A stretch of DNA of 64,000 nucleotides from Bacteroidales bacterium (GTDB lineage Bacteria; Bacteroidota; Bacteroidia; Bacteroidales; VadinHA17), in contig JALHSP010000147.1 in NCBI GenBank assembly GCA_022865305.1, positions 62,001 to 126,000 of the forward strand, read 5' to 3'. Made by a program: the position numbers and the translations under genes. The notes under the pieces were generated by a model. The model was not told the DNA's origin. It did not search any database and worked only from the letters and a program-made list of their open reading frames with translations. Shown piece after piece: positions 1 through 64,000 of the stretch. Each line of letters starts with the position of its first letter. Positions within the stretch are counted from its first letter, which is position 1.

Positions 1-44
1 ACAGCCAGGACAAATACTGATAGAATGAATAAACCTTTTTTCAT
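1..44 (-). CDS. 5' end of a secreted protein gene (partial)
   Basis: An ATG on the minus strand at 44-42 opens a reading frame that runs off the left edge of the window. The first residues read MKKGLFILSVFVLAV, a short Lys-rich start followed by a hydrophobic stretch, as in a Sec signal peptide. It lies about 120 bp downstream of the multiheme cytochrome gene, in the same direction, so the two may be co-transcribed. Only about 14 codons are visible and no function can be assigned. Confidence 0.45.
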   Translation of the reverse strand, partial: MKKGLFILSVFVLA

Positions 45-128
45 TAATTGATTTAACAAACGATTATAGGAAAAAATTAAATTATACAATTCATTTTACA
101 ATCTGCGGTAAACTCTGTACAGATCTGA

Positions 129-164
129 CCTTTGTGCCTGAAACCTTTCGCCTTTTGCCTTATT
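129..164. repeat. Heptamer ladder directly after the cytochrome gene
   Basis: CC(T)-headed words recur at 129, 137, 144, 151 and 158, that is with steps of 8, 7, 7 and 7 nt (CCTTTGTG, CCTGAAA, CCTTTCG, CCTTTTG, CCTTA). The run ends on the stop codon of the cytochrome gene. It belongs to a set of similar ladders in the window with different word sequences. Confidence 0.6.
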
Positions 165-1662
165 AATACAGATATTTATGGCATTCAGAACAGTTTGATT
201 CTTTCCAGATTGTTCCAATATCTACAGGATGCCGGAATTCAAATGTATCCCTGATGTTTGTAAACTGCATCATTCCCGGTTTGCCCTGACCGACAATTGT
301 ATGGCAAAGATTACAATCCCGCGTTATTTTTTGCCCGCTTTCTGATATGAAAGCATCATTATGGCATCTGAAACAGCCTTCAGATTCAAGGTGCCCGATA
401 TGGTCGGGATAGACATCGTAAGTCACTTTCATGCGTGGGAAGGTATTCTGGCTGAATGCATTTTGAATTGCGATAACTGATTTGTCAATCTGGTCACTAT
501 TCTTTGTATAATAATCACCGACATCTGATTTATAATAACTTATAATGTCTTCCCTTATCTGTGTCAGCGCGGTATCCTTATCGGGGAATGTGTTTCTCAG
601 TAATCCCATTGCGACTTTTTTCATAAACGGAATATCCTTTGAGATTGCTCCTGTCAGCATTGCTTTATTGAAATAAACCGATGGTGAATTGTAATTATGC
701 GAAGGCCGGTTATGGCAATCAATACAATCCATTGTTCGTGAATTAGCAGCACCAATCAGACTGTCGGATACAGGATAGTCAGGATTTCTGAAAACAGTAA
801 CCTCACCGGTTTCTTTATTTATATACCTGACATATGTTATAATTTCGCGTTTGTCATTTTCGGAAATATATTCAATATTTACCGAGGGATTTATGTGCCA
901 GTGTATTCCCTCGTTAAAGCCAAGTGAACTATGCTCAGGACCAATTTTCATCTGAAGCATTACATCCCATTCGGAATTAAGGGAATCAGCCAGATAATAC
1001 CTGTTTGACTGCAGTGTTCTTGCATAAAACTTTTGAGGCCAGTGGCACCTTTCACATGTTTCCCTTGCCGGACGGAGGTCGTGGAGAGGAGTTTCAATTG
1101 GAGAGGGATATGTTTTTGTAAGAGTTGCATAGACCTGGTACAACCCGGAAATTTTGGACTTAACATACCATGATGCACCGGAACCCACATGGCACTCAAC
1201 ACATGTTACATTGGCATGAGGGGAATTCTGGTAAGCCGTATATTCCGGCTCCATCACTTTGTGACAGAGAGTTCCGCAGAATTCGACCGATTCAGTGATA
1301 TGATATGCCTCAAAACTTCCGTATGTGGAAAGGAAAAGAAAAATAATTGTCGCGATTGTGAATATTATAAATGCTTTTCTATGCCTGGGATTATTAAGAT
1401 TAATGACCGGCAACTGTCTTTTTTCTTCCTCTGAAGCTTTTCTTAATTTTCTCCTGCTTATAACCATACCTAAAAGGATCATTATTAATCCAAGCAATAG
1501 AAAACCCGGAAGAATGATATAGATGAATAAACCCAGATTTGTGTTGCTTTTATTAAAAATAGTCGAGATAATAAAAAGTACAATTATCAACAGAAAATTA
1601 AGCACAGCAATTAATGAACCGATTATTGTAATCCAGTTCCTTGATGATGGCGGAAATTTCAT
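163..1662 (-). CDS. Multiheme cytochrome c, NapC/NirT type (7 hemes)
   Basis: Membrane-anchored periplasmic electron carrier, expected to accept electrons from the quinol pool. Three hydrophobic segments (about residues 10-33, 43-68 and 97-117) precede a first heme-binding site CGTLCH near residue 129, followed by the family pattern KVMEPEYTAYQNSPH and CVECH near 154. Five more CxxCH sites follow: CERCH (~203), CIDCH (~313), CFRCH (~430), CNLCH (~450) and CSECH (~493). The first site has three residues between the cysteines, which this subfamily often shows. The N-terminal half matches NapC/NirT-like proteins; the C-terminal half with four to five extra hemes is an extension. No reductase gene is adjacent, so the terminal acceptor is unknown. 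Confidence 0.88.
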   Translation of the reverse strand: MKFPPSSRNWITIIGSLIAVLNFLLIIVLFIISTIFNKSNTNLGLFIYIILPGFLLLGLIMILLGMVISRRKLRKASEEEKRQLPVINLNNPRHRKAFIIFTIATIIFLFLSTYGSFEAYHITESVEFCGTLCHKVMEPEYTAYQNSPHANVTCVECHVGSGASWYVKSKISGLYQVYATLTKTYPSPIETPLHDLRPARETCERCHWPQKFYARTLQSNRYYLADSLNSEWDVMLQMKIGPEHSSLGFNEGIHWHINPSVNIEYISENDKREIITYVRYINKETGEVTVFRNPDYPVSDSLIGAANSRTMDCIDCHNRPSHNYNSPSVYFNKAMLTGAISKDIPFMKKVAMGLLRNTFPDKDTALTQIREDIISYYKSDVGDYYTKNSDQIDKSVIAIQNAFSQNTFPRMKVTYDVYPDHIGHLESEGCFRCHNDAFISESGQKITRDCNLCHTIVGQGKPGMMQFTNIRDTFEFRHPVDIGTIWKESNCSECHKYLY

Positions 1663-1816
1663 AGGAAAAATGTTTTAATGATCAGCCAGAGTAAATATAG
1701 AAAATAAATGGATTCAAAGCCAGTATACTGATAAGTATCAGCCAATACCTTTGTTCTGTCGGGTTTTAAATCTAAATTTCTTTATCAGGGATTCTGTCAG
1801 ATTGTGAATATTCAGG

Positions 1817-2425
1817 TCAACTCTCTTCCAGCTTGTCAGAAACAATTTTTTTCAAACCGAGATAAGAATTTACGACAATCAGATCCTTATTATCATCAAT
1901 AACATTTTGAGGAGGCTGAAATAAAATGCCTAGTTCTGCTTTTCTAAGCATCTGTATATCATTATATGAGTCACCAATAGCTATTACTTTATAATTAAGA
2001 TTTTGCAGTGCTTCCACAACTTTCATTTTTGCATCTGGCTGCCGCAGATTATAGTCTGTTATCATTCCATCCTTACCTATAGTCAGGTGATGACAAAACA
2101 GTACCGGCCAACCCATCTTCTCAAGAAGAGGATCGGCAAATTCTCTGAAGGTATCGGAAACTACAACCATTTGCACTCGACCATGGAGCCAGTTTATAAA
2201 ATCGAGAGCACCTGGCATTAATTCCAGCAGATAAATTACCTTCTGAATATCGTTTATTGTTATACTATGCTGTCGGAGTATCTCAAGTCTTCGCTTCATA
2301 AGTGCATTATAATCATTAATATCACGGGTGGTAAGTTTAAGTTCATCTATTTCGGTCCACCTTGCGACATTTATCCACACTTCCGGGACAAGCACTCCTT
2401 CAAGATCACAACAAATAATATACAT
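1817..2425 (-). CDS. thrH: ThrH: phosphoserine phosphatase / homoserine phosphotransferase
   Basis: HAD-superfamily protein of 202 aa, the usual ThrH length. Motif I is DLEGVLVPE near the N terminus (DxEGxLxPE, typical of ThrH rather than SerB), the motif II serine lies in VVSDTFREF, and motif III/IV is GDSYNDIQML. Pseudomonas ThrH moves phosphate from phosphoserine to homoserine and can bypass ThrB. The gene is last in thrA-thrC-thrH (13 bp after thrC), and no GHMP-type homoserine kinase or phosphoglycerate-mutase-like gene is present in the operon. I infer that it supplies phosphohomoserine for threonine synthesis. Whether thrB exists elsewhere in the genome cannot be seen. Confidence 0.9.
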   Translation of the reverse strand: MYIICCDLEGVLVPEVWINVARWTEIDELKLTTRDINDYNALMKRRLEILRQHSITINDIQKVIYLLELMPGALDFINWLHGRVQMVVVSDTFREFADPLLEKMGWPVLFCHHLTIGKDGMITDYNLRQPDAKMKVVEALQNLNYKVIAIGDSYNDIQMLRKAELGILFQPPQNVIDDNKDLIVVNSYLGLKKIVSDKLEES

Positions 2426-2438
2426 ACCTAAAGCTGTT

Positions 2439-3794
2439 TTAAGAATTTTTGAGAATATAGTTTCTGAACAGGTTATAATTATTATTTAAAGATACATATT
2501 CTTCTTCCTGATCCGACTTGCTGCCAATCGAATCGGGAGTTGACGGAATAAAATTCAGAATCCGGAAGATCTCATTACTGAATTTTGCAGGGTGAGCTGT
2601 TTCAAGTGAAATGCAGAGTTGATTTTCAGCATCAGGATCCGGATTTTGTTTTAAATACTCCTTTAATCCCTGCCAGGCAACGGCTCCATGAGGTTCAAGA
2701 AGAAGTCCGAATTGCCTGTAACAATTCGCAATAGTTTCTTTGGTTTTAACATCAGAGATGCTTACTGCAAAAAGATCTTTACGCATTTTTTGCAGATCAG
2801 GTACTTGTATAATTTCCCCCGATTCATTCATTTTTCCTCCGTATAAAGCAATGATTCTTGCCAGATTACTTGGATGTCCGACATTCATTGCGCTGGATAT
2901 ACAATTTTTTGATGGTGAAATTTTCGCATAATTTCCTGTCTTCAGAAAAACAGGGACTTCGTCATTCTCATTTGTTGATATGACAAAACATTTTACCGGT
3001 AGTCCCATCTCACGGGCTATCAAACCACCTGACAGGTTACCTAAATTTCCAGATGGTACGCTGAAAACAACCTGATCATCAATCTTTCCTGAAAGGTGCG
3101 ACCATGCATAAAAATAATAGACTGACTGGGGGAGAAGCCTGCCAATATTTATTGAGTTGGCTGATGAAAGCCTGATATGGGATAATGACGTATCCATAAA
3201 TGCTTCCTTTACCAGCTTCTGGCAATCATCAAACTTTCCGTCGATTGCAAAAACCTGAATATTTTTTTTAAGTGTGGTCATCTGTTTCCTTTGCAATTCT
3301 GTAACCTCCTTAAACGGAAACAGGATAATAACTCTGATGTTTTCAAGATCATAAAAAGCATTGGCGACTGCACTTCCTGTATCTCCTGATGTTGCAGTCA
3401 ATATGGTAATGTGTTGATCATCAATTTTCAGATAGTATTGCATAAGTCTGCCCATAAGAAGCGCGGCAAAGTCCTTAAATGAAGCTGTTGGTCCATGGTC
3501 GAGGCGCATCAAGTAATTCCTGTCATGCACTTTTTCGATCGGGATTTCAAATCTGTATGCATTAACACAAATATTATACAGTTCATCTCTGTCAATTTCA
3601 TCAAAAAGGAATCTGCCAAGAATATCAGTCGCGACTTCCGGATAATTCTTGCCGGAAAGTGCCTCAAGCTCATCAGCAGGTATTTCTGGTATATTTCCAG
3701 GCATATACAATCCTCCGTCAGGCGCAAGACCTTTCAGAAGAGCTTCTCTGAATGATACCTTCGGAGATCTAAGGTTCGTGGAATAATATGTCAC
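2439..3794 (-). CDS. thrC: Threonine synthase
   Basis: PLP enzyme converting O-phosphohomoserine to threonine. Visible hallmarks are the N-terminal YYSTN, the signature GLAPDGGLYMP, the PLP lysine in GPTASFKDFA, the phosphate-binding SGDTGSAV and, further on, SVPSGNLGNL. The frame is open to a TTG at 3809, but I prefer the GTG at 3794: it gives MTYYSTN..., the normal family N terminus, and it keeps the heptamer ladder (3809-3880) out of the coding region. thrA lies upstream and thrH 13 bp downstream, so the three form one operon. Confidence 0.93.
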   Translation of the reverse strand: MTYYSTNLRSPKVSFREALLKGLAPDGGLYMPGNIPEIPADELEALSGKNYPEVATDILGRFLFDEIDRDELYNICVNAYRFEIPIEKVHDRNYLMRLDHGPTASFKDFAALLMGRLMQYYLKIDDQHITILTATSGDTGSAVANAFYDLENIRVIILFPFKEVTELQRKQMTTLKKNIQVFAIDGKFDDCQKLVKEAFMDTSLSHIRLSSANSINIGRLLPQSVYYFYAWSHLSGKIDDQVVFSVPSGNLGNLSGGLIAREMGLPVKCFVISTNENDEVPVFLKTGNYAKISPSKNCISSAMNVGHPSNLARIIALYGGKMNESGEIIQVPDLQKMRKDLFAVSISDVKTKETIANCYRQFGLLLEPHGAVAWQGLKEYLKQNPDPDAENQLCISLETAHPAKFSNEIFRILNFIPSTPDSIGSKSDQEEEYVSLNNNYNLFRNYILKNS

Positions 3795-3808
3795 CGATTT
3801 ATTCCGCA

Positions 3809-3880
3809 ACTTTTTACTTTTTACTTTTTACTCTCATCGCTCACCCCTCACCGCTAAACGCTAAACGCTAAACGCTAAAC
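3809..3880. repeat. Phase-locked heptamer ladder between thrA and thrC
   Basis: Reading in steps of seven from 3809 gives ACTTTTT three times, then ACTCTCA, TCGCTCA, CCCCTCA, CCGCTAA and ACGCTAA three times. Each word differs little from its neighbour, so the unit drifts from ACTTTTT to ACGCTAA without losing phase. The right end overlaps the thrA stop codon (3875-3877) and the left end abuts thrC. It is the clearest of the ladders in the window. Confidence 0.85.
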
Positions 3881-6307
3881 ATTCACAACCCTCATCAGGT
3901 CAGCAAAAACACCGGCTGCGGTCACATCTGCTCCTGCACCATATCCTTTTATCACCATCGGCAATTCGTGATAACGTTCAGTAGTCAGGAGTACAATATT
4001 ATTGCTTCCGACAAGGTTGTACGATGGATGATCTGCGTCAACGCTGATAAGCTCAACTTTTGCCTTGCCATTATCGAGTGTGGCAAAAAATCTCCATTTT
4101 CTGTTCAGTTTCACAAGCTCCTTTCTTTTCTTCTCGAATTCAGCATCAAAATCTTTTACTTTATTAAAAAAGTCATTTATATCTCCTTCAAAACACTCAT
4201 CAGGGAGAAACTTCTTCACTTCAACATCTTTTTCCTCAATAGGATATCCGGCTTCCCGGGATAGTATCAGTATTTTTCTTACGACATCCGTACCGCTCAG
4301 ATCCATTCGCGGATCAGGTTCCGAATATCCTTTCTCTCTGGCCTTGCGGATGGCAGTACTAAATGGCACCTCAGGGCTTAATTCATTGAATATGAAATTC
4401 AGAGTACCTGATAATACCGCTTCAATTTTATAAATTTTATCACCACTTACAACAAGATCATTTATAGTCTTGATGATTGGAAGACCCGCACCAACGGTCG
4501 TTTCATACATAAAACGCACTCCCCGTTGATTTGCAATTAATTTAAGTTGTTGATAATAACTGTATTCTGAAGAACAGGCAATTTTATTTGCCGTAACAAT
4601 TGAAACATAGTTTGAAAGAATTTCTCTGTATTTAGTGGCAACATCTGCATCAGCAGTACAGTCAATGAAGACGGAATTTCTGAGATTCATTCTGATCATC
4701 TGCTGAATGAATAGCGAAATGTCTGTTTTTTCACCAAGGTTTTTGAGATCTTCATTGTAGTTTTCAATAGCAATTCCTTTTTTATCAATAAGCATTTTTC
4801 TGGAATTAGCTACCGCCATCAGATTAACCTTAAGACTATGTTCCCTGAGAAGCATTTCATGCTGTTTTTGAAATTGTTTCAACAGGCTGGATCCCACAAG
4901 ACCGGTTCCTGCAATAAACAAATACATTTCTTTATAACGGGAAAGGAAAAAACCATCGTGTATGACATTCAATGCTTTTTTTAGACTTTCATTCTTTATA
5001 ACGACAGAAATATTCAACTCTGATGAGCCCTGTGCAGTTGCTATAACATTTATACCGTTTCTTCCAAGTGACCTGAAAAGTGTTGCAGAAATGCCAGGTG
5101 TGTTTTTCATTTTTTCACCTACGATAGCTATTATGGACAGGTTTTTTTCAATCAGGATCTTAAGCTCATTGTTTTGAATTATTTCGCGTTCGAATTCATT
5201 ATTGATTGCTTCGTTTGCTGCAGCTGAATCTGATGGCTTGACTGCAAAAGTTATTGAATATTCTGATGAAGCCTGCGTAATAAGGATTATATTAATATCC
5301 TGTTTTGCCAATGCCCCGAATAATCGCATTGAAGTTCCTGTAACTCCAACCATTACTGGTCCCTGCAAAGTTATCAGGTCGATATGATCAATTGAAGAAA
5401 TACCTTTTATAGGGCTGGGGCTTTCATCAGAAAACTTATTACTGATTATAGTTCCTTTAAGTTCCGGATTAAGTGTATTTCGTACACTTATTGGAATGTT
5501 TTTCTTATATACCGGGCGAAGGGTAGGGGTATAGATGACTTTAGCGCCAAAATGCGATAACTCCATAGCTTCAGCGTATGTCAGGCTTTCAATCGAATAG
5601 GCTTTTTCAACTTTTTTCGGATCAGCAGTCATAAAACCATCTACATCAGTCCAGATTTCAAGGATCTCTGCGTCAAGTGCCGCAGCGATTATTGCAGCGG
5701 TATAATCCGATCCCCCTCTTCCCAGTGTCGTAGTATCACCCCGGGCATTGCTTGCTATGAATCCGGGAACAATTACATTCTTTGTAATATGCTTTATTTT
5801 TTCCCTGATCAGGGAGTTTGTCAGGGCAAAGTCAACATTCGCATTTCCGAATTTATCATCAGTTTTAATAAATTCCCTGGAGTCAAGGTAAATACTTCCG
5901 TCAAGTAAATTGCATATTATTAATGATGATAACCTCTCTCCGTAACTAAGTACCTGGTCAAGCGAGTGCCCGCTCAACTCACGGAGTAGATATATCCCGT
6001 TAATTGTCTCCCGAAGCTCATTGAACAGAATTTCAGCCTCTTTTAATACCTGATGTTGTTCAGTTTTATTTTTAATTAAGCTCTCAATAAATTCTTTATG
6101 TCTGATTATGATCTTTTCTAAAAGATCCGAATACTCATCATTTCGTGAAGCTGCAAATTCACCTAACTGATACAACTGATCTGTAATGCCTTCAAAAGCT
6201 GAAATAATTACGATACAAGGAGAAGACTTCGATTCAATAATATGTTTTACTTTCCTGATCCGTTCAGGAGAACCCACTGATGAACCGCCGAATTTCAGAA
6301 CTTTCAT
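3875..6307 (-). CDS. thrA: Bifunctional aspartokinase / homoserine dehydrogenase
   Basis: Catalyses the first and third steps from aspartate to threonine. The N-terminal aspartokinase domain starts with KFGGSSVGS and has the TLGRGGSDYTA substrate motif. Central ACT-type regulatory segments (about residues 310-460) include VGEKMKNTPGISATLF. The C-terminal homoserine dehydrogenase begins with the dinucleotide-binding AGTGLVGSSLL near residue 470 and contains YETTVGAGLPIIKTINDL. At about 810 aa it matches E. coli ThrA in length. I take the ATG at 6307 rather than the TTG at 6313, because MKVLKFGGSS is the standard beginning. It is first in the thr operon. A terminator-like hairpin 20 bp upstream suggests control by attenuation. 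Confidence 0.95.
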   Translation of the reverse strand: MKVLKFGGSSVGSPERIRKVKHIIESKSSPCIVIISAFEGITDQLYQLGEFAASRNDEYSDLLEKIIIRHKEFIESLIKNKTEQHQVLKEAEILFNELRETINGIYLLRELSGHSLDQVLSYGERLSSLIICNLLDGSIYLDSREFIKTDDKFGNANVDFALTNSLIREKIKHITKNVIVPGFIASNARGDTTTLGRGGSDYTAAIIAAALDAEILEIWTDVDGFMTADPKKVEKAYSIESLTYAEAMELSHFGAKVIYTPTLRPVYKKNIPISVRNTLNPELKGTIISNKFSDESPSPIKGISSIDHIDLITLQGPVMVGVTGTSMRLFGALAKQDINIILITQASSEYSITFAVKPSDSAAANEAINNEFEREIIQNNELKILIEKNLSIIAIVGEKMKNTPGISATLFRSLGRNGINVIATAQGSSELNISVVIKNESLKKALNVIHDGFFLSRYKEMYLFIAGTGLVGSSLLKQFQKQHEMLLREHSLKVNLMAVANSRKMLIDKKGIAIENYNEDLKNLGEKTDISLFIQQMIRMNLRNSVFIDCTADADVATKYREILSNYVSIVTANKIACSSEYSYYQQLKLIANQRGVRFMYETTVGAGLPIIKTINDLVVSGDKIYKIEAVLSGTLNFIFNELSPEVPFSTAIRKAREKGYSEPDPRMDLSGTDVVRKILILSREAGYPIEEKDVEVKKFLPDECFEGDINDFFNKVKDFDAEFEKKRKELVKLNRKWRFFATLDNGKAKVELISVDADHPSYNLVGSNNIVLLTTERYHELPMVIKGYGAGADVTAAGVFADLMRVVNV

Positions 6308-6326
6308 TTCCAAATAATATTTTTAT

Positions 6327-6348
6327 AAAAAAAGCATCCTCAGGACGC
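6327..6348 (-). terminator. Terminator-like hairpin upstream of thrA (possible attenuator)
   Basis: On the minus strand GCGTCC-TGA-GGATGC forms a 6-bp stem (one G-T pair) with a 3-nt loop, followed at once by seven T. This is a classic intrinsic terminator shape placed 20 bp before the thrA start. The 3' arm GATGC (6338-6334) can instead pair with an upstream GCATC (6362-6358), a mutually exclusive fold. It could regulate the thr operon or end transcription from the right. Confidence 0.5.
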
Positions 6349-6353
6349 CAATT

Positions 6354-6407
6354 TTAAGATGCAAAAATAATAAAAATCAGGTAATTGTATAATTTATTTA
6401 AAATCAT
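6354..6407 (-). CDS. Possible thr leader peptide (17 aa)
   Basis: Short frame MILNKLYNYLIFIIFAS ending in TAA five bases before the terminator-like stem. It holds four Ile and three Leu codons but no Thr. Its last codons contain the GCATC segment that could pair with the 3' arm of the terminator. Its length, place and Ile content resemble amino-acid leader peptides; isoleucine is a downstream product of threonine. AT-rich DNA can give such a frame by chance, so this is only a hypothesis. Confidence 0.25.
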   Translation of the reverse strand: MILNKLYNYLIFIIFAS

Positions 6408-6483
6408 TAATAAAAATGAATAAAATATTATAAAAACATCGGAAATATCCCTTAATTACCTACAGATTGTTTTTATTTAATAT

Positions 6484-6508
6484 AGAGCCAGGTCTGAGAC
6501 CTGGCTCT
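6484..6508 (-). terminator. Perfect hairpin downstream of the peptide transporter
   Basis: An 11-bp perfect inverted repeat (AGAGCCAGGTC / GACCTGGCTCT) with a 3-nt loop lies 28 bp past the transporter stop codon. The T-tract is weak, so it may act as a terminator or as an mRNA 3' end stabiliser. Confidence 0.6.
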
Positions 6509-6536
6509 ACTGAAATGGATATCTGTTTGATACGGT

Positions 6537-8387
6537 TCAGCTTGCTGCTGCCTTCTGAAGTCGTTTAAGTATTGAGAAAATAAATATTGCCGACAATAGT
6601 AAGCACACGATAAATACCAGCCAGAGTAAACTCAGCTGGATTTTAACCCATAACAACGTTCCGACAAATAGCAATTTATTACCGGCCGCTGTTGCAAGAA
6701 GCCATCCACCCTGCATCAATCCCTGAAACCTTGAAGGTGCAACCTTTGAAACGAATGAGATCCCCATCGGGCTGAGAAATAATTCTGCGACAGTAAGTAC
6801 CAGATAACTGCTGATAAGCCAGTAGGGTGACACCCTGTCAGTATCTGCAACAGGCGCTCCATGAAGTGAAGCGGGTGATGGAGCTCCAATTGAAGCTACA
6901 AGTACAATTACAAATCCTATAGCAGCGATAATCAATCCTATTCCGATTTTCTTCGGAGTTGAAGGTTCAATTCCTTTCTTATTCATCCATGCAAATGCAG
7001 CCATGACCGGGAATGTCAGAGCAACAATGAAAAGCGGATTGAAAGTCTGAAATACTTCAGGGGCTATTGCGTTTTGTGGTCCGAATGCATTAAGAAATTT
7101 GCTGAATAATCCGGTTGGATCAAATCCATTCGTGAAGAAAAGAGCAAACAGTAAAGCAACTACAAACAAAATTCCTCCAGCGATTTTAATTTTGGTTTGC
7201 AGGTTTTTGTACAATAACAAAACAAGACCTGCAATAGCACCAATAACAGCAAGCATTGATGGCAATGTAAAAAATAAGCCGGTAAAAGGTCCAACCTGTT
7301 TGACAGTGTAATCTCTGGCAAATAAGGTAAGTGTGAGCCCGTTCTGATGAAATGACATCCAGAAGAAGATAGCTACAAAGAAAACAAGCACCAGTGCTGT
7401 GATCCTTGCTCTTTCTTCCTTGCGCGAGCTGAGTGTTATCCATGTTACAAATCCGGCAAACAAGCCAAATGCAAATCCTGTGATCCAGCGTTCCCCGGGA
7501 TTGTTACCTAACTGTTTGATGAAATGTAATCCGAAAGCAGTTATACCAATTACTGCAATAGCAACAATAAAAGGAAGCGGCTTAAAATCGACTCTTTCAG
7601 CTGCAACAGTTGCAACTTTCTTTTCTTTATTCGGGAGGAACTTATTAAATATGATATAGACCAAAAGTGAAATAACCATTGCTCCTGCAGCTATACCGAA
7701 AGCATAGTTATATCCTTTTGAAAAAACTTCGAGATAATTATTTGCAAATGATGACAGGTTAGTCACAGGTCCGTCCAGATTGACTTTATCTGCCAGTTGC
7801 TGAAAAACTGTTGTGTCACTCAGTGTTCCGTTATTGAATTGATGGCAAAGTGAAGGAATGCTCGCATCATGTGCAAATCCATTGACCTTAAGCCACCAGT
7901 TGCGTATTCCATTGGCTGCAAATGGCGCAAAAAAGGCACCAACATTTATTCCCATATAAAAGATCATGAAAGCGGTATCCCTGAGCTTTGAATACTGCGG
8001 ATCGTCATACATCTGCCCGACAACAGCCTGAAGGTTACCCTTGAAGAGCCCATTACCAAAGGCAATTGTTATCAGGCCTAATATAGTGACAGTAAGTGTC
8101 ATACCGGGGATAGCCATTATAACGTAGCCGAAAAACATTATCATAATACCGACAAGGATGACCAGCTTATATTTTTTTGTTGAGTCGGCAAGAATACCAC
8201 CTAGCAGGGCGAGGGCATAAATGCTGAAATAAAACCAGCTGTAGATTCCTCCTGCTTTGTCGGCAGGGAGACCAAATTTGGCCTGAAGGAATAATACAAG
8301 TATGGCCATCATGGTATAGAAACCAAACCGTTCTCCCATATTGGAGAAAAAGGCGACCAGCAGTCCCCTGGGATGATTTTTGAGCAT
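6537..8387 (-). CDS. POT/PTR2-family proton-coupled oligopeptide transporter
   Basis: Inner-membrane symporter for di- and tripeptides. The family's ExxERFxY motif appears as GERFGFYTM at the N terminus, the PTR2 signature as FYMGINVGAFFAPF near residue 145, and a late helix holds SPMGISFVSKVAP. At 616 aa with about 14 hydrophobic segments it is longer than the Gram-negative DtpA type (about 490 aa); extra loops lie around residues 165-215 and 475-520, as is common in Bacteroidetes members. It is a single gene with its own promoter and a hairpin behind it. The putative element is inserted just upstream, in the gap to the nnr gene. Confidence 0.9.
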   Translation of the reverse strand: MLKNHPRGLLVAFFSNMGERFGFYTMMAILVLFLQAKFGLPADKAGGIYSWFYFSIYALALLGGILADSTKKYKLVILVGIMIMFFGYVIMAIPGMTLTVTILGLITIAFGNGLFKGNLQAVVGQMYDDPQYSKLRDTAFMIFYMGINVGAFFAPFAANGIRNWWLKVNGFAHDASIPSLCHQFNNGTLSDTTVFQQLADKVNLDGPVTNLSSFANNYLEVFSKGYNYAFGIAAGAMVISLLVYIIFNKFLPNKEKKVATVAAERVDFKPLPFIVAIAVIGITAFGLHFIKQLGNNPGERWITGFAFGLFAGFVTWITLSSRKEERARITALVLVFFVAIFFWMSFHQNGLTLTLFARDYTVKQVGPFTGLFFTLPSMLAVIGAIAGLVLLLYKNLQTKIKIAGGILFVVALLFALFFTNGFDPTGLFSKFLNAFGPQNAIAPEVFQTFNPLFIVALTFPVMAAFAWMNKKGIEPSTPKKIGIGLIIAAIGFVIVLVASIGAPSPASLHGAPVADTDRVSPYWLISSYLVLTVAELFLSPMGISFVSKVAPSRFQGLMQGGWLLATAAGNKLLFVGTLLWVKIQLSLLWLVFIVCLLLSAIFIFSILKRLQKAAAS

Positions 8388-8469
8388 AATCCGTTATATT
8401 AATTGGTTAATAATTATTTCATTTTTTCCATTCCCACCTGAATGGAAATAATCTAATCCTGAACTGAAA

Positions 8470-8477
8470 CAAATATA
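8470..8477 (-). promoter_or_regulatory. Possible -7 box of the peptide transporter
   Basis: TATATTTG on the minus strand fits the Bacteroidetes -7 consensus TAnnTTTG and sits about 80 bp before the transporter start. I see no clear -33 element, so the call rests on the motif and position only. Confidence 0.3.
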
Positions 8478-8596
8478 TTAATCTTAATTTGTTATTTGTA
8501 TAATTTTTTTATCTTTATTATGTTATTATAATTCAATCTTTTATTTTTTTTTATTCATTTATTATACCGTATATAGATTGTATATTTTCATTAAAT

Positions 8597-8617
8597 TCTA
8601 TAGAAACTGTATATAAA
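8597..8617 (+). repeat. Left end repeat, candidate attL
   Basis: TCTAT, two variable bases, then AAACTGTATATAAA. The same order occurs at 45155-45175 with only the two middle bases changed (19/21; 24/28 if extended left). It ends 9 bp before the recombinase start codon. Flanking half-copies (GTATATAGA, TGTATATTTT at about 8569-8588) could be recombinase-binding arms. Confidence 0.55.
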
Positions 8618-8626
8618 TTTGCTGCT

Positions 8627-9871
8627 GTGAGAATCAAGTCGTACACCTTAAAGTTCATCAGTCTGGGTAAAGATAAAAAACTTTATTTAAGGTATTATGT
8701 CACTGTAAATAAAAAACCAATGACCAAAAATATACCCTGTGAAATAGTGTTAACTGCTGACCAGATAAGGGCACTTAATGAAGGTACATTGGGCGGTAAT
8801 ATACAAAAGGTAGCGTTTCAGATAAGAAGAAAATATCAAGATGTAATTGAAGTTCTTAATGTCCGTGATAATTCATACCCTCTGCCAGAACAGATTGATG
8901 AATATTTCAATGTTACCGAGAAACAACTACAGATTGAATATCTGATTAATCAGTTCATGCACAACCTGAATGTAAAAAAAAGCACAAAAAAGAACTATGG
9001 TTATATAATGAATACCTTTAAAAAGTTCTTTGAAAGTAACATAAGTGATTCTACTATAAAAAAAATAGCAAATAAGAAAACACTTAAAGATTTTGAATTC
9101 TGGTTTAAAAGTTCGCATGAAAGTAGAAGGATAGAAGCAGCGCAAAAGGGGGAAAAGAATAAGATAGTAACACCGTTGACAGTTTTTAATAATGTTTATG
9201 TTGTTAAGATGTTCTTGAATTTTATTGCAGATAAATATGAACTTGATAGGGTAGATGTTAAGTTAAAGCAACCGAAGTACAGTAATAAATGGCATGTAAC
9301 AGAAGAAGATGTTGAACAACTATTAAAATATCAACCAAAAACACAATTAGAAGCAGATGTGCTTGATATTATAAGAATCAATAAAACCATTGGATTAAGA
9401 ATTTCAGAAATTCTGAAGATAGAACCAGAAAACATAAAAGAATTTAGTGATTACACAGCAATCCGTTTTATAGAAGAAAAAAAAGCAAGGGAACGCATTG
9501 TAATTATTGCAGATGAACAAGCACGAAAAATAATAGGGGATAGGCTTCTCGAAAACAAATTCTGGAACATTCCCAACTATTTTATCTTTGATAAATTAGT
9601 TAAGAAGATTGCTAAAGAGCAATTTGGTGAGCAAACAATAAAAATATATAAAGTAAATTCATTTAAAAGTGGTTATGAAGACCTGAAGAAATGTGATATT
9701 ATAAGTTCACATGCTTTCAGGAGATATGCAGCAGAACGAAATATTTCAAAGTATGGCATTGATGTGGCAAGGACAATGGGTGGTTGGTCGGACTTTCAAG
9801 TTATAACCCGACATTATGCTGAATTTATGAATGAAGAAGATTTAAAAGAGAAATTATTGAAGAAGAAATAA
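8627..9871 (+). CDS. Tyrosine recombinase / integrase
   Basis: Site-specific recombinase of 414 aa. The N-terminal ~100 residues are a lysine-rich, arm-binding-like region, residues ~105-210 a SAM-like core-binding domain, and the rest the catalytic domain. Catalytic residues are visible: Arg in GLRISEIL (~258), HxxR in SHAFRRYA (~362-365) and the nucleophile Tyr in TRHYAEF (~397); the second His is Trp (GGWSD), a known variation. The start is GTG. A TAAATTTG box (8614-8621) ends 5 bp before it, so the transcript may be almost leaderless. It points into the accessory block from the candidate attL. Its AT-rich codon use resembles that of the small genes at the other end. Confidence 0.9.
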   Translation: MRIKSYTLKFISLGKDKKLYLRYYVTVNKKPMTKNIPCEIVLTADQIRALNEGTLGGNIQKVAFQIRRKYQDVIEVLNVRDNSYPLPEQIDEYFNVTEKQLQIEYLINQFMHNLNVKKSTKKNYGYIMNTFKKFFESNISDSTIKKIANKKTLKDFEFWFKSSHESRRIEAAQKGEKNKIVTPLTVFNNVYVVKMFLNFIADKYELDRVDVKLKQPKYSNKWHVTEEDVEQLLKYQPKTQLEADVLDIIRINKTIGLRISEILKIEPENIKEFSDYTAIRFIEEKKARERIVIIADEQARKIIGDRLLENKFWNIPNYFIFDKLVKKIAKEQFGEQTIKIYKVNSFKSGYEDLKKCDIISSHAFRRYAAERNISKYGIDVARTMGGWSDFQVITRHYAEFMNEEDLKEKLLKKK

Positions 9872-9928
9872 AATTACGGATGCAAGAACAATTTGAGTCT
9901 TTAGAATACTTTGTGTAAACGCCTAAAT

Positions 9929-10111
9929 TCAAATTCTGCATCTATCCTCAAATTTAATCAAAAATTGATGTAAGATCAAACCCCAATTCTGGATTGGCAT
10001 GGTCCATTTTTTTTCAATATTCCCAATCGCCAGAAATACAACTTTCAGAGCTGCCTGATCATGCTGGAAAATCGATTTTGTTTTAATGTATTTCCGGATC
10101 CCCCGGTTGGT
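9929..10111 (-). pseudogene. C-terminal remnant of an IS256/mutator-type transposase
   Basis: About 58 codons ending in KKWTMPIQNWGLILHQF and KFEDRC, which match the very conserved C terminus of IS256-family transposases (KWTMPI.NW...L.QF...FE.R). The upstream RGIRKYIKTKSIF also fits that family. The rest of the transposase and both inverted repeats are missing. It is fused in frame to an amidohydrolase 5' fragment, marking a deletion or insertion junction near 10111. Confidence 0.75.
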
Positions 10112-10627
10112 TTTTACTTTTGATGAAGGAGTAATTCCTTTGCCCTTGAACATTACTTCCCCAACACCTTTTGCCCCTTTATTAAAGCACCTTTCCAATT
10201 CCTTAACAGCTTCAGGTCCATAACCGGGTTTGTCATATCCGCTAAAATCAAATCCACACCATAATTCAAACCGGTTTCCGTATTTGGAGTACATTTTCAC
10301 AAGAGTATCGAACCTGGCACCTGTAGCACCAGTAAAGGCGATTGCCTTTTCTATACCACAGACATCCATGACTTTAATCCATCGGGCAATATCCTGATCA
10401 GTCTGGCCATAAACATGTGCATGCATATCGATTGCCGGGTATTTTGCCCTGGTGACATTTGTCACGGGAACATTGTAAATTGATACGGGACGATAGTTTA
10501 TTAGCTTCCGATCGTTTATATTCTGCCCTGAAGAAGTTACATTTATGCATAGAGACGCAAATGCAACAAGGACTGCCCTATTTCTATTTACTCGATTTAT
10601 TTTAATTTCATTTGCCACTTTTCTCAT
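10112..10627 (-). pseudogene. 5' fragment of an amidohydrolase (amidohydrolase_2 family)
   Basis: The first ~172 codons of a predicted secreted metal-dependent hydrolase. A signal-like N terminus (AVLVAFASLCINV) is followed by the metal-binding DMHAHVYG, then by GIEKAIAFTG and by GVGEVMFKGKGITPSSKVKTN, where family members continue into the rest of a TIM barrel. Here the frame passes into a transposase tail instead. A 3' fragment of the same family is at 32509-32772, also on the minus strand but in the wrong order for a simple insertion. Not expected to be functional. Confidence 0.75.
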
Positions 10628-10810
10628 CTGTTAGTGTTTTAATAAATTAAGTTTTACGATCAGCATTATATTTAGTTATTCATTGTGATAAAGTTATAAA
10701 AACCTGATATACTGAGCAAAAAATAGATCCATCCGCCAAAATCTTTTCCGATTTGATGGATGACCATGCCTTATCAAAATTGGGAGCGAAAATAATTTGC
10801 ATTATAAGAA

Positions 10811-10835
10811 AGCCCCCGGAGCTGATCCGAGGGCT
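10811..10835 (-). terminator. Hairpin after the FISUMP pseudogene
   Basis: AGCCCCCGGA / TCCGAGGGCT pair around a GCTGA loop. Read on the minus strand it is followed by TTTCTT, as expected for an intrinsic terminator, and it lies about 20 bp past the pseudogene stop. Confidence 0.55.
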
Positions 10836-10856
10836 GCAATAAGTTAAAGTTATATG

Positions 10857-11060
10857 TCAATTAATATTCTTCAAATAACGAACAGAGTGACCAAACTTCG
10901 GATTTCCAATACTCATACTGGTAAAATCTCCCCATTTGTAAAACATCAGCTTGAACCATGCTGTGGTATTTTGGCTCTTATCCACAGAAGAACACCACTA
11001 GTAACCACCGTCTCCAATTTTGTCGAATGAACCTTTGGAGGAACGGCCACCACCTGGAAG
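10857..11060 (-). pseudogene. C-terminal fragment of a FISUMP-domain protein
   Basis: Translation of the minus strand gives LPGGGRSSKGSFDKIGDGGY, a TAG stop, then WCSSVDKSQNTTAWFKL and, at the end, HSVRYLKNIN. These follow the Fibrobacter succinogenes major paralogous (FISUMP) domain pattern LPGG.R...G.F...G..GYWWSS......AW.......SVRC.KD. The internal stop replaces the first W of YWW. Only the last ~65 codons remain and the 5' side is cut by the tRNA-like sequence at 11061. FISUMP proteins are secreted surface lipoproteins of unknown function. Confidence 0.7.
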
Positions 11061-11083
11061 GGTTCGAATCCTACCACCCCGAC
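11061..11083 (+). repeat. 3' end of a tRNA-Pro-like gene (relic attachment site)
   Basis: GGTTCGAATCC continues into TACCACCCCGAC: T-loop, 3' half of the T-stem and a 7-nt acceptor strand as in a bacterial tRNA-Pro (5' end CGGGGTG). The 5' part of the tRNA is absent and FISUMP sequence sits in its place. A strong terminator follows, as behind a real tRNA gene. This is what integration into a tRNA 3' end leaves behind. Confidence 0.55.
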
Positions 11084-11097
11084 GATAATGAAAAATA

Positions 11098-11132
11098 GAC
11101 CTTGTAAATCAAATATTTACAAGGTCTTTTTT
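11098..11132 (+). terminator. Strong intrinsic terminator after the tRNA relic
   Basis: A 12-bp perfect stem GACCTTGTAAAT / ATTTACAAGGTC with loop CAAAT, then six T on the plus strand. Confidence 0.8.
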
Positions 11133-11217
11133 ATTAGTAGTACAAAATGTAGTACAATATTATATCCTTTACTTATAATATTTAATTGGTTCACCTGAGG
11201 CGTATCTCATTATCTTT

Positions 11218-12573
11218 TTAATTTATTGCGAATCGAGTTGATTTATGTATTGAATCAAAATATGCAAAGAAGGGTCTGGTGCTTCTTCCATCCATTCTCT
11301 TGCTGCTGAATACAAGCCATTTCCCATTGGACGACCAAGAGTGATAACTTTCCGTTTCACTGCTGTTTAGATCCATTTTCTTACACTTGCCGCTTTGAAG
11401 GTCCAGTAAATACAGATCGGCTTCCCGGTGCCAGATCGGGAAAGTGCCGAAATCATGAAGGGTAAAAACCATGTATTTGCCGTCTGGTGAAATCCTGGGA
11501 AAAGATGCGCTTTTGCCATTCCCGGAGGCGTTAAACACTATTTCTGTTTCGCCAAATGTTGCGGATTCCGGATTAAATGGTATTCGTGCAATATCATATT
11601 TTGTCGCCTCAATTTCTTCGAGGCTCATGTTTGACACGCTGTTCCCCTGTAAGGCTCTGCAGAAGTAGAGGTACTTTCCATCAGGCGACCAGGAAGGAAA
11701 TGTCTGAAGATATCTTGTTGTATCGCGGTCCTTAACGAGAACTATATCATTCTTTTCAAGATCAAATAAAATCAGTTTGGAAACCAGGTCAAAAACTTCA
11801 ATGATCTTTGCCGGCCTGGCATAAAAACCCTGCCTTACCTGGTTGGATGAGAAAGCTATAAATTTTCCGCTTGGATGCCAGGCTGGATATGTTGCTCCGC
11901 CAGGCATAGATTCAATTTTAGGATCCCGCCTGGTAATCTTATTATTATCAACCAAATAGGTTCCTCCATGTGAACCCCTGATGTGAACCATGAATTTATC
12001 AGGATTGTACTGGTTAAAGGAGTGGCAGTTGATACAATTCATATCAAGAATTTGATTGTCGATCACTGGTTCTTCACTGAAGTTTTCAATTGATCTCTAC
12101 ATGATTCTAATGTGCGACCAGTTGTAGTATCCTGGATATATTAATCTGTAGGCCAGGTAATGATCAATTGGCTCATTGGCTACATGGAAATAAAAAGGAT
12201 CAAATTGTTTAAGTATCTTTTTATCATCTGAAGAATATATCTGTATTGTGATTTTATTATCCTTACTGTTCCCGATCAGTTTCTTCCAGGATTTTTCAGG
12301 AAAACGGATTACTCCGTCTGATGATTTAATATTCAGCTGGTAGCCATTTGAGCCTGAGACAACTATAACTCTGAAATATTTTCCATTTTCCCTGATTTTA
12401 AAATTCATCGGGGCAATATTCGGAGGTATTGTCACATCAGAATAATCGGGTTCTATATTCGGCTTGCGATCTGTCTTTTGTATGTTCCTGTCTATTTCTT
12501 TATTGCAGCTGATGCAAAAAAATATTTCGAACAAAAATAAAAGCATCCCGAATACTTTCTTTCCTGGTTCCAT
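11218..12573 (-). pseudogene. PD40-propeller cytochrome c-like lipoprotein, broken by a stop codon
   Basis: One frame of 452 codons interrupted by a TAG at 12094-12096. The upstream part (158 aa) has a lipoprotein-like N terminus (FFCISCNKE) and ends YYNWSHIRIM; the downstream part begins RSIENFSEEPV and has a heme site CINCHSF, then TolB/PD40 propeller repeats (YPAWHPSGKFIAFSSN, FPSWSPDGKYLYF, FPRISPDGKYMVF, YHSWSSNGKWLVFSS). A Gln (CAG) is likely at the stop, so one transition would explain it. The C terminus (STRFAIN) also looks cut short. It resembles the intact heme-propeller lipoprotein at 17399-18832 in architecture. Confidence 0.75.
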
Positions 12574-12737
12574 TCTTGAATGTTTACAGCTCTTTTTATC
12601 GCTTGTGCAAAAAAGGTAGAATTTTCTTTTAAATCAAAGGGATCCTCCTAAAATTACTTTTAACAGAAGGCCTGTTGTATGTATTTTATCAAATCGCTTT
12701 TTTAATATAATTTTGAATCCTCCAATATAACCTACAA

Positions 12738-13084
12738 ATGAAACCATACTATTTGCTTTTAATTCTTGCATGTTTCCTGACCTCCTGCGCACAGAATAAT
12801 TTAACCAGTCAAACAATAAATCCGGCCGGAAAAAAACCAGGGAAGAGGTAATAAATTACGTTGAAAACTACTTTAAGGATAAGTTAAAGGATGCCAGAAT
12901 ATTTATTGATGAAGATGGTTTGATAACTATTATAAATGATGTGGCAGGCTGTAAAATAAACCAGTCGAAAATTATAATTGGACAGATCGATGAAAATAAA
13001 AACGATAATGCGGTAGTTCCAATTTATACATTAAGGGGGCAATCCGTGATGGGATACGATCACCTGCTGCTGCAAAGAATTTAG
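12738..13084 (+). pseudogene. Small lipoprotein with a one-base frameshift
   Basis: An ATG at 12738 opens a lipoprotein signal (MKPYYLLLILACFLTSC), but the frame stops after ~37 codons. In the next frame the protein continues EEVINYVENYFKDKL and ends YDHLLLQRI at a TAG (13082-13084). The frames meet at a run of seven A (near 12830); an eighth A would restore a 115-aa protein. It may be a pseudogene, a phase-variable tract or a sequencing error in the homopolymer. Function unknown. Confidence 0.6.
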
Positions 13085-13437
13085 AGTTATCATCAAAAGG
13101 AAATTGATTTTCTTTTAAAAGTTACCGACGATACTATTATTTTATGTATACGACTACAATTTGAGATGAAAATATTATATATTGTCAAAATAGAACAAAT
13201 GATCCCATTTCCTGTAAAAGGGCTGGGGTTGTTTAAAAAGTCTTTTGTGAATCTGTATGCTAACTTTAGTATCGTTTTTACCAAAATTTAACCAATTGGT
13301 TCCCCGCTTTTTGCATGCAGGCACCAAGGATCACGATCCAGAGTACTCAGGATAACAAAGTTTCACCAGGAAGTAAATCTTAAACAAATCTTTTTAGACA
13401 ACCTACGGATCCAAGATTAAATTAAGAACTTTTATTC
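13085..13437. other. Intergenic stretch without a recognisable gene
   Basis: 353 bp before the response regulator gene. A 63-codon minus-strand frame (13093-13284) shows no domain, signal or coding-like composition. Promoter elements for the two-component system are probably here but no clear box was identified. Confidence 0.5.
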
Positions 13438-14112
13438 ATGAAAATCCTGATAGTTGAAGATGAGCCCAAGGTAGCTTCATTTATTAAGAAAGGGCTTGAA
13501 GAAAATAATTACGATGCAGAAATTGCATACGATGGGCTGACCGCAGAAAAACTTTGCAAGCAATACAATTACGACATTATCATTCTTGATATTATCATCC
13601 CGGGAATCGGCGGTCTTTCTTTATGTAAGAAACTTAAAATTTTATACCCGTACCTGCCAGTTTTAATGCTGACAGCATTGGGTACCACTGATGATAAACT
13701 TGCCGGATTTGAAGCAGGTGCAAATGATTACCTGGTTAAACCATTTGAATTCAGGGAACTGCTGGCCAGGGTAAAGGTTCTTATAAAAACGGCTGATCAG
13801 TCGCATGAAACGATAAACAAGCTTATAATCGCTGATCTGGAACTTGATCTTTATAAGAAAACCGCCCGCAGGGGGAGTACACATATTGAGCTGACAGCCA
13901 AAGAATTTTCTTTACTTGAATACTTTATGAGGAATGCTGGACGCGTATTATCAAGAAACGATATAGCTGAAAAAGTGTGGGATATCAGCTTTGATTTCAG
14001 TACTAATGTCGTCGATGTTTATGTTAATTTCCTGCGAAAGAAAATTGACAAAGGATTTGATAAAAAGCTTATCCACACAAGGGTTGGATTTGGATATACT
14101 TTCGGAGATTAG
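13438..14112 (+). CDS. OmpR/PhoB-type response regulator
   Basis: Receiver domain (1-115) with the acidic pair in VEDEP, the phosphoacceptor Asp51 in IIILDIIIPG and the conserved Lys in YLVKPFEF. The C-terminal winged-helix domain (about 130-224) shows ELTAKEFSLLEYFMRN, VLSRNDIAEKVWD and the final FVNFLRKKID..RVGFGYTF pattern (VYVNFLRKKID in the sequence). It binds DNA when phosphorylated. The partner kinase starts 4 bp after its stop, and a same-strand operon of secreted proteins starts 230 bp behind the kinase, so that operon is the likely target. The clade resembles CusR-like regulators, but no metal-export genes are nearby. Confidence 0.92.
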   Translation: MKILIVEDEPKVASFIKKGLEENNYDAEIAYDGLTAEKLCKQYNYDIIILDIIIPGIGGLSLCKKLKILYPYLPVLMLTALGTTDDKLAGFEAGANDYLVKPFEFRELLARVKVLIKTADQSHETINKLIIADLELDLYKKTARRGSTHIELTAKEFSLLEYFMRNAGRVLSRNDIAEKVWDISFDFSTNVVDVYVNFLRKKIDKGFDKKLIHTRVGFGYTFGD

Positions 14113-14116
14113 TAGT

Positions 14117-15487
14117 ATGCAGATAAGAACCAGATTAACTTTGCAGTTTCTTCTGCTTGGGGGAATAATTATGATAGTTGCCTCAACTGCAATTTATTTT
14201 TTTACAGCTGATTTCCGCCGTGATGATTTTTATAACCTCCTTAGATCCAGAGCTATAAGCACAACTAAATTGGTTCTCGACAGTTATGAATTTAATACAA
14301 ATCGCATTCTGCGAACCGGAACTGAATATCCTGTCAGACTACCGGATGAAAAAATCATAATTCTCAATTATAACAATGATACCTTGTATATATCAGATAG
14401 ATCCTGGGAATTAAAAGAAATGAATACTATTGTCGGCCAGGCAAGATTAAATAAAGAGGCATTTAGCAAACAGGATACGTATGAAGTACTGGGAACATCA
14501 TATACCACAGGATTGTACCGGTTTGTAGTAATTGGTGCAGCCATCGATAAAGATGGACTTTTGCACCTGAAAAAGTTAAGGACTATTATGATAATAGTAT
14601 GCCTTGTTAGTCTCATTTTGTTTTCTATTGCAGGATGGTTTTATTCGGGAAGAGCTCTTAACCCAATTTCAAATGTGGTAAAGAAGGTAGAAGAAATTTC
14701 AATAACCAGTCTTAATTTAAGGGTTCCTGAGGGTAATGGCATTGATGAAATAGGCCGGCTCGCTAAAACATTTAACAGAATGCTTGAAAGGCTGGAAACA
14801 TCATTTGCCATGCAGAAGGATTTTATTGCAAATGCTTCCCATGAGCTTAGGACGCCTCTTACTTCAATAAACGGCCAGATCGAAGTCCTGATGATGAAAG
14901 ATCGTTCCACTTCTGAATATAAGTCAGCACTTGAATCCGTACTTGATGACATCAAATCTCTGATTGATCTCTCAAACAGGTTACTGCTGATTGCCCGTAC
15001 CAGCTCTGAGAGTCCGGCGAAGCCAGACCAAAAAACAAGGATTGATGAGGTTCTCTGGCAGGTTCAGGAAGAAATGGAAAGGCTCAATCCCTCATACCAT
15101 ATTAACATATCATTGGATAATTCGCTGACCGATTCAGATCAGATGACTGTAAATGGAGATGAATACCTTTTGAAGGTTGCAATCTCAAACCTTATAGAAA
15201 ACGCCTGTAAATATTCACCTGACAGAGCAGTTGATATAAGGTGCGGATATTTTGAAAAAGGTACAAAAGTGGTATTTGAAGACAAAGGTATTGGCATTTC
15301 AGAGGAAGATATCAAAAAGATCTTTGAACCATTTTACAGGGGTGCCAATGCCATCTCAATTCCAGGAAGTGGAATTGGCCTTTCACTTGTAAATCAGATA
15401 ATTAAGAACCATAACGGCACAATAAACATATCTTCTAAGGTCGGAAAAGGAACGAAAATTATCCTGCTGCTCCCCGCAATCTCATAA
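14117..15487 (+). CDS. HAMP sensor histidine kinase
   Basis: Membrane kinase of 456 aa partnering the regulator just upstream. I use the ATG at 14117 (MQIRTRLTLQF): the longer frame from 13991 overlaps the regulator and reads as its shadow. TM1 is about residues 8-30, a ~125-aa periplasmic sensor region follows, TM2 is about 156-176, and then come HAMP, HisKA with His242 in NASHELRTPLTS, and an HATPase domain with N-box NLIENACKYS, DKGIGIS, FEPFYRG and GSGIGLSLV. The layout fits the CusS-like heavy-metal-sensor group, but the sensor region gives no clue to the ligand. Confidence 0.92.
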   Translation: MQIRTRLTLQFLLLGGIIMIVASTAIYFFTADFRRDDFYNLLRSRAISTTKLVLDSYEFNTNRILRTGTEYPVRLPDEKIIILNYNNDTLYISDRSWELKEMNTIVGQARLNKEAFSKQDTYEVLGTSYTTGLYRFVVIGAAIDKDGLLHLKKLRTIMIIVCLVSLILFSIAGWFYSGRALNPISNVVKKVEEISITSLNLRVPEGNGIDEIGRLAKTFNRMLERLETSFAMQKDFIANASHELRTPLTSINGQIEVLMMKDRSTSEYKSALESVLDDIKSLIDLSNRLLLIARTSSESPAKPDQKTRIDEVLWQVQEEMERLNPSYHINISLDNSLTDSDQMTVNGDEYLLKVAISNLIENACKYSPDRAVDIRCGYFEKGTKVVFEDKGIGISEEDIKKIFEPFYRGANAISIPGSGIGLSLVNQIIKNHNGTINISSKVGKGTKIILLLPAIS

Positions 15488-15715
15488 ATTAATCTCTTTT
15501 TAATCCTGTTTTAATTCCTGTTTAACAGGCATTACTTAAAATTAACCAGGTTAGTTTCTAAGGTTAACAGGTTAGTTGATTTGGTATGCCCCCTTCCCAC
15601 TAAAGGGGATCTAATATCATACTGGAATTTAGGGGCAAAAACGGGCAGGGGACTGTAAATCGTTTGTTAAGACGAAATTGATATATTTAAGCCTTTTAAA
15701 TTTTTATAACCTGTT

Positions 15716-17386
15716 ATGCAAAACAATCGGTGTTATTTAATAGTCCTGATGATCTTATTGATCTTCTCAGGATGCAGGCAGAGAAATAAGCATGCCTCTG
15801 AATCTGCTATACAGTCTGCAACATCAGTACTTTCTCCAAATGATGATTTTTTCCAGGAGATAGGTCAGGAGATCGGATTGGATTTTGTACACTCCATTGG
15901 CGATGATGAACTGACCAACATTATTCAGTCAGACGGAGGAGGCGCTGCTTTCCTTGATTTTGACCAGGATGGATATATTGATATATATGCCTGCAGCGGT
16001 ACCTGGCTCGAAGGTGTAAGCAAGAGTGAGAAACCGGCTCAATTACCCGGAAACCATCTATACCGGAATAAGGGAAACGGGACTTATGAGGATGTCACAA
16101 AAAAAGCAGGAGTTGGTGGTCCATGGTTCAGCATGGGTGTTACAGTCGGCGATTTCAATAATGACGGGCATCCCGACATATATATTAGCAATTATGGCCC
16201 GAATGTTCTTCTTAAAAATAATGGCAACGGAACATTCTCTGATGTTACCAAACGTGCAAATGTAGCAGGAGGTAAGGAATGCAGTGTTGGAGCCGTATGG
16301 TTCGATTATGACAATGACAGTTTTTTGGATCTCTATGTAGGCAACTATCTGGAGTTTGATCCGAACTACAAGTATTATTATGCTCCTGACGGATTCCCGG
16401 GTCCCCTGGCCTACAACAGCCAGAAAGATGTACTATACCATAATAACGGAGACGGAACCTTTGAAGACGTAACAGAGAAAATGGGCATAACCGATATTGA
16501 CGGAAGAGCAATGGGTGTAGGTGCGGCTGATTATGATGATGATGGTTATGTGGATATTTATGTTGCCAATGACCACACATTGAATTATCTCTGGCATAAT
16601 GAAGGAGGTAAGAAATTTGTTGACAGGGGAATCATGTCAGGAACTGCATTCAGCCAGGCAGGAGAAGCAACAGTCAGCATGTCGGTCGATTTTGCTGATT
16701 TCAACGATGATGGTCTTCTTGACCTGTTTGTATCGGATGATAGTTATTGCTCACTCTATGAGAATTTGGGTAATGGTATTTTTTCTGATAAGGGAGTTTC
16801 TTCCAATATCTCCATGGCTGCAGCTCAGTTTGTAGGATGGTCATCATCTTTTATTGATTATGATAATGATGGCGACGTTGACATCTTTAAAACCAACGGG
16901 GCACTCAAACATTTATTTGGACAGGAAGATCAAATGTTTCAAAATGAAGAAGGTGGAAAATTCAGGGATGTATCGCTTGAACTTGGCAAATATTTCAGCC
17001 AGGAATTTGTTGGACGCGGAGCATGCCTGGGGGATTATGACAATGACGGTGATCTTGACATTTTCATCGTGAACCTGAATGACAGATGCGTTTTCCTGAG
17101 AAACAATAAAGGAAATCAGAATAATTGGCTGACTCTTAAGTTGACAGGAACATCCAGTAACAGGGACGGGATTGGCGCGAGGGTGAAACTTTATGCCGGA
17201 GGCAAAACTCAGACAGCCCAGAAAAAAAGCACGACTGGTTACCTTTCCCAGAATGATCCCAGGATGCATTTTGGACTGGCTAAGAACGAAATAGTTGACA
17301 GGATTGAAATAACATGGCCTTCTGGAAAAGTTCAGACACTTGAAAATATCAAAACCAACCAGATCCTTGAAGTAAAAGAGCCTTAA
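15716..17386 (+). CDS. FG-GAP/VCBS repeat lipoprotein with UnbV/ASPIC domain (CRTAC1-like)
   Basis: First gene of the large operon. The lipobox is IFSGC near residue 20. Many Ca-binding-type FG-GAP/VCBS repeats follow, e.g. AAFLDFDQDGYIDIYA, GVTVGDFNNDGHPDIYI and GAADYDDDGYVDIYV, which should form a beta-propeller, and a C-terminal UnbV/ASPIC domain (GIGARVKLYAGG ... DPRMHFGLA ... ITWPSGKVQTL). Length 556 aa is typical for CRTAC1-family proteins. These are exported and bind ligands or partners; no enzyme activity is established. Two more members are in the same operon (25355, 28930) and another lies at 39955. The next gene starts 12 bp on. Confidence 0.88.
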   Translation: MQNNRCYLIVLMILLIFSGCRQRNKHASESAIQSATSVLSPNDDFFQEIGQEIGLDFVHSIGDDELTNIIQSDGGGAAFLDFDQDGYIDIYACSGTWLEGVSKSEKPAQLPGNHLYRNKGNGTYEDVTKKAGVGGPWFSMGVTVGDFNNDGHPDIYISNYGPNVLLKNNGNGTFSDVTKRANVAGGKECSVGAVWFDYDNDSFLDLYVGNYLEFDPNYKYYYAPDGFPGPLAYNSQKDVLYHNNGDGTFEDVTEKMGITDIDGRAMGVGAADYDDDGYVDIYVANDHTLNYLWHNEGGKKFVDRGIMSGTAFSQAGEATVSMSVDFADFNDDGLLDLFVSDDSYCSLYENLGNGIFSDKGVSSNISMAAAQFVGWSSSFIDYDNDGDVDIFKTNGALKHLFGQEDQMFQNEEGGKFRDVSLELGKYFSQEFVGRGACLGDYDNDGDLDIFIVNLNDRCVFLRNNKGNQNNWLTLKLTGTSSNRDGIGARVKLYAGGKTQTAQKKSTTGYLSQNDPRMHFGLAKNEIVDRIEITWPSGKVQTLENIKTNQILEVKEP

Positions 17387-17398
17387 AACTATTGGTTC

Positions 17399-18832
17399 AT
17401 GAAAATTAAACGGACAATAATTCTGCCCAACATAGTTTTAATAAGCCTGTCTTGCATATTAATGGCATCATGCAACAGTAAGTCAGTAAAGAATGGCATG
17501 CTTTTAGTAACTGAGGCTCCTCAGAATATTCAGACTCCGGATTACATTAGCGGTGAATCATGGCGTTATTTAGCCGGTGCAAGGATCAGTGCATTCATGC
17601 CGGGTAAACCTTCTTCACTAAAAGTCCTTACTGAAAACTTCTTTTCAGCATCTTCCCCAAAAATATCTTATGATGGCAGGTTTATGCTTTTCACTGCACA
17701 GCAAAAGCAGGATGAATCATGGCAGATCTGGGAAATGAACCTGTATAACAGAAAATGCAGGAAAATTACCTCATTTAATGATAACTGCACCGATCCGGTT
17801 TATTTGCCGGGCGGACGGTTGGCATTCACTAAACTAACTATAAATGACACCGTTAAGTCGGCTCATTGCCTTTACACATGCAATCTGGATGGTTCCGGTC
17901 TGAGACAAATCACCTTCAGTCCCAATGCATGCTTTGCAACTACTGTATTAAAAGATGGCCGTTTGCTGACAGTCAGCCGCCAGTTGCTGCCCGATAAGGA
18001 AGATCCGATGTTAATGGTCATGCGGCCCGATGGTACCAAAGCCGATATGTTTTACAAGGGTGCCGGAGGCAGCGTCTTAACCAGCAGTGCACATGAGACA
18101 TCTGACGGTAAAATAGTATTTATAGAAGCTGATAAAGGAACCCCGGCGGCAGGCAGATTGGTTTCTGTAAGTTATAACAGACCATTGCATACCCGGATTG
18201 ACCTGACATCAGGGATTGCCGGAAATTTTTGCTCTGTTCTGCCTCTCGGACCTGACAATTATTTAGTTTCCTGCTGCATGTCAGGTTCTGAACGTTATGC
18301 ACTTTATGAGTTCGATCCTGTGAAAAAGTCAGTTGGGCAGGAAGTTTTGACCGATCCCGAATACAACATACTGGGTGCTGTCCTTGTCGAAGAAAATGAA
18401 AGACCCAAAAAGCTGCCAAGCGAAGTGGATCTTCAGGTAAAAACCGGATTGTTGCTTTGCCAGGATATAAATTTTCTGAACCCGATGCTGCCTGACAATT
18501 CTTCTGATATCCGTAAAGCTATTAAGATAGAAGTGCTTGGAGTTGATACAACATACGGAGTGGTTGAAGTTGAAAAAGACGGATCGTTTCAGTTGAAAGC
18601 TATGGCCGACACTCCATTCAGGATAAGAACCCTGGATGAGAAGAACAATATTGTTAACGGTCCCTGCTCATGGTTATGGTTACGCCCAAACGAACGTCGC
18701 GGATGTATAGGGTGCCACGAAGATCCGGAAATGGTACCTGAAAACAAAGTATCGTTGGCAATAAGGAAGCCACCGGTAATAATACCTGTTCATGTTACGG
18801 AGGTTAAAGAGAAGATAGTAGAATTGGAATAG
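17399..18832 (+). CDS. Propeller lipoprotein with hydrazine-synthase-alpha-like region and one heme site
   Basis: Lipoprotein (lipobox ILMASC) of 477 aa. Residues ~50-330 hold PD40-like propeller repeats (ISYDGRFMLFTA, CTDPVYLPGGRLAFTK, CFATTVLKDGRLLTV). The C-terminal ~130 residues (LLCQDINFLN ... VEKDGSFQLKAMADTPFRI ... WLWLRPNERRGCIGCHEDPE) resemble the middle domain of hydrazine-synthase alpha-like proteins and end in a single heme motif CIGCH near residue 437. That resemblance says little about catalysis: these domains are widespread in Bacteroidetes and Planctomycetes exported cytochromes. It ends 2 bp before the next cytochrome gene, which suggests that the two products exchange electrons. 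Confidence 0.75.
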   Translation: MKIKRTIILPNIVLISLSCILMASCNSKSVKNGMLLVTEAPQNIQTPDYISGESWRYLAGARISAFMPGKPSSLKVLTENFFSASSPKISYDGRFMLFTAQQKQDESWQIWEMNLYNRKCRKITSFNDNCTDPVYLPGGRLAFTKLTINDTVKSAHCLYTCNLDGSGLRQITFSPNACFATTVLKDGRLLTVSRQLLPDKEDPMLMVMRPDGTKADMFYKGAGGSVLTSSAHETSDGKIVFIEADKGTPAAGRLVSVSYNRPLHTRIDLTSGIAGNFCSVLPLGPDNYLVSCCMSGSERYALYEFDPVKKSVGQEVLTDPEYNILGAVLVEENERPKKLPSEVDLQVKTGLLLCQDINFLNPMLPDNSSDIRKAIKIEVLGVDTTYGVVEVEKDGSFQLKAMADTPFRIRTLDEKNNIVNGPCSWLWLRPNERRGCIGCHEDPEMVPENKVSLAIRKPPVIIPVHVTEVKEKIVELE

Positions 18833-18834
18833 AT

Positions 18835-20871
18835 ATGAGAAAATATTTAAAAATTTTATTGCCTGTTGGAGTCATTTGTATTCTTGGCGCCATCTTTTAT
18901 TCTCCTTATCATACCTGGGCCAGGAAACACGTAAATTTGATGACTGCTACTGAGGACCATCCGTTGAATTGTGCATCGTGCCACCTGTATTTGCAAAAAT
19001 CCGGAGTTATTTCAAAACTTGTTAATGCACATTACTATTCACCTTTTAATCTCGCTGTTTCGAATGACGGGAGATATTTATATGTAGTAGCAGAAGAAGG
19101 GAATACCTTGCTGGTTGTCGACACTAAAAAACAAAAGGTGACACATAAGGTTGAAGTAGGTAACCGCCCGCATAGCATTATTCTGAGTAAGGACGGTAAT
19201 ACGGCATATGTCAGCAATCAATGGTCCGATAATGTGTCGGTGGTGGATCTTACCAGTTTTACGGTCACTGATACTCTTAAAACAGGAGGAGGTCCTGCCG
19301 GAGTTGCCTTAAGTGCTGACGGAAAATATCTTTACGTTGCAAATTCCTTCTCCTCCGACCTGTCAGTAATTGACATTTCTACCGGCGCAGAGCGAAAAAG
19401 ATTAAACGCAGGAAATAGTCCTGCAGGTGTACAGATTAATGCTGATGGAAGTTTAGTGTTTGTTACAAGTCGCCGCACATTATCGAAACCTTTCGGGGAT
19501 ACAATCAGATGCGAGCTTACGATCATAAATGACAATAAACAGAGGGTTGTTGAGCGCAGGGATGTCAAGTCGGCCTATATAATGGAAAACATTTCATTCA
19601 CACCATCAGGTGATCTGGCAATAATGCCGCTTGTAAGGCCTAAAAACAATGTCCCTACAATACAGATTGAAAGAGGCTGGATGATGACTAACGGCATTGG
19701 GATAGTTGAACAGAAACCCTCGGGAAGAACGATACAGTTGCTGCTCGATGAACCAAATGCTTATTATGCCGATCCTTTCGATATAGCAATTACTCCCGAT
19801 GGTAAACGAGCCTTTGTATCAAATGCAGGAGTTGATTGCATTACTGTAATTGATATTGATGCTATAAGGAAACTTATAGCTGAATCAACAAATGAAACCC
19901 TGAAAACATATGCAAATCACCTTGGAATAAGCAGCCGCTTTGTTCTTAAGCGGATACGAACAGGTGCAAATCCAAAGGGCCTGGCACTTTCGCCTGACGG
20001 TAAGAAACTTTATGTTGCCGAACATCTTGAGGACAGGATTGCAGTTATCAGCACTGAAAGCCTGGAAACAACGGGAACAATTGACCTTGGAGGATCTGGA
20101 AGGATAACTGTTGCGCGGCATGGACGTCGTCTGCTCAATAATGCCGGACATACTTTCCAGAACCAGTATTCCTGTTATACATGTCATCCTGACGCTCATG
20201 AAGATGGACTTGTATATAATATGGCGTCAAAGGATATGGGCCGCAATATTACGAACACCCAGTCGCTGAGAAATATCGGGGATACGCCACCCTACAAATG
20301 GAACGGGAAGAACCAGACAGTCTACAAACAGGACGGGATGAGATTTTCAACCGTTTTAACACGAACGGAAGCTTTCAGCTATAGAGACCTTGATGCCCTG
20401 GCAGCATATATAATGACAGGAATACCTAATCCGCCTAATCTCCAGTATAATCCAAATGGGGAGCTAACGGAATCACAGAAACACGGTAAGGCTATTTTTG
20501 AGCGTACACATAATTTTAAGGGATATGAAATTCCGATAGTGAATCGATGTGTCACATGCCACCCGGCACCTTATTATACAAACAAAAAAATGGCGGATGT
20601 CGGCACGCTTGCTGCATCAGACGATTCCATTTTGTTTGACACACCTCATCTTAATAATATTTTTGCCTCACCACCTTACCTTCACGACGGACGAGCAGCT
20701 TCTCTTGAAGAAATCTGGACTTTATACGGTAAGACTGAACAACATGGTTCAGTGAACGATCTTACCAAAATACAACTTAATGAGCTTATTGAATATCTGA
20801 AAGCTCTGAGAGATCCGGAATATGAACAAAAAAGTACTGAAATACTGCATGCTTCATTTGGACATAAATAA
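18835..20871 (+). CDS. YVTN beta-propeller fused to a cytochrome c peroxidase-like diheme module
   Basis: 678 aa. An N-terminal membrane anchor or signal (LLPVGVICILGAIF) is followed by heme site CASCH (~47). YVTN-type propeller repeats then run to about residue 430 (DGRYLYVVAEEGNTLLVVDT, DGNTAYVSNQWSDNVSVVDL, DGKYLYVANSFSSDLSVID). The C-terminal part has two further heme sites, CYTCH (~446) and CVTCH (~571), arranged as in MauG/cytochrome c peroxidase-like proteins with DTPHLNNIFASPPYLHDGRA. It could be a periplasmic peroxidase or oxidase or a pure electron carrier. Its propeller-plus-diheme layout is common in exported Bacteroidetes cytochromes of unknown substrate. Confidence 0.82.
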   Translation: MRKYLKILLPVGVICILGAIFYSPYHTWARKHVNLMTATEDHPLNCASCHLYLQKSGVISKLVNAHYYSPFNLAVSNDGRYLYVVAEEGNTLLVVDTKKQKVTHKVEVGNRPHSIILSKDGNTAYVSNQWSDNVSVVDLTSFTVTDTLKTGGGPAGVALSADGKYLYVANSFSSDLSVIDISTGAERKRLNAGNSPAGVQINADGSLVFVTSRRTLSKPFGDTIRCELTIINDNKQRVVERRDVKSAYIMENISFTPSGDLAIMPLVRPKNNVPTIQIERGWMMTNGIGIVEQKPSGRTIQLLLDEPNAYYADPFDIAITPDGKRAFVSNAGVDCITVIDIDAIRKLIAESTNETLKTYANHLGISSRFVLKRIRTGANPKGLALSPDGKKLYVAEHLEDRIAVISTESLETTGTIDLGGSGRITVARHGRRLLNNAGHTFQNQYSCYTCHPDAHEDGLVYNMASKDMGRNITNTQSLRNIGDTPPYKWNGKNQTVYKQDGMRFSTVLTRTEAFSYRDLDALAAYIMTGIPNPPNLQYNPNGELTESQKHGKAIFERTHNFKGYEIPIVNRCVTCHPAPYYTNKKMADVGTLAASDDSILFDTPHLNNIFASPPYLHDGRAASLEEIWTLYGKTEQHGSVNDLTKIQLNELIEYLKALRDPEYEQKSTEILHASFGHK

Positions 20872-20894
20872 TCAATGTAATTATTAGAAAACCT

Positions 20895-22085
20895 ATGAAA
20901 AAGAATTCACTAAGATACATTATCATGGTCATAATCCTGGCGGGTATTGCTTTGGCGGGACTGATACTGTCAAAAAAACCAGGTCACTCTGAAAAGAATA
21001 CGAAGAGAGACAATCTTCCTGCCGCCAGCGATTATCAGAACAGTTCTGATGTAGATCTTCCGAACAGCTCAGGTGTAATAAAGGAAGCAAAAGCGATGCC
21101 TGTATATGGGCACTGGCGCAATTTCACAACAAAGGACGGATTGCCTTCAGACAAAGCATACACTGTCAGGATAGATGGAGACAGGGTGCTGGTGGGAACA
21201 CATGACGGCCTTGCTGTTTATGAAAATGAGAAATGGCATACATACACTACAAAAGATGGTCTGGCTCATAACGGAGTTGTTTCTGTCGATGTCAGTGAAC
21301 TGACAGGCGATGTCTGGATTGGAACACTGGGTGGGCTTACCAGGTGGTCATCTGGGAAATTCACAACTTTCAATCAGTTCAACAGCGGTTTGCCCAACGA
21401 TCTTGTCTATTGCGTTTATTGCGACGGGAAAGACATATGGGTTGCTACCGGAGGAGGTGCCGGACATTATGATACACAGACCGGGCTATGGGATATCTTC
21501 ACTGAGCAAAATGCTCCTATGCATGAACCCTGGACCTACGGCGTATCTGCAGGCGGCAGTAAAGTATATATCGCTGCCTGGGGCGGAGGAGTGATCGAGT
21601 ATGATAACAAAACAAAACGCTTCAGGGATTATACCGATCCCGACGGCTTTATGGAAATTGACCTTCAGCCTGATGATGGTGTTGTACATGATATTACAAC
21701 AGCTACTTCTTATAACGACAGTATTTTATGGGTCTCAACATATTTTGGGATGAGCCGTTATGATGGAAAAAACTGGAAAGGCTATTTTAATACTGATAGC
21801 GGCCTTGCAAGCAATTTTATCAATTTCCTCAGGGCTGAAGGCAGGGTGGTATTTGTCTGCAGCGATAACGGATTAAGCAGCACAGATGGCACTACATGGG
21901 TCACATATAAAAAAGACGACAACAGTGAAAATGGTAAAGCCATCATAACCACTGGAAATGAAAAGAAAGAAATACCATTGTCACCTTCAATCTCACACAA
22001 TTTTATTATTGGTGTTGATGCAAAGGATGACATATTATGGGTTGCCACCTCAAAAGGTGTCAGCCGCGGAGAACTTCTCAAATAA
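20895..22085 (+). CDS. Membrane-anchored two-component-regulator-type propeller (Reg_prop)
   Basis: 396 aa. One N-terminal hydrophobic helix (residues ~9-28) is followed by a low-complexity linker and then Reg_prop-type propeller repeats (WRNFTTKDGLPSDKAYTV, WHTYTTKDGLAHNGVVSV, VWIGTLGGLTRWSSGKF, ILWVSTYFGMSRYDGKNW). Such repeats usually form the sensory part of hybrid two-component proteins, but here there is no kinase or regulator domain: it is a free-standing propeller. A role as ligand receptor or scaffold for the neighbouring envelope proteins is an inference. It starts 23 bp after the cytochrome gene. Confidence 0.78.
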   Translation: MKKNSLRYIIMVIILAGIALAGLILSKKPGHSEKNTKRDNLPAASDYQNSSDVDLPNSSGVIKEAKAMPVYGHWRNFTTKDGLPSDKAYTVRIDGDRVLVGTHDGLAVYENEKWHTYTTKDGLAHNGVVSVDVSELTGDVWIGTLGGLTRWSSGKFTTFNQFNSGLPNDLVYCVYCDGKDIWVATGGGAGHYDTQTGLWDIFTEQNAPMHEPWTYGVSAGGSKVYIAAWGGGVIEYDNKTKRFRDYTDPDGFMEIDLQPDDGVVHDITTATSYNDSILWVSTYFGMSRYDGKNWKGYFNTDSGLASNFINFLRAEGRVVFVCSDNGLSSTDGTTWVTYKKDDNSENGKAIITTGNEKKEIPLSPSISHNFIIGVDAKDDILWVATSKGVSRGELLK

Positions 22086-22135
22086 TTTAGGAATGATTCT
22101 AAATAAGCGCGATGTATTAACCACAACTATTTAAA

Positions 22136-22711
22136 ATGGAGAATAAACAATTATTAATTGATCCGGCAAAACTTACTGATGGAGAACGTGAAGAAATGAT
22201 TAAGCTAGGTATGCTTACTGAGGGTAACCGGATATGTGAGTACTTATATCCTGCCATTCATAAAGATCGCCCGCCTGTTGAAAAGCATATAGTTCATGCT
22301 CCCAGAGTATTGAATGAAGCCTATGATTATAAAAAGCCTTCATCTTTCTCCAGGGCTTTGCGCCTTGAGTTTGGAGGTTATAAAATCTTGCTTGTTTCCG
22401 GGACAGCCAGTGTTAATGAAGAAGGTAAAGCAGAACATATCGGTGATTTTAAAGCCCAGACCTGGAGAACTTACAGGAATATTACAACTTTACTGGCGGC
22501 CGAAGGAATGACATGGCATGATGTGGTCAGAACCACCAATTACCTGAGGGATATAGAACGTGATTATGATGAATTCAACAAGATCCGGACTTCATTCTTC
22601 AGATGGATGAATATTGATCCCTTGCCTGCAAGTACCGGAATCCAGGTACGGCTTTGCTGGGAAACCCTGCTCGTAGAGATTGAAGCATATGCAGTTGGTA
22701 AAATAAAATAA
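22136..22711 (+). CDS. RidA/YjgF-family protein
   Basis: 191 aa. Residues ~85-190 carry the Rid fold: LVSGTASVNEEGK, the helix TWRNYRN-like TWRTYRNITTLLAAEGMTWHDVVRTTNYL, and PASTGIQVRLCWETLLVEIEAYAV. Canonical RidA is about 130 aa and removes reactive enamine/imine intermediates; this one has a ~70-residue N-terminal extension and no signal peptide, so it is probably the one cytoplasmic protein in this part of the operon. The conserved Arg of deaminating RidA may be the one in GIQVRLCW. Its presence suggests that the pathway makes or senses an amino-acid- or amine-derived compound. Confidence 0.78.
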   Translation: MENKQLLIDPAKLTDGEREEMIKLGMLTEGNRICEYLYPAIHKDRPPVEKHIVHAPRVLNEAYDYKKPSSFSRALRLEFGGYKILLVSGTASVNEEGKAEHIGDFKAQTWRTYRNITTLLAAEGMTWHDVVRTTNYLRDIERDYDEFNKIRTSFFRWMNIDPLPASTGIQVRLCWETLLVEIEAYAVGKIK

Positions 22712-22721
22712 TACAAGTAAT

Positions 22722-24044
22722 GTGAAACCACGAGTTTTGCTTTTATTGATACTTATTCTGATTTCCGTTTTACCATTCTCACTGCTTAACGGACAGGAAA
22801 AAACAAAAAACTACGGGAATATACCCGATGAGCTGGTTGCGTATGATAAATATATGAAAGCCTATAAGTATCATTTCCTGGAACCAATACAGTTTTATGG
22901 CTCCGGACGCGAGAAACTCCCTCCCGCAGACTTAAAGGAGATAAGAATTGGATTTCTCGGGCCTTTGGAAGGTTCAGTTATTCTGCCATTAGGTAAACAG
23001 ATGCTGCAGGGGACCATGCTGGCCATTGAGGAGGCCAACAAAAAAGGAGGCTATAAGGGCATTCCTTATAAATTGATGATACATAATGATGTAGGGCTTT
23101 GGGGAGCAGCAGCCAATGAAGTGGTGAAAATGGATGATGAAAAAGTGTGGGCTTTCCTGGGTACAATTGACGATAATAACTCGCATATTGCACTCAGGGC
23201 GACTTTAAAACTTGAGATACTTAATATCAACACTGGTGATCCCGATCCCACTTTTACTGAAACTAATATTCCCTGGGGAATCCGTGTCATACCTGATGAC
23301 AGGCAAAGCGGCTATGTCCTTGTAGATCGTGTATTTAAGCAGGATAAGCATTCACGTGTTGCAGTGATTAGAGCCAATAACAGGTACGGACGTGTGGGAA
23401 TTCTGCATTTCAACCGTTCAGCTACACGTGTCGGATACCCGATTATAATTGAAGAGCGGTTCAGTGATGGTGAAACTGATTTTAAAGAACAGTTGGAACG
23501 CATAAAGAAAACTTTGCCCGATGCTATAGTGCTTTGGGGAAATGCTAAAGAATCGGCTTTGATCCTTAAGCAGATACGCGACCTTGGCATGAAACAGCCT
23601 GTGTATGGTTCCGACAGAATGGTTAATCCGGAATTCCTTGAAATAGCAGGCCCATTAGCTGAAGGCGTAGTAACTACATGTCAGTATAATCCTGATGCAA
23701 ATGATCCGAAATTAAAAGCATTCAAGGTAAATTATTTAAAAAGGTTTGGACAGGAGCCGGATGTGTTCGCTGCTCATGCTTATGATGGGACTAATATGCT
23801 GATTGAAGCAATTGAGAAGGTGGGATTAAACCGTGTGCTGATCCGTGATGTACTTACTGATATGAAGACATTCCAGGGATATCAGGGAGTTACCGGAAAA
23901 GTAATTTTCGATGCAACCTGGAATAATATCAGGCCCATTTTCATAACTGAAGTCACCAATGGCAAATTTAAATTTTCACCTGCTCCTCCTTTGGAGAAAA
24001 GTGAACAGATATATAAAAGACCTAAATCGGGAGACTCATATTAG
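22722..24044 (+). CDS. ABC-type substrate-binding protein, branched-chain amino acid (LivJ-like) family
   Basis: Periplasmic binding protein of 440 aa with a signal peptide (LLLLILILISVLPFSLLNGQ). The Peripla_BP_6 fold shows IRIGFLGPLEGS, GKQMLQGTMLAIEEANKKGG, WAFLGTIDDNNSHIAL and FAAHAYDGTNMLIEAIEKVG. The start is GTG, 10 bp after the RidA gene. There is no permease or ATPase gene in the window, so it probably works as a receptor or carrier rather than in standard uptake. A second member of the family follows at 24177; the two share a layout but diverge strongly. Confidence 0.85.
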   Translation: MKPRVLLLLILILISVLPFSLLNGQEKTKNYGNIPDELVAYDKYMKAYKYHFLEPIQFYGSGREKLPPADLKEIRIGFLGPLEGSVILPLGKQMLQGTMLAIEEANKKGGYKGIPYKLMIHNDVGLWGAAANEVVKMDDEKVWAFLGTIDDNNSHIALRATLKLEILNINTGDPDPTFTETNIPWGIRVIPDDRQSGYVLVDRVFKQDKHSRVAVIRANNRYGRVGILHFNRSATRVGYPIIIEERFSDGETDFKEQLERIKKTLPDAIVLWGNAKESALILKQIRDLGMKQPVYGSDRMVNPEFLEIAGPLAEGVVTTCQYNPDANDPKLKAFKVNYLKRFGQEPDVFAAHAYDGTNMLIEAIEKVGLNRVLIRDVLTDMKTFQGYQGVTGKVIFDATWNNIRPIFITEVTNGKFKFSPAPPLEKSEQIYKRPKSGDSY

Positions 24045-24060
24045 AAGAAAGGGAAAAAAG

Positions 24061-24165
24061 ATGGAATTAAGCAGTTACGATGATCCGGATACTATCTTCC
24101 AAGGGCTTGGCGAGGAAGGAATAAAAATGCTCAGGGAGGTCGGCAGGGAAATTTCACTGCCATAA
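24061..24165 (+). CDS. Possible 34-aa peptide gene between the two binding-protein genes
   Basis: An ATG at 24061, preceded by a purine-rich AAGGGAAAAAAG, opens a 34-codon frame. It starts MELSSYDDPD and ends REVGREISLP, acidic at the front and with a helical middle (EEGIKMLREVG). It lies in the only sizeable gap between the two binding proteins and is followed by the next gene 11 bp on. No signal peptide. It might be a real small protein or a peptide substrate of an operon enzyme, or a chance frame. Confidence 0.35.
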   Translation: MELSSYDDPDTIFQGLGEEGIKMLREVGREISLP

Positions 24166-24176
24166 CCTTCACTTTT

Positions 24177-25325
24177 ATGAAGGTTAACCCGGATCAAACA
24201 ATAAGATTACCGAAATTAGTTTTTCAGGTCTGCCTGACCGTGGTAATAACAGCATTTGCTTGCCCTGACATACTTGTTTGTCAAATTCCTGACAATAATG
24301 CTGCTAACATAAAAATTGGAATATTGGTCCCTGACAGTAAATCCATTGCAGCTATGCAGGGTGCTGAACTGGCTGTCCGGGAAGCAAACGAAAAGGGCGG
24401 TCTGAATGGCCGTCATTTTGAGCTTGTTGTACGCTCGATGGAGGGCCCGTGGGGAACAGGCTCCAAAGAAGCAGTAAACCTGATCTTTGAGGAAAAGGTC
24501 TGGGCTCTTTTGGGATCGCATGATGGTCGGAATGCTCACCTTGTAGAACAGGCTGCCACAAGATCGATAGTTGTTTTCATGTCTGCATGGACAAGCGATC
24601 CGACACTGTCACAGGCTTTTGTCCCCTGGTTCTTTAATTGTGTGCCAAATGATAATCAGCAGGCTGCTTCATTGATCGAAGAAATATATAAGAAAAGAAA
24701 ATTAAGCAAAGTAGCTGTTGTATCAGGTGATGATTATGATTCAAAAATAGCCCTGGATAACTTTCTGAAGTCGGTAAAGAAATCCGGGAAACCTGATCCG
24801 GTCAAATTCTCTTATGATAATTACAGCCTGAAGCCGGATGCTTTGCCTGACGAAATAATCAAGGCAGATGCAAACTGTATTGTATTATTCTGCCAGCCTT
24901 CAGTTTCCATAAAAATAGTTCAGCAAATAAGGCAAAAAAAAATGAACCAGCCGTTGTTCGGATCATTAATGCTCCTGAATGAGAATGAATTATCCCCTCA
25001 GGAATTGCAGGTTTATGACAATATTATTTCAATTCCTTCAGGAGACTGGTCGGGGCCTGAAAACCTGGCCTTCAGGCAGAAATTTCAAAACACATATTAT
25101 AGAATGCCCGGTATGGTTGCTTCATACTCTTATGACGGTATGAGTGTGCTTATTGAAGCTATCAGAGATGCAGGAAGTTCCGATCGTGAAAAGATCCAGA
25201 AGTCACTAGAAAACATCCGTTATAAAGGCGCTACCGGATCGATTCAATTTGATGACAAAGGAAACCGGTCAGGGAATTTCAAAATGATGAGAATAAAGGA
25301 CGGAGTGCCGGTAAGTTCAGAGTGA
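24177..25325 (+). CDS. Second LivJ-like substrate-binding protein
   Basis: 382 aa. The N-terminal ~38 residues contain a hydrophobic export signal (VFQVCLTVVITAFACPD). Peripla_BP_6 features include IKIGILVPDSKS, MQGAELAVREANEKGG, VWALLGSHDGRNAHLVEQ, DNNQQ-like NDNQQAASLIEEIY and YDGMSVLIEAIRDAG. As with the partner at 22722, no ABC permease or ATPase accompanies it. The two may bind related ligands or form a heteromeric receptor. Its stop codon is 29 bp before the chosen start of the next gene. Confidence 0.84.
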   Translation: MKVNPDQTIRLPKLVFQVCLTVVITAFACPDILVCQIPDNNAANIKIGILVPDSKSIAAMQGAELAVREANEKGGLNGRHFELVVRSMEGPWGTGSKEAVNLIFEEKVWALLGSHDGRNAHLVEQAATRSIVVFMSAWTSDPTLSQAFVPWFFNCVPNDNQQAASLIEEIYKKRKLSKVAVVSGDDYDSKIALDNFLKSVKKSGKPDPVKFSYDNYSLKPDALPDEIIKADANCIVLFCQPSVSIKIVQQIRQKKMNQPLFGSLMLLNENELSPQELQVYDNIISIPSGDWSGPENLAFRQKFQNTYYRMPGMVASYSYDGMSVLIEAIRDAGSSDREKIQKSLENIRYKGATGSIQFDDKGNRSGNFKMMRIKDGVPVSSE

Positions 25326-25354
25326 TATGCTTTTTATTTGCTAATTTTGATGGT

Positions 25355-28300
25355 ATGAAAAAATTAGATCTTCTATTGCTGATCACTTTCCTCATTTCAA
25401 TATTAACAGGATGCAGGAACATTGAGGAAAAAGCCAGTCAAAAATCGACAGATCTTATAACAACAAAAACCCTGGGACTAGCCTATCTTGAAGAGTTTAA
25501 GCTTGAGGAAGCTGAAAAGGAATTCCTGAAGTTTATTGATCTTGCACCCAAAGAGAAGCTTGGGTATGCGAATCTCGGGCTGACCTATTTAAGAATGAAC
25601 AGGTATCCCGAGGCTGAGAAACAGCTTATGAAAGCAATTAAGACTGACCCCAAAGACCCCGATATCAGACTCATACTGGCAACTGTGTATAAGATGAATA
25701 ATGAGCAGGACCGTGCAATTGATGAGCTTAAGGATGCACTTACTTTTGCACCGGATCACATAAAGATACTGTATGAAATTTCTGAATTATACTCCACTTT
25801 GCCGGACATAGATTCACAGAAACAGCGTGAGAATTACATCATCAGTCTGGTTGAAAAAGCACCCGGAAATCTGGTTCCGAGGCTTAACCTTACAGATATT
25901 TTAATACGTGACGGAGAATTCGATAAAGCACTGGAACAGATGGAAATAATCAATAAGCAGTTCCCGGAATTCCCGAAAGAAGCAGTTGAATACTACGACA
26001 AGACACTTGCATTACTGAGATGCAAAGACAAGGAAAATGCAATTATCCAGTTTACTATTTTCCACAATTATCTTAAGGTTACTTCCCCTTATCAGGCCGG
26101 TATTATTGATCTGAAGGGCCCCGGGGGATCTCTGATAGGCTTTCCGGTTATTACTTTTGACAGGCAGTCGTTATCACGAAAAGTAGAAAATGTATCGTTG
26201 CTGGATGTTATTAGATATACTAATGCAACTTCCGCAGCCGGTCTGGATATAATTCCTCATTTTGATTATAACGCAGGTCTGGAATTCAGGTATTCCACAA
26301 ACGTAGCAGCCTGTGATTATGATGGTGACGAAGACATTGATCTTTACGTCAGCAGTTATGATCCCGGATCATTATCCTATAAACATTATTTGTTCAATAA
26401 TGAAATGGGGAAATATGCAGATGTTACTAAAGAAGCAGGTTTAAAACATTCCGGTAAAGAATCATCTGCTACCTTTTCTGATTTTGATAACGACGGCTTC
26501 CCCGACCTTTTTATTATGAAGGAAGGCGGAGACATATTATACAGAAATACGGGAAAAGGGACATTTGAAAATGTCACTGATAAATCAAAAGCCGGCAGTA
26601 AGGCCGGAGGGAAAATGGCTTTATTCTTTGACATGGACCATGATGGAGATCTTGATCTGTTTGAGATTTTATCAAATTCAAACCTGTTACTGCGTAATAA
26701 TGCTGATGGCACATTTGAGGATCAGTCAGTGAAACTTGGTCCCCAGAATGGTGATGTAATAAGCTCAGATGCGGTATTCGGTGATTTTAATGATGATGTG
26801 GTCATTGATTTTATTGTTGTGAATAAAAATTCCGGTACTGCTTTATATTCAAATCAACGCCAGGGAGTATTTAAGAATATATCAGCAGAGAGTGGTCTGA
26901 CAGATCAGCAGGGAGCAGGTGCAATTGCGGCAGGAGACTACAATAACGACGGTTACCTCGACCTTTTTATCGCGTTAGTTAACGGGGGTAATCATTCATT
27001 GTTAAAAAATCTCCGCAATGGTACTTTCGAACAGGAAAAGAAAAACAGGGAGATATTCCGGTCGCTTGAAAATGTAAACATTTATGATGCCTCATTTCTG
27101 GATTTTAATAATGACGGCTTTCTCGATTTGCTGGTTGCAGGAGAATCAAAAGAAAAGGACGGGAAGGGAGTATTTTTTTACTACAACGACGGGGCAGGAA
27201 ACTTCACTAATGTTTCTGGTCTGTTGCCGGCTGAAGTGAAATCCGGAAGACAAATAACAGTTTTTGACTATAATAATGATGGCGATCTTGATGTCATAAT
27301 TGCAGGTCTGAACGGTGGAATCTTTCTTCTCCGGAACGATGGCGGAAATAACAACCATTTTATCACAATGAAGCTCGTGGGGTTGAGGGCGGGCAGTGCT
27401 AAAAATAATCATTTCGGAATAGGGGCAAAAGTTGAAGTTCGTGCAGGGGATCTTTACCAGACAATGGTGGTGACTGATTCAGATATTCATTTCGGTATCG
27501 GCAGTCATGCAAAAGCCGATGTAATTAGAATAATATGGACGAATGGTGTGCCGCAGAATAAATTTTTCCCGGGATCCGACCAGGCACTTATCGAGGAACA
27601 AACTCTTAAAGGTTCATGTCCTTTTCTGTATACCTGGAACGGCGATAAATATGTGTTTGTAAAGGATATATTATGGAGAAGTGCGCTTGGAATGCCTACC
27701 GGTATAATGGGAGGTACCACTTCATACGCTTTTGCTGATGCCTCGGATGATTATTTAAAAATTCCTGGTGATGTACTGAAACCAAATAAAGGAAGCTATT
27801 CTCTTCAGGTCACATCTGAACTCTGGGAGACGATTTATATTGACAAATTAGAGCTGATTGCGGTGGATCATCCCGATTCACTTGACATTTTTGTTCCTGA
27901 ACAGTTTGGTCCTCCTCCTTTCCCGGGATTAAAGATCCTGAAGGTTAAAGAGAAACACATACCAGTTTCAGCCAAAGATTCATACGGGAACGATGTGCTT
28001 TCATTTATTTCTGAAAAGGATGACAACTACCTTTCAGGCTTTAAATCAGGAAAATACCAGGGAATCACTGAAATGAAAGATCTGATAATTGATCCCGGAG
28101 ACTTTAATCCGGCGCGTGGTTTGTTCCTTTTCATGAATGGATGGATATTTCCGACAGACGCAAGCATTAATGTAGCTATCTCTCAATCGGATAAGATCAA
28201 AGTGACTCCTCCGTTAATCCAGGTAATAAATAAGAACGGCGATTGGGAAACAGTGATTGATAATCTGGGATTTCCAATGGGTAAGGATAAAACCGTAATA

Positions 28301-28933
28301 GCTGACCTTTCCGGCAAATTTCTTACAAAAGTTCATCGCATAAGGATCAGAACCAATATGGAAATTTACTGGGATCAGATATTTTTCTCTGAAAACCTGC
28401 CAGACGCTCCGGTTGTAAAAACTGTTCTTGATCCTGTAAGTGCTGACCTTCACTACAGGGGTTTCTCGAAAACTTATAGAAAAGGAGGCCGTTATGGTCC
28501 TCACTGGTTTGATTATTCTGTTGTTGAAAAAGGACAGAAATGGAGAGATATTGCAGGCAATTATACCCGTTTTGGTGATGTTCTTCCTCTTCTGTCTCAG
28601 TCAGACAATAAGTATATTATTACCAATGCAGGCGATGAAACTACAGTCGAGTTTAATGCTGCAACACTGCCGCCATTAGCCAAAGGATGGGAAAGAGATT
28701 TCCTTATCCGCAACGTTGGATGGGTAAAAGACGGTGATCTGAATACTGCTCTTGGAAATACTGTATTGCCACTCCCCTTTAAAGGAATGAAAAGTTATCC
28801 TCCGTCAGAAAACGATATCTACCCGGATAATCCTGAATTGCAGAAATATAACAGGGAGTATAATACAAGAGTCGTAACGGCGGATGAGTATATTAATGCT
28901 GTTAGGGGAAACTCAAATTTGGTGGTTAAATGA
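25355..28933 (+). CDS. Giant TPR + FG-GAP/UnbV lipoprotein with a unique C-terminal region
   Basis: 1192 aa from the ATG at 25355 (MKKLDLLLLITF, lipobox ILTGC); the longer GTG frame from 25322 overlaps the previous gene and hides the signal peptide. Residues ~40-230 are TPR repeats (GYANLGLTYLRMNRYPEAE, PDIRLILATVYKMNNEQDRA). Residues ~300-680 are FG-GAP/VCBS repeats (CDYDGDEDIDLYVSS, DFDNDGFPDLFIMK, DYNNDGYLDLFIAL), then a UnbV/ASPIC domain (GIGAKVEVRAG ... DIHFGIG). The final ~420 residues, from CPFLYTWNGDKYVFVKD to the end, form an unrecognised region with a conserved look. It is probably a surface scaffold, and overlaps the next gene by 4 bp. Confidence 0.85.
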   Translation: MKKLDLLLLITFLISILTGCRNIEEKASQKSTDLITTKTLGLAYLEEFKLEEAEKEFLKFIDLAPKEKLGYANLGLTYLRMNRYPEAEKQLMKAIKTDPKDPDIRLILATVYKMNNEQDRAIDELKDALTFAPDHIKILYEISELYSTLPDIDSQKQRENYIISLVEKAPGNLVPRLNLTDILIRDGEFDKALEQMEIINKQFPEFPKEAVEYYDKTLALLRCKDKENAIIQFTIFHNYLKVTSPYQAGIIDLKGPGGSLIGFPVITFDRQSLSRKVENVSLLDVIRYTNATSAAGLDIIPHFDYNAGLEFRYSTNVAACDYDGDEDIDLYVSSYDPGSLSYKHYLFNNEMGKYADVTKEAGLKHSGKESSATFSDFDNDGFPDLFIMKEGGDILYRNTGKGTFENVTDKSKAGSKAGGKMALFFDMDHDGDLDLFEILSNSNLLLRNNADGTFEDQSVKLGPQNGDVISSDAVFGDFNDDVVIDFIVVNKNSGTALYSNQRQGVFKNISAESGLTDQQGAGAIAAGDYNNDGYLDLFIALVNGGNHSLLKNLRNGTFEQEKKNREIFRSLENVNIYDASFLDFNNDGFLDLLVAGESKEKDGKGVFFYYNDGAGNFTNVSGLLPAEVKSGRQITVFDYNNDGDLDVIIAGLNGGIFLLRNDGGNNNHFITMKLVGLRAGSAKNNHFGIGAKVEVRAGDLYQTMVVTDSDIHFGIGSHAKADVIRIIWTNGVPQNKFFPGSDQALIEEQTLKGSCPFLYTWNGDKYVFVKDILWRSALGMPTGIMGGTTSYAFADASDDYLKIPGDVLKPNKGSYSLQVTSELWETIYIDKLELIAVDHPDSLDIFVPEQFGPPPFPGLKILKVKEKHIPVSAKDSYGNDVLSFISEKDDNYLSGFKSGKYQGITEMKDLIIDPGDFNPARGLFLFMNGWIFPTDASINVAISQSDKIKVTPPLIQVINKNGDWETVIDNLGFPMGKDKTVIADLSGKFLTKVHRIRIRTNMEIYWDQIFFSENLPDAPVVKTVLDPVSADLHYRGFSKTYRKGGRYGPHWFDYSVVEKGQKWRDIAGNYTRFGDVLPLLSQSDNKYIITNAGDETTVEFNAATLPPLAKGWERDFLIRNVGWVKDGDLNTALGNTVLPLPFKGMKSYPPSENDIYPDNPELQKYNREYNTRVVTADEYINAVRGNSNLVVK

Positions 28934-30699
28934 TGCTTCAGATTGATCAGAACAACCCCCTCCCTAACCTTCCCCCAAGGGGGACGGAATCTAATCCTTT
29001 CCCCCCTGGGGGAAATAAGAAAGGAAGTAAGAAATTTTATGAATTTGCCAGATTTGTTTTTATCTGTTTAATCCTTACCATTTCTTATAATTCTTTTGCA
29101 CAGAAAAAATCCATAACATTTACTGACGTCACAACCAAGGCCGGCATTGATTTCAAATATACCTTCGGTGATTATTCTTATAAAAATATTCTTGAGAGCA
29201 GCGGATCGGGAGTCACTGTATTTGATTACAATAACGACAATTTAATGGACCTGTTCATGATGAACGGAACATATATTGAAGGTGTATCAGATCCTGAAGG
29301 AAAGGTATTTAAAAATACTCCTGACAGACTTTATAAAAACAATGGCAACGGTACATTTACGGAGGTTTCCGGGAAGGCCGGCGTGGATGACACTCACTGG
29401 AGCATGGCTGCCGGAGCTATAGATTATGACAATGATGGGGATCAGGATCTTTATTTATTGAATTATGGTCCGAATGTGTTTTACCGGAATAATGGCAACG
29501 GAACATTTACGGATATTACTAATTCAGCAGGACTAAGAGGACCAGAAAAACTTAATGGTTTTACAAAGTGGAGCATCGGCGTTTCGTTCTGGGACTACAA
29601 CCATGACGGAAGGCTCGATGCTATGGTCGGAAATTTCCTGGCTTTCGATCCCGGCTACTTTACACCGGCCACCCCCAATATAATGCCTCACCCGTCTGAG
29701 TATAAAGGACAGGCTTCAATGCTGTACGAACAAAGATCAGATGGAAAATTTGTTGATGTCACCCAAAAAAACAACTTGTCCTTTCCTGATTCAAAATGCA
29801 TGGGGCTGACTGTATTTGACTATGATGATGATGGCGACCTAGATATTTTCCAGGCTAACGATCATCAGCTTAATTTCATGTTCAGAAATGACAACGGTGT
29901 TTATAAGGAGGTCGGAGTGGAGATCGGCGTAGCTGCAAACAGCCAGGGCAAAGGGACCGGCTCCATGCATGGGTCAATTGGAGATGTTGATGCTGACGGC
30001 CTAATTGACATTCTGGTCGTCGATCTCGATTATGGAGCGCTTTATCGAAACAAGGGCAATGGTTTCTTTGAAGATATTACCGAAAGAAGCGGCATTCAGG
30101 GCCCCCTCGCGGGGAAGGGCGCATGGGCTGCTGCATTTTTTGATTTTGACAATGATGGTGATCTCGATATAGTTTCCGCCAACGGGACAGCCGAGGAACT
30201 TATCCTACAGTATCCATTACTGCTTGAAAATGACGGCAAAGGACATTTTAAAGATGTCGGAAAAGAACATGGCACTTATTTCTCCACCAAACGTTCCGGC
30301 CGGGGACTGGCTGTTTGGGATTTTGACAATGACGGAGACATGGATATTATTGTATCTCATGTCAACTTGAAAGCCACCGCTGCATTGCTCAGAAATGACG
30401 GCGGAAACTCCAATCACTGGCTGGGACTGACATTAAAAGGGAAAAACGGTCCCGCTTCAGCAATAGGGGTAAAAGTGACTGTTACAGCCGGTGGAAAGAA
30501 ACAGGTTCTTGTGAATCAATGGACAACAAGTTACCTTTCAAATAATGATCCCCGCCTGCATATCGGGCTGGGAAATGAAAAAGTAATTGATATACTTGAA
30601 ATAGTCTGGTCCGACGGCAATAAAGAGGTATACAAAAATATTGCTGCGGACAGGTATATTACCATTATGCAGGGAAAAGGAATAATTGAAACCAAATAA
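28930..30699 (+). CDS. FG-GAP/UnbV (CRTAC1-like) secreted protein with a repeat-derived N terminus
   Basis: 589 aa, start overlapping the previous stop by 4 bp (ATGA), which implies translational coupling. Residues ~1-38 are unusual (NNPLPNLPPRGTESNPFPPG) and are encoded by a C/G-rich palindromic repeat; a normal signal helix (FARFVFICLILTISYNSFAQ) follows at ~40-58. Then FG-GAP/VCBS repeats (TVFDYNNDNLMDLFMM, AIDYDNDGDQDLYLL, AFFDFDNDGDLDIVS) and a UnbV/ASPIC domain (IGVKVTVTAGG ... DPRLHIGLG ... WSDGNKEVYKN). The N-terminal extension may hinder or delay export, or the true start may be a non-ATG codon nearer the signal. Confidence 0.84.
   Translation: MMLQIDQNNPLPNLPPRGTESNPFPPGGNKKGSKKFYEFARFVFICLILTISYNSFAQKKSITFTDVTTKAGIDFKYTFGDYSYKNILESSGSGVTVFDYNNDNLMDLFMMNGTYIEGVSDPEGKVFKNTPDRLYKNNGNGTFTEVSGKAGVDDTHWSMAAGAIDYDNDGDQDLYLLNYGPNVFYRNNGNGTFTDITNSAGLRGPEKLNGFTKWSIGVSFWDYNHDGRLDAMVGNFLAFDPGYFTPATPNIMPHPSEYKGQASMLYEQRSDGKFVDVTQKNNLSFPDSKCMGLTVFDYDDDGDLDIFQANDHQLNFMFRNDNGVYKEVGVEIGVAANSQGKGTGSMHGSIGDVDADGLIDILVVDLDYGALYRNKGNGFFEDITERSGIQGPLAGKGAWAAAFFDFDNDGDLDIVSANGTAEELILQYPLLLENDGKGHFKDVGKEHGTYFSTKRSGRGLAVWDFDNDGDMDIIVSHVNLKATAALLRNDGGNSNHWLGLTLKGKNGPASAIGVKVTVTAGGKKQVLVNQWTTSYLSNNDPRLHIGLGNEKVIDILEIVWSDGNKEVYKNIAADRYITIMQGKGIIETK
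28971..29015. repeat. Two C5/G5 hairpin repeats inside the 5' coding region
   Basis: TCCCCC-AA-GGGGGA (28971-28984) and TTTCCCCC-CT-GGGGGAAA (28998-29015) are perfect inverted repeats, 13 bp apart and joined by ATCTAAT. A related C-run/G-run with GATCTAAT lies in the operon's upstream gap at about 15588-15614. This looks like a dispersed intergenic palindromic repeat captured in a coding sequence. Confidence 0.6.
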
Positions 30700-30701
30700 A
30701 A

Positions 30702-31901
30702 ATGAATCATCAATACGTGAACAAAGTGGTGGATCTAACAAGTCCAGAGAAGAATGTGATTTATAATATGACCCATGAAGAAGCGGTGGGCCTCGTCAGG
30801 TCAGGAGATGTTGAAAAAGTCCGTAAGATTGACGGTCAGTTTTCGCTGATTTCAGTCGCGGGTAAAACCATAAGGATGGCGCGATCGATAGGTCGTCCCA
30901 TACGGTATTTTATTGCAAAAAGACCTGACGGACCCGAACTGGTGATTGCTGAAAGAATTGATACTATTTTTAATTATCTTAAAAAGGAAGGCCTCGATCA
31001 TCAGTTCCATCCTTCATATACCAGGATGGCTCCGGCTCACTACATAACAAAAATAGAACTTCTTGGCTGTCCCGATCCAAATCCTGTATATGAACGTTTT
31101 TTTAAACCTGAAAGGAATAAATATTCTTCATCAGATACTTCAAAAATAGGGGAACTTTATATCCGAACATTATATGAAGAGATAAAAAAATGGCTTCAGT
31201 TCCGTGCCAAAACCGGACCCATCGGAATCACTTTTTCTGCCGGAATTGACAGCGGAGCTCTTTTCATGCTTGTTTACCACGCACTCATGGAGCTTGGCGA
31301 GAGCCCATCACGACTTAAGGCATTTACTCTAAGCATTGACGGAGGAGGTGACGATCTGGCGCAGGCGAAGAAGTTCCTGGATACTCTTGATCTTGGATTC
31401 TTCCTGGAAATTATTGAATCAGATTATTCTGCTCTTGACTGGAAGAAAACTGTCAGAGTTGTTGAAGATTACAAACCTCTCGACATACAGTCCGCCACAA
31501 TGAATTTAGCACTTTTACAGGGTATCAGGTCACGCTTTCCTGACTGGAAATATCTTATGGATGGTGATGGCGGCAACGAAAACCTGAAGGACTATCCGAT
31601 AGAAGAGAATCCTGAACTTACTATCCGGAGCGTTTTAAATAATCTTATGCTTTACCATGAGGGATGGGGTGTCGATTCAATCAAACATTCGCTTACTTAC
31701 TCAGGAGGATTGAGCAGGGGATTCATGCGGACTTATGCAACAGGTGAAAGCCTTGGTTTTGAAACATTCAGTCCTTATACATTGCCAAATGTGATAGAGA
31801 TTTCAGAAGGGATCCCATTTATTGATATTACCGGATGGGATCATAAAAAGCTTTACGAACTTAAAGGACAGACAATTATCCAAAGGAACCAGTGCTCATA
31901 G
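30702..31901 (+). CDS. Asparagine-synthetase-like protein, 3' end truncated
   Basis: 399 aa, no signal peptide, 2 bp after the previous gene. The C-terminal half is an Asn_synthase-type ATP-pyrophosphatase with PP-loop FSAGIDSGA near residue 178 (canonical SGGxDS has Gly where this has Ala) and a LMDGDGGNENLKDY segment. The N-terminal ~150 residues resemble the glutaminase-like domain but lack the initial Cys nucleophile, as in beta-lactam synthetases and lasso cyclases, so it may form an amide bond without using glutamine. The last ~11 codons (TIIQRNQCS) read antisense through a pnuC fragment, showing that the native C terminus was lost by recombination near 31868. It may still be active or dying. 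Confidence 0.75.
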   Translation: MNHQYVNKVVDLTSPEKNVIYNMTHEEAVGLVRSGDVEKVRKIDGQFSLISVAGKTIRMARSIGRPIRYFIAKRPDGPELVIAERIDTIFNYLKKEGLDHQFHPSYTRMAPAHYITKIELLGCPDPNPVYERFFKPERNKYSSSDTSKIGELYIRTLYEEIKKWLQFRAKTGPIGITFSAGIDSGALFMLVYHALMELGESPSRLKAFTLSIDGGGDDLAQAKKFLDTLDLGFFLEIIESDYSALDWKKTVRVVEDYKPLDIQSATMNLALLQGIRSRFPDWKYLMDGDGGNENLKDYPIEENPELTIRSVLNNLMLYHEGWGVDSIKHSLTYSGGLSRGFMRTYATGESLGFETFSPYTLPNVIEISEGIPFIDITGWDHKKLYELKGQTIIQRNQCS

Positions 31902-32050
31902 ATCTTCCTGGCAAGCATACATGTTGCAATAATTGACAAGGATGTTATAAATGAATCCCATTCGGGAACGGGTGAGTCGGTTAGCCGTGACAAAATAAAC
32001 CACAACAGAAAGTAAAGAATAACAAATATAACCATCAGGATTATACCAGT
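31870..32050 (-). pseudogene. Internal fragment of pnuC
   Basis: Minus-strand reading gives hydrophobic helices ILMVIFVILYFLLWF, then TDSPVPEWDSFITSLSI and ATCMLARKIYEHWFLWIIV, matching the PnuC-type nicotinamide riboside transporter (TDS.VP.WD....LSI.A.WMLARK..EHW..WI). Both ends are missing: one joins transposase sequence near 32085, the other joins the asparagine-synthetase-like gene. Non-functional. Confidence 0.72.
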
Positions 32051-32084
32051 TTTCAATTTTAATCTGGTTACACAAAGTCTTAAC

Positions 32085-32468
32085 AACCTGAGCAAAGATC
32101 TCTTTGAGTATATCTTTAAGCCTTTCGCTTCTAAACCTGTTTAGTGTATTGTGATCAGGTCGATTCATCCCGCTCAACTACATAAAATGGATGTTCTCCT
32201 TAAGAGCTGACTCCATTTTTCGACTACTGTATATATTACATAAATAACTATATACTATCACTTTGAGAAGCATCCGCGGATGATAGCTCAATGTCCAACC
32301 GCCTTTGTACTGCCTTAGCAGAGAATTATCATATACATTATCGATCACTTCATCAACTATACGAACTGGGTAGCCTGGCTCAATCAATTCATCAAGGGAT
32401 GGTGGCAGTAACATTAACTGCTTTTGATTGTAGTTCTTAAAAACTGGTTTTAGATATTGTTTTTTCAT
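32085..32468 (-). pseudogene. 5' remnant of an IS1182-family transposase
   Basis: The frame starts MKKQYLKPVFKNYNQKQLML and continues PPSLDELIEPGYPVRIVDEV and SYHPRMLLKVIVYSYLCNIY, the DUF772 N terminus of IS1182 transposases. An in-frame TAG (W to stop) follows HFM at about 32178, after which SGMNRPDHNTLNRFRSERL continues the family pattern until FAQVV, where pnuC sequence takes over. The catalytic part and both ends of the element are missing. Confidence 0.8.
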
Positions 32469-32508
32469 ACCTCTAATATATTAATAATGAGGCATATAAA
32501 CAAACTTA

Positions 32509-32772
32509 TTACATAAATTTATTAACAAATATCTGGTTATTAACAAATTGTATTTTAGCCACCTTTAGGGGGCTGAGAGCAAGGCCATATAAAGGCCAAT
32601 GAAAATCAAACATATATGTTTCATAAAAATGTTCATCGTTTGTTTCTAAAATCCTGAAAATTATTCTAAATATACTTGCATTGAAAGTCATATCTGTACC
32701 ATATACAATTCTATCCTGGTACTTCTCAATGAAATCATGCACAAATTTTGGAATGGGAGCTATTTCTCCATA
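32509..32772 (-). pseudogene. 3' fragment of an amidohydrolase (amidohydrolase_2 family)
   Basis: The last ~87 codons of a metal-dependent hydrolase: YGEIAPIPKFVHDF, YGTDMTFNAS, FRIILETNDEHFYE-like FRILETNDEHFYET and FDFHWPLYGLALS. YGTDM carries the usual metal-binding Asp. It is the same type of enzyme as the 5' fragment at 10112-10627, and both are joined to transposase sequence. The upstream end is fused at 32772 to IS701-type sequence. Confidence 0.72.
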
Positions 32773-32990
32773 ACAAGCTGAAAGCAAAGGTATTTCAGCA
32801 AAACAGCACAAATTCCCTTTCAGCATAAAGCACATAGTTATTATGTTCAGCGTCACCTGATGTTGTTAGGCTAACCATTTACGGGTTTGAAACTGGTTCA
32901 GCCCTAAAACCTGTTTGCTTTCCTTGATGCAGCGTTCACTAAAGAACCGTTGAGCCTTCAGGTTACATAAAGCATAGTTTGACGAAAACC
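32773..32990 (-). pseudogene. C-terminal remnant of an IS701/IS4-type transposase
   Basis: Minus-strand reading gives RFFSERCIKESKQVLGLNQF, then QTRKWLA, a TAA stop (expected Trp), QHQVTLNIITMCFMLKGNLC and IPLLSA. This is the DDE transposase C-terminal pattern with the catalytic-Glu region (RF..ER...E.K..LG....Q.R.W..WH.HM.L.....MFML). Only ~70 codons are left. Confidence 0.65.
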
Positions 32991-33126
32991 AAATACCAAC
33001 ATATGGGGGAAACCTCCAAAGAGCACCCCATCTTTTTCAAATTTAGCTTTACCCATGATATCTAAACAATATTTAAATTTTTAAGTATAAAATTCATAAC
33101 TTGTGAAACAATTTAATAATAAGCAT

Positions 33127-33825
33127 ATGAAATGTAATATTCTTTTTGTTTTGTTTCTTTCTTTATTTTCGATTCAGGTATCTTATGCACAGAAATCCAA
33201 TAAGAAAATAAAAATTACGGGGGTGGTTGTCGATGCAAATAGGAGACCAGTTGAGGGTGCTATCATTTTGGTTGATGAGGTAAAAACTGATGTGGTAACC
33301 AATTCGAAGGGGGTATATAATATTAAAGTACCTCCAACCGCAAAAACATTAACAATTTTATCGCTTTATAATAATGATATGAAAGTGATTGAAATAAATG
33401 GGAATACCGTAGTTAATTTTATTCTCGACAAAGCAAGTACTAATACCAGCGAACAGGTACAGAAAAAGAGTGAAACAGTTGATATTGGCTACGGCACAAA
33501 CAGAAAAGATCAGTCCTCAAATTCTGGCAGTAAAGCTGAAGTAAACACGACTAGAGCAAAGTCATATCTAAATATTTATGAAATGATTAAAAGTGAGGTT
33601 CCCGGAGTAAAGGTAATTGGAACCTCAATTCAATTGCAACAGGGTTCAGGATCACTTACTTCAAGCACTGAACCTCTTTTTGTTGTGGACGGAACGATTG
33701 TTGACCAGATAAATGATATTGTTCCTTCTCAGGTTCGCTCAATATCTTTACTAAAAGGCTCTGCTGCTTCAATTTATGGCGCAAGAGGAGCCAATGGAGT
33801 CATAGTCATTACCTTCATCAAGTAA
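33127..33825 (+). CDS. Stand-alone carboxypeptidase-regulatory + TonB plug-domain protein
   Basis: 232 aa from the ATG at 33127, which starts directly with a signal peptide (MKCNILFVLFLSLFSIQVSYA); a GTG at 33103 would only add eight residues in front. Residues ~30-105 are a CarboxypepD_reg-like domain (KITGVVVDANRRPVEGAIIL). Residues ~120-230 resemble the plug of SusC receptors (VDIGYGTNRKDQ ... SYLNIYEMIKSEVPGVKV ... PLFVVDGTIVDQIN ... ARGANGVIVIT), and the protein ends there, without a beta-barrel. It may pair with TonB or a barrel in trans, or be a receptor relic with its signal intact. It is convergent with the DUF1080 gene. Confidence 0.8.
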   Translation: MKCNILFVLFLSLFSIQVSYAQKSNKKIKITGVVVDANRRPVEGAIILVDEVKTDVVTNSKGVYNIKVPPTAKTLTILSLYNNDMKVIEINGNTVVNFILDKASTNTSEQVQKKSETVDIGYGTNRKDQSSNSGSKAEVNTTRAKSYLNIYEMIKSEVPGVKVIGTSIQLQQGSGSLTSSTEPLFVVDGTIVDQINDIVPSQVRSISLLKGSAASIYGARGANGVIVITFIK

Positions 33826-33898
33826 CGTCAAAAAACTTAATTCGGATTAAGTTCATAAAAGATATAGCTTACCTACGTAGCCCCGGAATTCCTCAATA

Positions 33899-34762
33899 TT
33901 ATAATTCTCTGATCCAAATATTCCTGAATGCAACCGGATTTCCATGCTGCTGCAACTGTATACTGCCTGCACCATGTTTCTTGATAAGAAATTCCGGGAT
34001 TCCAACAAACGTAGTCGGACCACGTAAAGCTACATTGTTCTGAATTAATATGCCATTGTGAAATACCGTTGCCCTTGGTGGAGTGAAATAAGTTGTACTG
34101 TCTTTGCCAAACCGGGGAGCAGTAAATACGATATCGTAGGTCTGCCATTCTCCGGGTTTTCTGCTGGCATTTACCAGTGGAGCATATTGCTTGTAAAAAG
34201 CTCCTGCCTGGCCATTACGATATGTGCGATTATGCCAGCTGTCCAGTATCTGCACCTCGTACAGATCCTGTAAATAAACGCCGCTGTTACCTCTGCCCTG
34301 GCTTTCACCTGTTATTACAGAAGGTGTCTTCCATTCTACATGCAACTGGAAATCATTAAAAACACGCTTTGTTTTTAACGAGCCGGAACCCTTAACCGAC
34401 TCCATTGCACCATCTTTTATGATCCAGGTCGCAGGCTTTACACCACCACGGGAGGCTTCTTCCCATTCCTTATTAATGTCTGTTCCGTCAAATAAGATGA
34501 TTGCATCGGCAGGGGGATCGCCAACTTTGGCAGCTGGTTGCACCATCTGCACTTCCGGATCCCATATTTCTGTCTGAAAGTGAGTCATTCTTATAGTGGA
34601 ATCCTCAAGAGGACGCTGACGCTGTTCTCCTGTAGCTGTTTGCTGCCTGCTTGCCGGAGGTTGTTGCTGCTGTTGCGGTTGCTGTCCAAGGCATAAAAGA
34701 CCAGGTAACAGCATTAAGCTAAAAATCATTGATTTTTTCATTTGAGTTAAATTGGTTTTCAT
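33899..34762 (-). CDS. DUF1080 (3-keto-disaccharide hydrolase-type) secreted protein
   Basis: 287 aa with a signal peptide (IFSLMLLPGLLCLGQ) and a Gln/Pro-rich linker (QQPQQQQQPPASRQQ). The DUF1080 jelly-roll domain shows IILFDGTDINKEWE, WIIKDGAMESVKGSG, LHVEWKTP, GNSGVYLQDLYEVQILDSW and the late FRNIWIREL. Some family members hydrolyse 3-keto-glycosides; others are uncharacterised. It lies downstream of SusC/SusD in the same direction but behind a hairpin, so it may be part of that locus with reduced or separate expression. Starts at 34762 and 34741 are both plausible. Confidence 0.85.
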   Translation of the reverse strand: MKTNLTQMKKSMIFSLMLLPGLLCLGQQPQQQQQPPASRQQTATGEQRQRPLEDSTIRMTHFQTEIWDPEVQMVQPAAKVGDPPADAIILFDGTDINKEWEEASRGGVKPATWIIKDGAMESVKGSGSLKTKRVFNDFQLHVEWKTPSVITGESQGRGNSGVYLQDLYEVQILDSWHNRTYRNGQAGAFYKQYAPLVNASRKPGEWQTYDIVFTAPRFGKDSTTYFTPPRATVFHNGILIQNNVALRGPTTFVGIPEFLIKKHGAGSIQLQQHGNPVAFRNIWIREL

Positions 34763-34820
34763 TTATAAATTCGATTTACGATAAACATCTTCTGATAAAC
34801 AGGTTCTCTTTAAATAATTA

Positions 34821-34845
34821 AGAGGGTGTCCTCAAAACACCCTCT
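34821..34845 (-). terminator. Hairpin after susD-like gene
   Basis: A 9-bp stem AGAGGGTGT / ACACCCTCT with a 7-nt loop, 56 bp past the SusD stop codon. The minus-strand continuation is TAATTATTT, only a moderate T-tract. Confidence 0.6.
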
Positions 34846-34900
34846 CAAAATTAATTACATTATAAATAAAGCTACTATCCGGAGACAGTTTTAACTTTTT

Positions 34901-36421
34901 TTAATAGCCAGGATTCTGCGTTAAAAGCGGATTTGCATCTTTCGCAGCTTGTGGAATAGGAAACAATAAACGAAACGAAGGAAGCGCATTAGGCCTCCAG
35001 CCGGGGATTGGATCCAGGAATTTACCAAAACGAATCAGATCTTGCCTGCCAAATCCTTCCCAGGCCAACTCCCACCTGCGTTCCAGACGGATATCATCGA
35101 GTGTTACACTGGTTTTAAGTTTTGCAGGATCGGTAAAAACTCTTTTCCTGAGTTCATTTACCAGACGGGTAGCTTCGGTATTATCTATATCGAGCCTTAC
35201 AAGAGCTTCGGCTTTCATCAGGTAGACGTCAGCAAGCCTGTAAATTGCAAAATCATTTTCCATTGCGGTAGCACCTTTCTTATACTCCCACTTATTGCAT
35301 CTTGCCCCGTCTTCCTGTTCTGTTTGTCCCCATCCATCAGCATCGATAGCGTATTTCATGGTGATATCAATAGTATGGATAAGCGGCCGCCCATGAGCCG
35401 TAATAATGGTTTGTCCGGTAGAAGGATCTATCATCGGGCCGATCAGAAAACTCCCAAGATACCGTTTATCATCCGGATCAAATGATCTGACAAAATCCGC
35501 CATAGCGGCGATTCCATTATTTGCACCTCCGGGAAGTCCCAACGCTTTCGGATCCAGATAATGAAGTGTATATCCACGCACTCCTAATGAAGATGATATA
35601 CTGTTTACAGCTACTAAAATCGCTTCTTTGGAATTTTCATTATTGGCACTAAACTGACCTTTCCAATCAACTTCCAGAGAATAGGGAAGCGACATAATAA
35701 CATTACAGGCGTCAATACACTCCTGCCATTTTTGACCACCGGCAGGATTCCATACCATGGCGTTCAGATACATTTTAGCGAGCATTGTGTAAACAGCTCC
35801 TTTTGTATACTTCCCATAACTTGACGCACTTACATCTGACCTTATAAGATCTTTTATAGCATTGAGTTCAGACATAATAAATGTATAAACCTCTGCCCTT
35901 GTTTTTGTAGATGGCTTCGATAAATCAGTGAAATCAGTTACAATTGGCACGTTCCCATAACAGTCAACCAGCTGCATATACCTGTGCGCCCTGGCAGCTC
36001 TGACCTGGCATAAATATGGCACTTTATCAGGTATAGCCGGACTATTTTCAATCAGATAAATAATCTGATTGAAATTTGTTATACGTGAATAACTGGTATT
36101 ATACACACCGTTGATGGCGTTACCACTCAGTGGTCTCCAGGTCCCCATCGTCATTTCTTTAAATACACCACCATCCCACCAGTCTCCACCTCTTCGGGTG
36201 GGAGTTACTGCCTCATCTGAGACATTATTTATACCATGTATTGCATTAAAATCCCTCAGACGTGTGTAAATCGGAGCAATTAATGAATTTATCTCTGCTT
36301 CCGTTGTCCCATATGAATCCATTGGTAATTGAGAATATACTTCTTCATCCAGATTTGTACATCTAACAGTCAATAATCCCAAAAGTATTACCAATGCTAA
36401 GTATAGTGTTAACTTTTTCAT
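34901..36421 (-). CDS. SusD/RagB-family outer-membrane lipoprotein
   Basis: 506 aa. The lipobox is LLTVRC (Cys ~21), followed by the typical NLDEEVYSQ. TPR-like helices include RAARAHRYMQLVDCYGNVPI, a SusD hallmark, and the C-terminal part carries the RLADVYLMKAEALVRL and RLERRWELAWEGFGRQDLIRFG signatures. It forms a lid over its SusC partner, whose gene lies 18 bp upstream. The usual substrates are oligosaccharides or peptides; the only hydrolase-type neighbour is DUF1080, so the glycan cannot be predicted. Confidence 0.95.
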   Translation of the reverse strand: MKKLTLYLALVILLGLLTVRCTNLDEEVYSQLPMDSYGTTEAEINSLIAPIYTRLRDFNAIHGINNVSDEAVTPTRRGGDWWDGGVFKEMTMGTWRPLSGNAINGVYNTSYSRITNFNQIIYLIENSPAIPDKVPYLCQVRAARAHRYMQLVDCYGNVPIVTDFTDLSKPSTKTRAEVYTFIMSELNAIKDLIRSDVSASSYGKYTKGAVYTMLAKMYLNAMVWNPAGGQKWQECIDACNVIMSLPYSLEVDWKGQFSANNENSKEAILVAVNSISSSLGVRGYTLHYLDPKALGLPGGANNGIAAMADFVRSFDPDDKRYLGSFLIGPMIDPSTGQTIITAHGRPLIHTIDITMKYAIDADGWGQTEQEDGARCNKWEYKKGATAMENDFAIYRLADVYLMKAEALVRLDIDNTEATRLVNELRKRVFTDPAKLKTSVTLDDIRLERRWELAWEGFGRQDLIRFGKFLDPIPGWRPNALPSFRLLFPIPQAAKDANPLLTQNPGY

Positions 36422-36439
36422 AATAAATCAGTTTTAAAG

Positions 36440-39400
36440 TTAAAAAGTTACATTTAGGCCCAATATATAGGTCCTTGATTTCGGATAATACATCCTTCCC
36501 TCCACGCCGGGATCAAGTCCGGACATGGATACTTCAGGGTCAACTCCCTTATATTTGGTAATGGTGATCAGATTATGAGTCGTTGCATAAAACCTTATCC
36601 TGCTGACTCCAAGCATGTCCTTTGGTAATAATGAGTAACCAAGTGTCATGTTATCCAATCGTGCGAAAGATCCTTTTTCAATGTAAAAGCTGTTATAAAA
36701 CGGACTCTGTTTTAATCCCATGGTTAATGCTTCCTTTAAACAATTTGCCCCGGGCAACCACTGTAAATTAGCATATGACATTTTTGAAAAATTCAGGACA
36801 TCATTGCCAAATAATCCCCGGATAAAAAAGGATAACTCTAAATTCTTATATGAAATATTATTACTTATGCCATAGGTCAATTTGGGTTGAGCTTTTCCGA
36901 TGTACGTGTAGTCAGCAATAGTAAAACCAGCTATCCCGTCTATCATGTCGTTTATGATATACTTTCCATCTGCATCGATTCCAAGACATTCTGGCCCATA
37001 AAATTGACCTACCTGATATCCTTCCTGAATTATATGAGTCGTATTGGCCGAACCTCCTCTCACCCATGCATCTCCTGTTTTGATAAATGAAGTAGTAAAC
37101 TCCTCATTTGAAAGCGAAGTTATTTTATTCTCATTATGGGCAGCGTTTACAGATACAGTCCACCTCAGATTGGTTTTCCTGATGACATCGCCCGTCAGGG
37201 TAAGTTCAAGCCCTTTGTTTTCCATGGATCCGACATTTGCGGCAATGGTATTATACATATAAGGTGGCACGGGTACTGAATAATTATACAGGAGGTCTTT
37301 TGTATTTTTACTGTAATATTCAACTGTTCCATTAATTCTGGCATCGAAAAGACTGAAGTCAATTCCCACATTGAACATTGATGTCGACTCCCATTTCAGA
37401 TCCGGATTTGGATTCTGGCTTACCCCGTAAGCAGTGTGCCATGCTCCGCTATCATAATATAATCCCGAGGAACCATACAGTGACAAAGACTGGTAAGGAT
37501 TCAGTCCACTTTGATTACCGGAGACACCATAACCAGCGCGCAATTTTAATTCATCAAATACACCCCTGAGATTTTGCATAAATGGTTCATCGATCAATCT
37601 CCAGGCAGCAGACACTGATGGGAATGTACCCCACTTATTGTTAGGACCAAATTTAGATGAGCCATCACGGCGCAGAGCGGCAGATACAATGTAACGACCG
37701 GCAAATGAATAATTTATTCTTCCAAAAAATGAGATTAATTTATTCATGTTTGCATTTGAGGATACATCACCGGTTAACAGCTGTTCTCCGGCACCCAGAT
37801 TGTTAAAACCAAAAAGGTTTGTCACGAAATACCGGTTTTGTGCAAAAGCTGACTGGTAATGATAATCTTCATAGGAATAACCCCCCAGCAGGTTTACATC
37901 ATGTCTTCCAAACTTCCTGGCATAATTTATTGTTGTTTCCAGCAGATTTTTATCACTTGAAGAAGCCGAGCGCGATGCTGTTCCATTAGATGCTCTTCCG
38001 GCACGTGTCCGTGAATCCTGGTAATCACCGGCATCGTACGAGTTGCGTTCTTTGTAAAAATTTATTCCTGCTGACAAACCGTTTGTAATTTTCAGTGTTG
38101 CTTTTCCATTTACAAATAACAGGGCTGTTTTTCGGGGAAACTTGTTGTATTCTATATTCCTGACCGGATTTCCCTGGTCATATTCATCAGAATCCCACCA
38201 TGTTCCGTCAGGATTTTTTACCGGAATGGTAGGCACCACATTATAAGCCAGGACAAAATTATATGTATAGGTAGACTGATAATCCCTCTGGTTTAAGCCA
38301 CCAGATAATGTCAGGTCCAGATGATCTTTAAGAGCCTTTTGATTGACCGAGAACCTGGTATTAATTCTTTTCTGATAGTTGTCCTTCATGACACCTTCCT
38401 GATCAAGATAAGAAACAGAGACCCTGTAGCTATTGCTTTTCCCGGCTCCTGAAACTGACAGATCATGGTTCTGGCTGACACCGGTCCTCATGATCTCATC
38501 AAACCAGTTCGTGTTGGCTCCCTTATCAAAAACAGTGATATCAACATCGTTATCCTCAGCCCATTGCCTGTATTCATCGGCTGTCAGCACATCAGGGGTA
38601 TTACTTACAATATCAACAGCACCATATACATTATAATCTACCGTGGTTCTATCCTGGGTTCCCTTCTTAGTGGTGATCAGAATTACACCGCTTGCTGACC
38701 GTGAACCATAGATAGCTGCAGCTGAAGCATCCTTCAATACGCTGATTGATTCTATATCCTGGGGAGCAACTGAGCCCAGAGCCAATCCCGGAACTCCATC
38801 TATTACGACAAATGGTTCACTGCTTCCCGTTAATGACGAAGTACCCCTTAACCTCATGGATTGTTCAGCGGTAACATCACCGGTTGAAGTTGTGATGGTC
38901 AATCCGGCAACTTTACCCTGAATAAAATCAGCAGCGGTTCTTGTAATACCGGCATTAAAGTTTTTTTCTGTAACATTGGTAACTGAGCTGGATATTGCCC
39001 TCCTTTGCTGGGTTCCATAACCAACAACCACTATTTCATCCAGCCCTGTGAGGCTTTCAGCAAGGGTAACGTTAATCGAAGTCTGTGATCCTACAATGAC
39101 CTCCTGCGAGGTGTACCCCACGAAAGAAAACACAAGAACAGAGTTAGCGGAAGCAACATTAAGGGAAAATCTTCCGTCAACGTCTGAATTTGCCCCATTT
39201 AATGTTCCTTTTTCAAGAACATTTACCCCTGGCAAAGCCTGACCGTTAGAGTCTGTAATACGACCCGTTACAGCTTTTTGCTGATCATCTGTAGTGGTTT
39301 TTCCTTTTGACAAATCAATAAGCCGGTCAGAGGAACCGGATTGAAATGTCACAGATGCAAGCAATTCCCTGTTTTTTTCATTATCCATGGATGCAACTTT

Positions 39401-39535
39401 ATCATCCTGCTGTGTGAATGCAGCAAAGATTTGGACAGATCCTGACAATAACAAAACAGTTGTGAGTCCCATTACTATCCTGATTTTTTTAAAATGCAAT
39501 AGTACTGAAACAAAATGTGAAAGTTTTTTTGTCAT
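36440..39535 (-). CDS. SusC/RagA-family TonB-dependent receptor
   Basis: 1031 aa outer-membrane importer. The N-terminal signal region (IRIVMGLTTVLLLSGSVQIFA) is followed by a CarboxypepD_reg-like domain (AVTGRITDSNGQALPGVNVL), the SusC box region (LDEIVVVGYGTQQRRAISSS), plug motifs (PFVVIDGVPG, DASAAAIYGSRSASGVILI) and a ~800-residue 22-strand barrel ending in YILGLNVTF. No ECF sigma/anti-sigma pair is adjacent and there is no STN extension, so TonB-sigma signalling is unlikely. It forms an operon with the SusD gene 18 bp downstream. Confidence 0.95.
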   Translation of the reverse strand: MTKKLSHFVSVLLHFKKIRIVMGLTTVLLLSGSVQIFAAFTQQDDKVASMDNEKNRELLASVTFQSGSSDRLIDLSKGKTTTDDQQKAVTGRITDSNGQALPGVNVLEKGTLNGANSDVDGRFSLNVASANSVLVFSFVGYTSQEVIVGSQTSINVTLAESLTGLDEIVVVGYGTQQRRAISSSVTNVTEKNFNAGITRTAADFIQGKVAGLTITTSTGDVTAEQSMRLRGTSSLTGSSEPFVVIDGVPGLALGSVAPQDIESISVLKDASAAAIYGSRSASGVILITTKKGTQDRTTVDYNVYGAVDIVSNTPDVLTADEYRQWAEDNDVDITVFDKGANTNWFDEIMRTGVSQNHDLSVSGAGKSNSYRVSVSYLDQEGVMKDNYQKRINTRFSVNQKALKDHLDLTLSGGLNQRDYQSTYTYNFVLAYNVVPTIPVKNPDGTWWDSDEYDQGNPVRNIEYNKFPRKTALLFVNGKATLKITNGLSAGINFYKERNSYDAGDYQDSRTRAGRASNGTASRSASSSDKNLLETTINYARKFGRHDVNLLGGYSYEDYHYQSAFAQNRYFVTNLFGFNNLGAGEQLLTGDVSSNANMNKLISFFGRINYSFAGRYIVSAALRRDGSSKFGPNNKWGTFPSVSAAWRLIDEPFMQNLRGVFDELKLRAGYGVSGNQSGLNPYQSLSLYGSSGLYYDSGAWHTAYGVSQNPNPDLKWESTSMFNVGIDFSLFDARINGTVEYYSKNTKDLLYNYSVPVPPYMYNTIAANVGSMENKGLELTLTGDVIRKTNLRWTVSVNAAHNENKITSLSNEEFTTSFIKTGDAWVRGGSANTTHIIQEGYQVGQFYGPECLGIDADGKYIINDMIDGIAGFTIADYTYIGKAQPKLTYGISNNISYKNLELSFFIRGLFGNDVLNFSKMSYANLQWLPGANCLKEALTMGLKQSPFYNSFYIEKGSFARLDNMTLGYSLLPKDMLGVSRIRFYATTHNLITITKYKGVDPEVSMSGLDPGVEGRMYYPKSRTYILGLNVTF

Positions 39536-39954
39536 TAAGGTAAGTTTTTAGGTTATTAAAAATACTTTAGGGCTATCCGGCAAGATAGCAATAACAGATA
39601 AGGACAGGAGCATTCCAAGTCCCGAGGAGCTGGAGTTTTTCATAGGCAGGTTAGGTTTTAAAGAATATCAACTATAAAACTTTGGATCTCCATAATCCGT
39701 TCACAAGATATTAAAAAAAGATTAAAAAAAATCAATTTGACTCATTTTTCTGCCATGCTGTTGACAACAAGGTTAATTTTCACCGATGAATGCGGTCTTA
39801 ATAAAATCAGAGGCGATAAGAGAAAATCGTCAAATCCCTGTTATCAATTAAAAAGATTATTTTTGAAAATAATTATTATGTATTAATAATATCGATCGTC
39901 CTTATCAACGATTCGTTACATGTTTTGATATATTACGCTAATAAAGCTCTAAGA
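39536..39954. other. Divergent intergenic region between SusC and a giant lipoprotein gene
   Basis: 419 bp that should hold promoters for both divergent genes. No clear operator was seen. On the plus strand around 39560-39680 a frame reads SPEELEFFIGRLGFKEYQL before a stop; it looks like the C terminus of a lost gene but I cannot assign a family. A-rich tracts (39708-39730) precede the right-hand gene. Confidence 0.4.
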
Positions 39955-42900
39955 ATGAAAAGATCAGCTCCTTTTTTGATTATACTTTTACTGATTTTTT
40001 CCTGTAAACCCAGGGAAAAAGAAAAAAATGAGTTGTTTTTGTTGTTATCCCCTGCCTTAACTAATGTTGATTTTGTCAACCAGTTAACAGAAAACGAGCA
40101 ATTCAATATCATACAATATCTATACTTCAATAACGGTGCCGGGGTTGCTGCCGGAGACATCAATAATGATGGCCTGCCAGACTTATATTTCACATCAAAT
40201 CAGAATCCCAATAAATTATACCTGAACAAAGGGAATCTTAAATTTGAGGATATCACCGAAGAGGCCGGAGTGGGCGGAAAAGGTGATTGGAAGACCGGTG
40301 TTACGATGGCAGATGTGAATGGGGATGGTTTTTTGGATATTTACGTTTGTCAGGTCGGAAATTACAAGGTGGTTCATGGGAAAAACCAGTTATTCATTAA
40401 TCAGGGAGATCTTACATTCAAAGAAGAAGCACATGATTACGGACTTGATTTTCAGGGTTTTTCAACACAGGCAGCTTTTTTTGATTACGACATGGATGGG
40501 GATCTGGATATGTATCTTCTTAACCATTCATTCCATACTGCCCGTAGTTATGGTGATGCATCCCTCCGCTATGATCAGGACTCCCTTGGTGGTGACAGGC
40601 TATTCGGAAATGATGAGGCTGACGGCAAGCGAGTTTTTCGGGATATTACCCGCCAGGCAGGCATTTACAGCAGTCAGATTGGTTATGGTTTAGGAGTAAA
40701 TATCAGTGACATTAACAACGATGGTTTCCCGGATATTTATATCTCGAATGATTTTCACGAAAATGATTATTTATTTATTAATAACGGCAATGGTACTTTT
40801 TCTGAGCGACTAACAGAATTCATGGAGCACACAAGCAGATCCTCAATGGGTAATGATGTAGGTGATATCAACAATGACGGCCTGTTGGATGTGATGGTTC
40901 TGGATATGCTCCCGGAAGAGGAAAAAATCAGGAAACAATCGGGAGGGGAAGATGATTATGATCTATTTGTGTTAAAGCTGAGACTTGGTTATGGTTACCA
41001 ATTTGTACGCAATACGCTGCAACTCAATCTGGGTGGTGGAATGTTTAGTGAAATCGGGCGGTTGGCAGGCGTATATGCCACTGACTGGAGTTGGTCTCCT
41101 TTGTTTTGTGATGTGGATAATGACGGATGGAAAGATCTTTTTATTACGAACGGGATTTATCGAAGAGCCAATGACCTGGACTATATCAAATTTTTAACGG
41201 CAAATAACTTTTTTTCTTCAGAGGAAAATAAAGATACTCCGGATAAGGTATTGTACGACAAAATGCCACTTTATCCATACTTCAATTACATCTATAAAAA
41301 CAACGGTGATCTCACATTTTCGAATATGGCAAAAGAATGGGGATTTAATACACGGTCCTATTCCAATGGTTCCAGTTACGCCGATCTGGATAACGATGGT
41401 GATCTGGATCTGATTGTTAACAATATCAATGAGCAAGCTTATATTTACATGAATAACGCTTCAAGCCAGCACAATAATCATTTTTTATCGGTAGGATTAA
41501 AAGGTAAAGGGTTAAACACCCATGGCATTGGAGCCCGTGTAACTTTATATTGTAAAGGTCAGAAACAGATTTCCGAGCAATTTCCCACAAGAGGTTTTAT
41601 GTCTGCATCTTCGGATGTTTTACATTTTGGGCTGGGAACGGCAAAGGTAGTCGACTCTATTCTTGTACGCTGGCCGGACCTGTCAGAACAAACGATAAAG
41701 GATGTTCCTGTTGATAAGGTTATTACATTGGAAATGAAAAATGCAGTGCAACCTGTGAGAGGAGATGGTCAGGACAATAAGAATCTGAAGTTGTTTTCCC
41801 AAACCCTGCTGCCGGGAATAGAGTACAAGCACAAAGAGGACCTTTTCGTTGATTTTAAACGGGAGCACCTGGTTCCGCATAGTCTTTTAGCGGAGGGACC
41901 GGCTCTGGTCGTTGATGATTTAAATGGAGACGAAATGGAAGATTTGTTTGTGGGCGGGGCGAAAGGGCAGGCATCCGGGATATTCATTCAACAAAATGAC
42001 GGTACTTTCAAACCATTGGATACACCTTTATTAATAAAGGACATTAACAACGAAGATGTGGATGCAGCAGCTTTTGACGCAGATGGAGACGGTGATCTTG
42101 ATCTCTATATAGTACGGGGAGGTAATGCAGTAATCGTTGGGAATCCTTTACTGGAGGACAGGTTGCTTATAAACGATGGGAAAGGTGGTTTTAATGAGTG
42201 TGAAAAAGGATCATTGCCTTTTACGGCTAATAACGGCTCCTGCGTACGGCCATGCGACTTTGACGGTGATGGTGATATGGATTTGTTTGTAGGTTCAAGA
42301 TCTATACCCGGGATATATGGATTATCGCCCAATCAGTTATTACTTGAAAACGATGGACAAGGCCATTTTAAGGATGTGACAGATTATAGAATGAAACGGT
42401 TGAAAAAGATCGGGATGGTGACTGATGCATGCTGGATGGATTTTGACCAGGATGGCGATAAGGATCTGATCATGGTTGGTGAATGGATGAAGGTTTGTAT
42501 TTTGATGAATGATAAAGGATTTTTTACTGATGTAACCCGTAAATCCGGTATGGAGGAAACATCAGGATGGTGGAATTGTATACGTGCCGCTGACGTTGAC
42601 GGAGATAGTGATCTGGATTTAATAGGGGGTAATTTGGGACTGAATTCCATACTAAAGGCTTCAGTAAAGGAACCCGTCGAAATGTACTTGAATGATTTTG
42701 ATAATAATGGATCACTTGATCAGGTAATCTGTTCTTATCAGGATGGCATCAGTTACCCCGTGGCCTCCCTTGATGAGATGATAAGTCAAATGCCTTTTTT
42801 GGGAAAAAAGTTCACAAGTTATTCTGATTTTGGAGGGAAAACAGTAAAAGATATTTTTGGTAAGAAAACATTGAACCATTCCATTTTAAAAAGTGCTGTT

Positions 42901-43272
42901 TTGTTTGAAAGTTGTCTTTTTCTCAATAATGGAGATGGAACTTTTGAAATAAATAAACTTCCCATGATGGCTCAGTTTTCCCCGGTTCGCGATATTCTTG
43001 TTCGTGATCTCGATATTGATGGGAAGATGGACCTCGTCCTGGCTGGGAACGATTATTCCGTAAGGCCCTCGATGGGTCGCTATGATGCCAGTTATGGGTG
43101 GTGTCTGTTGGGTGATACAGATTACAGATATAATGCACTAATGCCAACTAAGAGTGGCCTTAAGATAACCGGAGATGCAAGAAGGATTCTCCCAATTAAG
43201 GTATCGGGAAAACAATATCTGGTGGCTGCAGTAAATGACGGAAATCTGCAAATATTCGAATTGTTAAAGTAG
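39955..43272 (+). CDS. Large FG-GAP/UnbV (CRTAC1-like) lipoprotein
   Basis: 1105 aa from the ATG at 39955 (MKRSAPFLIILLLIFSC, lipobox LIFSC). A TTG at 39925 would prepend ten residues to the signal and is less likely. FG-GAP/VCBS repeats occur in two blocks: ~50-480 (AAGDINNDGLPDLYF, MADVNGDGFLDIYVC, NISDINNDGFPDIYIS) and ~620-1050 (VDDLNGDEMEDLFVGG, RPCDFDGDGDMDLFVG), separated by a UnbV/ASPIC domain at ~520-590 (GIGARVTLYCKGQ ... DVLHFGLG ... RWPDLSEQTI). This two-propeller layout is common next to SusC/SusD genes in Bacteroidetes, so it may be a surface partner of that locus; it is divergent from it. Confidence 0.88.
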   Translation: MKRSAPFLIILLLIFSCKPREKEKNELFLLLSPALTNVDFVNQLTENEQFNIIQYLYFNNGAGVAAGDINNDGLPDLYFTSNQNPNKLYLNKGNLKFEDITEEAGVGGKGDWKTGVTMADVNGDGFLDIYVCQVGNYKVVHGKNQLFINQGDLTFKEEAHDYGLDFQGFSTQAAFFDYDMDGDLDMYLLNHSFHTARSYGDASLRYDQDSLGGDRLFGNDEADGKRVFRDITRQAGIYSSQIGYGLGVNISDINNDGFPDIYISNDFHENDYLFINNGNGTFSERLTEFMEHTSRSSMGNDVGDINNDGLLDVMVLDMLPEEEKIRKQSGGEDDYDLFVLKLRLGYGYQFVRNTLQLNLGGGMFSEIGRLAGVYATDWSWSPLFCDVDNDGWKDLFITNGIYRRANDLDYIKFLTANNFFSSEENKDTPDKVLYDKMPLYPYFNYIYKNNGDLTFSNMAKEWGFNTRSYSNGSSYADLDNDGDLDLIVNNINEQAYIYMNNASSQHNNHFLSVGLKGKGLNTHGIGARVTLYCKGQKQISEQFPTRGFMSASSDVLHFGLGTAKVVDSILVRWPDLSEQTIKDVPVDKVITLEMKNAVQPVRGDGQDNKNLKLFSQTLLPGIEYKHKEDLFVDFKREHLVPHSLLAEGPALVVDDLNGDEMEDLFVGGAKGQASGIFIQQNDGTFKPLDTPLLIKDINNEDVDAAAFDADGDGDLDLYIVRGGNAVIVGNPLLEDRLLINDGKGGFNECEKGSLPFTANNGSCVRPCDFDGDGDMDLFVGSRSIPGIYGLSPNQLLLENDGQGHFKDVTDYRMKRLKKIGMVTDACWMDFDQDGDKDLIMVGEWMKVCILMNDKGFFTDVTRKSGMEETSGWWNCIRAADVDGDSDLDLIGGNLGLNSILKASVKEPVEMYLNDFDNNGSLDQVICSYQDGISYPVASLDEMISQMPFLGKKFTSYSDFGGKTVKDIFGKKTLNHSILKSAVLFESCLFLNNGDGTFEINKLPMMAQFSPVRDILVRDLDIDGKMDLVLAGNDYSVRPSMGRYDASYGWCLLGDTDYRYNALMPTKSGLKITGDARRILPIKVSGKQYLVAAVNDGNLQIFELLK

Positions 43273-43284
43273 GGTGATTCCTAT

Positions 43285-43599
43285 TTAGGAAAGAAATGCC
43301 GACCTCTGCTCAACTTCACATGAACTCACCCTCAGATTATGTGAAATAGTGTCAATTTTGGACGTCTTTAAATCCTGAATTTTTAAATACAGGACATTAT
43401 CTTCATCCCAGACATCCAATAACCTTACCGCTGTTGGTTTATCCGTTAACCAGTTTTCAATCTTCAAATATGGATAACCAATTATTAATATCTTATTACC
43501 AGTTAAAATGAAATCTAAATCCAACATAATTGAATCTGGTGGGTAGTATTTAAGGATTTTTCTGCCAGATCTGTTAGTATATGTTTTATTGCACATCAT
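43285..43599 (-). CDS. Hypothetical protein (104 aa)
   Basis: Not recognised. A beta-rich small protein without signal peptide (DLDFILTGNKILIIGYPYLKI, VRLLDVWDEDNVLYLKIQDL). It is 6 bp behind the next upstream gene (43606-44001), so the two are probably one operon. AT-rich codon use is like the other small genes at this end and unlike the neighbouring UnbV gene. Confidence 0.6.
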   Translation of the reverse strand: MMCNKTYTNRSGRKILKYYPPDSIMLDLDFILTGNKILIIGYPYLKIENWLTDKPTAVRLLDVWDEDNVLYLKIQDLKTSKIDTISHNLRVSSCEVEQRSAFLS

Positions 43600-43605
43600 G
43601 GATGG

Positions 43606-44001
43606 TTATTTATTTTCCTGTTCCAGAAGTTCATCATTGGTATAATCAATGGTACTTTCAGCATAAGCCATTTGTTTTATATCGTTCCAGCAGATAAGAA
43701 AGTGTTCAGGATGTTCATTATTAACATCAAGACTGATTTCAGCCGTATTACCAGTGGATGTGTTGGTTAATGTCATATATATTTTGCCATTGCTGTAATC
43801 AACATCATTTAATTGGTAAACACCAAAACCAATATTATTAACGACAAAGTATTTCTGCCCTAACCCCAGACTATGTTCTATTTTACGATTAAGTATGATT
43901 TGAAGGTGTTTATACCTGTCTGCATGGTTTTGCATGTCATCAATAAGTTCATCAAAAGTTGAAGGATATTGATAAGTGCTATTGTTTGTTTCTTTTTCCA
44001 T
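43606..44001 (-). CDS. Hypothetical protein (131 aa)
   Basis: Not recognised. It has an acidic N terminus with STFDELIDDMQNHADRYKHL and a beta-rich middle (KYFVVNNIGFGVYQLNDVDY, GKIYMTLTNTSTGNTAEISL), and no signal or membrane segment. First of a two-gene minus-strand unit at the right end of the accessory block, where integrative elements often carry orphan genes. The middle faintly recalls the 44335 product (EYLVNNAG...), but this is too weak to claim homology. Confidence 0.6.
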   Translation of the reverse strand: MEKETNNSTYQYPSTFDELIDDMQNHADRYKHLQIILNRKIEHSLGLGQKYFVVNNIGFGVYQLNDVDYSNGKIYMTLTNTSTGNTAEISLDVNNEHPEHFLICWNDIKQMAYAESTIDYTNDELLEQENK

Positions 44002-44334
44002 ATTTATACCATATTAATATTGTCCAGCAGCCATGCCAGTATCCACCCATTTATAGTACCGGAGATAACCGGTTCTCTACGGCTACGTGGCATTACGCTG
44101 CTATCTTCGCTTATAGCGTTGCTATCTTTACTTATAAATACTTCTTTTTCTGAAATCCGGGCAGAAATCAGTATTATAAAATTTTAGTTGGTTCATAAAT
44201 TTTATATAGAAAAATTTATTTTGGCAAAAGTCTTTTTTGAGAAAAAAATTATAAAAAATTATAAATTCTTATAAGACTTTTGATTGGAGAGATATCGGTT
44301 GCGTGCAGTTATTTCCTGTCTTTTATCATATATC
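44002..44334. other. AT-rich intergenic region with short repeats
   Basis: No gene supported. It contains a 16-bp direct repeat GCTATCTTxxCTTATA (44100-44115 and 44121-44136, 14/16), exactly 21 bp apart, and a 10-bp inverted repeat CAAAAGTCTT / AAGACTTTTG (44225-44234, 44273-44282) around an A/T-only loop. It could hold promoters or protein-binding sites for the end of the element. The 64- and 72-codon frames across it are low-complexity. Confidence 0.45.
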
Positions 44335-44736
44335 TCAATCCATCTTTAATCCTATCATCTTTCCATCCATTTTATTCAGGATGTTCTTCAAGAAATCAAA
44401 ATCCATAAGTTTAAAAGAACAGCCAGCATTATTAACCAGATATTCATTTCTCCCAAGTTCTTCTATTGTCAGCATGTCTAAACCAACAATCATAATAAAA
44501 TCGTCAATGATTAAAATATCTTCAAGTCTGAACGGGGTGATGTTGGAAATTGAATCTTCAAAGTAGTTGATTAACAAATAAATCTGATTTGGTATAACGA
44601 TGTGATTATTTACATGGAAACAATTATGATTTATGTAGAAAGAACCATCTCCCAAGGGATGGAAGATATTACTGACTCCTTTTAAGAACTCGTCAGATGG
44701 GCAATGGTTGAATGTTTCATAGAAAATATATTTAAT
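44335..44736 (-). CDS. Hypothetical protein, possibly with an ATT start
   Basis: Not recognised. The first conventional start is a TTG at 44655 (106 aa). The same frame is open further upstream to an ATT at 44736 and reads IKYIFYETFNHCPSDEFLKG before GDGSFYINHN, a protein-like N terminus lacking only an ATG. So either ATT is used as start, or an ATG was lost by mutation, or the short TTG form is real. Content is acidic and hydrophobic (FRLEDILIIDDFIMIVGLD). The 74-codon frame at 44751 diverges from it. Confidence 0.45.
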   Translation of the reverse strand: MKYIFYETFNHCPSDEFLKGVSNIFHPLGDGSFYINHNCFHVNNHIVIPNQIYLLINYFEDSISNITPFRLEDILIIDDFIMIVGLDMLTIEELGRNEYLVNNAGCSFKLMDFDFLKNILNKMDGKMIGLKMD

Positions 44737-44750
44737 ACGTTATTATTGTA

Positions 44751-44975
44751 ATGTACACATTATCAGGAACTTTCACCGTAACCCCCGGTAAGTACTACGG
44801 TTTGGATACCAGTCTTATACAGCCGTGGGTGCTCTATATGTATGATAATCTTCATGTTAAAATTTTCGAATTTAATCGCCAGATTATTTCTTATCTGAAT
44901 AAAATTTCTGGAAAACAAAAATTCAATTTACAAGTCCAAGACTTAAAAAATTCTGATTTTTTAAATTCTTGTTAA
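44751..44975 (+). CDS. Hypothetical small protein (74 aa), doubtful
   Basis: Not recognised. The first 45 residues look protein-like (MYTLSGTFTVTPGKYYGLDT, QPWVLYMYDNL) while the last 25 are Asn/Lys-rich as expected of random AT-rich DNA. It could be a fragment of a larger gene. It lies 180 bp inside the right end repeat. Confidence 0.3.
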   Translation: MYTLSGTFTVTPGKYYGLDTSLIQPWVLYMYDNLHVKIFEFNRQIISYLNKISGKQKFNLQVQDLKNSDFLNSC

Positions 44976-45154
44976 ATTATTGTAATACATATAATTATAA
45001 AGTTCAATTATCACCATATTTTAAACCATGGCAATAAATGGCTACATACATTGGATGGTGGGAGAGGGGTGATATGAAATACTTGAAAATTGTCACCAAT
45101 TCGGTTTAAAAAATTAATCTTTGTAGTTACTATTATGGCAAATTTTAAATAAAC

Positions 45155-45175
45155 TCTATTAAAACTGTATATAAA
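45155..45175 (+). repeat. Right end repeat, candidate attR
   Basis: TCTAT, two bases (TA), then AAACTGTATATAAA: direct repeat of 8597-8617. Downstream sequence (GATAATAATAAAG) differs from the left copy's inner side, as expected for two junctions. It lies in the promoter region of nnr, 122 bp before that gene. Confidence 0.55.
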
Positions 45176-45269
45176 GATAATAATAAAGTTTGTATAAACT
45201 TGAAAAACAATTTAATATATTGTTTAATAACAAATATATTAATCTTTTTTTATTAATGACCGAAGAGTT

Positions 45270-45277
45270 TAAATTTG
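45270..45277 (+). promoter_or_regulatory. Possible -7 box of nnr
   Basis: TAAATTTG matches the Bacteroidetes TAnnTTTG box, 20 bp before the nnr start codon. No obvious -33 element. Confidence 0.35.
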
Positions 45278-45297
45278 TATTATAATGAAAAACCAGA

Positions 45298-46812
45298 ATG
45301 AAAATATTCAGCTGTGAGCAGATAAAGAAAATTGATGAATATACTATAAAGAATGAACCGATAGCTTCTGTCGATCTGATGGAAAGAGCTGCAGGACAAA
45401 TTCTTATATGGTATATGGATAAGTTTGAAAGGTCAAAGCGTATTTTCATTTTTGCAGGTCCCGGAAATAACGGCGGAGACGGACTCGCTCTTGCCAGATT
45501 GCTTGAAGAAAACAGATACAAGCCTCAGGTTCACTATGTTCATTTTTCTGAAACTACATCTACTGATTGGGAAGTGAATCGTAAAAGACTGGAAAAAGAG
45601 ACATCAGTTCCCTTTGAAATTCTGAATAAGATTGATGATTTTCCTGTTATTTACCCGGACGATGTTATTATTGATGCGATCTTTGGTTCTGGATTATCAC
45701 GGCCGGCTGATGGATTGGCTGCAGAAGTGATTGCACAAATTAATAAATGCAATTCTGCTGTAATTTCAATTGACATTCCGTCAGGATTATTCGGAGAAGA
45801 TAACAGCAGCAATGATCCGGAGAAAATTATTAATGCTGATTTTACGCTGAGTTTTCAGTTTCCCAAACTTTCATTTATGTTCTCCGAAAACGGAAATCAC
45901 ACTGGGAAATGGATTATTTTACCAATAGGGCTGAATACCAGCGCAATAAATAATACGAATACACCATTTGTTTTCCTTGAAAAGAATCTGATAGCACCGC
46001 TTCTTAAGTCCAGAAATAAATTTGACCACAAAGGTAATTTCGGACATGGACTATTGATCGGAGGGTCATATGGGAAAATTGGTGCTGTGGTATTGGGAGC
46101 AAAAGCAGCCCTGCGTACCGGGATTGGACTGATTTCCTGCCACATACCATCCTGTGGAAATATAATAATGCAGACAGCTGTTCCTGAGGCAATGATTATC
46201 CACGATAATGCTGAAAAGTATATTACAGATATCGGAAGTACAGAACTGTTCAGCTCAGTTGGCATAGGCCCGGGAATGGGGACTGTAAAGGAATCACACG
46301 GAACACTTCACAATCTTCTTAAGAATTGTAAAAAACCTGTGGTTATTGATGCTGATGCCCTGAATATTATATCTGCAAATAAGGACTGGATTTCAGATTT
46401 ACCTGCAGGATCTGTACTTACACCACATCCTAAAGAATTTGAAAGACTGGCAGGAAAAACCGGTGATGGCTTTTCCAGGATGAAAAAGCAAATGGAGTTT
46501 TCAAAGGATTTTAATTGCTTTGTTATCCTGAAAGGGGCTTTCACTTCAATTACTTCTCCTGACGGCAAAGTCTGGTTCAACAGTACAGGTAACCCGGGAA
46601 TGGCAACAGCCGGCAGCGGCGATGTGTTAACAGGGATGATTTTGTCATTTCTTGCACAGGGATATACTCCGGAACATGCAGCAGTTGTCGGTGTATATCT
46701 TCATGGTCTGGCAGGTGATATAGCTGCTGAAAAATCAAGTTTTGAATCAATTATTGCATCTGACATAATTTATGAAACAGGAGCTGCTTTTAACAGGATA
46801 CGAACGCCTTAA
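45298..46812 (+). CDS. nnr: Bifunctional NAD(P)HX epimerase / ADP- or ATP-dependent NAD(P)HX dehydratase
   Basis: Repairs hydrated NADH and NADPH. The N-terminal YjeF_N (NAXE) domain spans ~1-215 with IFAGPGNNGGDGLALARLL and IDAIFGSGLSRP; the C-terminal ribokinase-like NAXD domain spans ~225-500 with FGHGLLIGGSYGKIGA, GIGPGMGT, VLTPHPKEFERLAG and the GNPGMATAGSGDVLTGMI nucleotide site. 504 aa is standard for the fused bacterial enzyme. A housekeeping gene that marks the right-hand chromosomal flank of the putative element. Confidence 0.95.
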   Translation: MKIFSCEQIKKIDEYTIKNEPIASVDLMERAAGQILIWYMDKFERSKRIFIFAGPGNNGGDGLALARLLEENRYKPQVHYVHFSETTSTDWEVNRKRLEKETSVPFEILNKIDDFPVIYPDDVIIDAIFGSGLSRPADGLAAEVIAQINKCNSAVISIDIPSGLFGEDNSSNDPEKIINADFTLSFQFPKLSFMFSENGNHTGKWIILPIGLNTSAINNTNTPFVFLEKNLIAPLLKSRNKFDHKGNFGHGLLIGGSYGKIGAVVLGAKAALRTGIGLISCHIPSCGNIIMQTAVPEAMIIHDNAEKYITDIGSTELFSSVGIGPGMGTVKESHGTLHNLLKNCKKPVVIDADALNIISANKDWISDLPAGSVLTPHPKEFERLAGKTGDGFSRMKKQMEFSKDFNCFVILKGAFTSITSPDGKVWFNSTGNPGMATAGSGDVLTGMILSFLAQGYTPEHAAVVGVYLHGLAGDIAAEKSSFESIIASDIIYETGAAFNRIRTP

Positions 46813-46887
46813 TAATTTACATTAATTTAATATCATAAATAAAATCCCGAAATGACAGTAATATTAAAAACAAAATATTTTCTAAAT

Positions 46888-48009
46888 ATGAAAACAATAA
46901 CCAGACTGCTGATATTTTTGATAATCATATTACTTACCGGTTCATGTCAGACATTAAAGAAACATACGACACCCGGAAATACAGTTACTCCATTGTCAGA
47001 TTCAGTGATATTAAGAAACGGTACCCTTGTCTATGGACTGCCAATGACTGTTTTTACCATTGTTGTGGAAATGGAGAGAATTATTGAAATTCCAGGACCA
47101 TATTCGAGATTTGCAAGTGATCTTGTCGGACTGACAGACGTTATTAAGAGTGAAGGTGAGTCATGGTCAATAAAAAGTATCAATGTAAATTCCCATGAGG
47201 AGATCGATCCGTCAGAATTTTATGTTATTGAGAGCAGTACTCTTTTTCAGACAAATGCTTTGGCACTTAAAAAAGAGGGACTAATTCTTGACCTTAATCC
47301 GGAATCAACCTACACGGAAGAAGGGCGGACCGCAGGTAAGGAAATAAGCATTAATCAGTTCACATCATTTGATCTTGGATCGGATGAGTATTACCAGGTT
47401 CAGAGTGATACCGCATACAAACGCGTCAGGGTCGATTCATCATTTATAAGGATACCTTATCTTGTTGAAAAGAAGAAAAAACTGACGATTGACCAGCTTG
47501 CTGAAAAAGCGGCCCGCAGGCTGATGGAGCTTCGAGATGGTAAAATACTGATTCTTACTGGTGAAGCAAATGTCTTTCCACAGGATGTATCTTCAATAAA
47601 CGAAATGAACCGGCTCGAAAAAGAATTTACTGAATTATTTGTCGGTAAAACTTTTATTGAACCAAGGACATTTACATTTCAGATAATTCCTGATAAAGAA
47701 ATTTCAAATGAACCAATGACGCTATTCAGATTTTCAGAGGTTACTGGCCCTGTCGGAGTTTCAGAAAAGAACGGGATGTCGGTTATTGCTGAGTTTATAC
47801 CTGAGCAGAAAACAAAAGACCTGACAATACTTTCCAGGCAACAACCGGAATCCTCCACCGGAATATATGATAAACTATTTTACAGAATCCCCGATGTAGT
47901 TAACATTAAAATAACGATGGGGACAGAAACTCTGTACCGGTCAAGAAAACTGGTCTATCAGTTTGGAGAAGTGTTGCAGCTGCCGGCGAATTATATTCTT
48001 GGCAGGTAG
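46888..48009 (+). CDS. DUF4831-family lipoprotein
   Basis: 373 aa from the ATG at 46888 (MKTITRLLIFLIIILLTGSC, lipobox LTGSC); the longer start at 46852 would bury the signal. The pattern VYGLPMTVFTIVVEMERI, PGPYSRFASDLVGL and EFYVIES matches the Bacteroidetes-specific DUF4831 family, whose function is unknown. It lies about 75 bp after nnr's stop codon on the same strand and is convergent with the thioredoxin-like gene. Confidence 0.82.
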   Translation: MKTITRLLIFLIIILLTGSCQTLKKHTTPGNTVTPLSDSVILRNGTLVYGLPMTVFTIVVEMERIIEIPGPYSRFASDLVGLTDVIKSEGESWSIKSINVNSHEEIDPSEFYVIESSTLFQTNALALKKEGLILDLNPESTYTEEGRTAGKEISINQFTSFDLGSDEYYQVQSDTAYKRVRVDSSFIRIPYLVEKKKKLTIDQLAEKAARRLMELRDGKILILTGEANVFPQDVSSINEMNRLEKEFTELFVGKTFIEPRTFTFQIIPDKEISNEPMTLFRFSEVTGPVGVSEKNGMSVIAEFIPEQKTKDLTILSRQQPESSTGIYDKLFYRIPDVVNIKITMGTETLYRSRKLVYQFGEVLQLPANYILGR

Positions 48010-48047
48010 GATTTGGATAATTGAGATACTAATTACATTCTCTGGAA

Positions 48048-48132
48048 CAGGTTGCAGGTTGCAGGTTGCAGGTTGATTGGTAGTCTTAGACTATTATAAA
48101 GAAGGAAGAACGAGCACCGAGTACCGAGTACC
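48048..48132. repeat. Two heptamer ladders in a convergent gap
   Basis: CAGGTTG is repeated four times without interruption at 48048-48075. A second, drifting ladder runs GAAGGAA, GAACGAG, CACCGAG, TACCGAG, TACC at 48101-48132 and ends on the stop of the thioredoxin-like gene. The two sets are not in phase with each other. Confidence 0.75.
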
Positions 48133-48677
48133 TACTTCACCTTACCGACAAAACTCTTCTGAAAATCCTCCCATTTCTGGGTTTTATAAGCTTTATCGGA
48201 AAAGAAGCTGAGAAGGACTTCCATATCCCGCGCTTCACGGAAACCGGGTACAGGAGATACTTCCAATTTTTCGTTACCCTGGGTAAGAAAAACTACGGTA
48301 GGATAGGATAATTGTCCCTGAAGGAGAGCTACAGCAAGTTGATGGGCCTTCCCGTATTTACCATCGTTGATGAATGTCTGGCCCAAAAAAGTGATGCTCT
48401 CTTTTCCTTCCGCATCGAATTTTACAGGATAAAATTTGTTATTTAGAATATCAGCAATTACCGTATTTGTAAATGTTTCCTTATCCATTTTCTTGCACCA
48501 TCCGCACCAGTCGGTATATGTGTCAATAAATAAAGGCCGGGGAGACTGTTTTAATAGTTTTTCGGCTTCCTGGATTGTATACCATTTCACACCAGAGCTT
48601 TTAGAAAGTACCGGACTTTGAGCAAATGCCGGAATGATAGTAAAAGCAGCCAATAATAAAATCAGAGTTCTTTTCAT
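48132..48677 (-). CDS. Secreted thioredoxin-like protein
   Basis: 181 aa with a signal peptide (LILLLAAFTIIPAFAQS) and a thioredoxin fold carrying the redox motif WCGWCKKMD near residue 62, the pattern of the Thioredoxin_7/DUF255-like group that starts KWYTIQEAEKLLKQSPRPL. Later YPTVVFLTQGNEKL includes the cis-Pro region. It probably reduces or isomerises disulfides in the periplasm. It stands alone. Confidence 0.85.
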   Translation of the reverse strand: MKRTLILLLAAFTIIPAFAQSPVLSKSSGVKWYTIQEAEKLLKQSPRPLFIDTYTDWCGWCKKMDKETFTNTVIADILNNKFYPVKFDAEGKESITFLGQTFINDGKYGKAHQLAVALLQGQLSYPTVVFLTQGNEKLEVSPVPGFREARDMEVLLSFFSDKAYKTQKWEDFQKSFVGKVK

Positions 48678-48870
48678 ATATATTTATATATTTCGATATA
48701 TATTTTTTTTGCAAATTAATATAAAATCCATCAAATAATTGTCATTAATTATATCTTTTATTAAACAGCAACAACCAGGCCAGAGTTTAGTTCATTAATT
48801 ATGATATAACAGAAGGAATTCATCCGATTTATTTTTTACATTTACCTGCACAAAAATTAAAATAACTGCT

Positions 48871-50436
48871 ATGGAAGCTAATGTAAAGACTCTGCGTGAT
48901 ACGACTGCCCTCAGATGGTTTATTCTGGTTTTGCTAAGTGCCCTGATGTTCTCAACCTACTGGTTTCAGGATTTCTTTTCAGGTCTGAAAGGTTTAATGG
49001 AGTCGGAATTAGGTTTTACAAGTGAAGAGTTTGGAAGACTGATTGGGTTAACAACTATTGCCAATATGTTTGGTATGATAATAGTTGGAGGAATAATTCT
49101 TGATAAGTGGGGTATAAGATTAGCGGGACTTGTTTTTGGAGGGCTCGCTGCTGTTGGTGGAGGTATAACTGCAATGGCATCGGCAGGCATCTTTGGCGAG
49201 GATCACGGAACAATGCTTACCATGATGATAATTGGAAGGATAATGTTCGGCTCTGGCCTTGAAATCACATGTGTCGTAGCGACCAGAACAATTGTCAAAT
49301 GGTTTAAAGGATATGAAATGGCACTTGCGATGGCGATAAATATCGGTTTCGGACGACTCGGTTCTGCTTTAGGTATTGCAGTTTCACCCGATATAGCTAA
49401 CGGACATGTCTCACCAGCTGTAACTTTTGCTGCTACTCTGATAGGCCTTGCATTAATTCTGTTCCTGATCTATACTTTTTTCGATAAGAAGCTTGACAAA
49501 CAAAGAGCTGGTCTTGTTTCAGAAAGTGCTGAAGAAGAAGAATTCAAGTTTTCAGACCTGGTTAAATTAGCCACCAATCCTTCTTTTATTTACATTGCTC
49601 TGCTCTGCGTTTCATTTTATGCAGCCGTATTCCCGTTTATTCAATACGCACCTGATATGCTTGTCAATAAGTTTGGCTTCAGCTACGTTCTCCCGGCTGA
49701 TAATCCAAACAGTAATATCATTCTTTTTGGGAGCAAGGCAATTGGTAACTCCAGCGTATTTATTGCATTATTTATTTTCGGCTTAGCCTTCTCTCTGGTA
49801 CCTTCAAAAATCAAATCCAGGGCTAATAAAAATATTTCGATGATATTAATATTTGCAGCCTTTGCAATATTCATCTTCCTTTTAAGAGATACTTTCAGGC
49901 TGTGGTTCTCAAACGGACCAAAGACTGCATCTCTTATCCCGCTTGGAACCATTCTGTTTACCCCGATATTTGGCAATTATGTCGATAAAAAAGGACACGG
50001 AGCTTCTTTAATGATTTTAGGTTCTCTTCTTCTGATTTTTGCTCATTTAGCATTATCGCTTTTCAGTGTGAAAATTCTTGCATATCTGGGACTTTTTAGT
50101 CTTGGTATTGCATTTTCACTGGTTCCTGCATCGATGTGGCCATCTGTTGCTAAAATTGTTCCTGAAAACCGTCTGGGAACAGCTTATGCTTCTATGTTTA
50201 CAGTTCAGAACTGGGGGCTCGGGCTATTCTTCTGGGGTATTGGCGCTGTGCTCGATCTGGCCAACAAGCCTGATCTCGAAGCTATCAGAGCGGGTGAAAT
50301 GAATTATAATTATACTGTTCCTATCTTTATTCTTGTATTCTGTGGTGTAATTTCCATTTTTCTTGCATATAAATTAAAACAAGCCGACAAAAAACAAGGT
50401 TACGGTCTGGAGCTTCCGTCAGGTCAGAAACCCTGA
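48871..50436 (+). CDS. MFS transporter
   Basis: 521 aa with about 12 membrane segments. The N-terminal half shows FSGLKGLMESELGFTSEEFG and the MFS loop 2-3 pattern GGIILDKWGIRLAG; the C-terminal half shows PIFGNYVDKKGHGASLMILG. Loop motifs and the late SLVPASMWPSVAKIVPENRLGTAYA segment resemble MFSD1-like carriers found in Bacteroidetes. Substrate unknown. It has its own upstream gap of ~190 bp and is followed by a small cupin gene. Confidence 0.85.
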   Translation: MEANVKTLRDTTALRWFILVLLSALMFSTYWFQDFFSGLKGLMESELGFTSEEFGRLIGLTTIANMFGMIIVGGIILDKWGIRLAGLVFGGLAAVGGGITAMASAGIFGEDHGTMLTMMIIGRIMFGSGLEITCVVATRTIVKWFKGYEMALAMAINIGFGRLGSALGIAVSPDIANGHVSPAVTFAATLIGLALILFLIYTFFDKKLDKQRAGLVSESAEEEEFKFSDLVKLATNPSFIYIALLCVSFYAAVFPFIQYAPDMLVNKFGFSYVLPADNPNSNIILFGSKAIGNSSVFIALFIFGLAFSLVPSKIKSRANKNISMILIFAAFAIFIFLLRDTFRLWFSNGPKTASLIPLGTILFTPIFGNYVDKKGHGASLMILGSLLLIFAHLALSLFSVKILAYLGLFSLGIAFSLVPASMWPSVAKIVPENRLGTAYASMFTVQNWGLGLFFWGIGAVLDLANKPDLEAIRAGEMNYNYTVPIFILVFCGVISIFLAYKLKQADKKQGYGLELPSGQKP

Positions 50437-50504
50437 TTAAATAACCGTTAAAAACATCCCTGCAAAGTTTTTGTTTAATTGTTATTTAATTAACAATACA
50501 TTTT

Positions 50505-50837
50505 ATGCAATCAAACGAATTTGAAAAAGCAAAGGTTTTCAGTTTCAATGACTCTGTTGAATATGCCAGCGGAGGGATTCTGAGTAAAACAGTCCTGAAA
50601 AAAGAAACAGGTAATATTTCTCTCTTTTCATTTGTCAAAGGTGAAGCATTGAGTGAACATACTGCTCCATTTGACGCTATGATACAGGTAGTTGATGGTA
50701 AAGCTGAGATTATAATAGGAGGGAAGTCTTATTTTCTCGAATCCGGCCAGACAATTATAATGCCAGCTGATATCCCTCATGCTGTAAAGGCAGTGGAAAA
50801 ATTCAAGATGGTGCTTACGATGATAAAGAGCAAGTAA
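50505..50837 (+). CDS. Cupin-domain protein
   Basis: 110 aa single-domain cupin. Motif 1 is truncated in metal ligands (GEALSEHTAPFDAMIQVVDGKAEI: one His and the later Asp/Glu positions), and motif 2 is SGQTIIMPADIPHAVKA with the usual terminal His. Proteins of this length in Bacteroidetes are often annotated as cupins of unknown function. It lies 68 bp behind the MFS gene and may be co-transcribed with it. Confidence 0.85.
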   Translation: MQSNEFEKAKVFSFNDSVEYASGGILSKTVLKKETGNISLFSFVKGEALSEHTAPFDAMIQVVDGKAEIIIGGKSYFLESGQTIIMPADIPHAVKAVEKFKMVLTMIKSK

Positions 50838-50841
50838 AAAC

Positions 50842-50876
50842 GGTTTGGGGTATGCGGTATGCGGTACGCGGTTTGA
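50842..50876. repeat. Heptamer ladder after the cupin gene
   Basis: Five in-phase words: GGTTTGG, GGTATGC, GGTATGC, GGTACGC, GGTTTGA, starting 5 bp after the cupin stop. A partial inverted copy (CCGCACACC, about 50893) could pair with GGTATGCGG, giving a bidirectional terminator-like fold between convergent genes. Confidence 0.75.
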
Positions 50877-50906
50877 AGAGATCAACCTTATGCCGCACAC
50901 CAGCAT

Positions 50907-51557
50907 TTACGCCATTTTTATCAGTATCGATTTTATCGTATCCGTAACATCCTCCTCCTCATCCACACACCTTTCAAGGATTTCGAGAATCTTGTTGTTT
51001 TTCAGCAACTCAGCTGCATCTTTTTCTTTGTCAAAAAGTTCAGATACTGCCACATAGTAATACTCGTCAACCTTATGTTCAATGGCTGTTACGTTATTGC
51101 AGGCTTTGGTAATCTCATCCTTGTTTGCTGCTGCATCATAAAGGCAGTGGACACACAATTCAATTTCCTTTCCTGCTTCATTGATCATATTTGCCATTTC
51201 TTTATAAACAGGCAACAGCTTCTTGGGCTTATAAAGACATATTCTTCTGCTGACTCCGTTAATTGAATCCACAACGTCATCGATATGGGATGCAAGTTCG
51301 TGAATATCCTCTCTGTCGAAGGGGGTAATAAACGACTTGTTTAACTGCACGTACATTTTATCCGTAATCTCATCTCCAATATGCTCGACATCCTTGATCT
51401 CTTTATGGATCCTTTCATGATCTTCTGTTTCGGTGAATGAGAGCATCTGTTTCAGAAGCTCAGTGGCCTTTACCATGTTTTTTGCATCCTCCTCAAAAAG
51501 AGGATAGAACGAATGATCTTTCGGAACAAAAAACTTAAGAATTTTATCTAAGTTCAT
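50907..51557 (-). CDS. DUF47 / PhoU-like phosphate transport regulator
   Basis: 216 aa, all-helical. DUF47 hallmarks are FFVPKDHSFYPLFEEDA at the N terminus, the metal-binding E/DxxxD patterns in KDVEHIGDEITDKMYVQLNK and IEHKVDEYYYVAV, and FITPFDREDIHELASHIDDV. Such proteins (PitA accessory, also called Pit-associated protein) control PiT transporters. It follows the transporter gene by 25 bp in one operon. Confidence 0.9.
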   Translation of the reverse strand: MNLDKILKFFVPKDHSFYPLFEEDAKNMVKATELLKQMLSFTETEDHERIHKEIKDVEHIGDEITDKMYVQLNKSFITPFDREDIHELASHIDDVVDSINGVSRRICLYKPKKLLPVYKEMANMINEAGKEIELCVHCLYDAAANKDEITKACNNVTAIEHKVDEYYYVAVSELFDKEKDAAELLKNNKILEILERCVDEEEDVTDTIKSILIKMA

Positions 51558-51582
51558 TTTCTTTTTTTTTAAGAGTGAGACA

Positions 51583-52569
51583 TTAAAATGCCCAGTTAAA
51601 GAAATAGTACATAATCCCTCCGATAAATCCGGAAATAGGAATTGTTAGTATCCATGCCCAGAAAATTTTTGTTGTAACTCCCCATTTCACTGCAGAAGCG
51701 CCTTTACGGGCTCCGACTCCGATTATAGCTCCTGTGATTGTATGTGTTGTACTCACAGGTATACCCCAGTATGTTGCTGCAAACAAAGTCAGAGAACCAG
51801 CAGTTTCAGCACAAAAACCTTCAAAAGGTTTAAGCTTAGTAATTTTTTGTCCCATTGTTTTGACAATTCTCCAGCCACCGAACATAGTCCCAAGCGCAAT
51901 GGCTGCCTGGCATGATAATTTAACCCATAAAGGTATATCTGTTTCCTTTGTTATAAGACCAGATAATATCATTGCCAGCCAGATGATTCCCATAGATTTC
52001 TGTGCATCATTTCCACCATGCCCAAGACTAAAAGCCGAAGCAGAAACAATCTGAAATCTTCGGAACCACTTATCAACAGAAAATGGTGGTACCCTTCGGA
52101 AAATCCACATAATTAGTGAAGAAAGAAAAAATGAAAAGACCATCCCCATTAACGGTGCAATAAATATAAACATCACAATTAATATTACACCTGAAGAAAT
52201 AACTGAACTAAAACCTGAACTGGCAACAGCAGCTCCGATAAGTCCGCCCACGAGAGTATGTGATGAACTTGAGGGCAATCCCCACCACCATGTTATCAGA
52301 TTCCATACTATTGCAGCAATCAGTGCAGCTCCGATCACATTAAGATTAATTATATCAGGTTCTACTACACCACTTCCCATTGTATGAGCAACTTTCATAG
52401 GGAAAAACATAAAAGCAATAAAATTAAAAAATGCTGCCATTGCAACTGCAGCCAGTGGCGAGAGTACTTTTGTTGATACTACAGTTGCTATCGAATTTGC
52501 AGAATCGTGAAATCCGTTTATGAAATCAAATATCAGAACTAAAGCTATAATTATATAAAGGAATGTCAT
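51583..52569 (-). CDS. PiT-family inorganic phosphate transporter
   Basis: 328 aa with about ten membrane helices. Both PiT signature halves are present: FINGFHDSANSIATVVSTKVLSP-type (DFINGFHDSANSIA) near the N terminus and SLGHGGNDAQKSMGI in the second half, plus WGLPSSSSHTLVGG and WGIPVSTTHTITGA. It is a proton- or sodium-coupled phosphate (or metal-phosphate) symporter of the low-affinity type. First in an operon with the DUF47 gene. Confidence 0.93.
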   Translation of the reverse strand: MTFLYIIIALVLIFDFINGFHDSANSIATVVSTKVLSPLAAVAMAAFFNFIAFMFFPMKVAHTMGSGVVEPDIINLNVIGAALIAAIVWNLITWWWGLPSSSSHTLVGGLIGAAVASSGFSSVISSGVILIVMFIFIAPLMGMVFSFFLSSLIMWIFRRVPPFSVDKWFRRFQIVSASAFSLGHGGNDAQKSMGIIWLAMILSGLITKETDIPLWVKLSCQAAIALGTMFGGWRIVKTMGQKITKLKPFEGFCAETAGSLTLFAATYWGIPVSTTHTITGAIIGVGARKGASAVKWGVTTKIFWAWILTIPISGFIGGIMYYFFNWAF

Positions 52570-52850
52570 TATCTGATCTAATTAGTATTTTTATGGTTTA
52601 ATGGTAGAGGAAATGAGAAGACTTTCATTTATTTAGTATTTATTCAAAAAAAAATAGTGACCAAAAATAAATAAACCAAAACAGATTTCAAAACCCTCAT
52701 GTTGTTAAGTTATTGCCACATTTTCAACAAATAAAAACAGATAGACACAAATACTTCTTATTAAGGATTTTATATTATTAATCACTATTTTTATTTCAAA
52801 ATTGTATTATTTTTATAGGATTATCAATGTTAAACTAAAACCAGTTATAT

Positions 52851-54308
52851 ATGAGCGATATACGCAAACTTGAACCAAAACAACTCTGGAACTTCTTCCA
52901 TGAAATAACACAGATACCGCATCCTTCAAAAAAGGAAAAGAAACTTGTTGATTATGTTGTAAAATTCGGCAAAGACCACAAGCTTGAAACAATTGTTGAT
53001 AAACCCGGTAATGTTATAATCAGGAAACCGGCAACTAAAGGTATGGAGAAGCGCAAAGGCGTGATATTCCAGACACATCTCGATATGGTGCCACAGAAAA
53101 ACAGTGATAAAAAACACGATTTCGAGAAAGACCCCATCAGAACAATTGTTGACGGGGAGTGGGTTAAAGCAGATGGAACAACCCTGGGGTCAGATAATGG
53201 TATTGGCGTTGCTACTACCCTTACAGTTCTGGCATCCAAAGATATCGTTCATGGGCCGGTCGAAGCTCTTTTTACTATTGATGAAGAGACCGGAATGACA
53301 GGCGTTTTCGGACTCAAATCAGGCTTATTAAAGGGTGATATATTGATGAATCTTGACTCAGAGGATGAAGGTGAGCTGTATGTCGGCTGCGCCGGAGGCA
53401 TTAATGTAGTAATAAACAAGAACTATAGAGAGGAAAAATCACCCAAGGGAATGGCTGCCTTCCGGATAGTGGCAAAAGGTCTGAAGGGGGGACATTCAGG
53501 TGTTGACATTGCCCTGGGAAGAGCCAACTCTAACAAAATCATGTTCAGGTTCCTGATGCAGGCAGAATCTGATTTTGGTATCAGGCTTGCTGAAGCGGCA
53601 GGCGGTGATCTCCGCAATGCCATTCCCCGAGAATCATATGCTGTTGCACTTGTACCTGACATTAAAGTAAAAGAATTCGAGAAATTTGTTAAGGGATACG
53701 AGAAAATGTACAGGACGGAATTTTCTGAGACAGAGCAGGATCTCTCATTTACGTGTAAAAAAACCGGAATTCCTCTCAAGGTAATGAACCAGGGAGACCA
53801 GTACAGGATCATACGTGCTCTTTTTGCATGCCCTAATGGAGTGCAACGTATGAGTCAGGCAATGAAAGGACTGGTAGAAACTTCAAATAACCTTGCAATT
53901 GTAAAATGCATCGGAGGCAAGTTTGAGTGTCATAACCTTACGCGCAGCTCTGTTGATTCATCGAAAGAAGCTACTGCATGGAAAATCGCAGCAGTATTTC
54001 ACCTCATTGATGCTGAAGTAACATTGTCAGGCAGTTATCCGGGATGGAAGCCAAATATTCAATCTCTTATTCTTAAGGTAATGAGCGGCGTTTATAAAAA
54101 AATGTATGGTAAAATCCCGGAGATTAAAGCTATACATGCCGGGCTCGAATGTGCAATCATAGGAGGTGTATACCCGAAACTGGATATGATCTCATTTGGT
54201 CCTACAATTAAATTCCCTCATTCTCCTGATGAAAAAGTAAATATTCCTTCGGTTAAAAAGTTTTATGATTTTCTTTGCGAAACCCTGAAACAGGTGCCGG
54301 TTAAATAA
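52851..54308 (+). CDS. pepD: Aminoacyl-histidine dipeptidase (M20 family)
   Basis: 485 aa di-zinc cytoplasmic peptidase acting on Xaa-His dipeptides such as carnosine. M20C motifs are QTHLDMVPQ (zinc His and nearby Asp), GSDNGIGVA (bridging Asp), DEETGMTG (catalytic and zinc Glu), NLDSEDEGE (zinc Asp), KGGHSGVDI and, late, HAGLECAIIG with its zinc His/Glu. The length fits PepD. Monocistronic, with a ~280-bp upstream gap; its 3' end is separated from the convergent biotin carrier gene by a heptamer ladder. Confidence 0.95.
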   Translation: MSDIRKLEPKQLWNFFHEITQIPHPSKKEKKLVDYVVKFGKDHKLETIVDKPGNVIIRKPATKGMEKRKGVIFQTHLDMVPQKNSDKKHDFEKDPIRTIVDGEWVKADGTTLGSDNGIGVATTLTVLASKDIVHGPVEALFTIDEETGMTGVFGLKSGLLKGDILMNLDSEDEGELYVGCAGGINVVINKNYREEKSPKGMAAFRIVAKGLKGGHSGVDIALGRANSNKIMFRFLMQAESDFGIRLAEAAGGDLRNAIPRESYAVALVPDIKVKEFEKFVKGYEKMYRTEFSETEQDLSFTCKKTGIPLKVMNQGDQYRIIRALFACPNGVQRMSQAMKGLVETSNNLAIVKCIGGKFECHNLTRSSVDSSKEATAWKIAAVFHLIDAEVTLSGSYPGWKPNIQSLILKVMSGVYKKMYGKIPEIKAIHAGLECAIIGGVYPKLDMISFGPTIKFPHSPDEKVNIPSVKKFYDFLCETLKQVPVK

Positions 54309-54309
54309 A

Positions 54310-54386
54310 GCTCAGGATTCATGGCTCACGACGCACGACGCTCAGATTATTTATCCTTGCGCCTTGAGTCGTGCGCCTTGTGTCCA
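54310..54386. repeat. Eleven in-phase heptamers filling a convergent gap
   Basis: Words in steps of seven: GCTCAGG, ATTCATG, GCTCACG, ACGCACG, ACGCTCA, GATTATT, TATCCTT, GCGCCTT, GAGTCGT, GCGCCTT, GTGTCCA. Left and right halves are partly inverted (CGCACGAC with GTCGTGCG), so the RNA could fold into a hairpin from either strand. It occupies almost all of the 80 bp between two stop codons. Confidence 0.75.
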
Positions 54387-54388
54387 TG

Positions 54389-54919
54389 CTAATCAACCTT
54401 TATCTCCACCAGGAGATCGTCCTTCATTACGTTGTTATTGGCTTTGGCGGCGACTTTTACAACTTTCCCGTTTACAGGTGACTGGATTTCGTTCTGCATC
54501 TTCATAGCCTCAAGTATGACAACCGGCTCACCGCGCAGGACATTTGATCCTTCTCTGACAAGGACGTCAATGATTTTACCGGGCATAGGAGCTTTTACAA
54601 ACTCCTGCTCGGTTTTACCTTTTGACGAACTCAGCACCTTCATCCTCTGAAGGGAAAAGGGCGTTTCCACTGAAAAAGTGTAACTTATATCGTTAAATAG
54701 TATTTCGTATTTATTCTGCCGTGACCTGACAACCTCAACCGGGTACTTACGGTTTTTCCAGAGGATATAAGTTCCGTATTTTTCATCAGTTTTAAGTTTT
54801 ATTTCGTAATTCCTTTTTCCGATTTTTATCTTATGTTTTAGCGGAAGGGAAAAACTGAATTTCCTTTTTTCTGATGAAAGGGCATATAACTTTTTTATCC
54901 CGAGCTTATCGTTCAACAT
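54389..54919 (-). CDS. Biotin carboxyl carrier subunit of an acyl-CoA carboxylase
   Basis: 176 aa. The C-terminal ~75 residues are a biotinyl domain with APMPGKIIDVLVREG and the biotin-attachment motif EAMKMQNEI (Lys modified). The N-terminal ~95 residues are beta-rich and resemble the linker/interface part of acyl-CoA carboxylase carriers. Last of three genes transcribed as carboxyltransferase, biotin carboxylase, carrier, 15 bp after the carboxylase stop. Confidence 0.9.
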   Translation of the reverse strand: MLNDKLGIKKLYALSSEKRKFSFSLPLKHKIKIGKRNYEIKLKTDEKYGTYILWKNRKYPVEVVRSRQNKYEILFNDISYTFSVETPFSLQRMKVLSSSKGKTEQEFVKAPMPGKIIDVLVREGSNVLRGEPVVILEAMKMQNEIQSPVNGKVVKVAAKANNNVMKDDLLVEIKVD

Positions 54920-54934
54920 TACTGATTATCTTAA

Positions 54935-56440
54935 TTAAAACTGGTTAACTCTTTTATTCATCAACCACGGGCTCATCTCTTTCCCGTTTTCGAAATCAAC
55001 ATTAATACTGTCTTCTTTCAGATTCTCCTCAACAAACAGTTTTGTTGCCAGCCATGCTGCAAGTATCTCTTCATATTCACTATTGAAATAGTACTTATCC
55101 AGGTCGTTTTCAATAAATGCTGTTGTAAAAGTCCCGTTCTGGAATTTATCATTGCGGACAAGCAGCCTGAAAAAAGGAAGGGTAGTTTTTGTTCCCCTGA
55201 TCCATACTTTGTCAAGCGCCATTTTACAGTTTTTGATTGCATCCCTGCGATCCTTGCCTTTAACAATAAGCTTGGCGATCATTGAGTCGAAGTTTGCGAC
55301 TATAACGGAGCCTGACTGGATGCCGGTATCAATCCTTACATATGGATCTGAAGGCATGCTCAGGTTTTCAATTTTCCCTGGAGCAGGGGCAAATCCTGAC
55401 TGAACATCTTCGGCATTTATCCTGCATTCAATAGCCCAGCCTTTAAGCTTTATGTCTTCCTGCCGGTATTTAAGCTTCTCCCCGTTGGCAATAAGTATCT
55501 GCTGTTCAATGAGGTCGATACCTGTGATGATCTCTGTAACAGGATGTTCAACCTGTATTCTCGTATTCATTTCCATGAAATAGAAATTCTTATCCGAATC
55601 GAGAAGGAACTCAACAGTCCCTGCTGAATGATAATTAACTTCTTTTGCAATCTGAACAGCCATTTTACCCATCACCTCCCTTAGCTTTTCATCCAGCGCA
55701 CAGGAAGGAGCTTCTTCGAGGAGCTTTTGATGCTTTCTTTGTATCGAACACTCCCTCTCACCAAGATGGATAACATTTCCATGTGTGTCTCCTAGTATTT
55801 GAAATTCAATATGTTTTGGATTTTCAATATATTTTTCAATAAACACTGAGGGATCGTTAAATGCTTTTTCAGCTTCTTTGCTGGCTATGATGAACATTCT
55901 TTCCATCTCTTCAGCTTTCCGGATTATCCTCATTCCACGACCACCACCGCCTGATGCAGCTTTTACAATTACCGGATAACCTATTTTTGAAGCTATTGCA
56001 ACAGCCTCCTCTTCATTTGAAATGTTTCCTTCGCTTCCCATTGCCATAGGGATGCCGTTTTTCATTGCCAGTTTCCGTGCAATGGTCTTGTTCCCCATTT
56101 TGTAAATAGCATCCGGCGAAGGCCCGATAAAAATAATTTTATTATCAATGCATTTATCCGCAAAGTAGGCGTTTTCTGCAAGAAACCCATAACCCGGATG
56201 AACAGCATCAGCTCCGGTATTGAGTGCTATAGCGATCAGTTTCTCTATATCGAGAAACACAGGTATTTCTGAAACATCTTCACTATTATCAAATATCTCA
56301 TCAGCAAAGGAAAGATACATTGCATTTGGTTCAAGGGCAGTTTTTATGGCAACAGTTGAGATTTTCATCAGTCGTGCAGTTTTCATTATCCTGATTGCAA
56401 TTTCACCTCTGTTTGCTATGAGTATCTTCTTTATTTTCAT
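54935..56440 (-). CDS. Biotin carboxylase subunit of acyl-CoA carboxylase
   Basis: 501 aa from the ATG at 56440 (MKIKKILIANRGEIAIRIMK, the usual start); a GTG at 56458 would add six residues. ATP-grasp features: VKAASGGGGRGMRII (glycine-rich ATP loop), EKYIENPKHIEFQILGD, GERECSIQRKHQKLLEEAP, and MNTRIQVEHPVTE with catalytic residues. ATP-dependent carboxylation of biotin for propionyl-/acetyl-CoA carboxylase. It is the middle gene of the operon. Confidence 0.94.
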   Translation of the reverse strand: MKIKKILIANRGEIAIRIMKTARLMKISTVAIKTALEPNAMYLSFADEIFDNSEDVSEIPVFLDIEKLIAIALNTGADAVHPGYGFLAENAYFADKCIDNKIIFIGPSPDAIYKMGNKTIARKLAMKNGIPMAMGSEGNISNEEEAVAIASKIGYPVIVKAASGGGGRGMRIIRKAEEMERMFIIASKEAEKAFNDPSVFIEKYIENPKHIEFQILGDTHGNVIHLGERECSIQRKHQKLLEEAPSCALDEKLREVMGKMAVQIAKEVNYHSAGTVEFLLDSDKNFYFMEMNTRIQVEHPVTEIITGIDLIEQQILIANGEKLKYRQEDIKLKGWAIECRINAEDVQSGFAPAPGKIENLSMPSDPYVRIDTGIQSGSVIVANFDSMIAKLIVKGKDRRDAIKNCKMALDKVWIRGTKTTLPFFRLLVRNDKFQNGTFTTAFIENDLDKYYFNSEYEEILAAWLATKLFVEENLKEDSINVDFENGKEMSPWLMNKRVNQF

Positions 56441-56462
56441 ATTATGTAATTCCTTCACATTG

Positions 56463-56482
56463 AGACGGCCCGCAGTCCGTCT
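56463..56482. repeat. Short inverted repeat between carboxylase genes
   Basis: AGACGG (56463-56468) and CCGTCT (56477-56482) around an 8-nt loop, 23 bp upstream of the chosen biotin carboxylase start. Possibly an mRNA processing or stabilising stem; no T-tract supports termination. Confidence 0.4.
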
Positions 56483-56521
56483 TTACAATTTATCAATAAA
56501 CACTTTATATAGCTTTTTGTT

Positions 56522-56556
56522 CCTTGTACCCTGCACCCTGAACCCTGAACCTTTAA
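56522..56556. repeat. Heptamer ladder after the carboxyltransferase gene
   Basis: In-phase words CCTTGTA, CCCTGCA, CCCTGAA, CCCTGAA, CCTTTAA. The last word contains the stop codon (56553-56555) of the carboxyltransferase gene. Confidence 0.75.
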
Positions 56557-58109
56557 AGCGGCATATTTCCATGTTTCCTTGAAGGCACCTTAACCCATTT
56601 GTTACTCAGGGCATTAAAAGCAGAAACGATTTTTTTTCTGGTTACTGCCGGATCTATAACTTCGTCAATATAGCCGCTTTCATCAGCAATGAAGGGATTA
56701 GCGATTTTATCCCGGTATTTTTTAACAAGCTGTTTTTTGAGCTCTGCCGGATTTTTTGATACGGCAAGTTCTTTGCGATATAATATTGCGACTGCTCCGT
56801 CTGGTCCCATCACAGCAATTTCTGCAGAAGGCCATGCAAAGCTGAAATCACCACCGAGGTTTTTACTGTTCATCACAATAAAAGCCCCGCCATAAGCTTT
56901 TCTCAGAATCACTGTAATCTTTGGTACAGTAGCTTCGGCGTAAGCAAAAAGCATTTTTGCACCATGCCTTATAATGCCTGAATGTTCCTGATCGACACCA
57001 GGAAGGAAGCCCGGAACATCTTCAAGTGTCAGGATCGGAATATTGAAAGCATCACAGAATCTGATAAATCGCGCACCTTTTGTTGATGAGTCAATATCAA
57101 GGACTCCTGCAAGGACTTTTGGCTGATTTGCCACAATTCCGATTGTTTTACCTTTTAATTTGGCAAATCCTGTTACCAGGCTTTGGGCGAATAATTCCGC
57201 AGTCTCGAAAAAGCTATTCCGGTCTACAATATTGTTAATGACATCTTTTACATCGTAAGCTTTGTTTGGATCGTCAGGAACAATATCTCTCAGTTTTTCA
57301 TTAATATCGCTGCACGAACCGTCATCGGCCATCACAGGCGGATTTTCCACATTATTTGACGGAAGGTATGAAAGAAATTTCTTCAGTGCCAGAATTGTAT
57401 TCTCCTCGTCATCATAAATCATATGTGCAACACCACTTTTGCTAGCATGAATCTCTGCACCACCCAGCTGTTCGAATGTGACATCTTCATTCAGAACCTC
57501 CTTAACAACGTTTGGACCTGTTACAAACATGTAGCTTGTATGGTTTACCATGAATACAAAATCTGTAAGAGCAGGGGAGTAGACTGCACCTCCGGCAGCA
57601 GGGCCCATTATGACAGATATCTGGGGAATAATACCTGAAGAATGAATGATATTGTGAAAAATAGTAGCATATCCGCTCAAACTTGCCACACCTTCCTGTA
57701 TCCGGGCACCACCCGAATCCATGATTCCTATAATCGGAGATCCCATTTTAAGTGCCATTTCCTGTATTTTGGCAATCTTTTTTGCATGGACAACACCAAG
57801 AGATCCACCCATAATGGTAAAGTCCTGAGCATAGGCGAACACAAGGCGTCCATTAACTTTTCCATGCCCCACGATCACTCCATCCCCGAATGTCCTCTCA
57901 ACCTTTCCAAATTCAACAGGTTGATCCGCAGGAGTGACATAAGTATAAATTTCTTCAAAAGTTCCGGAGTCGAAAAGAAGGCTTATTCGCTCATGTGCAG
58001 TAAGTTTGCCTTTCGAATGCTGCTTCTCGGCCTGTTTCGGACTATATTGCTTTTTCAACGCCTCCTGACGTTCAATGAAGGCTTTGTAACTTTTACCCGA
58101 TAAGTCCAT
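56553..58109 (-). CDS. Acyl-CoA (propionyl/methylmalonyl-CoA) carboxyltransferase subunit
   Basis: 518 aa from the ATG at 58109 (MDLSGKSYKAFIERQEAL); a TTG at 58115 adds two residues. Crotonase-like carboxyltransferase halves: GKLTAHERISLLFDSGTFEE, IGIMDSGGARIQEGV and MGPAAGGAVYSPALTDF in the first, and PILTLEDVPGFLPGVDQEH and AYGGAFIVMNSKNLGGD in the second. It transfers CO2 from carboxybiotin to propionyl- or acetyl-CoA, or in reverse from methylmalonyl-CoA. No sodium-pump subunits are present, so with its two partners it reads as a soluble propionyl-CoA carboxylase. Confidence 0.93.
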   Translation of the reverse strand: MDLSGKSYKAFIERQEALKKQYSPKQAEKQHSKGKLTAHERISLLFDSGTFEEIYTYVTPADQPVEFGKVERTFGDGVIVGHGKVNGRLVFAYAQDFTIMGGSLGVVHAKKIAKIQEMALKMGSPIIGIMDSGGARIQEGVASLSGYATIFHNIIHSSGIIPQISVIMGPAAGGAVYSPALTDFVFMVNHTSYMFVTGPNVVKEVLNEDVTFEQLGGAEIHASKSGVAHMIYDDEENTILALKKFLSYLPSNNVENPPVMADDGSCSDINEKLRDIVPDDPNKAYDVKDVINNIVDRNSFFETAELFAQSLVTGFAKLKGKTIGIVANQPKVLAGVLDIDSSTKGARFIRFCDAFNIPILTLEDVPGFLPGVDQEHSGIIRHGAKMLFAYAEATVPKITVILRKAYGGAFIVMNSKNLGGDFSFAWPSAEIAVMGPDGAVAILYRKELAVSKNPAELKKQLVKKYRDKIANPFIADESGYIDEVIDPAVTRKKIVSAFNALSNKWVKVPSRKHGNMPL

Positions 58110-58330
58110 ACCCAATTAGATTTAATTAAATATCAGGATTAGTCTCAGAATGAAATATTGATCTGTTTCTTTTCCCTGCTATTTTTTCGGGTTCAAAAAT
58201 AGTCAATCTCAGGGTAATTCCAAATTAAACTTCGACCGTGTATTGTATAAGAAATTTAAGTTTAAGTATTTCAGCTTGTTAAGCAGAGGTATTCTTCGAA
58301 TCATTTTCACTACCTCACCCTGTCTCCATT

Positions 58331-58951
58331 TCACTTTTTGACCGGTTTAAATAACCCTTTGGCATTTGATCCCAGCAGCCCTGCCTTAAGCATTGAGTTG
58401 CTGGCTTTATATAATTCCCGGATCATTTTATTACTTAACACAGGAAAGTGGTGAAGCGATTCGATTTTGTCACCGATATATTCCAGATCTTCATCAGTCG
58501 TCGCCCAGTGACGTGATTTGAATTTAGAAAGATCGAACGGGAGAGAGTATGACCTCAGGGTCTTTTCACCATATACATTGAAAAAGAAATCAAAGTAGGA
58601 CATAACAAGTTCACGGAGAGTTCTGTAGACCGGTTCCCTGAAACGTAACGAGGTGAAATTCGATTTGGCGACGGCACCCCAATGTCCATTTTCCTTAAAA
58701 ACTGCAATAACATGGTCATCATCATTCACCGCTCTCATATCGACAATAAGAGGCCTGTATCCAATAAATTCGAGGGCAGCTGCAGCAAAAAGTGCCCCCT
58801 CGAAGCAGTGAGCTGATCTCTTTTTCATCACCCACCGTGGTGACCTGCATTCGTAATTGGGATTATAGCTGATTGTATCGAGAAATACCTGTATCTTATC
58901 AGGATTGCTGAGTGTTTTCAGGAACTTGATTTCTTCTTTTGTCCACTCCAT
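58331..58951 (-). CDS. Transglutaminase-like fold protein
   Basis: 206 aa, cytoplasmic by appearance. It has a papain/transglutaminase-like pattern: KKRSAHCFEGALFAAAALEF (Cys), PLIVDMRAVNDDDHVIAVFK (Asp/His), then WGAVAKSNFTSLRFREPVYR. Conserved in many Bacteroidetes with unknown function; a Cys-His-Asp triad is plausible but not proven. It lies between the sugar kinase gene and the carboxylase operon on the same strand. Confidence 0.7.
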   Translation of the reverse strand: MEWTKEEIKFLKTLSNPDKIQVFLDTISYNPNYECRSPRWVMKKRSAHCFEGALFAAAALEFIGYRPLIVDMRAVNDDDHVIAVFKENGHWGAVAKSNFTSLRFREPVYRTLRELVMSYFDFFFNVYGEKTLRSYSLPFDLSKFKSRHWATTDEDLEYIGDKIESLHHFPVLSNKMIRELYKASNSMLKAGLLGSNAKGLFKPVKK

Positions 58952-59017
58952 AAAAGTTCTTTATCTGTTTCCTATTATCTTTCCACCACGGATTTCACGG
59001 AGCGATAGCGATTTTCC

Positions 59018-59053
59018 TGCCTTTATGCCCCTGTGCCCTTGTGCCTTTAAGCC
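59018..59053. repeat. Octamer ladder after the kinase gene
   Basis: TGCCTTTA, TGCCCCTG, TGCCCTTG, TGCCTTTA, AGCC: GCC recurs exactly every 8 nt from 59019 to 59051. It lies directly after the kinase stop codon. The only ladder here with period 8. Confidence 0.7.
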
Positions 59054-59057
59054 ATTC

Positions 59058-60152
59058 TTATATCAACCGCCCTATTATCTCCTGCATCTCCCCATACTGC
59101 TCCTCCATGCTCTCGACAAGCTTAAGCTGCGCCCTGGCACGCTGAAGATTATGATGTTCATGATGGATCTTGAAATAATTATCCCTGTCTATATAATCTG
59201 TAAGAAACCTCACGGCTATTGTGTATGTTATCAGGCGCGGAGCAAAGGCAAGAAATTCCTTTTCAACCTCATTCAATGTATCCCTGGTTTCTGAAAGGTA
59301 TCCCCGGGCATATGCTTCAAACAATCGGATATCCATCTTAACTTTTGACAGTTCTTTTTCATCTTCTGCGGCAATATTTGCAGCAGTCCTGATTGCATCT
59401 CCGAAATCATAATGAATATAACCAGGCATTACTGTATCCAGATCAATTACGCATAAGGCTTTATCATTTTCATCGAGAAGGATATTGTTGAATTTGGTAT
59501 CATTATGTGTAATTCTTAAAGGAATTTTCCCCTCCCTGCCCAATCTCAGGATGACTTTCATTTCCTCGGCTCTTTTCAGAACCGAGTTTATTTCATTCTC
59601 AACTTTTCCCACTCTCTTTACCGGGTCATCTTTGCAGGTACGATTAAAGGTTTCAAGACGCTTTTCAATATTATGAAAAAATGGTATTGTCTCATGAAGC
59701 GGGACTCCCGGAAGATCAGCAAGCATAGCCTGAAAACGGCCTATTGCCTTTCCGCCTTCAAAAGCTTTATCCGGACTGTCAACAATATTATATGAGCGAT
59801 GGTTGGAGATAAAAATATACATTCTCCAGAAGTTACCCTCCGCATCGGTTATCCAGCTTTTCCCGTTTTTTGCAGGAATAAGGGTAAGGCATTCTCTTTT
59901 AATATCAGAACCGGGTATGGATTTAAGCTTCAGGTTCAGATGTCTTGTAACTCTTTCGATATTATCCTGAAGTTCAGGAATATTCTTAAAAACTCTGTTG
60001 TTGAGCCTCTGAAGTATGTAATCATCTGTGCTTTCTTCAGCAGTCACAACGCGGAAAGTGTCATGTATATGGCCGCTTCCATAAGGTTCACCCTTTGAAA
60101 ACGTTCCCTCCGCTTTAAAACTATCAAATATCTCTTTCAGATTATGATTCAT
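59058..60152 (-). CDS. APH-fold sugar kinase, N-acetylhexosamine 1-kinase-like
   Basis: 364 aa, the length of NahK. Choline kinase/APH fold: PYGSGHIHDTFRV (nucleotide loop), YILQRLNNRVF (Lys/Gln region typical of NahK-like proteins), the catalytic loop RITHNDTKFNNILL and metal-binding CVIDLDTVMPGYIHYDFGDA. NahK phosphorylates N-acetylhexosamines at C1; homologues are frequent in Bacteroidetes. The gene overlaps the sugar MFS transporter gene by 11 bp, so uptake and phosphorylation of a sugar look coupled. The exact sugar is not determinable here. Confidence 0.8.
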   Translation of the reverse strand: MNHNLKEIFDSFKAEGTFSKGEPYGSGHIHDTFRVVTAEESTDDYILQRLNNRVFKNIPELQDNIERVTRHLNLKLKSIPGSDIKRECLTLIPAKNGKSWITDAEGNFWRMYIFISNHRSYNIVDSPDKAFEGGKAIGRFQAMLADLPGVPLHETIPFFHNIEKRLETFNRTCKDDPVKRVGKVENEINSVLKRAEEMKVILRLGREGKIPLRITHNDTKFNNILLDENDKALCVIDLDTVMPGYIHYDFGDAIRTAANIAAEDEKELSKVKMDIRLFEAYARGYLSETRDTLNEVEKEFLAFAPRLITYTIAVRFLTDYIDRDNYFKIHHEHHNLQRARAQLKLVESMEEQYGEMQEIIGRLI

Positions 60153-61494
60153 TTTTCAAACCTACCTTATGTCCGAGAAAAGCATAATACATAATAACAA
60201 GGTAGCATGGGACACAAATCCAGTATGCTGTCTGGGTTGAAAAAATAATTGCAAGCTTACCATAAAGTAATGGTAAAAGAGCTCCTCCCACAATTGCCAT
60301 TATAAGAAGTGCTGATCCGGTTTTCGTAAACTTTCCAAGGCTGTTTAATGCCAGTGGCCACATTGCAGGCCAGACAAGCGCATTAGCAAAACCAAGCAAA
60401 GCAACACATAGAACTGTAACAGGTAAAATAAGTTCCAGAGGTTTGAATGTAACAAGATCAATAAAAGGCATCGTGAATGCGATGTGTGCCGGAGTAAGAA
60501 TAGCTCCAAATGAAAAGATTAGTCCCAGAATTGTACAGATTCTAAGGGCATTGACTTGTTTAAGATATTTTGGGATAAATATTATTCCCATCATATATCC
60601 AAGGATCATGCTGAGCATAGTAAGTGAAGTATAGTACTTAGCTGAATCCATCGGTATTTTAAGTGACTGTCCATACCTGATGATACTATCGCCGGCAATA
60701 ACTTCCACACCAACATAAAAGAAAAGTGCAACTACACCAAGGAATAAATGCGGAAAATTCCAGATGCTTGTTTTTCTGACATTGGCTTCTCCAACTGCTT
60801 CATCTTCTGCATCGGTATCTACCTCGGGAAGATGCACAAATCGCAATAAAAGACCCAGGAGGACAAGGATTGCAGCCATTACTATGTACGGCATAATTAC
60901 CCTCTCAGCCATTTCGTCGAGTATCCCGGCACGGGTTATCGCATCACTGGCATTTGCAAGTCTCTCGTCGAGAATATGTGAATCTTTAAGTATAATACTT
61001 GCCAGGATGATCGGTGCTATTGCACCGGCAAATTTGTTTGCGATACCCATTATGCTTATCCTTTTTGCAGCGCTTTCTCGGGGACCAATTACAGTAATAT
61101 AAGGATTTGATGCAGTCTGAAGAAGAGTCAATCCGATTCCTTCAACAAACAAACCTGTAAGAAAAAGCCCGAATATTCTTGTGAATGCAGCTGGGATAAA
61201 AATCAGGGCTCCTGCTGCCATTATCCATAATCCGATAGACATTCCATTCTTAAATCCGGTCTTTTTGAGAACCGCTGAGGCTGGCAAAGCCATTACAAAA
61301 TATGAAATATAGAACGCAAAAGTTACAAAATAGGCTTCAAAATCATTTAATTCACAGGCTGTCCTCAGGAAAGGAATCAGTATCCCGTTCAGCCAGGTTA
61401 CAAATCCGAAAATGAAAAAGAACAGGCCGATTATAGTTATCGAAAAAATATAATCTTTCCTGCTGATACCATTTGATGAGCTGCTGTTGGTCAT
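60142..61494 (-). CDS. Sugar MFS transporter, FucP/GluP/NagP type
   Basis: 450 aa with 12 hydrophobic segments. Family features: FFFIFGFVTWLNGILIPFL in helix 1 (FGP-type proton symporter signature), TASNPYITVIGPRESAAKRI between helices 4 and 5, and FANALVWPAMWPLALNSLGKFTKTGSALLIMAIVGGALLPLLYG near the C terminus (given here in family terms; motifs at ~365-405). Transports fucose, glucose, galactose or N-acetylglucosamine in known members. First gene of the pair with the kinase. Confidence 0.88.
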   Translation of the reverse strand: MTNSSSSNGISRKDYIFSITIIGLFFFIFGFVTWLNGILIPFLRTACELNDFEAYFVTFAFYISYFVMALPASAVLKKTGFKNGMSIGLWIMAAGALIFIPAAFTRIFGLFLTGLFVEGIGLTLLQTASNPYITVIGPRESAAKRISIMGIANKFAGAIAPIILASIILKDSHILDERLANASDAITRAGILDEMAERVIMPYIVMAAILVLLGLLLRFVHLPEVDTDAEDEAVGEANVRKTSIWNFPHLFLGVVALFFYVGVEVIAGDSIIRYGQSLKIPMDSAKYYTSLTMLSMILGYMMGIIFIPKYLKQVNALRICTILGLIFSFGAILTPAHIAFTMPFIDLVTFKPLELILPVTVLCVALLGFANALVWPAMWPLALNSLGKFTKTGSALLIMAIVGGALLPLLYGKLAIIFSTQTAYWICVPCYLVIMYYAFLGHKVGLKNES

Positions 61495-61659
61495 TGTCTT
61501 AAAGTTAGGTTCTTAATTAGTTAATACTGAACGGTTCAAAACTAATCTTTTTCTCTAATGCAACCAAGAAAAAATTAATTTGTTTTATTAGTTCAAAAGT
61601 TATGGAACCGACCATGAATTAAATTAATTTTGTTATGGTGGATTATAAAATCAGGAATT

Positions 61660-61764
61660 ATGGAATCAAAGGATAAAAAAATCCGTGAAATAATTGAGAA
61701 TGCCAATGTTTTTCAGGAGACTCTTGAAAATACTCTGGTAAAACTTAATAACGAAATGATCTAA
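61660..61764 (+). CDS. Possible 34-aa small protein
   Basis: An ATG at 61660 gives a charged, helical 34-residue frame (MESKDKKIREIIENANVFQE to LVKLNNEMI). A TAATTTTG -7-like box lies at 61625-61632, 27 bp upstream, with no competing gene on that strand. The stop overlaps the convergent SIS gene by 4 bp. Composition and a promoter-like box favour a real small protein, but there is no homology evidence. Confidence 0.4.
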   Translation: MESKDKKIREIIENANVFQETLENTLVKLNNEMI

Positions 61765-62369
61765 CTTTTTTCTGATTTCTCTCTTGATTTTACTCCAAGG
61801 TATCCTCCGTGATGTCTTTTTGCATAATCGCCCGCCGTGAAACCTATTCTTTCCATCATAAGGATGACAAGTGCATCACCTATTACAGTAAACACGGTGG
61901 TGGAAGTTGTTGGCGTAAGTCCCAGCGGACATACTTCTGAAGGAGCTCCGGTTATAATATAACAGTCTGCCCTTTCCACCAGAGGACTATTTTCATGACC
62001 GGTGATGACAATCACCGGGATTGAGGGGAACAGATTATCTTTCAGATCGCAAAGCTCAATAATCTCCCTGGTTTTACCGGAATTTGAAACAGCAAGAAGA
62101 ACATCATTTTCCTGAAGTATCCCAAGATCTCCATGCTGAGCTTCACTGGGGTGTAAAAATATTGCAGGTGTACCGGTTGAGCTGAATGTAGTAGCTATAT
62201 TATGAGCTACCTGACCTGCTTTTCCCATACCGGCAGTAATCAACTTACCTTTTTTTATATGTACATGATTATGAATAATATCGACTGCCTTTATATAATT
62301 TCCTGTAACGGGTATTCTTTTAATGGCAGCGGCCTCATTCTCAAAAATCTTCCTGATTTTATCTTCCAT
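61761..62369 (-). CDS. SIS-domain sugar-phosphate isomerase-like protein
   Basis: 202 aa from the ATG at 62369 (MEDKIRKIF); the frame is open to a TTG at 62390. One SIS domain: LITAGMGKAGQVAHNIATTFSSTG, FLHPSEAQHGDLG, LLAVSNSGKTREIIELC and EVCPLGLTPTTSTTVFTVIGDAL. This is the KdsD/GutQ (arabinose-5-phosphate isomerase) pattern, but the CBS pair normally found behind it (total ~320 aa) is absent. It may isomerise a sugar phosphate or act as hexulose-phosphate isomerase. Divergent from the ROK gene. Confidence 0.82.
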   Translation of the reverse strand: MEDKIRKIFENEAAAIKRIPVTGNYIKAVDIIHNHVHIKKGKLITAGMGKAGQVAHNIATTFSSTGTPAIFLHPSEAQHGDLGILQENDVLLAVSNSGKTREIIELCDLKDNLFPSIPVIVITGHENSPLVERADCYIITGAPSEVCPLGLTPTTSTTVFTVIGDALVILMMERIGFTAGDYAKRHHGGYLGVKSREKSEKS

Positions 62370-62494
62370 AAATATCTTATAATTAATCAAATATCATAAA
62401 TATAATTTAATATAAGTTTCAAAGGTATTAAAAAACAACTTTTATCTTATTTATCTTTTGTTATGTTTCTCAATCCTTATAAGTAAAGTTATTT

Positions 62495-62502
62495 TATTTT
62501 TG
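62495..62502 (+). promoter_or_regulatory. Possible -7 box of the ROK gene
   Basis: TATTTTTG fits TAnnTTTG, 23 bp before the ROK start codon. Confidence 0.3.
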
Positions 62503-62525
62503 TATTACATCATCAGTTACTGAGA

Positions 62526-63488
62526 ATGTTTAAGTTTTCTGCTGCAATAGGTGTTGATATCGCCCGTTTTTCACTCAGAATAGCTGTTGTGAATGCACGT
62601 GGTGAAGCAATAGCAGAGAAAGTATGTCCGCTGGATCAGAAACAGACGAAGGAATATTTACTTTCATGTCTTTTTGGTGGTATCCATGATATAAGGAAGA
62701 CTGTTTCCTCCAATGGAATAAATCCAATATGTATCGGAATTGCCGCAAAAGGGTTTATAGACCATCAGACCGGAGTGGTCCTTGGCCCTGATCAGGGTAT
62801 AAAAGACTGGAAAAATGTACCGCTGGCGAAAGTAGTAAAGAAAGAAACCGGTCTGCCTGTTTTTGTTGGAAATGACGCTAATCTGATGACTGTCGCAGAA
62901 CAAAGATTTGGTGCTGCAAGGAATTATAACAATGTCATTTTCGTAGCACTCCGGACAGGAATAGGAGGAGGAATCATAATTAACGGAAAACTTTACCGTG
63001 GACTTAATAATGCCGGAGGAGAGGTTGGACAGATGATAATAAATTTTGCTGATGGTATCAGCGATAAGGGAATAAGAGGATCTTTTGAACATTTCGCTTC
63101 TGCTTCCGCCCTGGTACGCAGATATTGTGAAGAAACCGGATATATTTCCCGCAGAAATAAAAATATACCCACATGTAAGGAAATCTTTGAACTCAGCTAT
63201 AAAAAGGATCCTGTTGCAGTGAGAATAGTAAAGGAAAATGCATATTTGGTCGGCATCGGCCTGGCAAACCTGATTTCGATTTTTGCTCCGGAAATTATTG
63301 TCCTTGGCGGAGGGATGTCTGACGCACGGGAATCATATATAAAAATGATTAAAAGGAGCGCATTTGCAAATTCGCTTGAGAACTGCAGAGCTAAAGTGAA
63401 AATTGAAAGAGCGAAACTGGGTCCGAAAGCTGCATTTATCGGTGCAGCATTCTACAGCCTTTTGCGGCTTGCAGGAAAACCGATATAA
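62526..63488 (+). CDS. ROK-family protein lacking the zinc motif
   Basis: 320 aa actin-fold protein. Phosphate-binding AAIGVDIARFSLRIAVV at the start, VGNDANLMTVAEQRFGAA with the catalytic Asp, RTGIGGGIIINGKLYRG and LGGGMSDA near the end. In ROK kinases the segment after GGEVGH contains CxCGxxGCxE; here it reads GGEVGQMIINF and DKGIRGSFEHFASASALV, so the His and all zinc cysteines are lost while the sugar-contact Glu of E(H) remains. No DNA-binding domain. It could be a zinc-free glucokinase-like enzyme or a sugar-binding regulator partner of the adjacent SIS gene. Confidence 0.82.
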   Translation: MFKFSAAIGVDIARFSLRIAVVNARGEAIAEKVCPLDQKQTKEYLLSCLFGGIHDIRKTVSSNGINPICIGIAAKGFIDHQTGVVLGPDQGIKDWKNVPLAKVVKKETGLPVFVGNDANLMTVAEQRFGAARNYNNVIFVALRTGIGGGIIINGKLYRGLNNAGGEVGQMIINFADGISDKGIRGSFEHFASASALVRRYCEETGYISRRNKNIPTCKEIFELSYKKDPVAVRIVKENAYLVGIGLANLISIFAPEIIVLGGGMSDARESYIKMIKRSAFANSLENCRAKVKIERAKLGPKAAFIGAAFYSLLRLAGKPI

Positions 63489-63545
63489 TGGAAAACTGAT
63501 TATTGTTATTAATGGAGTTAAAATATTTTCTTAATATTTAAAGTA

Positions 63546-64000
63546 ATGAAATTCTTATTCTTTATTTGCTTTGTTGGTCTGACATCGTCATTATTTAACG
63601 ATTCATCGGATTATCAGGAAAAGAAAACTATCGTAAAGGCATCCGAATTAAAAGAATGGATTACATATATTGCTTCTGATGAAATGAGAGGCCGTGCTAA
63701 TGGTTCACCTGAGATGAAAACTTCTGCATACTGGATTGCTGAAAAATTCAGGGAAAATGGCGTTAAACCAGTCAGCCCGGATAGCGATTTCATTCAGGAT
63801 TATTCCTTTTCTTCCCGTCAGCAGACAATTGAGGAGAGAAATGTAATAGGTATTATTGAAGGTAATGATCCTTTATTGAAAGATCAATATATAGTTCTTA
63901 GCGCTCATTTTGATCATATTGGAATAAGAAGAGGATCACCGACCGATTCTATCTGCAATGGGGCCGATGATAATGCTGCCGGTACCTGCGCTCTCATAGG
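63546..64000 (+). CDS. M28-family zinc aminopeptidase (5' part)
   Basis: Runs off the right edge after ~151 codons. A signal peptide-like start (MKFLFFICFVGLTSSLF) is followed by the typical LKEWITYIASDEMRGRANGS, then IVLSAHFDHIGI (first zinc His, Asp) and CNGADDNAAGTCAL (bridging Asp). Members release N-terminal residues from peptides in the periplasm or outside the cell. It starts 57 bp after the ROK gene. Confidence 0.88.
   Translation, partial: MKFLFFICFVGLTSSLFNDSSDYQEKKTIVKASELKEWITYIASDEMRGRANGSPEMKTSAYWIAEKFRENGVKPVSPDSDFIQDYSFSSRQQTIEERNVIGIIEGNDPLLKDQYIVLSAHFDHIGIRRGSPTDSICNGADDNAAGTCALI

What the first reader, a model, noticed from the sequence alone, without database searches (positions are those of the whole stretch)
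129..59053. A family of heptamer ladders placed directly after stop codons, present in both flanks and absent from the putative island
Seven loci: 129-164, 3809-3880, 48048-48132, 50842-50876, 54310-54386, 56522-56556, 59018-59053 (period 8). Each has a different word set, most abut or overlap a stop codon, and they fill gaps of 60-120 bp in both co-directional and convergent contexts. In reading 8.6-45.2 kb I found none. They resemble the heptanucleotide short tandem repeats known from some cyanobacteria only in unit length. Possible roles: transcript 3' ends, a spacer of fixed helical phase, or scars of a replication or repair process.
Basis: partly seen in the sequence, partly recalled or inferred. 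Interest (0 to 1): 0.75.

Follow-up and report, generated by a model that had tools for sequence, protein, structure and literature searches.

The report
Inverted seven-letter ladders around IVP genes
The strange seven- and eight-letter DNA ladders after genes are real, and they look like the arms, mostly orphaned, of a small stem-loop element built around a gene so far known mainly from ribosomal RNA insertions.

Summary
The ladders are real. All seven claimed gaps beat dinucleotide shuffles at lag 7 or 8 (p 0.001-0.014). In 464 kb only lags 7, 8 and the harmonic 14 stand out; shuffles give none. Co-directional ladders sit just after stops (37 of 77 within 12 bp; 12 expected). A strand rule appeared: within 15 bp of a stop they are G-rich on that gene's coding strand in 55 of 64 (8 opposite, 1 tie).

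Sister species led to the cause. One gap holds ladder arms in one species and the same arms around an ORF in the other. The ORF is PF05635, the 23S rRNA IVS protein S23/IVP. In Bacteroidota, 42 of 76 IVP genes have inverted complementary flanks, often 7/8-mer ladders, against 1 of 253 control genes. On plasmids, mostly cyanobacterial, it is 16 of 25 against 0 of 89 at a laxer cut-off.

Best explanation: IVS-like stem-loop elements at gene 3' ends; most ladders, including the window's, would be ORF-less copies. That step is inferred: the window has no IVP gene, and one word-matching test failed. How the elements move is unknown.

The parts
129..164 (-). degenerate 7-mer ladder abutting the stop codon of the gene 163-1662 (-); G-rich on that gene's strand (G 11, C 5)
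   Evidence: lag-7 score 8.8, p 0.014, weakest of the seven; composition
3809..3880 (-). 7-mer ladder filling the whole thrA-thrC gap, from the thrA stop codon to the TTG start taken for thrC; G-rich on the gene strand (G 24, C 5); words GTTTAGC, GGTGAGC, AGTAAAA
   Evidence: in relatives this gap runs from an overlap to 170 bp, some with other ladders, others with none detected
48048..48075 (+). 7-mer ladder (CAGGTTG)x4 in a convergent gap, 38 bp after the stop of the + gene, G-rich on its strand
48099..48132 (-). second 7-mer ladder of the same gap, abutting the stop of the - gene. As delimited it breaks the strand rule (G 8, C 10 on the - strand); its regular part 48111-48132 follows it (G 8, C 6). 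No significant stem with the first ladder
50842..50876 (+). 7-mer ladder 4 bp after the stop of the + gene, G-rich on its strand (G 16, C 4)
   Evidence: (p 0.001)
50886..50901 (-). inverted partner CCTTATGCCGCACACC of the ladder 50842-50876 (short stem)
   Evidence: inverted stem score 9, p 0.045; position
54310..54386 (.). two inverted 7-mer ladders in a convergent gap, forming a hairpin between two stop codons; the first arm breaks the strand rule (G 10, C 12), the second follows it (G 11, C 9)
   Evidence: lag-7 p 0.002, inverted stem p 0.005; RNA fold -30.8 kcal/mol, z -3.6
56522..56556 (-). 7-mer ladder (GGTTCAG family) overlapping the stop of the carboxyl transferase gene 56553-58115 (-); G 14, C 4 on its strand
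59018..59053 (-). 8-mer ladder just after the stop of the gene 59058-60152 (-); G 13, C 7 on its strand
   Evidence: lag-8 score 13.4, p 0.001

Best explanation
The ladders are arms of a small stem-loop element of the IVS type. The full element reads: a G-rich ladder of 7- or 8-base units, a gene for an S23/IVP four-helix-bundle protein (PF05635), then the same ladder inverted (C-rich). It usually sits in sense orientation just after a stop codon, where an extra RNA stem does least harm. SHOWN here: the architecture around many IVP genes, its polarity, its recurrence across phyla, and one junction seen without the element, with arms only, and with arms plus ORF. INFERRED: that ladders without an ORF, such as those in the window, are derivatives that lost the ORF or moved without it; that the transcribed stem is bound by IVP and cut by RNase III, as reported for the 23S rRNA IVS of Coxiella (PMC4990558, passages); that arms lengthen and drift one unit at a time because IVP or a polymerase works in 7-8 base steps. 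NOT KNOWN: the mobility enzyme.
For: IVP genes. Of 76 distinct IVP genes with 200 bp or more on both sides, 42 have up- and downstream flanks that are inverted complements above the 99th percentile of cross-gene pairs (about 1 expected; 10 in direct orientation). Control short genes, from G000 only: 1 of 253; ladders on both sides 24 of 76 against 1 of 253. Leaving out the 10 IVP genes in stretches fetched for ladders or found through them: 34 of 66 inverted, 18 of 66 with both ladders (recounted).

Other phyla. 25 plasmid IVP genes (22 cyanobacterial, one each Riemerella, Gemmatirosa, Azospirillum): ladder on at least one side 22, both 14; inverted arms above the 95th percentile of cross-gene pairs 16, above the 99th 9; controls on three of the same plasmids 8, 0 and 0 of 89.

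Polarity. Upstream ladders G>C 31, C>G 3, equal 2; downstream C>G 36, G>C 3; plasmids 17:2 and 16:1. Ladders near a stop have the same polarity, 55:8; convergent gaps alone 17:4; without contigs C71 and C85, 44:5 of 50.

Site history. Between the same two genes the aligned flanks lie about 10 bp apart in G004 and 24 bp in G000 (no full element); the gap is 83 bp with arms only in G019 and 488 bp with arms plus IVP in G016.

Word and protein travel together. For IVP pairs at 70% identity or more in non-homologous places, 10 of 10 share unit length and word to within one base (from few clusters), against 2% of 566 pairs below 30%. The word of one G003 IVP occurs at its arms and on 5 further G003 contigs that have no PF05635 match; 3 single hits in 24 other genomes; none for the reversed word.

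Folding. The Nostoc element RNA has z -5.4, with the arms paired.
Against: No IVP gene lies in the window (scans; one search lists none on its contig), and most ladders in the sample are not beside one. In G000, words of 36 solo ladders (C71 left out) are no closer to G000 IVP words than position-shuffled words: 24 within one base, null mean 28.2. Only two of the seven window gaps have a significant inverted stem, and two of nine window arms break the strand rule as delimited. Over 69 ladder gaps the inverted-arm excess is modest (7 at p<=0.05, 3.5 expected; 16 beat all of 20 shuffles). 34 of 76 IVP genes lack clear inverted arms. IVP genes are co-directional with the upstream gene only somewhat more than other neighbours (58 of 71 against 662 of 949). 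The overall relation of IVP identity to word distance is weak (Mantel p 0.054). No target-site duplication or enzyme was found. The sample leaned towards ladder-rich contigs.
Confidence: 0.6

Rival explanations
1. Neutral minisatellites: replication or repair slippage with a preferred 7-8 base step makes ladders wherever DNA is unconstrained, mostly after stop codons. IVP elements merely contain such ladders; solo ladders have nothing to do with IVP.
For: Only lags 7 and 8 are enriched; arrays drift unit by unit (read); between two species with about 94% identical flanks 14 of 28 co-directional gaps keep their length against 6 of 7 divergent ones; the heptamer excess of bacteria was already attributed to the stretch bound by DNA polymerase (passages of PMC4692102 and PMC4679880); solo words do not match G000 IVP words.
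Against: It does not predict the strand rule 55:8, inverted same-word arms around one gene family in several phyla, or one genome's IVP word at five further loci.
Confidence: 0.27
2. Functional 3'-end signals: the G-rich ladder in the mRNA acts as terminator, stabiliser, or protection from Rho or R-loops, and selection keeps composition, not sequence.
For: Stop-proximal, G-rich on the transcript; the three cases folded do so better than shuffles; most Xanthomonas heptamers are transcribed (PMC4692102 abstract and passages).
Against: Ladders change or vanish between sister species; several relatives have no detected ladder between thrA and thrC; the same polarity in convergent gaps (17:4) does not fit a Rho-protection filter.
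Confidence: 0.08
3. REP/RAYT-type or reverse-transcriptase-driven elements, with a Y1 transposase or a DGR-like RT acting in trans.
For: Y1 transposases occur in 35 of 41 genomes; PF05635 resembles Avd, the accessory protein of diversity-generating retroelements (PMC10053308, passages).
Against: G019 and G006 have ladders but no Y1 match; G003 and G014 have 6 and 10 PF05635 matches but no RVT_1 match.
Confidence: 0.05

Closest known systems
Intervening sequences (IVS) of 23S rRNA with the S23/IVP ORF (Salmonella, Leptospira, Coxiella)
   Same: Inverted terminal arms forming a stem, an S23p ORF in the loop and, in Coxiella, tandem heptamers of variable number just before the ORF (PMC4990558, passages)
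   Different: Here the elements lie after stop codons of protein genes, in many copies, with long 7/8-mer ladders as arms, and many ladders without ORF; RNase III cutting not tested
G-rich heptamer repeats of Xanthomonas (GGGAATC) and Nostoc (GGGGAYT) (PMC4692102)
   Same: Unit of 7, within 50 bp of the stop on the sense strand, inverted pairs in Xanthomonas, rare between divergent genes
   Different: One word family per genome there, many words here; a G-quadruplex is not needed for words with GG only; four-helix bundle, intervening sequence and Xcc0516 are not mentioned in its main text. X. campestris encodes the PF05635-family protein XCC0516 (PDB 2gsc); its flanks could not be fetched
TAACTGA repeats of Beggiatoaceae, Cyanobacteria and Bacteroidetes (PMC4679880)
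   Same: Intergenic heptamers, mixed heptamer assemblages in some Bacteroidetes
   Different: In its main genome they lie mostly just before start codons (abstract); here mostly after stops
REP/BIME palindromes with RAYT transposases (recalled)
   Same: Dispersed palindromes at 3' ends of genes
   Different: No fixed REP core seen; Y1 transposase not needed
Diversity-generating retroelements with Avd
   Same: Homologous four-helix-bundle protein
   Different: RT absent from some IVP-rich genomes; template and variable repeats were not looked for

Membership tests
23S rRNA IVS / S23 elements | ORF of the S23/IVP family PF05635 inside the element | tested here: inconclusive
   Met for the IVP loci; no such ORF in the window
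23S rRNA IVS / S23 elements | Inverted terminal arms forming a stem | tested here: inconclusive
   42 of 76 and 16 of 25 IVP loci; 2 of 7 window gaps
23S rRNA IVS / S23 elements | Located within a 23S rRNA gene | tested here: not met
   Ladders are intergenic, mostly after stop codons of protein genes
23S rRNA IVS / S23 elements | Excision from RNA by RNase III | not testable with these tools
   Only RNA folds were made
Heptamer SSRs of the Xanthomonas/Nostoc type | Tandem units of 7 bases after stop codons, sense strand | tested here: met
Heptamer SSRs of the Xanthomonas/Nostoc type | One conserved G-tract word per genome | tested here: not met
   61 word classes among 69 ladders from 13 genomes, 38 of them in G000
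REP/RAYT | Y1 transposase in the genome | tested here: not met
   No match in G019 and G006, which have ladders
Diversity-generating retroelement | Reverse transcriptase | tested here: not met
   No RVT_1 match in G003 and G014, with 6 and 10 PF05635 matches
MITE-like DNA transposon remnant | Terminal inverted repeats with target-site duplication | tested here: inconclusive
   Inverted arms yes; no duplication seen by eye at the one site compared, which is too few

The most novel reading that the evidence does not exclude
Most heptamer and octamer repeats of bacterial intergenic DNA, including cyanobacterial STRRs and Xanthomonas GGGAATC repeats, are arms of one cross-phylum family of selfish stem-loop elements. 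Each family member's S23/IVP protein reads its own 7- or 8-base word module by module, and the 23S rRNA IVS is the rare copy that landed in rRNA.
Probability: 0.4. Interest if true: 0.92.

Novelty: new variant of a known kind. Interest (0 to 1): 0.8.

Why it matters
Three old puzzles become one testable question: why bacteria have heptamer repeats at all, what the S23/IVP protein does (a homopentamer of four-helix bundles without known function, PMC4990558 passages), and whether rRNA intervening sequences are mobile. It also offers a plain reading of IVP genes inside cas operons, earlier taken as CRISPR-linked functions (PMC3936711, passages): at three such plasmid loci the gene is flanked by ladders. 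L351 (score 27.6) and L344 (26.6) exceed the 99th percentile of the inverted-arm null and L349 (15.8) the 95th; in L344 the upstream side itself holds ladders of both orientations. No paper making the IVP-ladder link appeared in the listings of four searches of the open library; most subscription journals, and bioRxiv, were not covered.

Tried and rejected
Vocabulary. Ladder words are shared more than by chance (55 sharing pairs among 69 ladders, letter-shuffled null 9.5, maximum 20), but apart from contig C71 neighbouring ladders in G000 show no closer words (21 near pairs). Inverted arms as a general property of ladder gaps: only modest. Y1 transposase and reverse transcriptase as required drivers: not supported. 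Solo words as copies of G000 IVP words: not supported; the test has little power with 113 seven-letter and 94 eight-letter IVP words. A Rho-protection filter does not explain convergent gaps. Two-quartet G-quadruplexes and stop codons in every unit were considered from reading only and not tested. Ladder density against IVP number was not tested: the samples from IVP-poor genomes are too small.
Full report
Observation. The seven ladders are in the sequence and each beats shuffled versions of its own gap at lag 7 or 8 (p 0.001-0.014). In 464 kb of the same genome, G000, a 4.98 Mb draft in 176 contigs, only lags 7 and 8 and the harmonic 14 stand out; shuffled sequence gives none. The nearest named records, by thrA, are Bacteroidales MAGs with isolate names such as fen_980 and Chersky. 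Part of the 464 kb came from contigs picked because a ladder pattern hit them, so densities are biased; contig C117, which holds the window, was taken almost whole (297 of 299 kb).

Place and strand. Co-directional ladders prefer the first bases after a stop (37 of 77 within 12 bp; 12.2 expected under uniform placement). Per base they are scarcer between divergent genes; per gap this holds in the relatives but not in G000. In convergent gaps it is 17 to 4, in wider Bacteroidales 10 to 0. Ladderless gaps show no such bias (237 to 275), nor do ladders nearest a start (18 to 26). Without the ladder-rich contigs C71 and C85 it is 44 to 5 of 50. In the window 7 of 9 arms follow it; the first arm of 54310-54386 and the ladder 48099-48132 as delimited do not.

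Turnover. The window's 3809-3880 ladder fills the thrA-thrC gap from stop to start codon. In relatives the gap runs from an overlap to 170 bp: some carry other ladder words, many short ones (7-27 bp) and some of 57-79 bp have no detected ladder. In two species with about 94% identical flanks, 14 of 28 co-directional gaps keep their length, against 6 of 7 divergent ones.

The link. At one junction G019 has 83 bp of inverted heptamer arms; G016 has the same arms around an ORF. Pfam names it 23S_rRNA_IVP, PF05635, E 2e-22. G000 has 18 matches at E<=0.001 (16 over Pfam's cut-off), nine of them on its two ladder-rich contigs C71 and C85. The family matches in 157 of 198 sampled Bacteroidota genomes (153 over the cut-off). 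At the junction the aligned flanks lie about 10 bp apart in G004 and 24 bp in G000; read by eye, G000 keeps a trace of an 8-mer ladder there and G018 holds a different filler.

Test of the link. Over 76 distinct IVP genes, 42 have inverted complementary flanks above the 99th percentile of cross-gene pairs, 10 in direct orientation; 1 of 253 control short genes of G000 does. An earlier, smaller control, genes of the same loci more than 1 kb from an IVP, had ladders on both sides in 2 of 58, against 15 of 36 IVP genes. Ten of the 76 lie in stretches fetched for ladders or found through them; without them it is 34 of 66. Upstream ladders are G-rich 31 to 3 (2 equal), downstream C-rich 36 to 3. 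The upstream neighbour is co-directional in 58 of 71, somewhat above background (662 of 949), and its stop then lies a median 82 bp from the IVP start.

Other phyla. A plasmid search with a Nostoc IVP found 45 places in 41 records. I read 25 of them (five already taken; twenty more). 22 have a ladder within 200 bp, 14 on both sides; inverted arms exceed the 95th percentile of cross-gene pairs in 16 and the 99th in 9. Controls on three of the same plasmids: ladder 8, both 0, inverted 0 of 89. The 25 are not all independent: L340 and L341 are 99% alike. Examples: Nostoc GGGAACA arms; Gemmatirosa 8-mers; Azospirillum 7-mers; a 9-mer case, read by eye, in Aphanizomenonaceae. In the phage collection one weak hit turned up and was not followed.

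Does the word belong to the protein? At non-homologous places, IVP pairs of at least 70% identity share unit length and word to within one base in 10 of 10, from few clusters; the overall correlation is weak (p 0.054). The word of a G003 IVP lies at its arms and on five further G003 contigs without a PF05635 match, with 3 single hits in 24 other genomes and none for the reversed word. In G126, with one IVP match, its arm word recurs on a second contig. Against this, in G000 solo words match IVP words no better than shuffled ones.

Mechanism. Shown: architecture, polarity, site states, spread across phyla. Reported by others: in Coxiella the rRNA IVS is a stem with an S23p ORF, cut by RNase III in vitro, with tandem heptamers of variable number before the ORF (PMC4990558, passages); PF05635 is homologous to Avd (PMC10053308, passages). 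Inferred: transcribed arms form a stem (Nostoc element z -5.4; C71 hairpin z -5.4; window 54309-54388 z -3.6), are bound by IVP and tolerated after stop codons because cutting there spares the coding sequence. How new copies arise is open; RVT_1 and Y1 matches are absent from some genomes rich in these elements or ladders.

Verdict. The IVP-ladder architecture I hold near certain. That the window's own ladders are its derivatives I put at about 0.6: unit length, position and, for 7 of 9 arms, polarity agree, two of seven gaps have inverted arms, but no IVP gene is in the window.

Noticed in passing
window 8627-45200: A tyrosine integrase gene (8627-9871) borders a region with FG-GAP/ASPIC-UnbV proteins, a histidine kinase, a TonB receptor and a protein with a hydrazine-synthase-alpha middle domain hit (17399-18832, E 6e-17); perhaps an island, though its GC matches the flanks.
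   Followed up: partly
L103, L109, L111, L114, L125 (thrA-thrC gap) and L007 19114-19316: A different dispersed palindrome, about CCCCTCCNTGGNGGGGTTNGGGGTGGGTT or a relative of it, often beside ladders; gained and lost between sister species.
   Followed up: no
L344, L351, L349: IVP genes with ladder flanks sit between cas6 and cas4 (twice) and between cas10 and a cmr3 family gene on cyanobacterial plasmids; they look like insertions rather than CRISPR parts.
   Followed up: partly
G006, arm word GCACAGA: The arm word of the G016 element hits ten separate contigs of G006, a genome with two PF05635 matches and no Y1 transposase match.
   Followed up: no
L240, L243, L244, L245, L246, L247, L248, L249, L250, L251, L252: One word family, GGTGTGA/GGTATGA, makes ladders at eleven G016 loci held here, up to 255 bp long.
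   Followed up: partly
L175 754-10120: Along contig C71 of G000 several genes end in the ladder itself (AATCAG-TAA-TCAGTAATC), so the stop codon is part of a unit and the last codons seem ladder-derived.
   Followed up: no
L102 (G005, thrA-thrC gap): A 6-base ladder (GGTTAA) follows the thrA stop, a rare unit length here.
   Followed up: no
L371 and L196 7571-7728: Another dispersed intergenic element of the type GTCATTGCGAGGAA...GAAGCAATCTCC with inverted ends.
   Followed up: no
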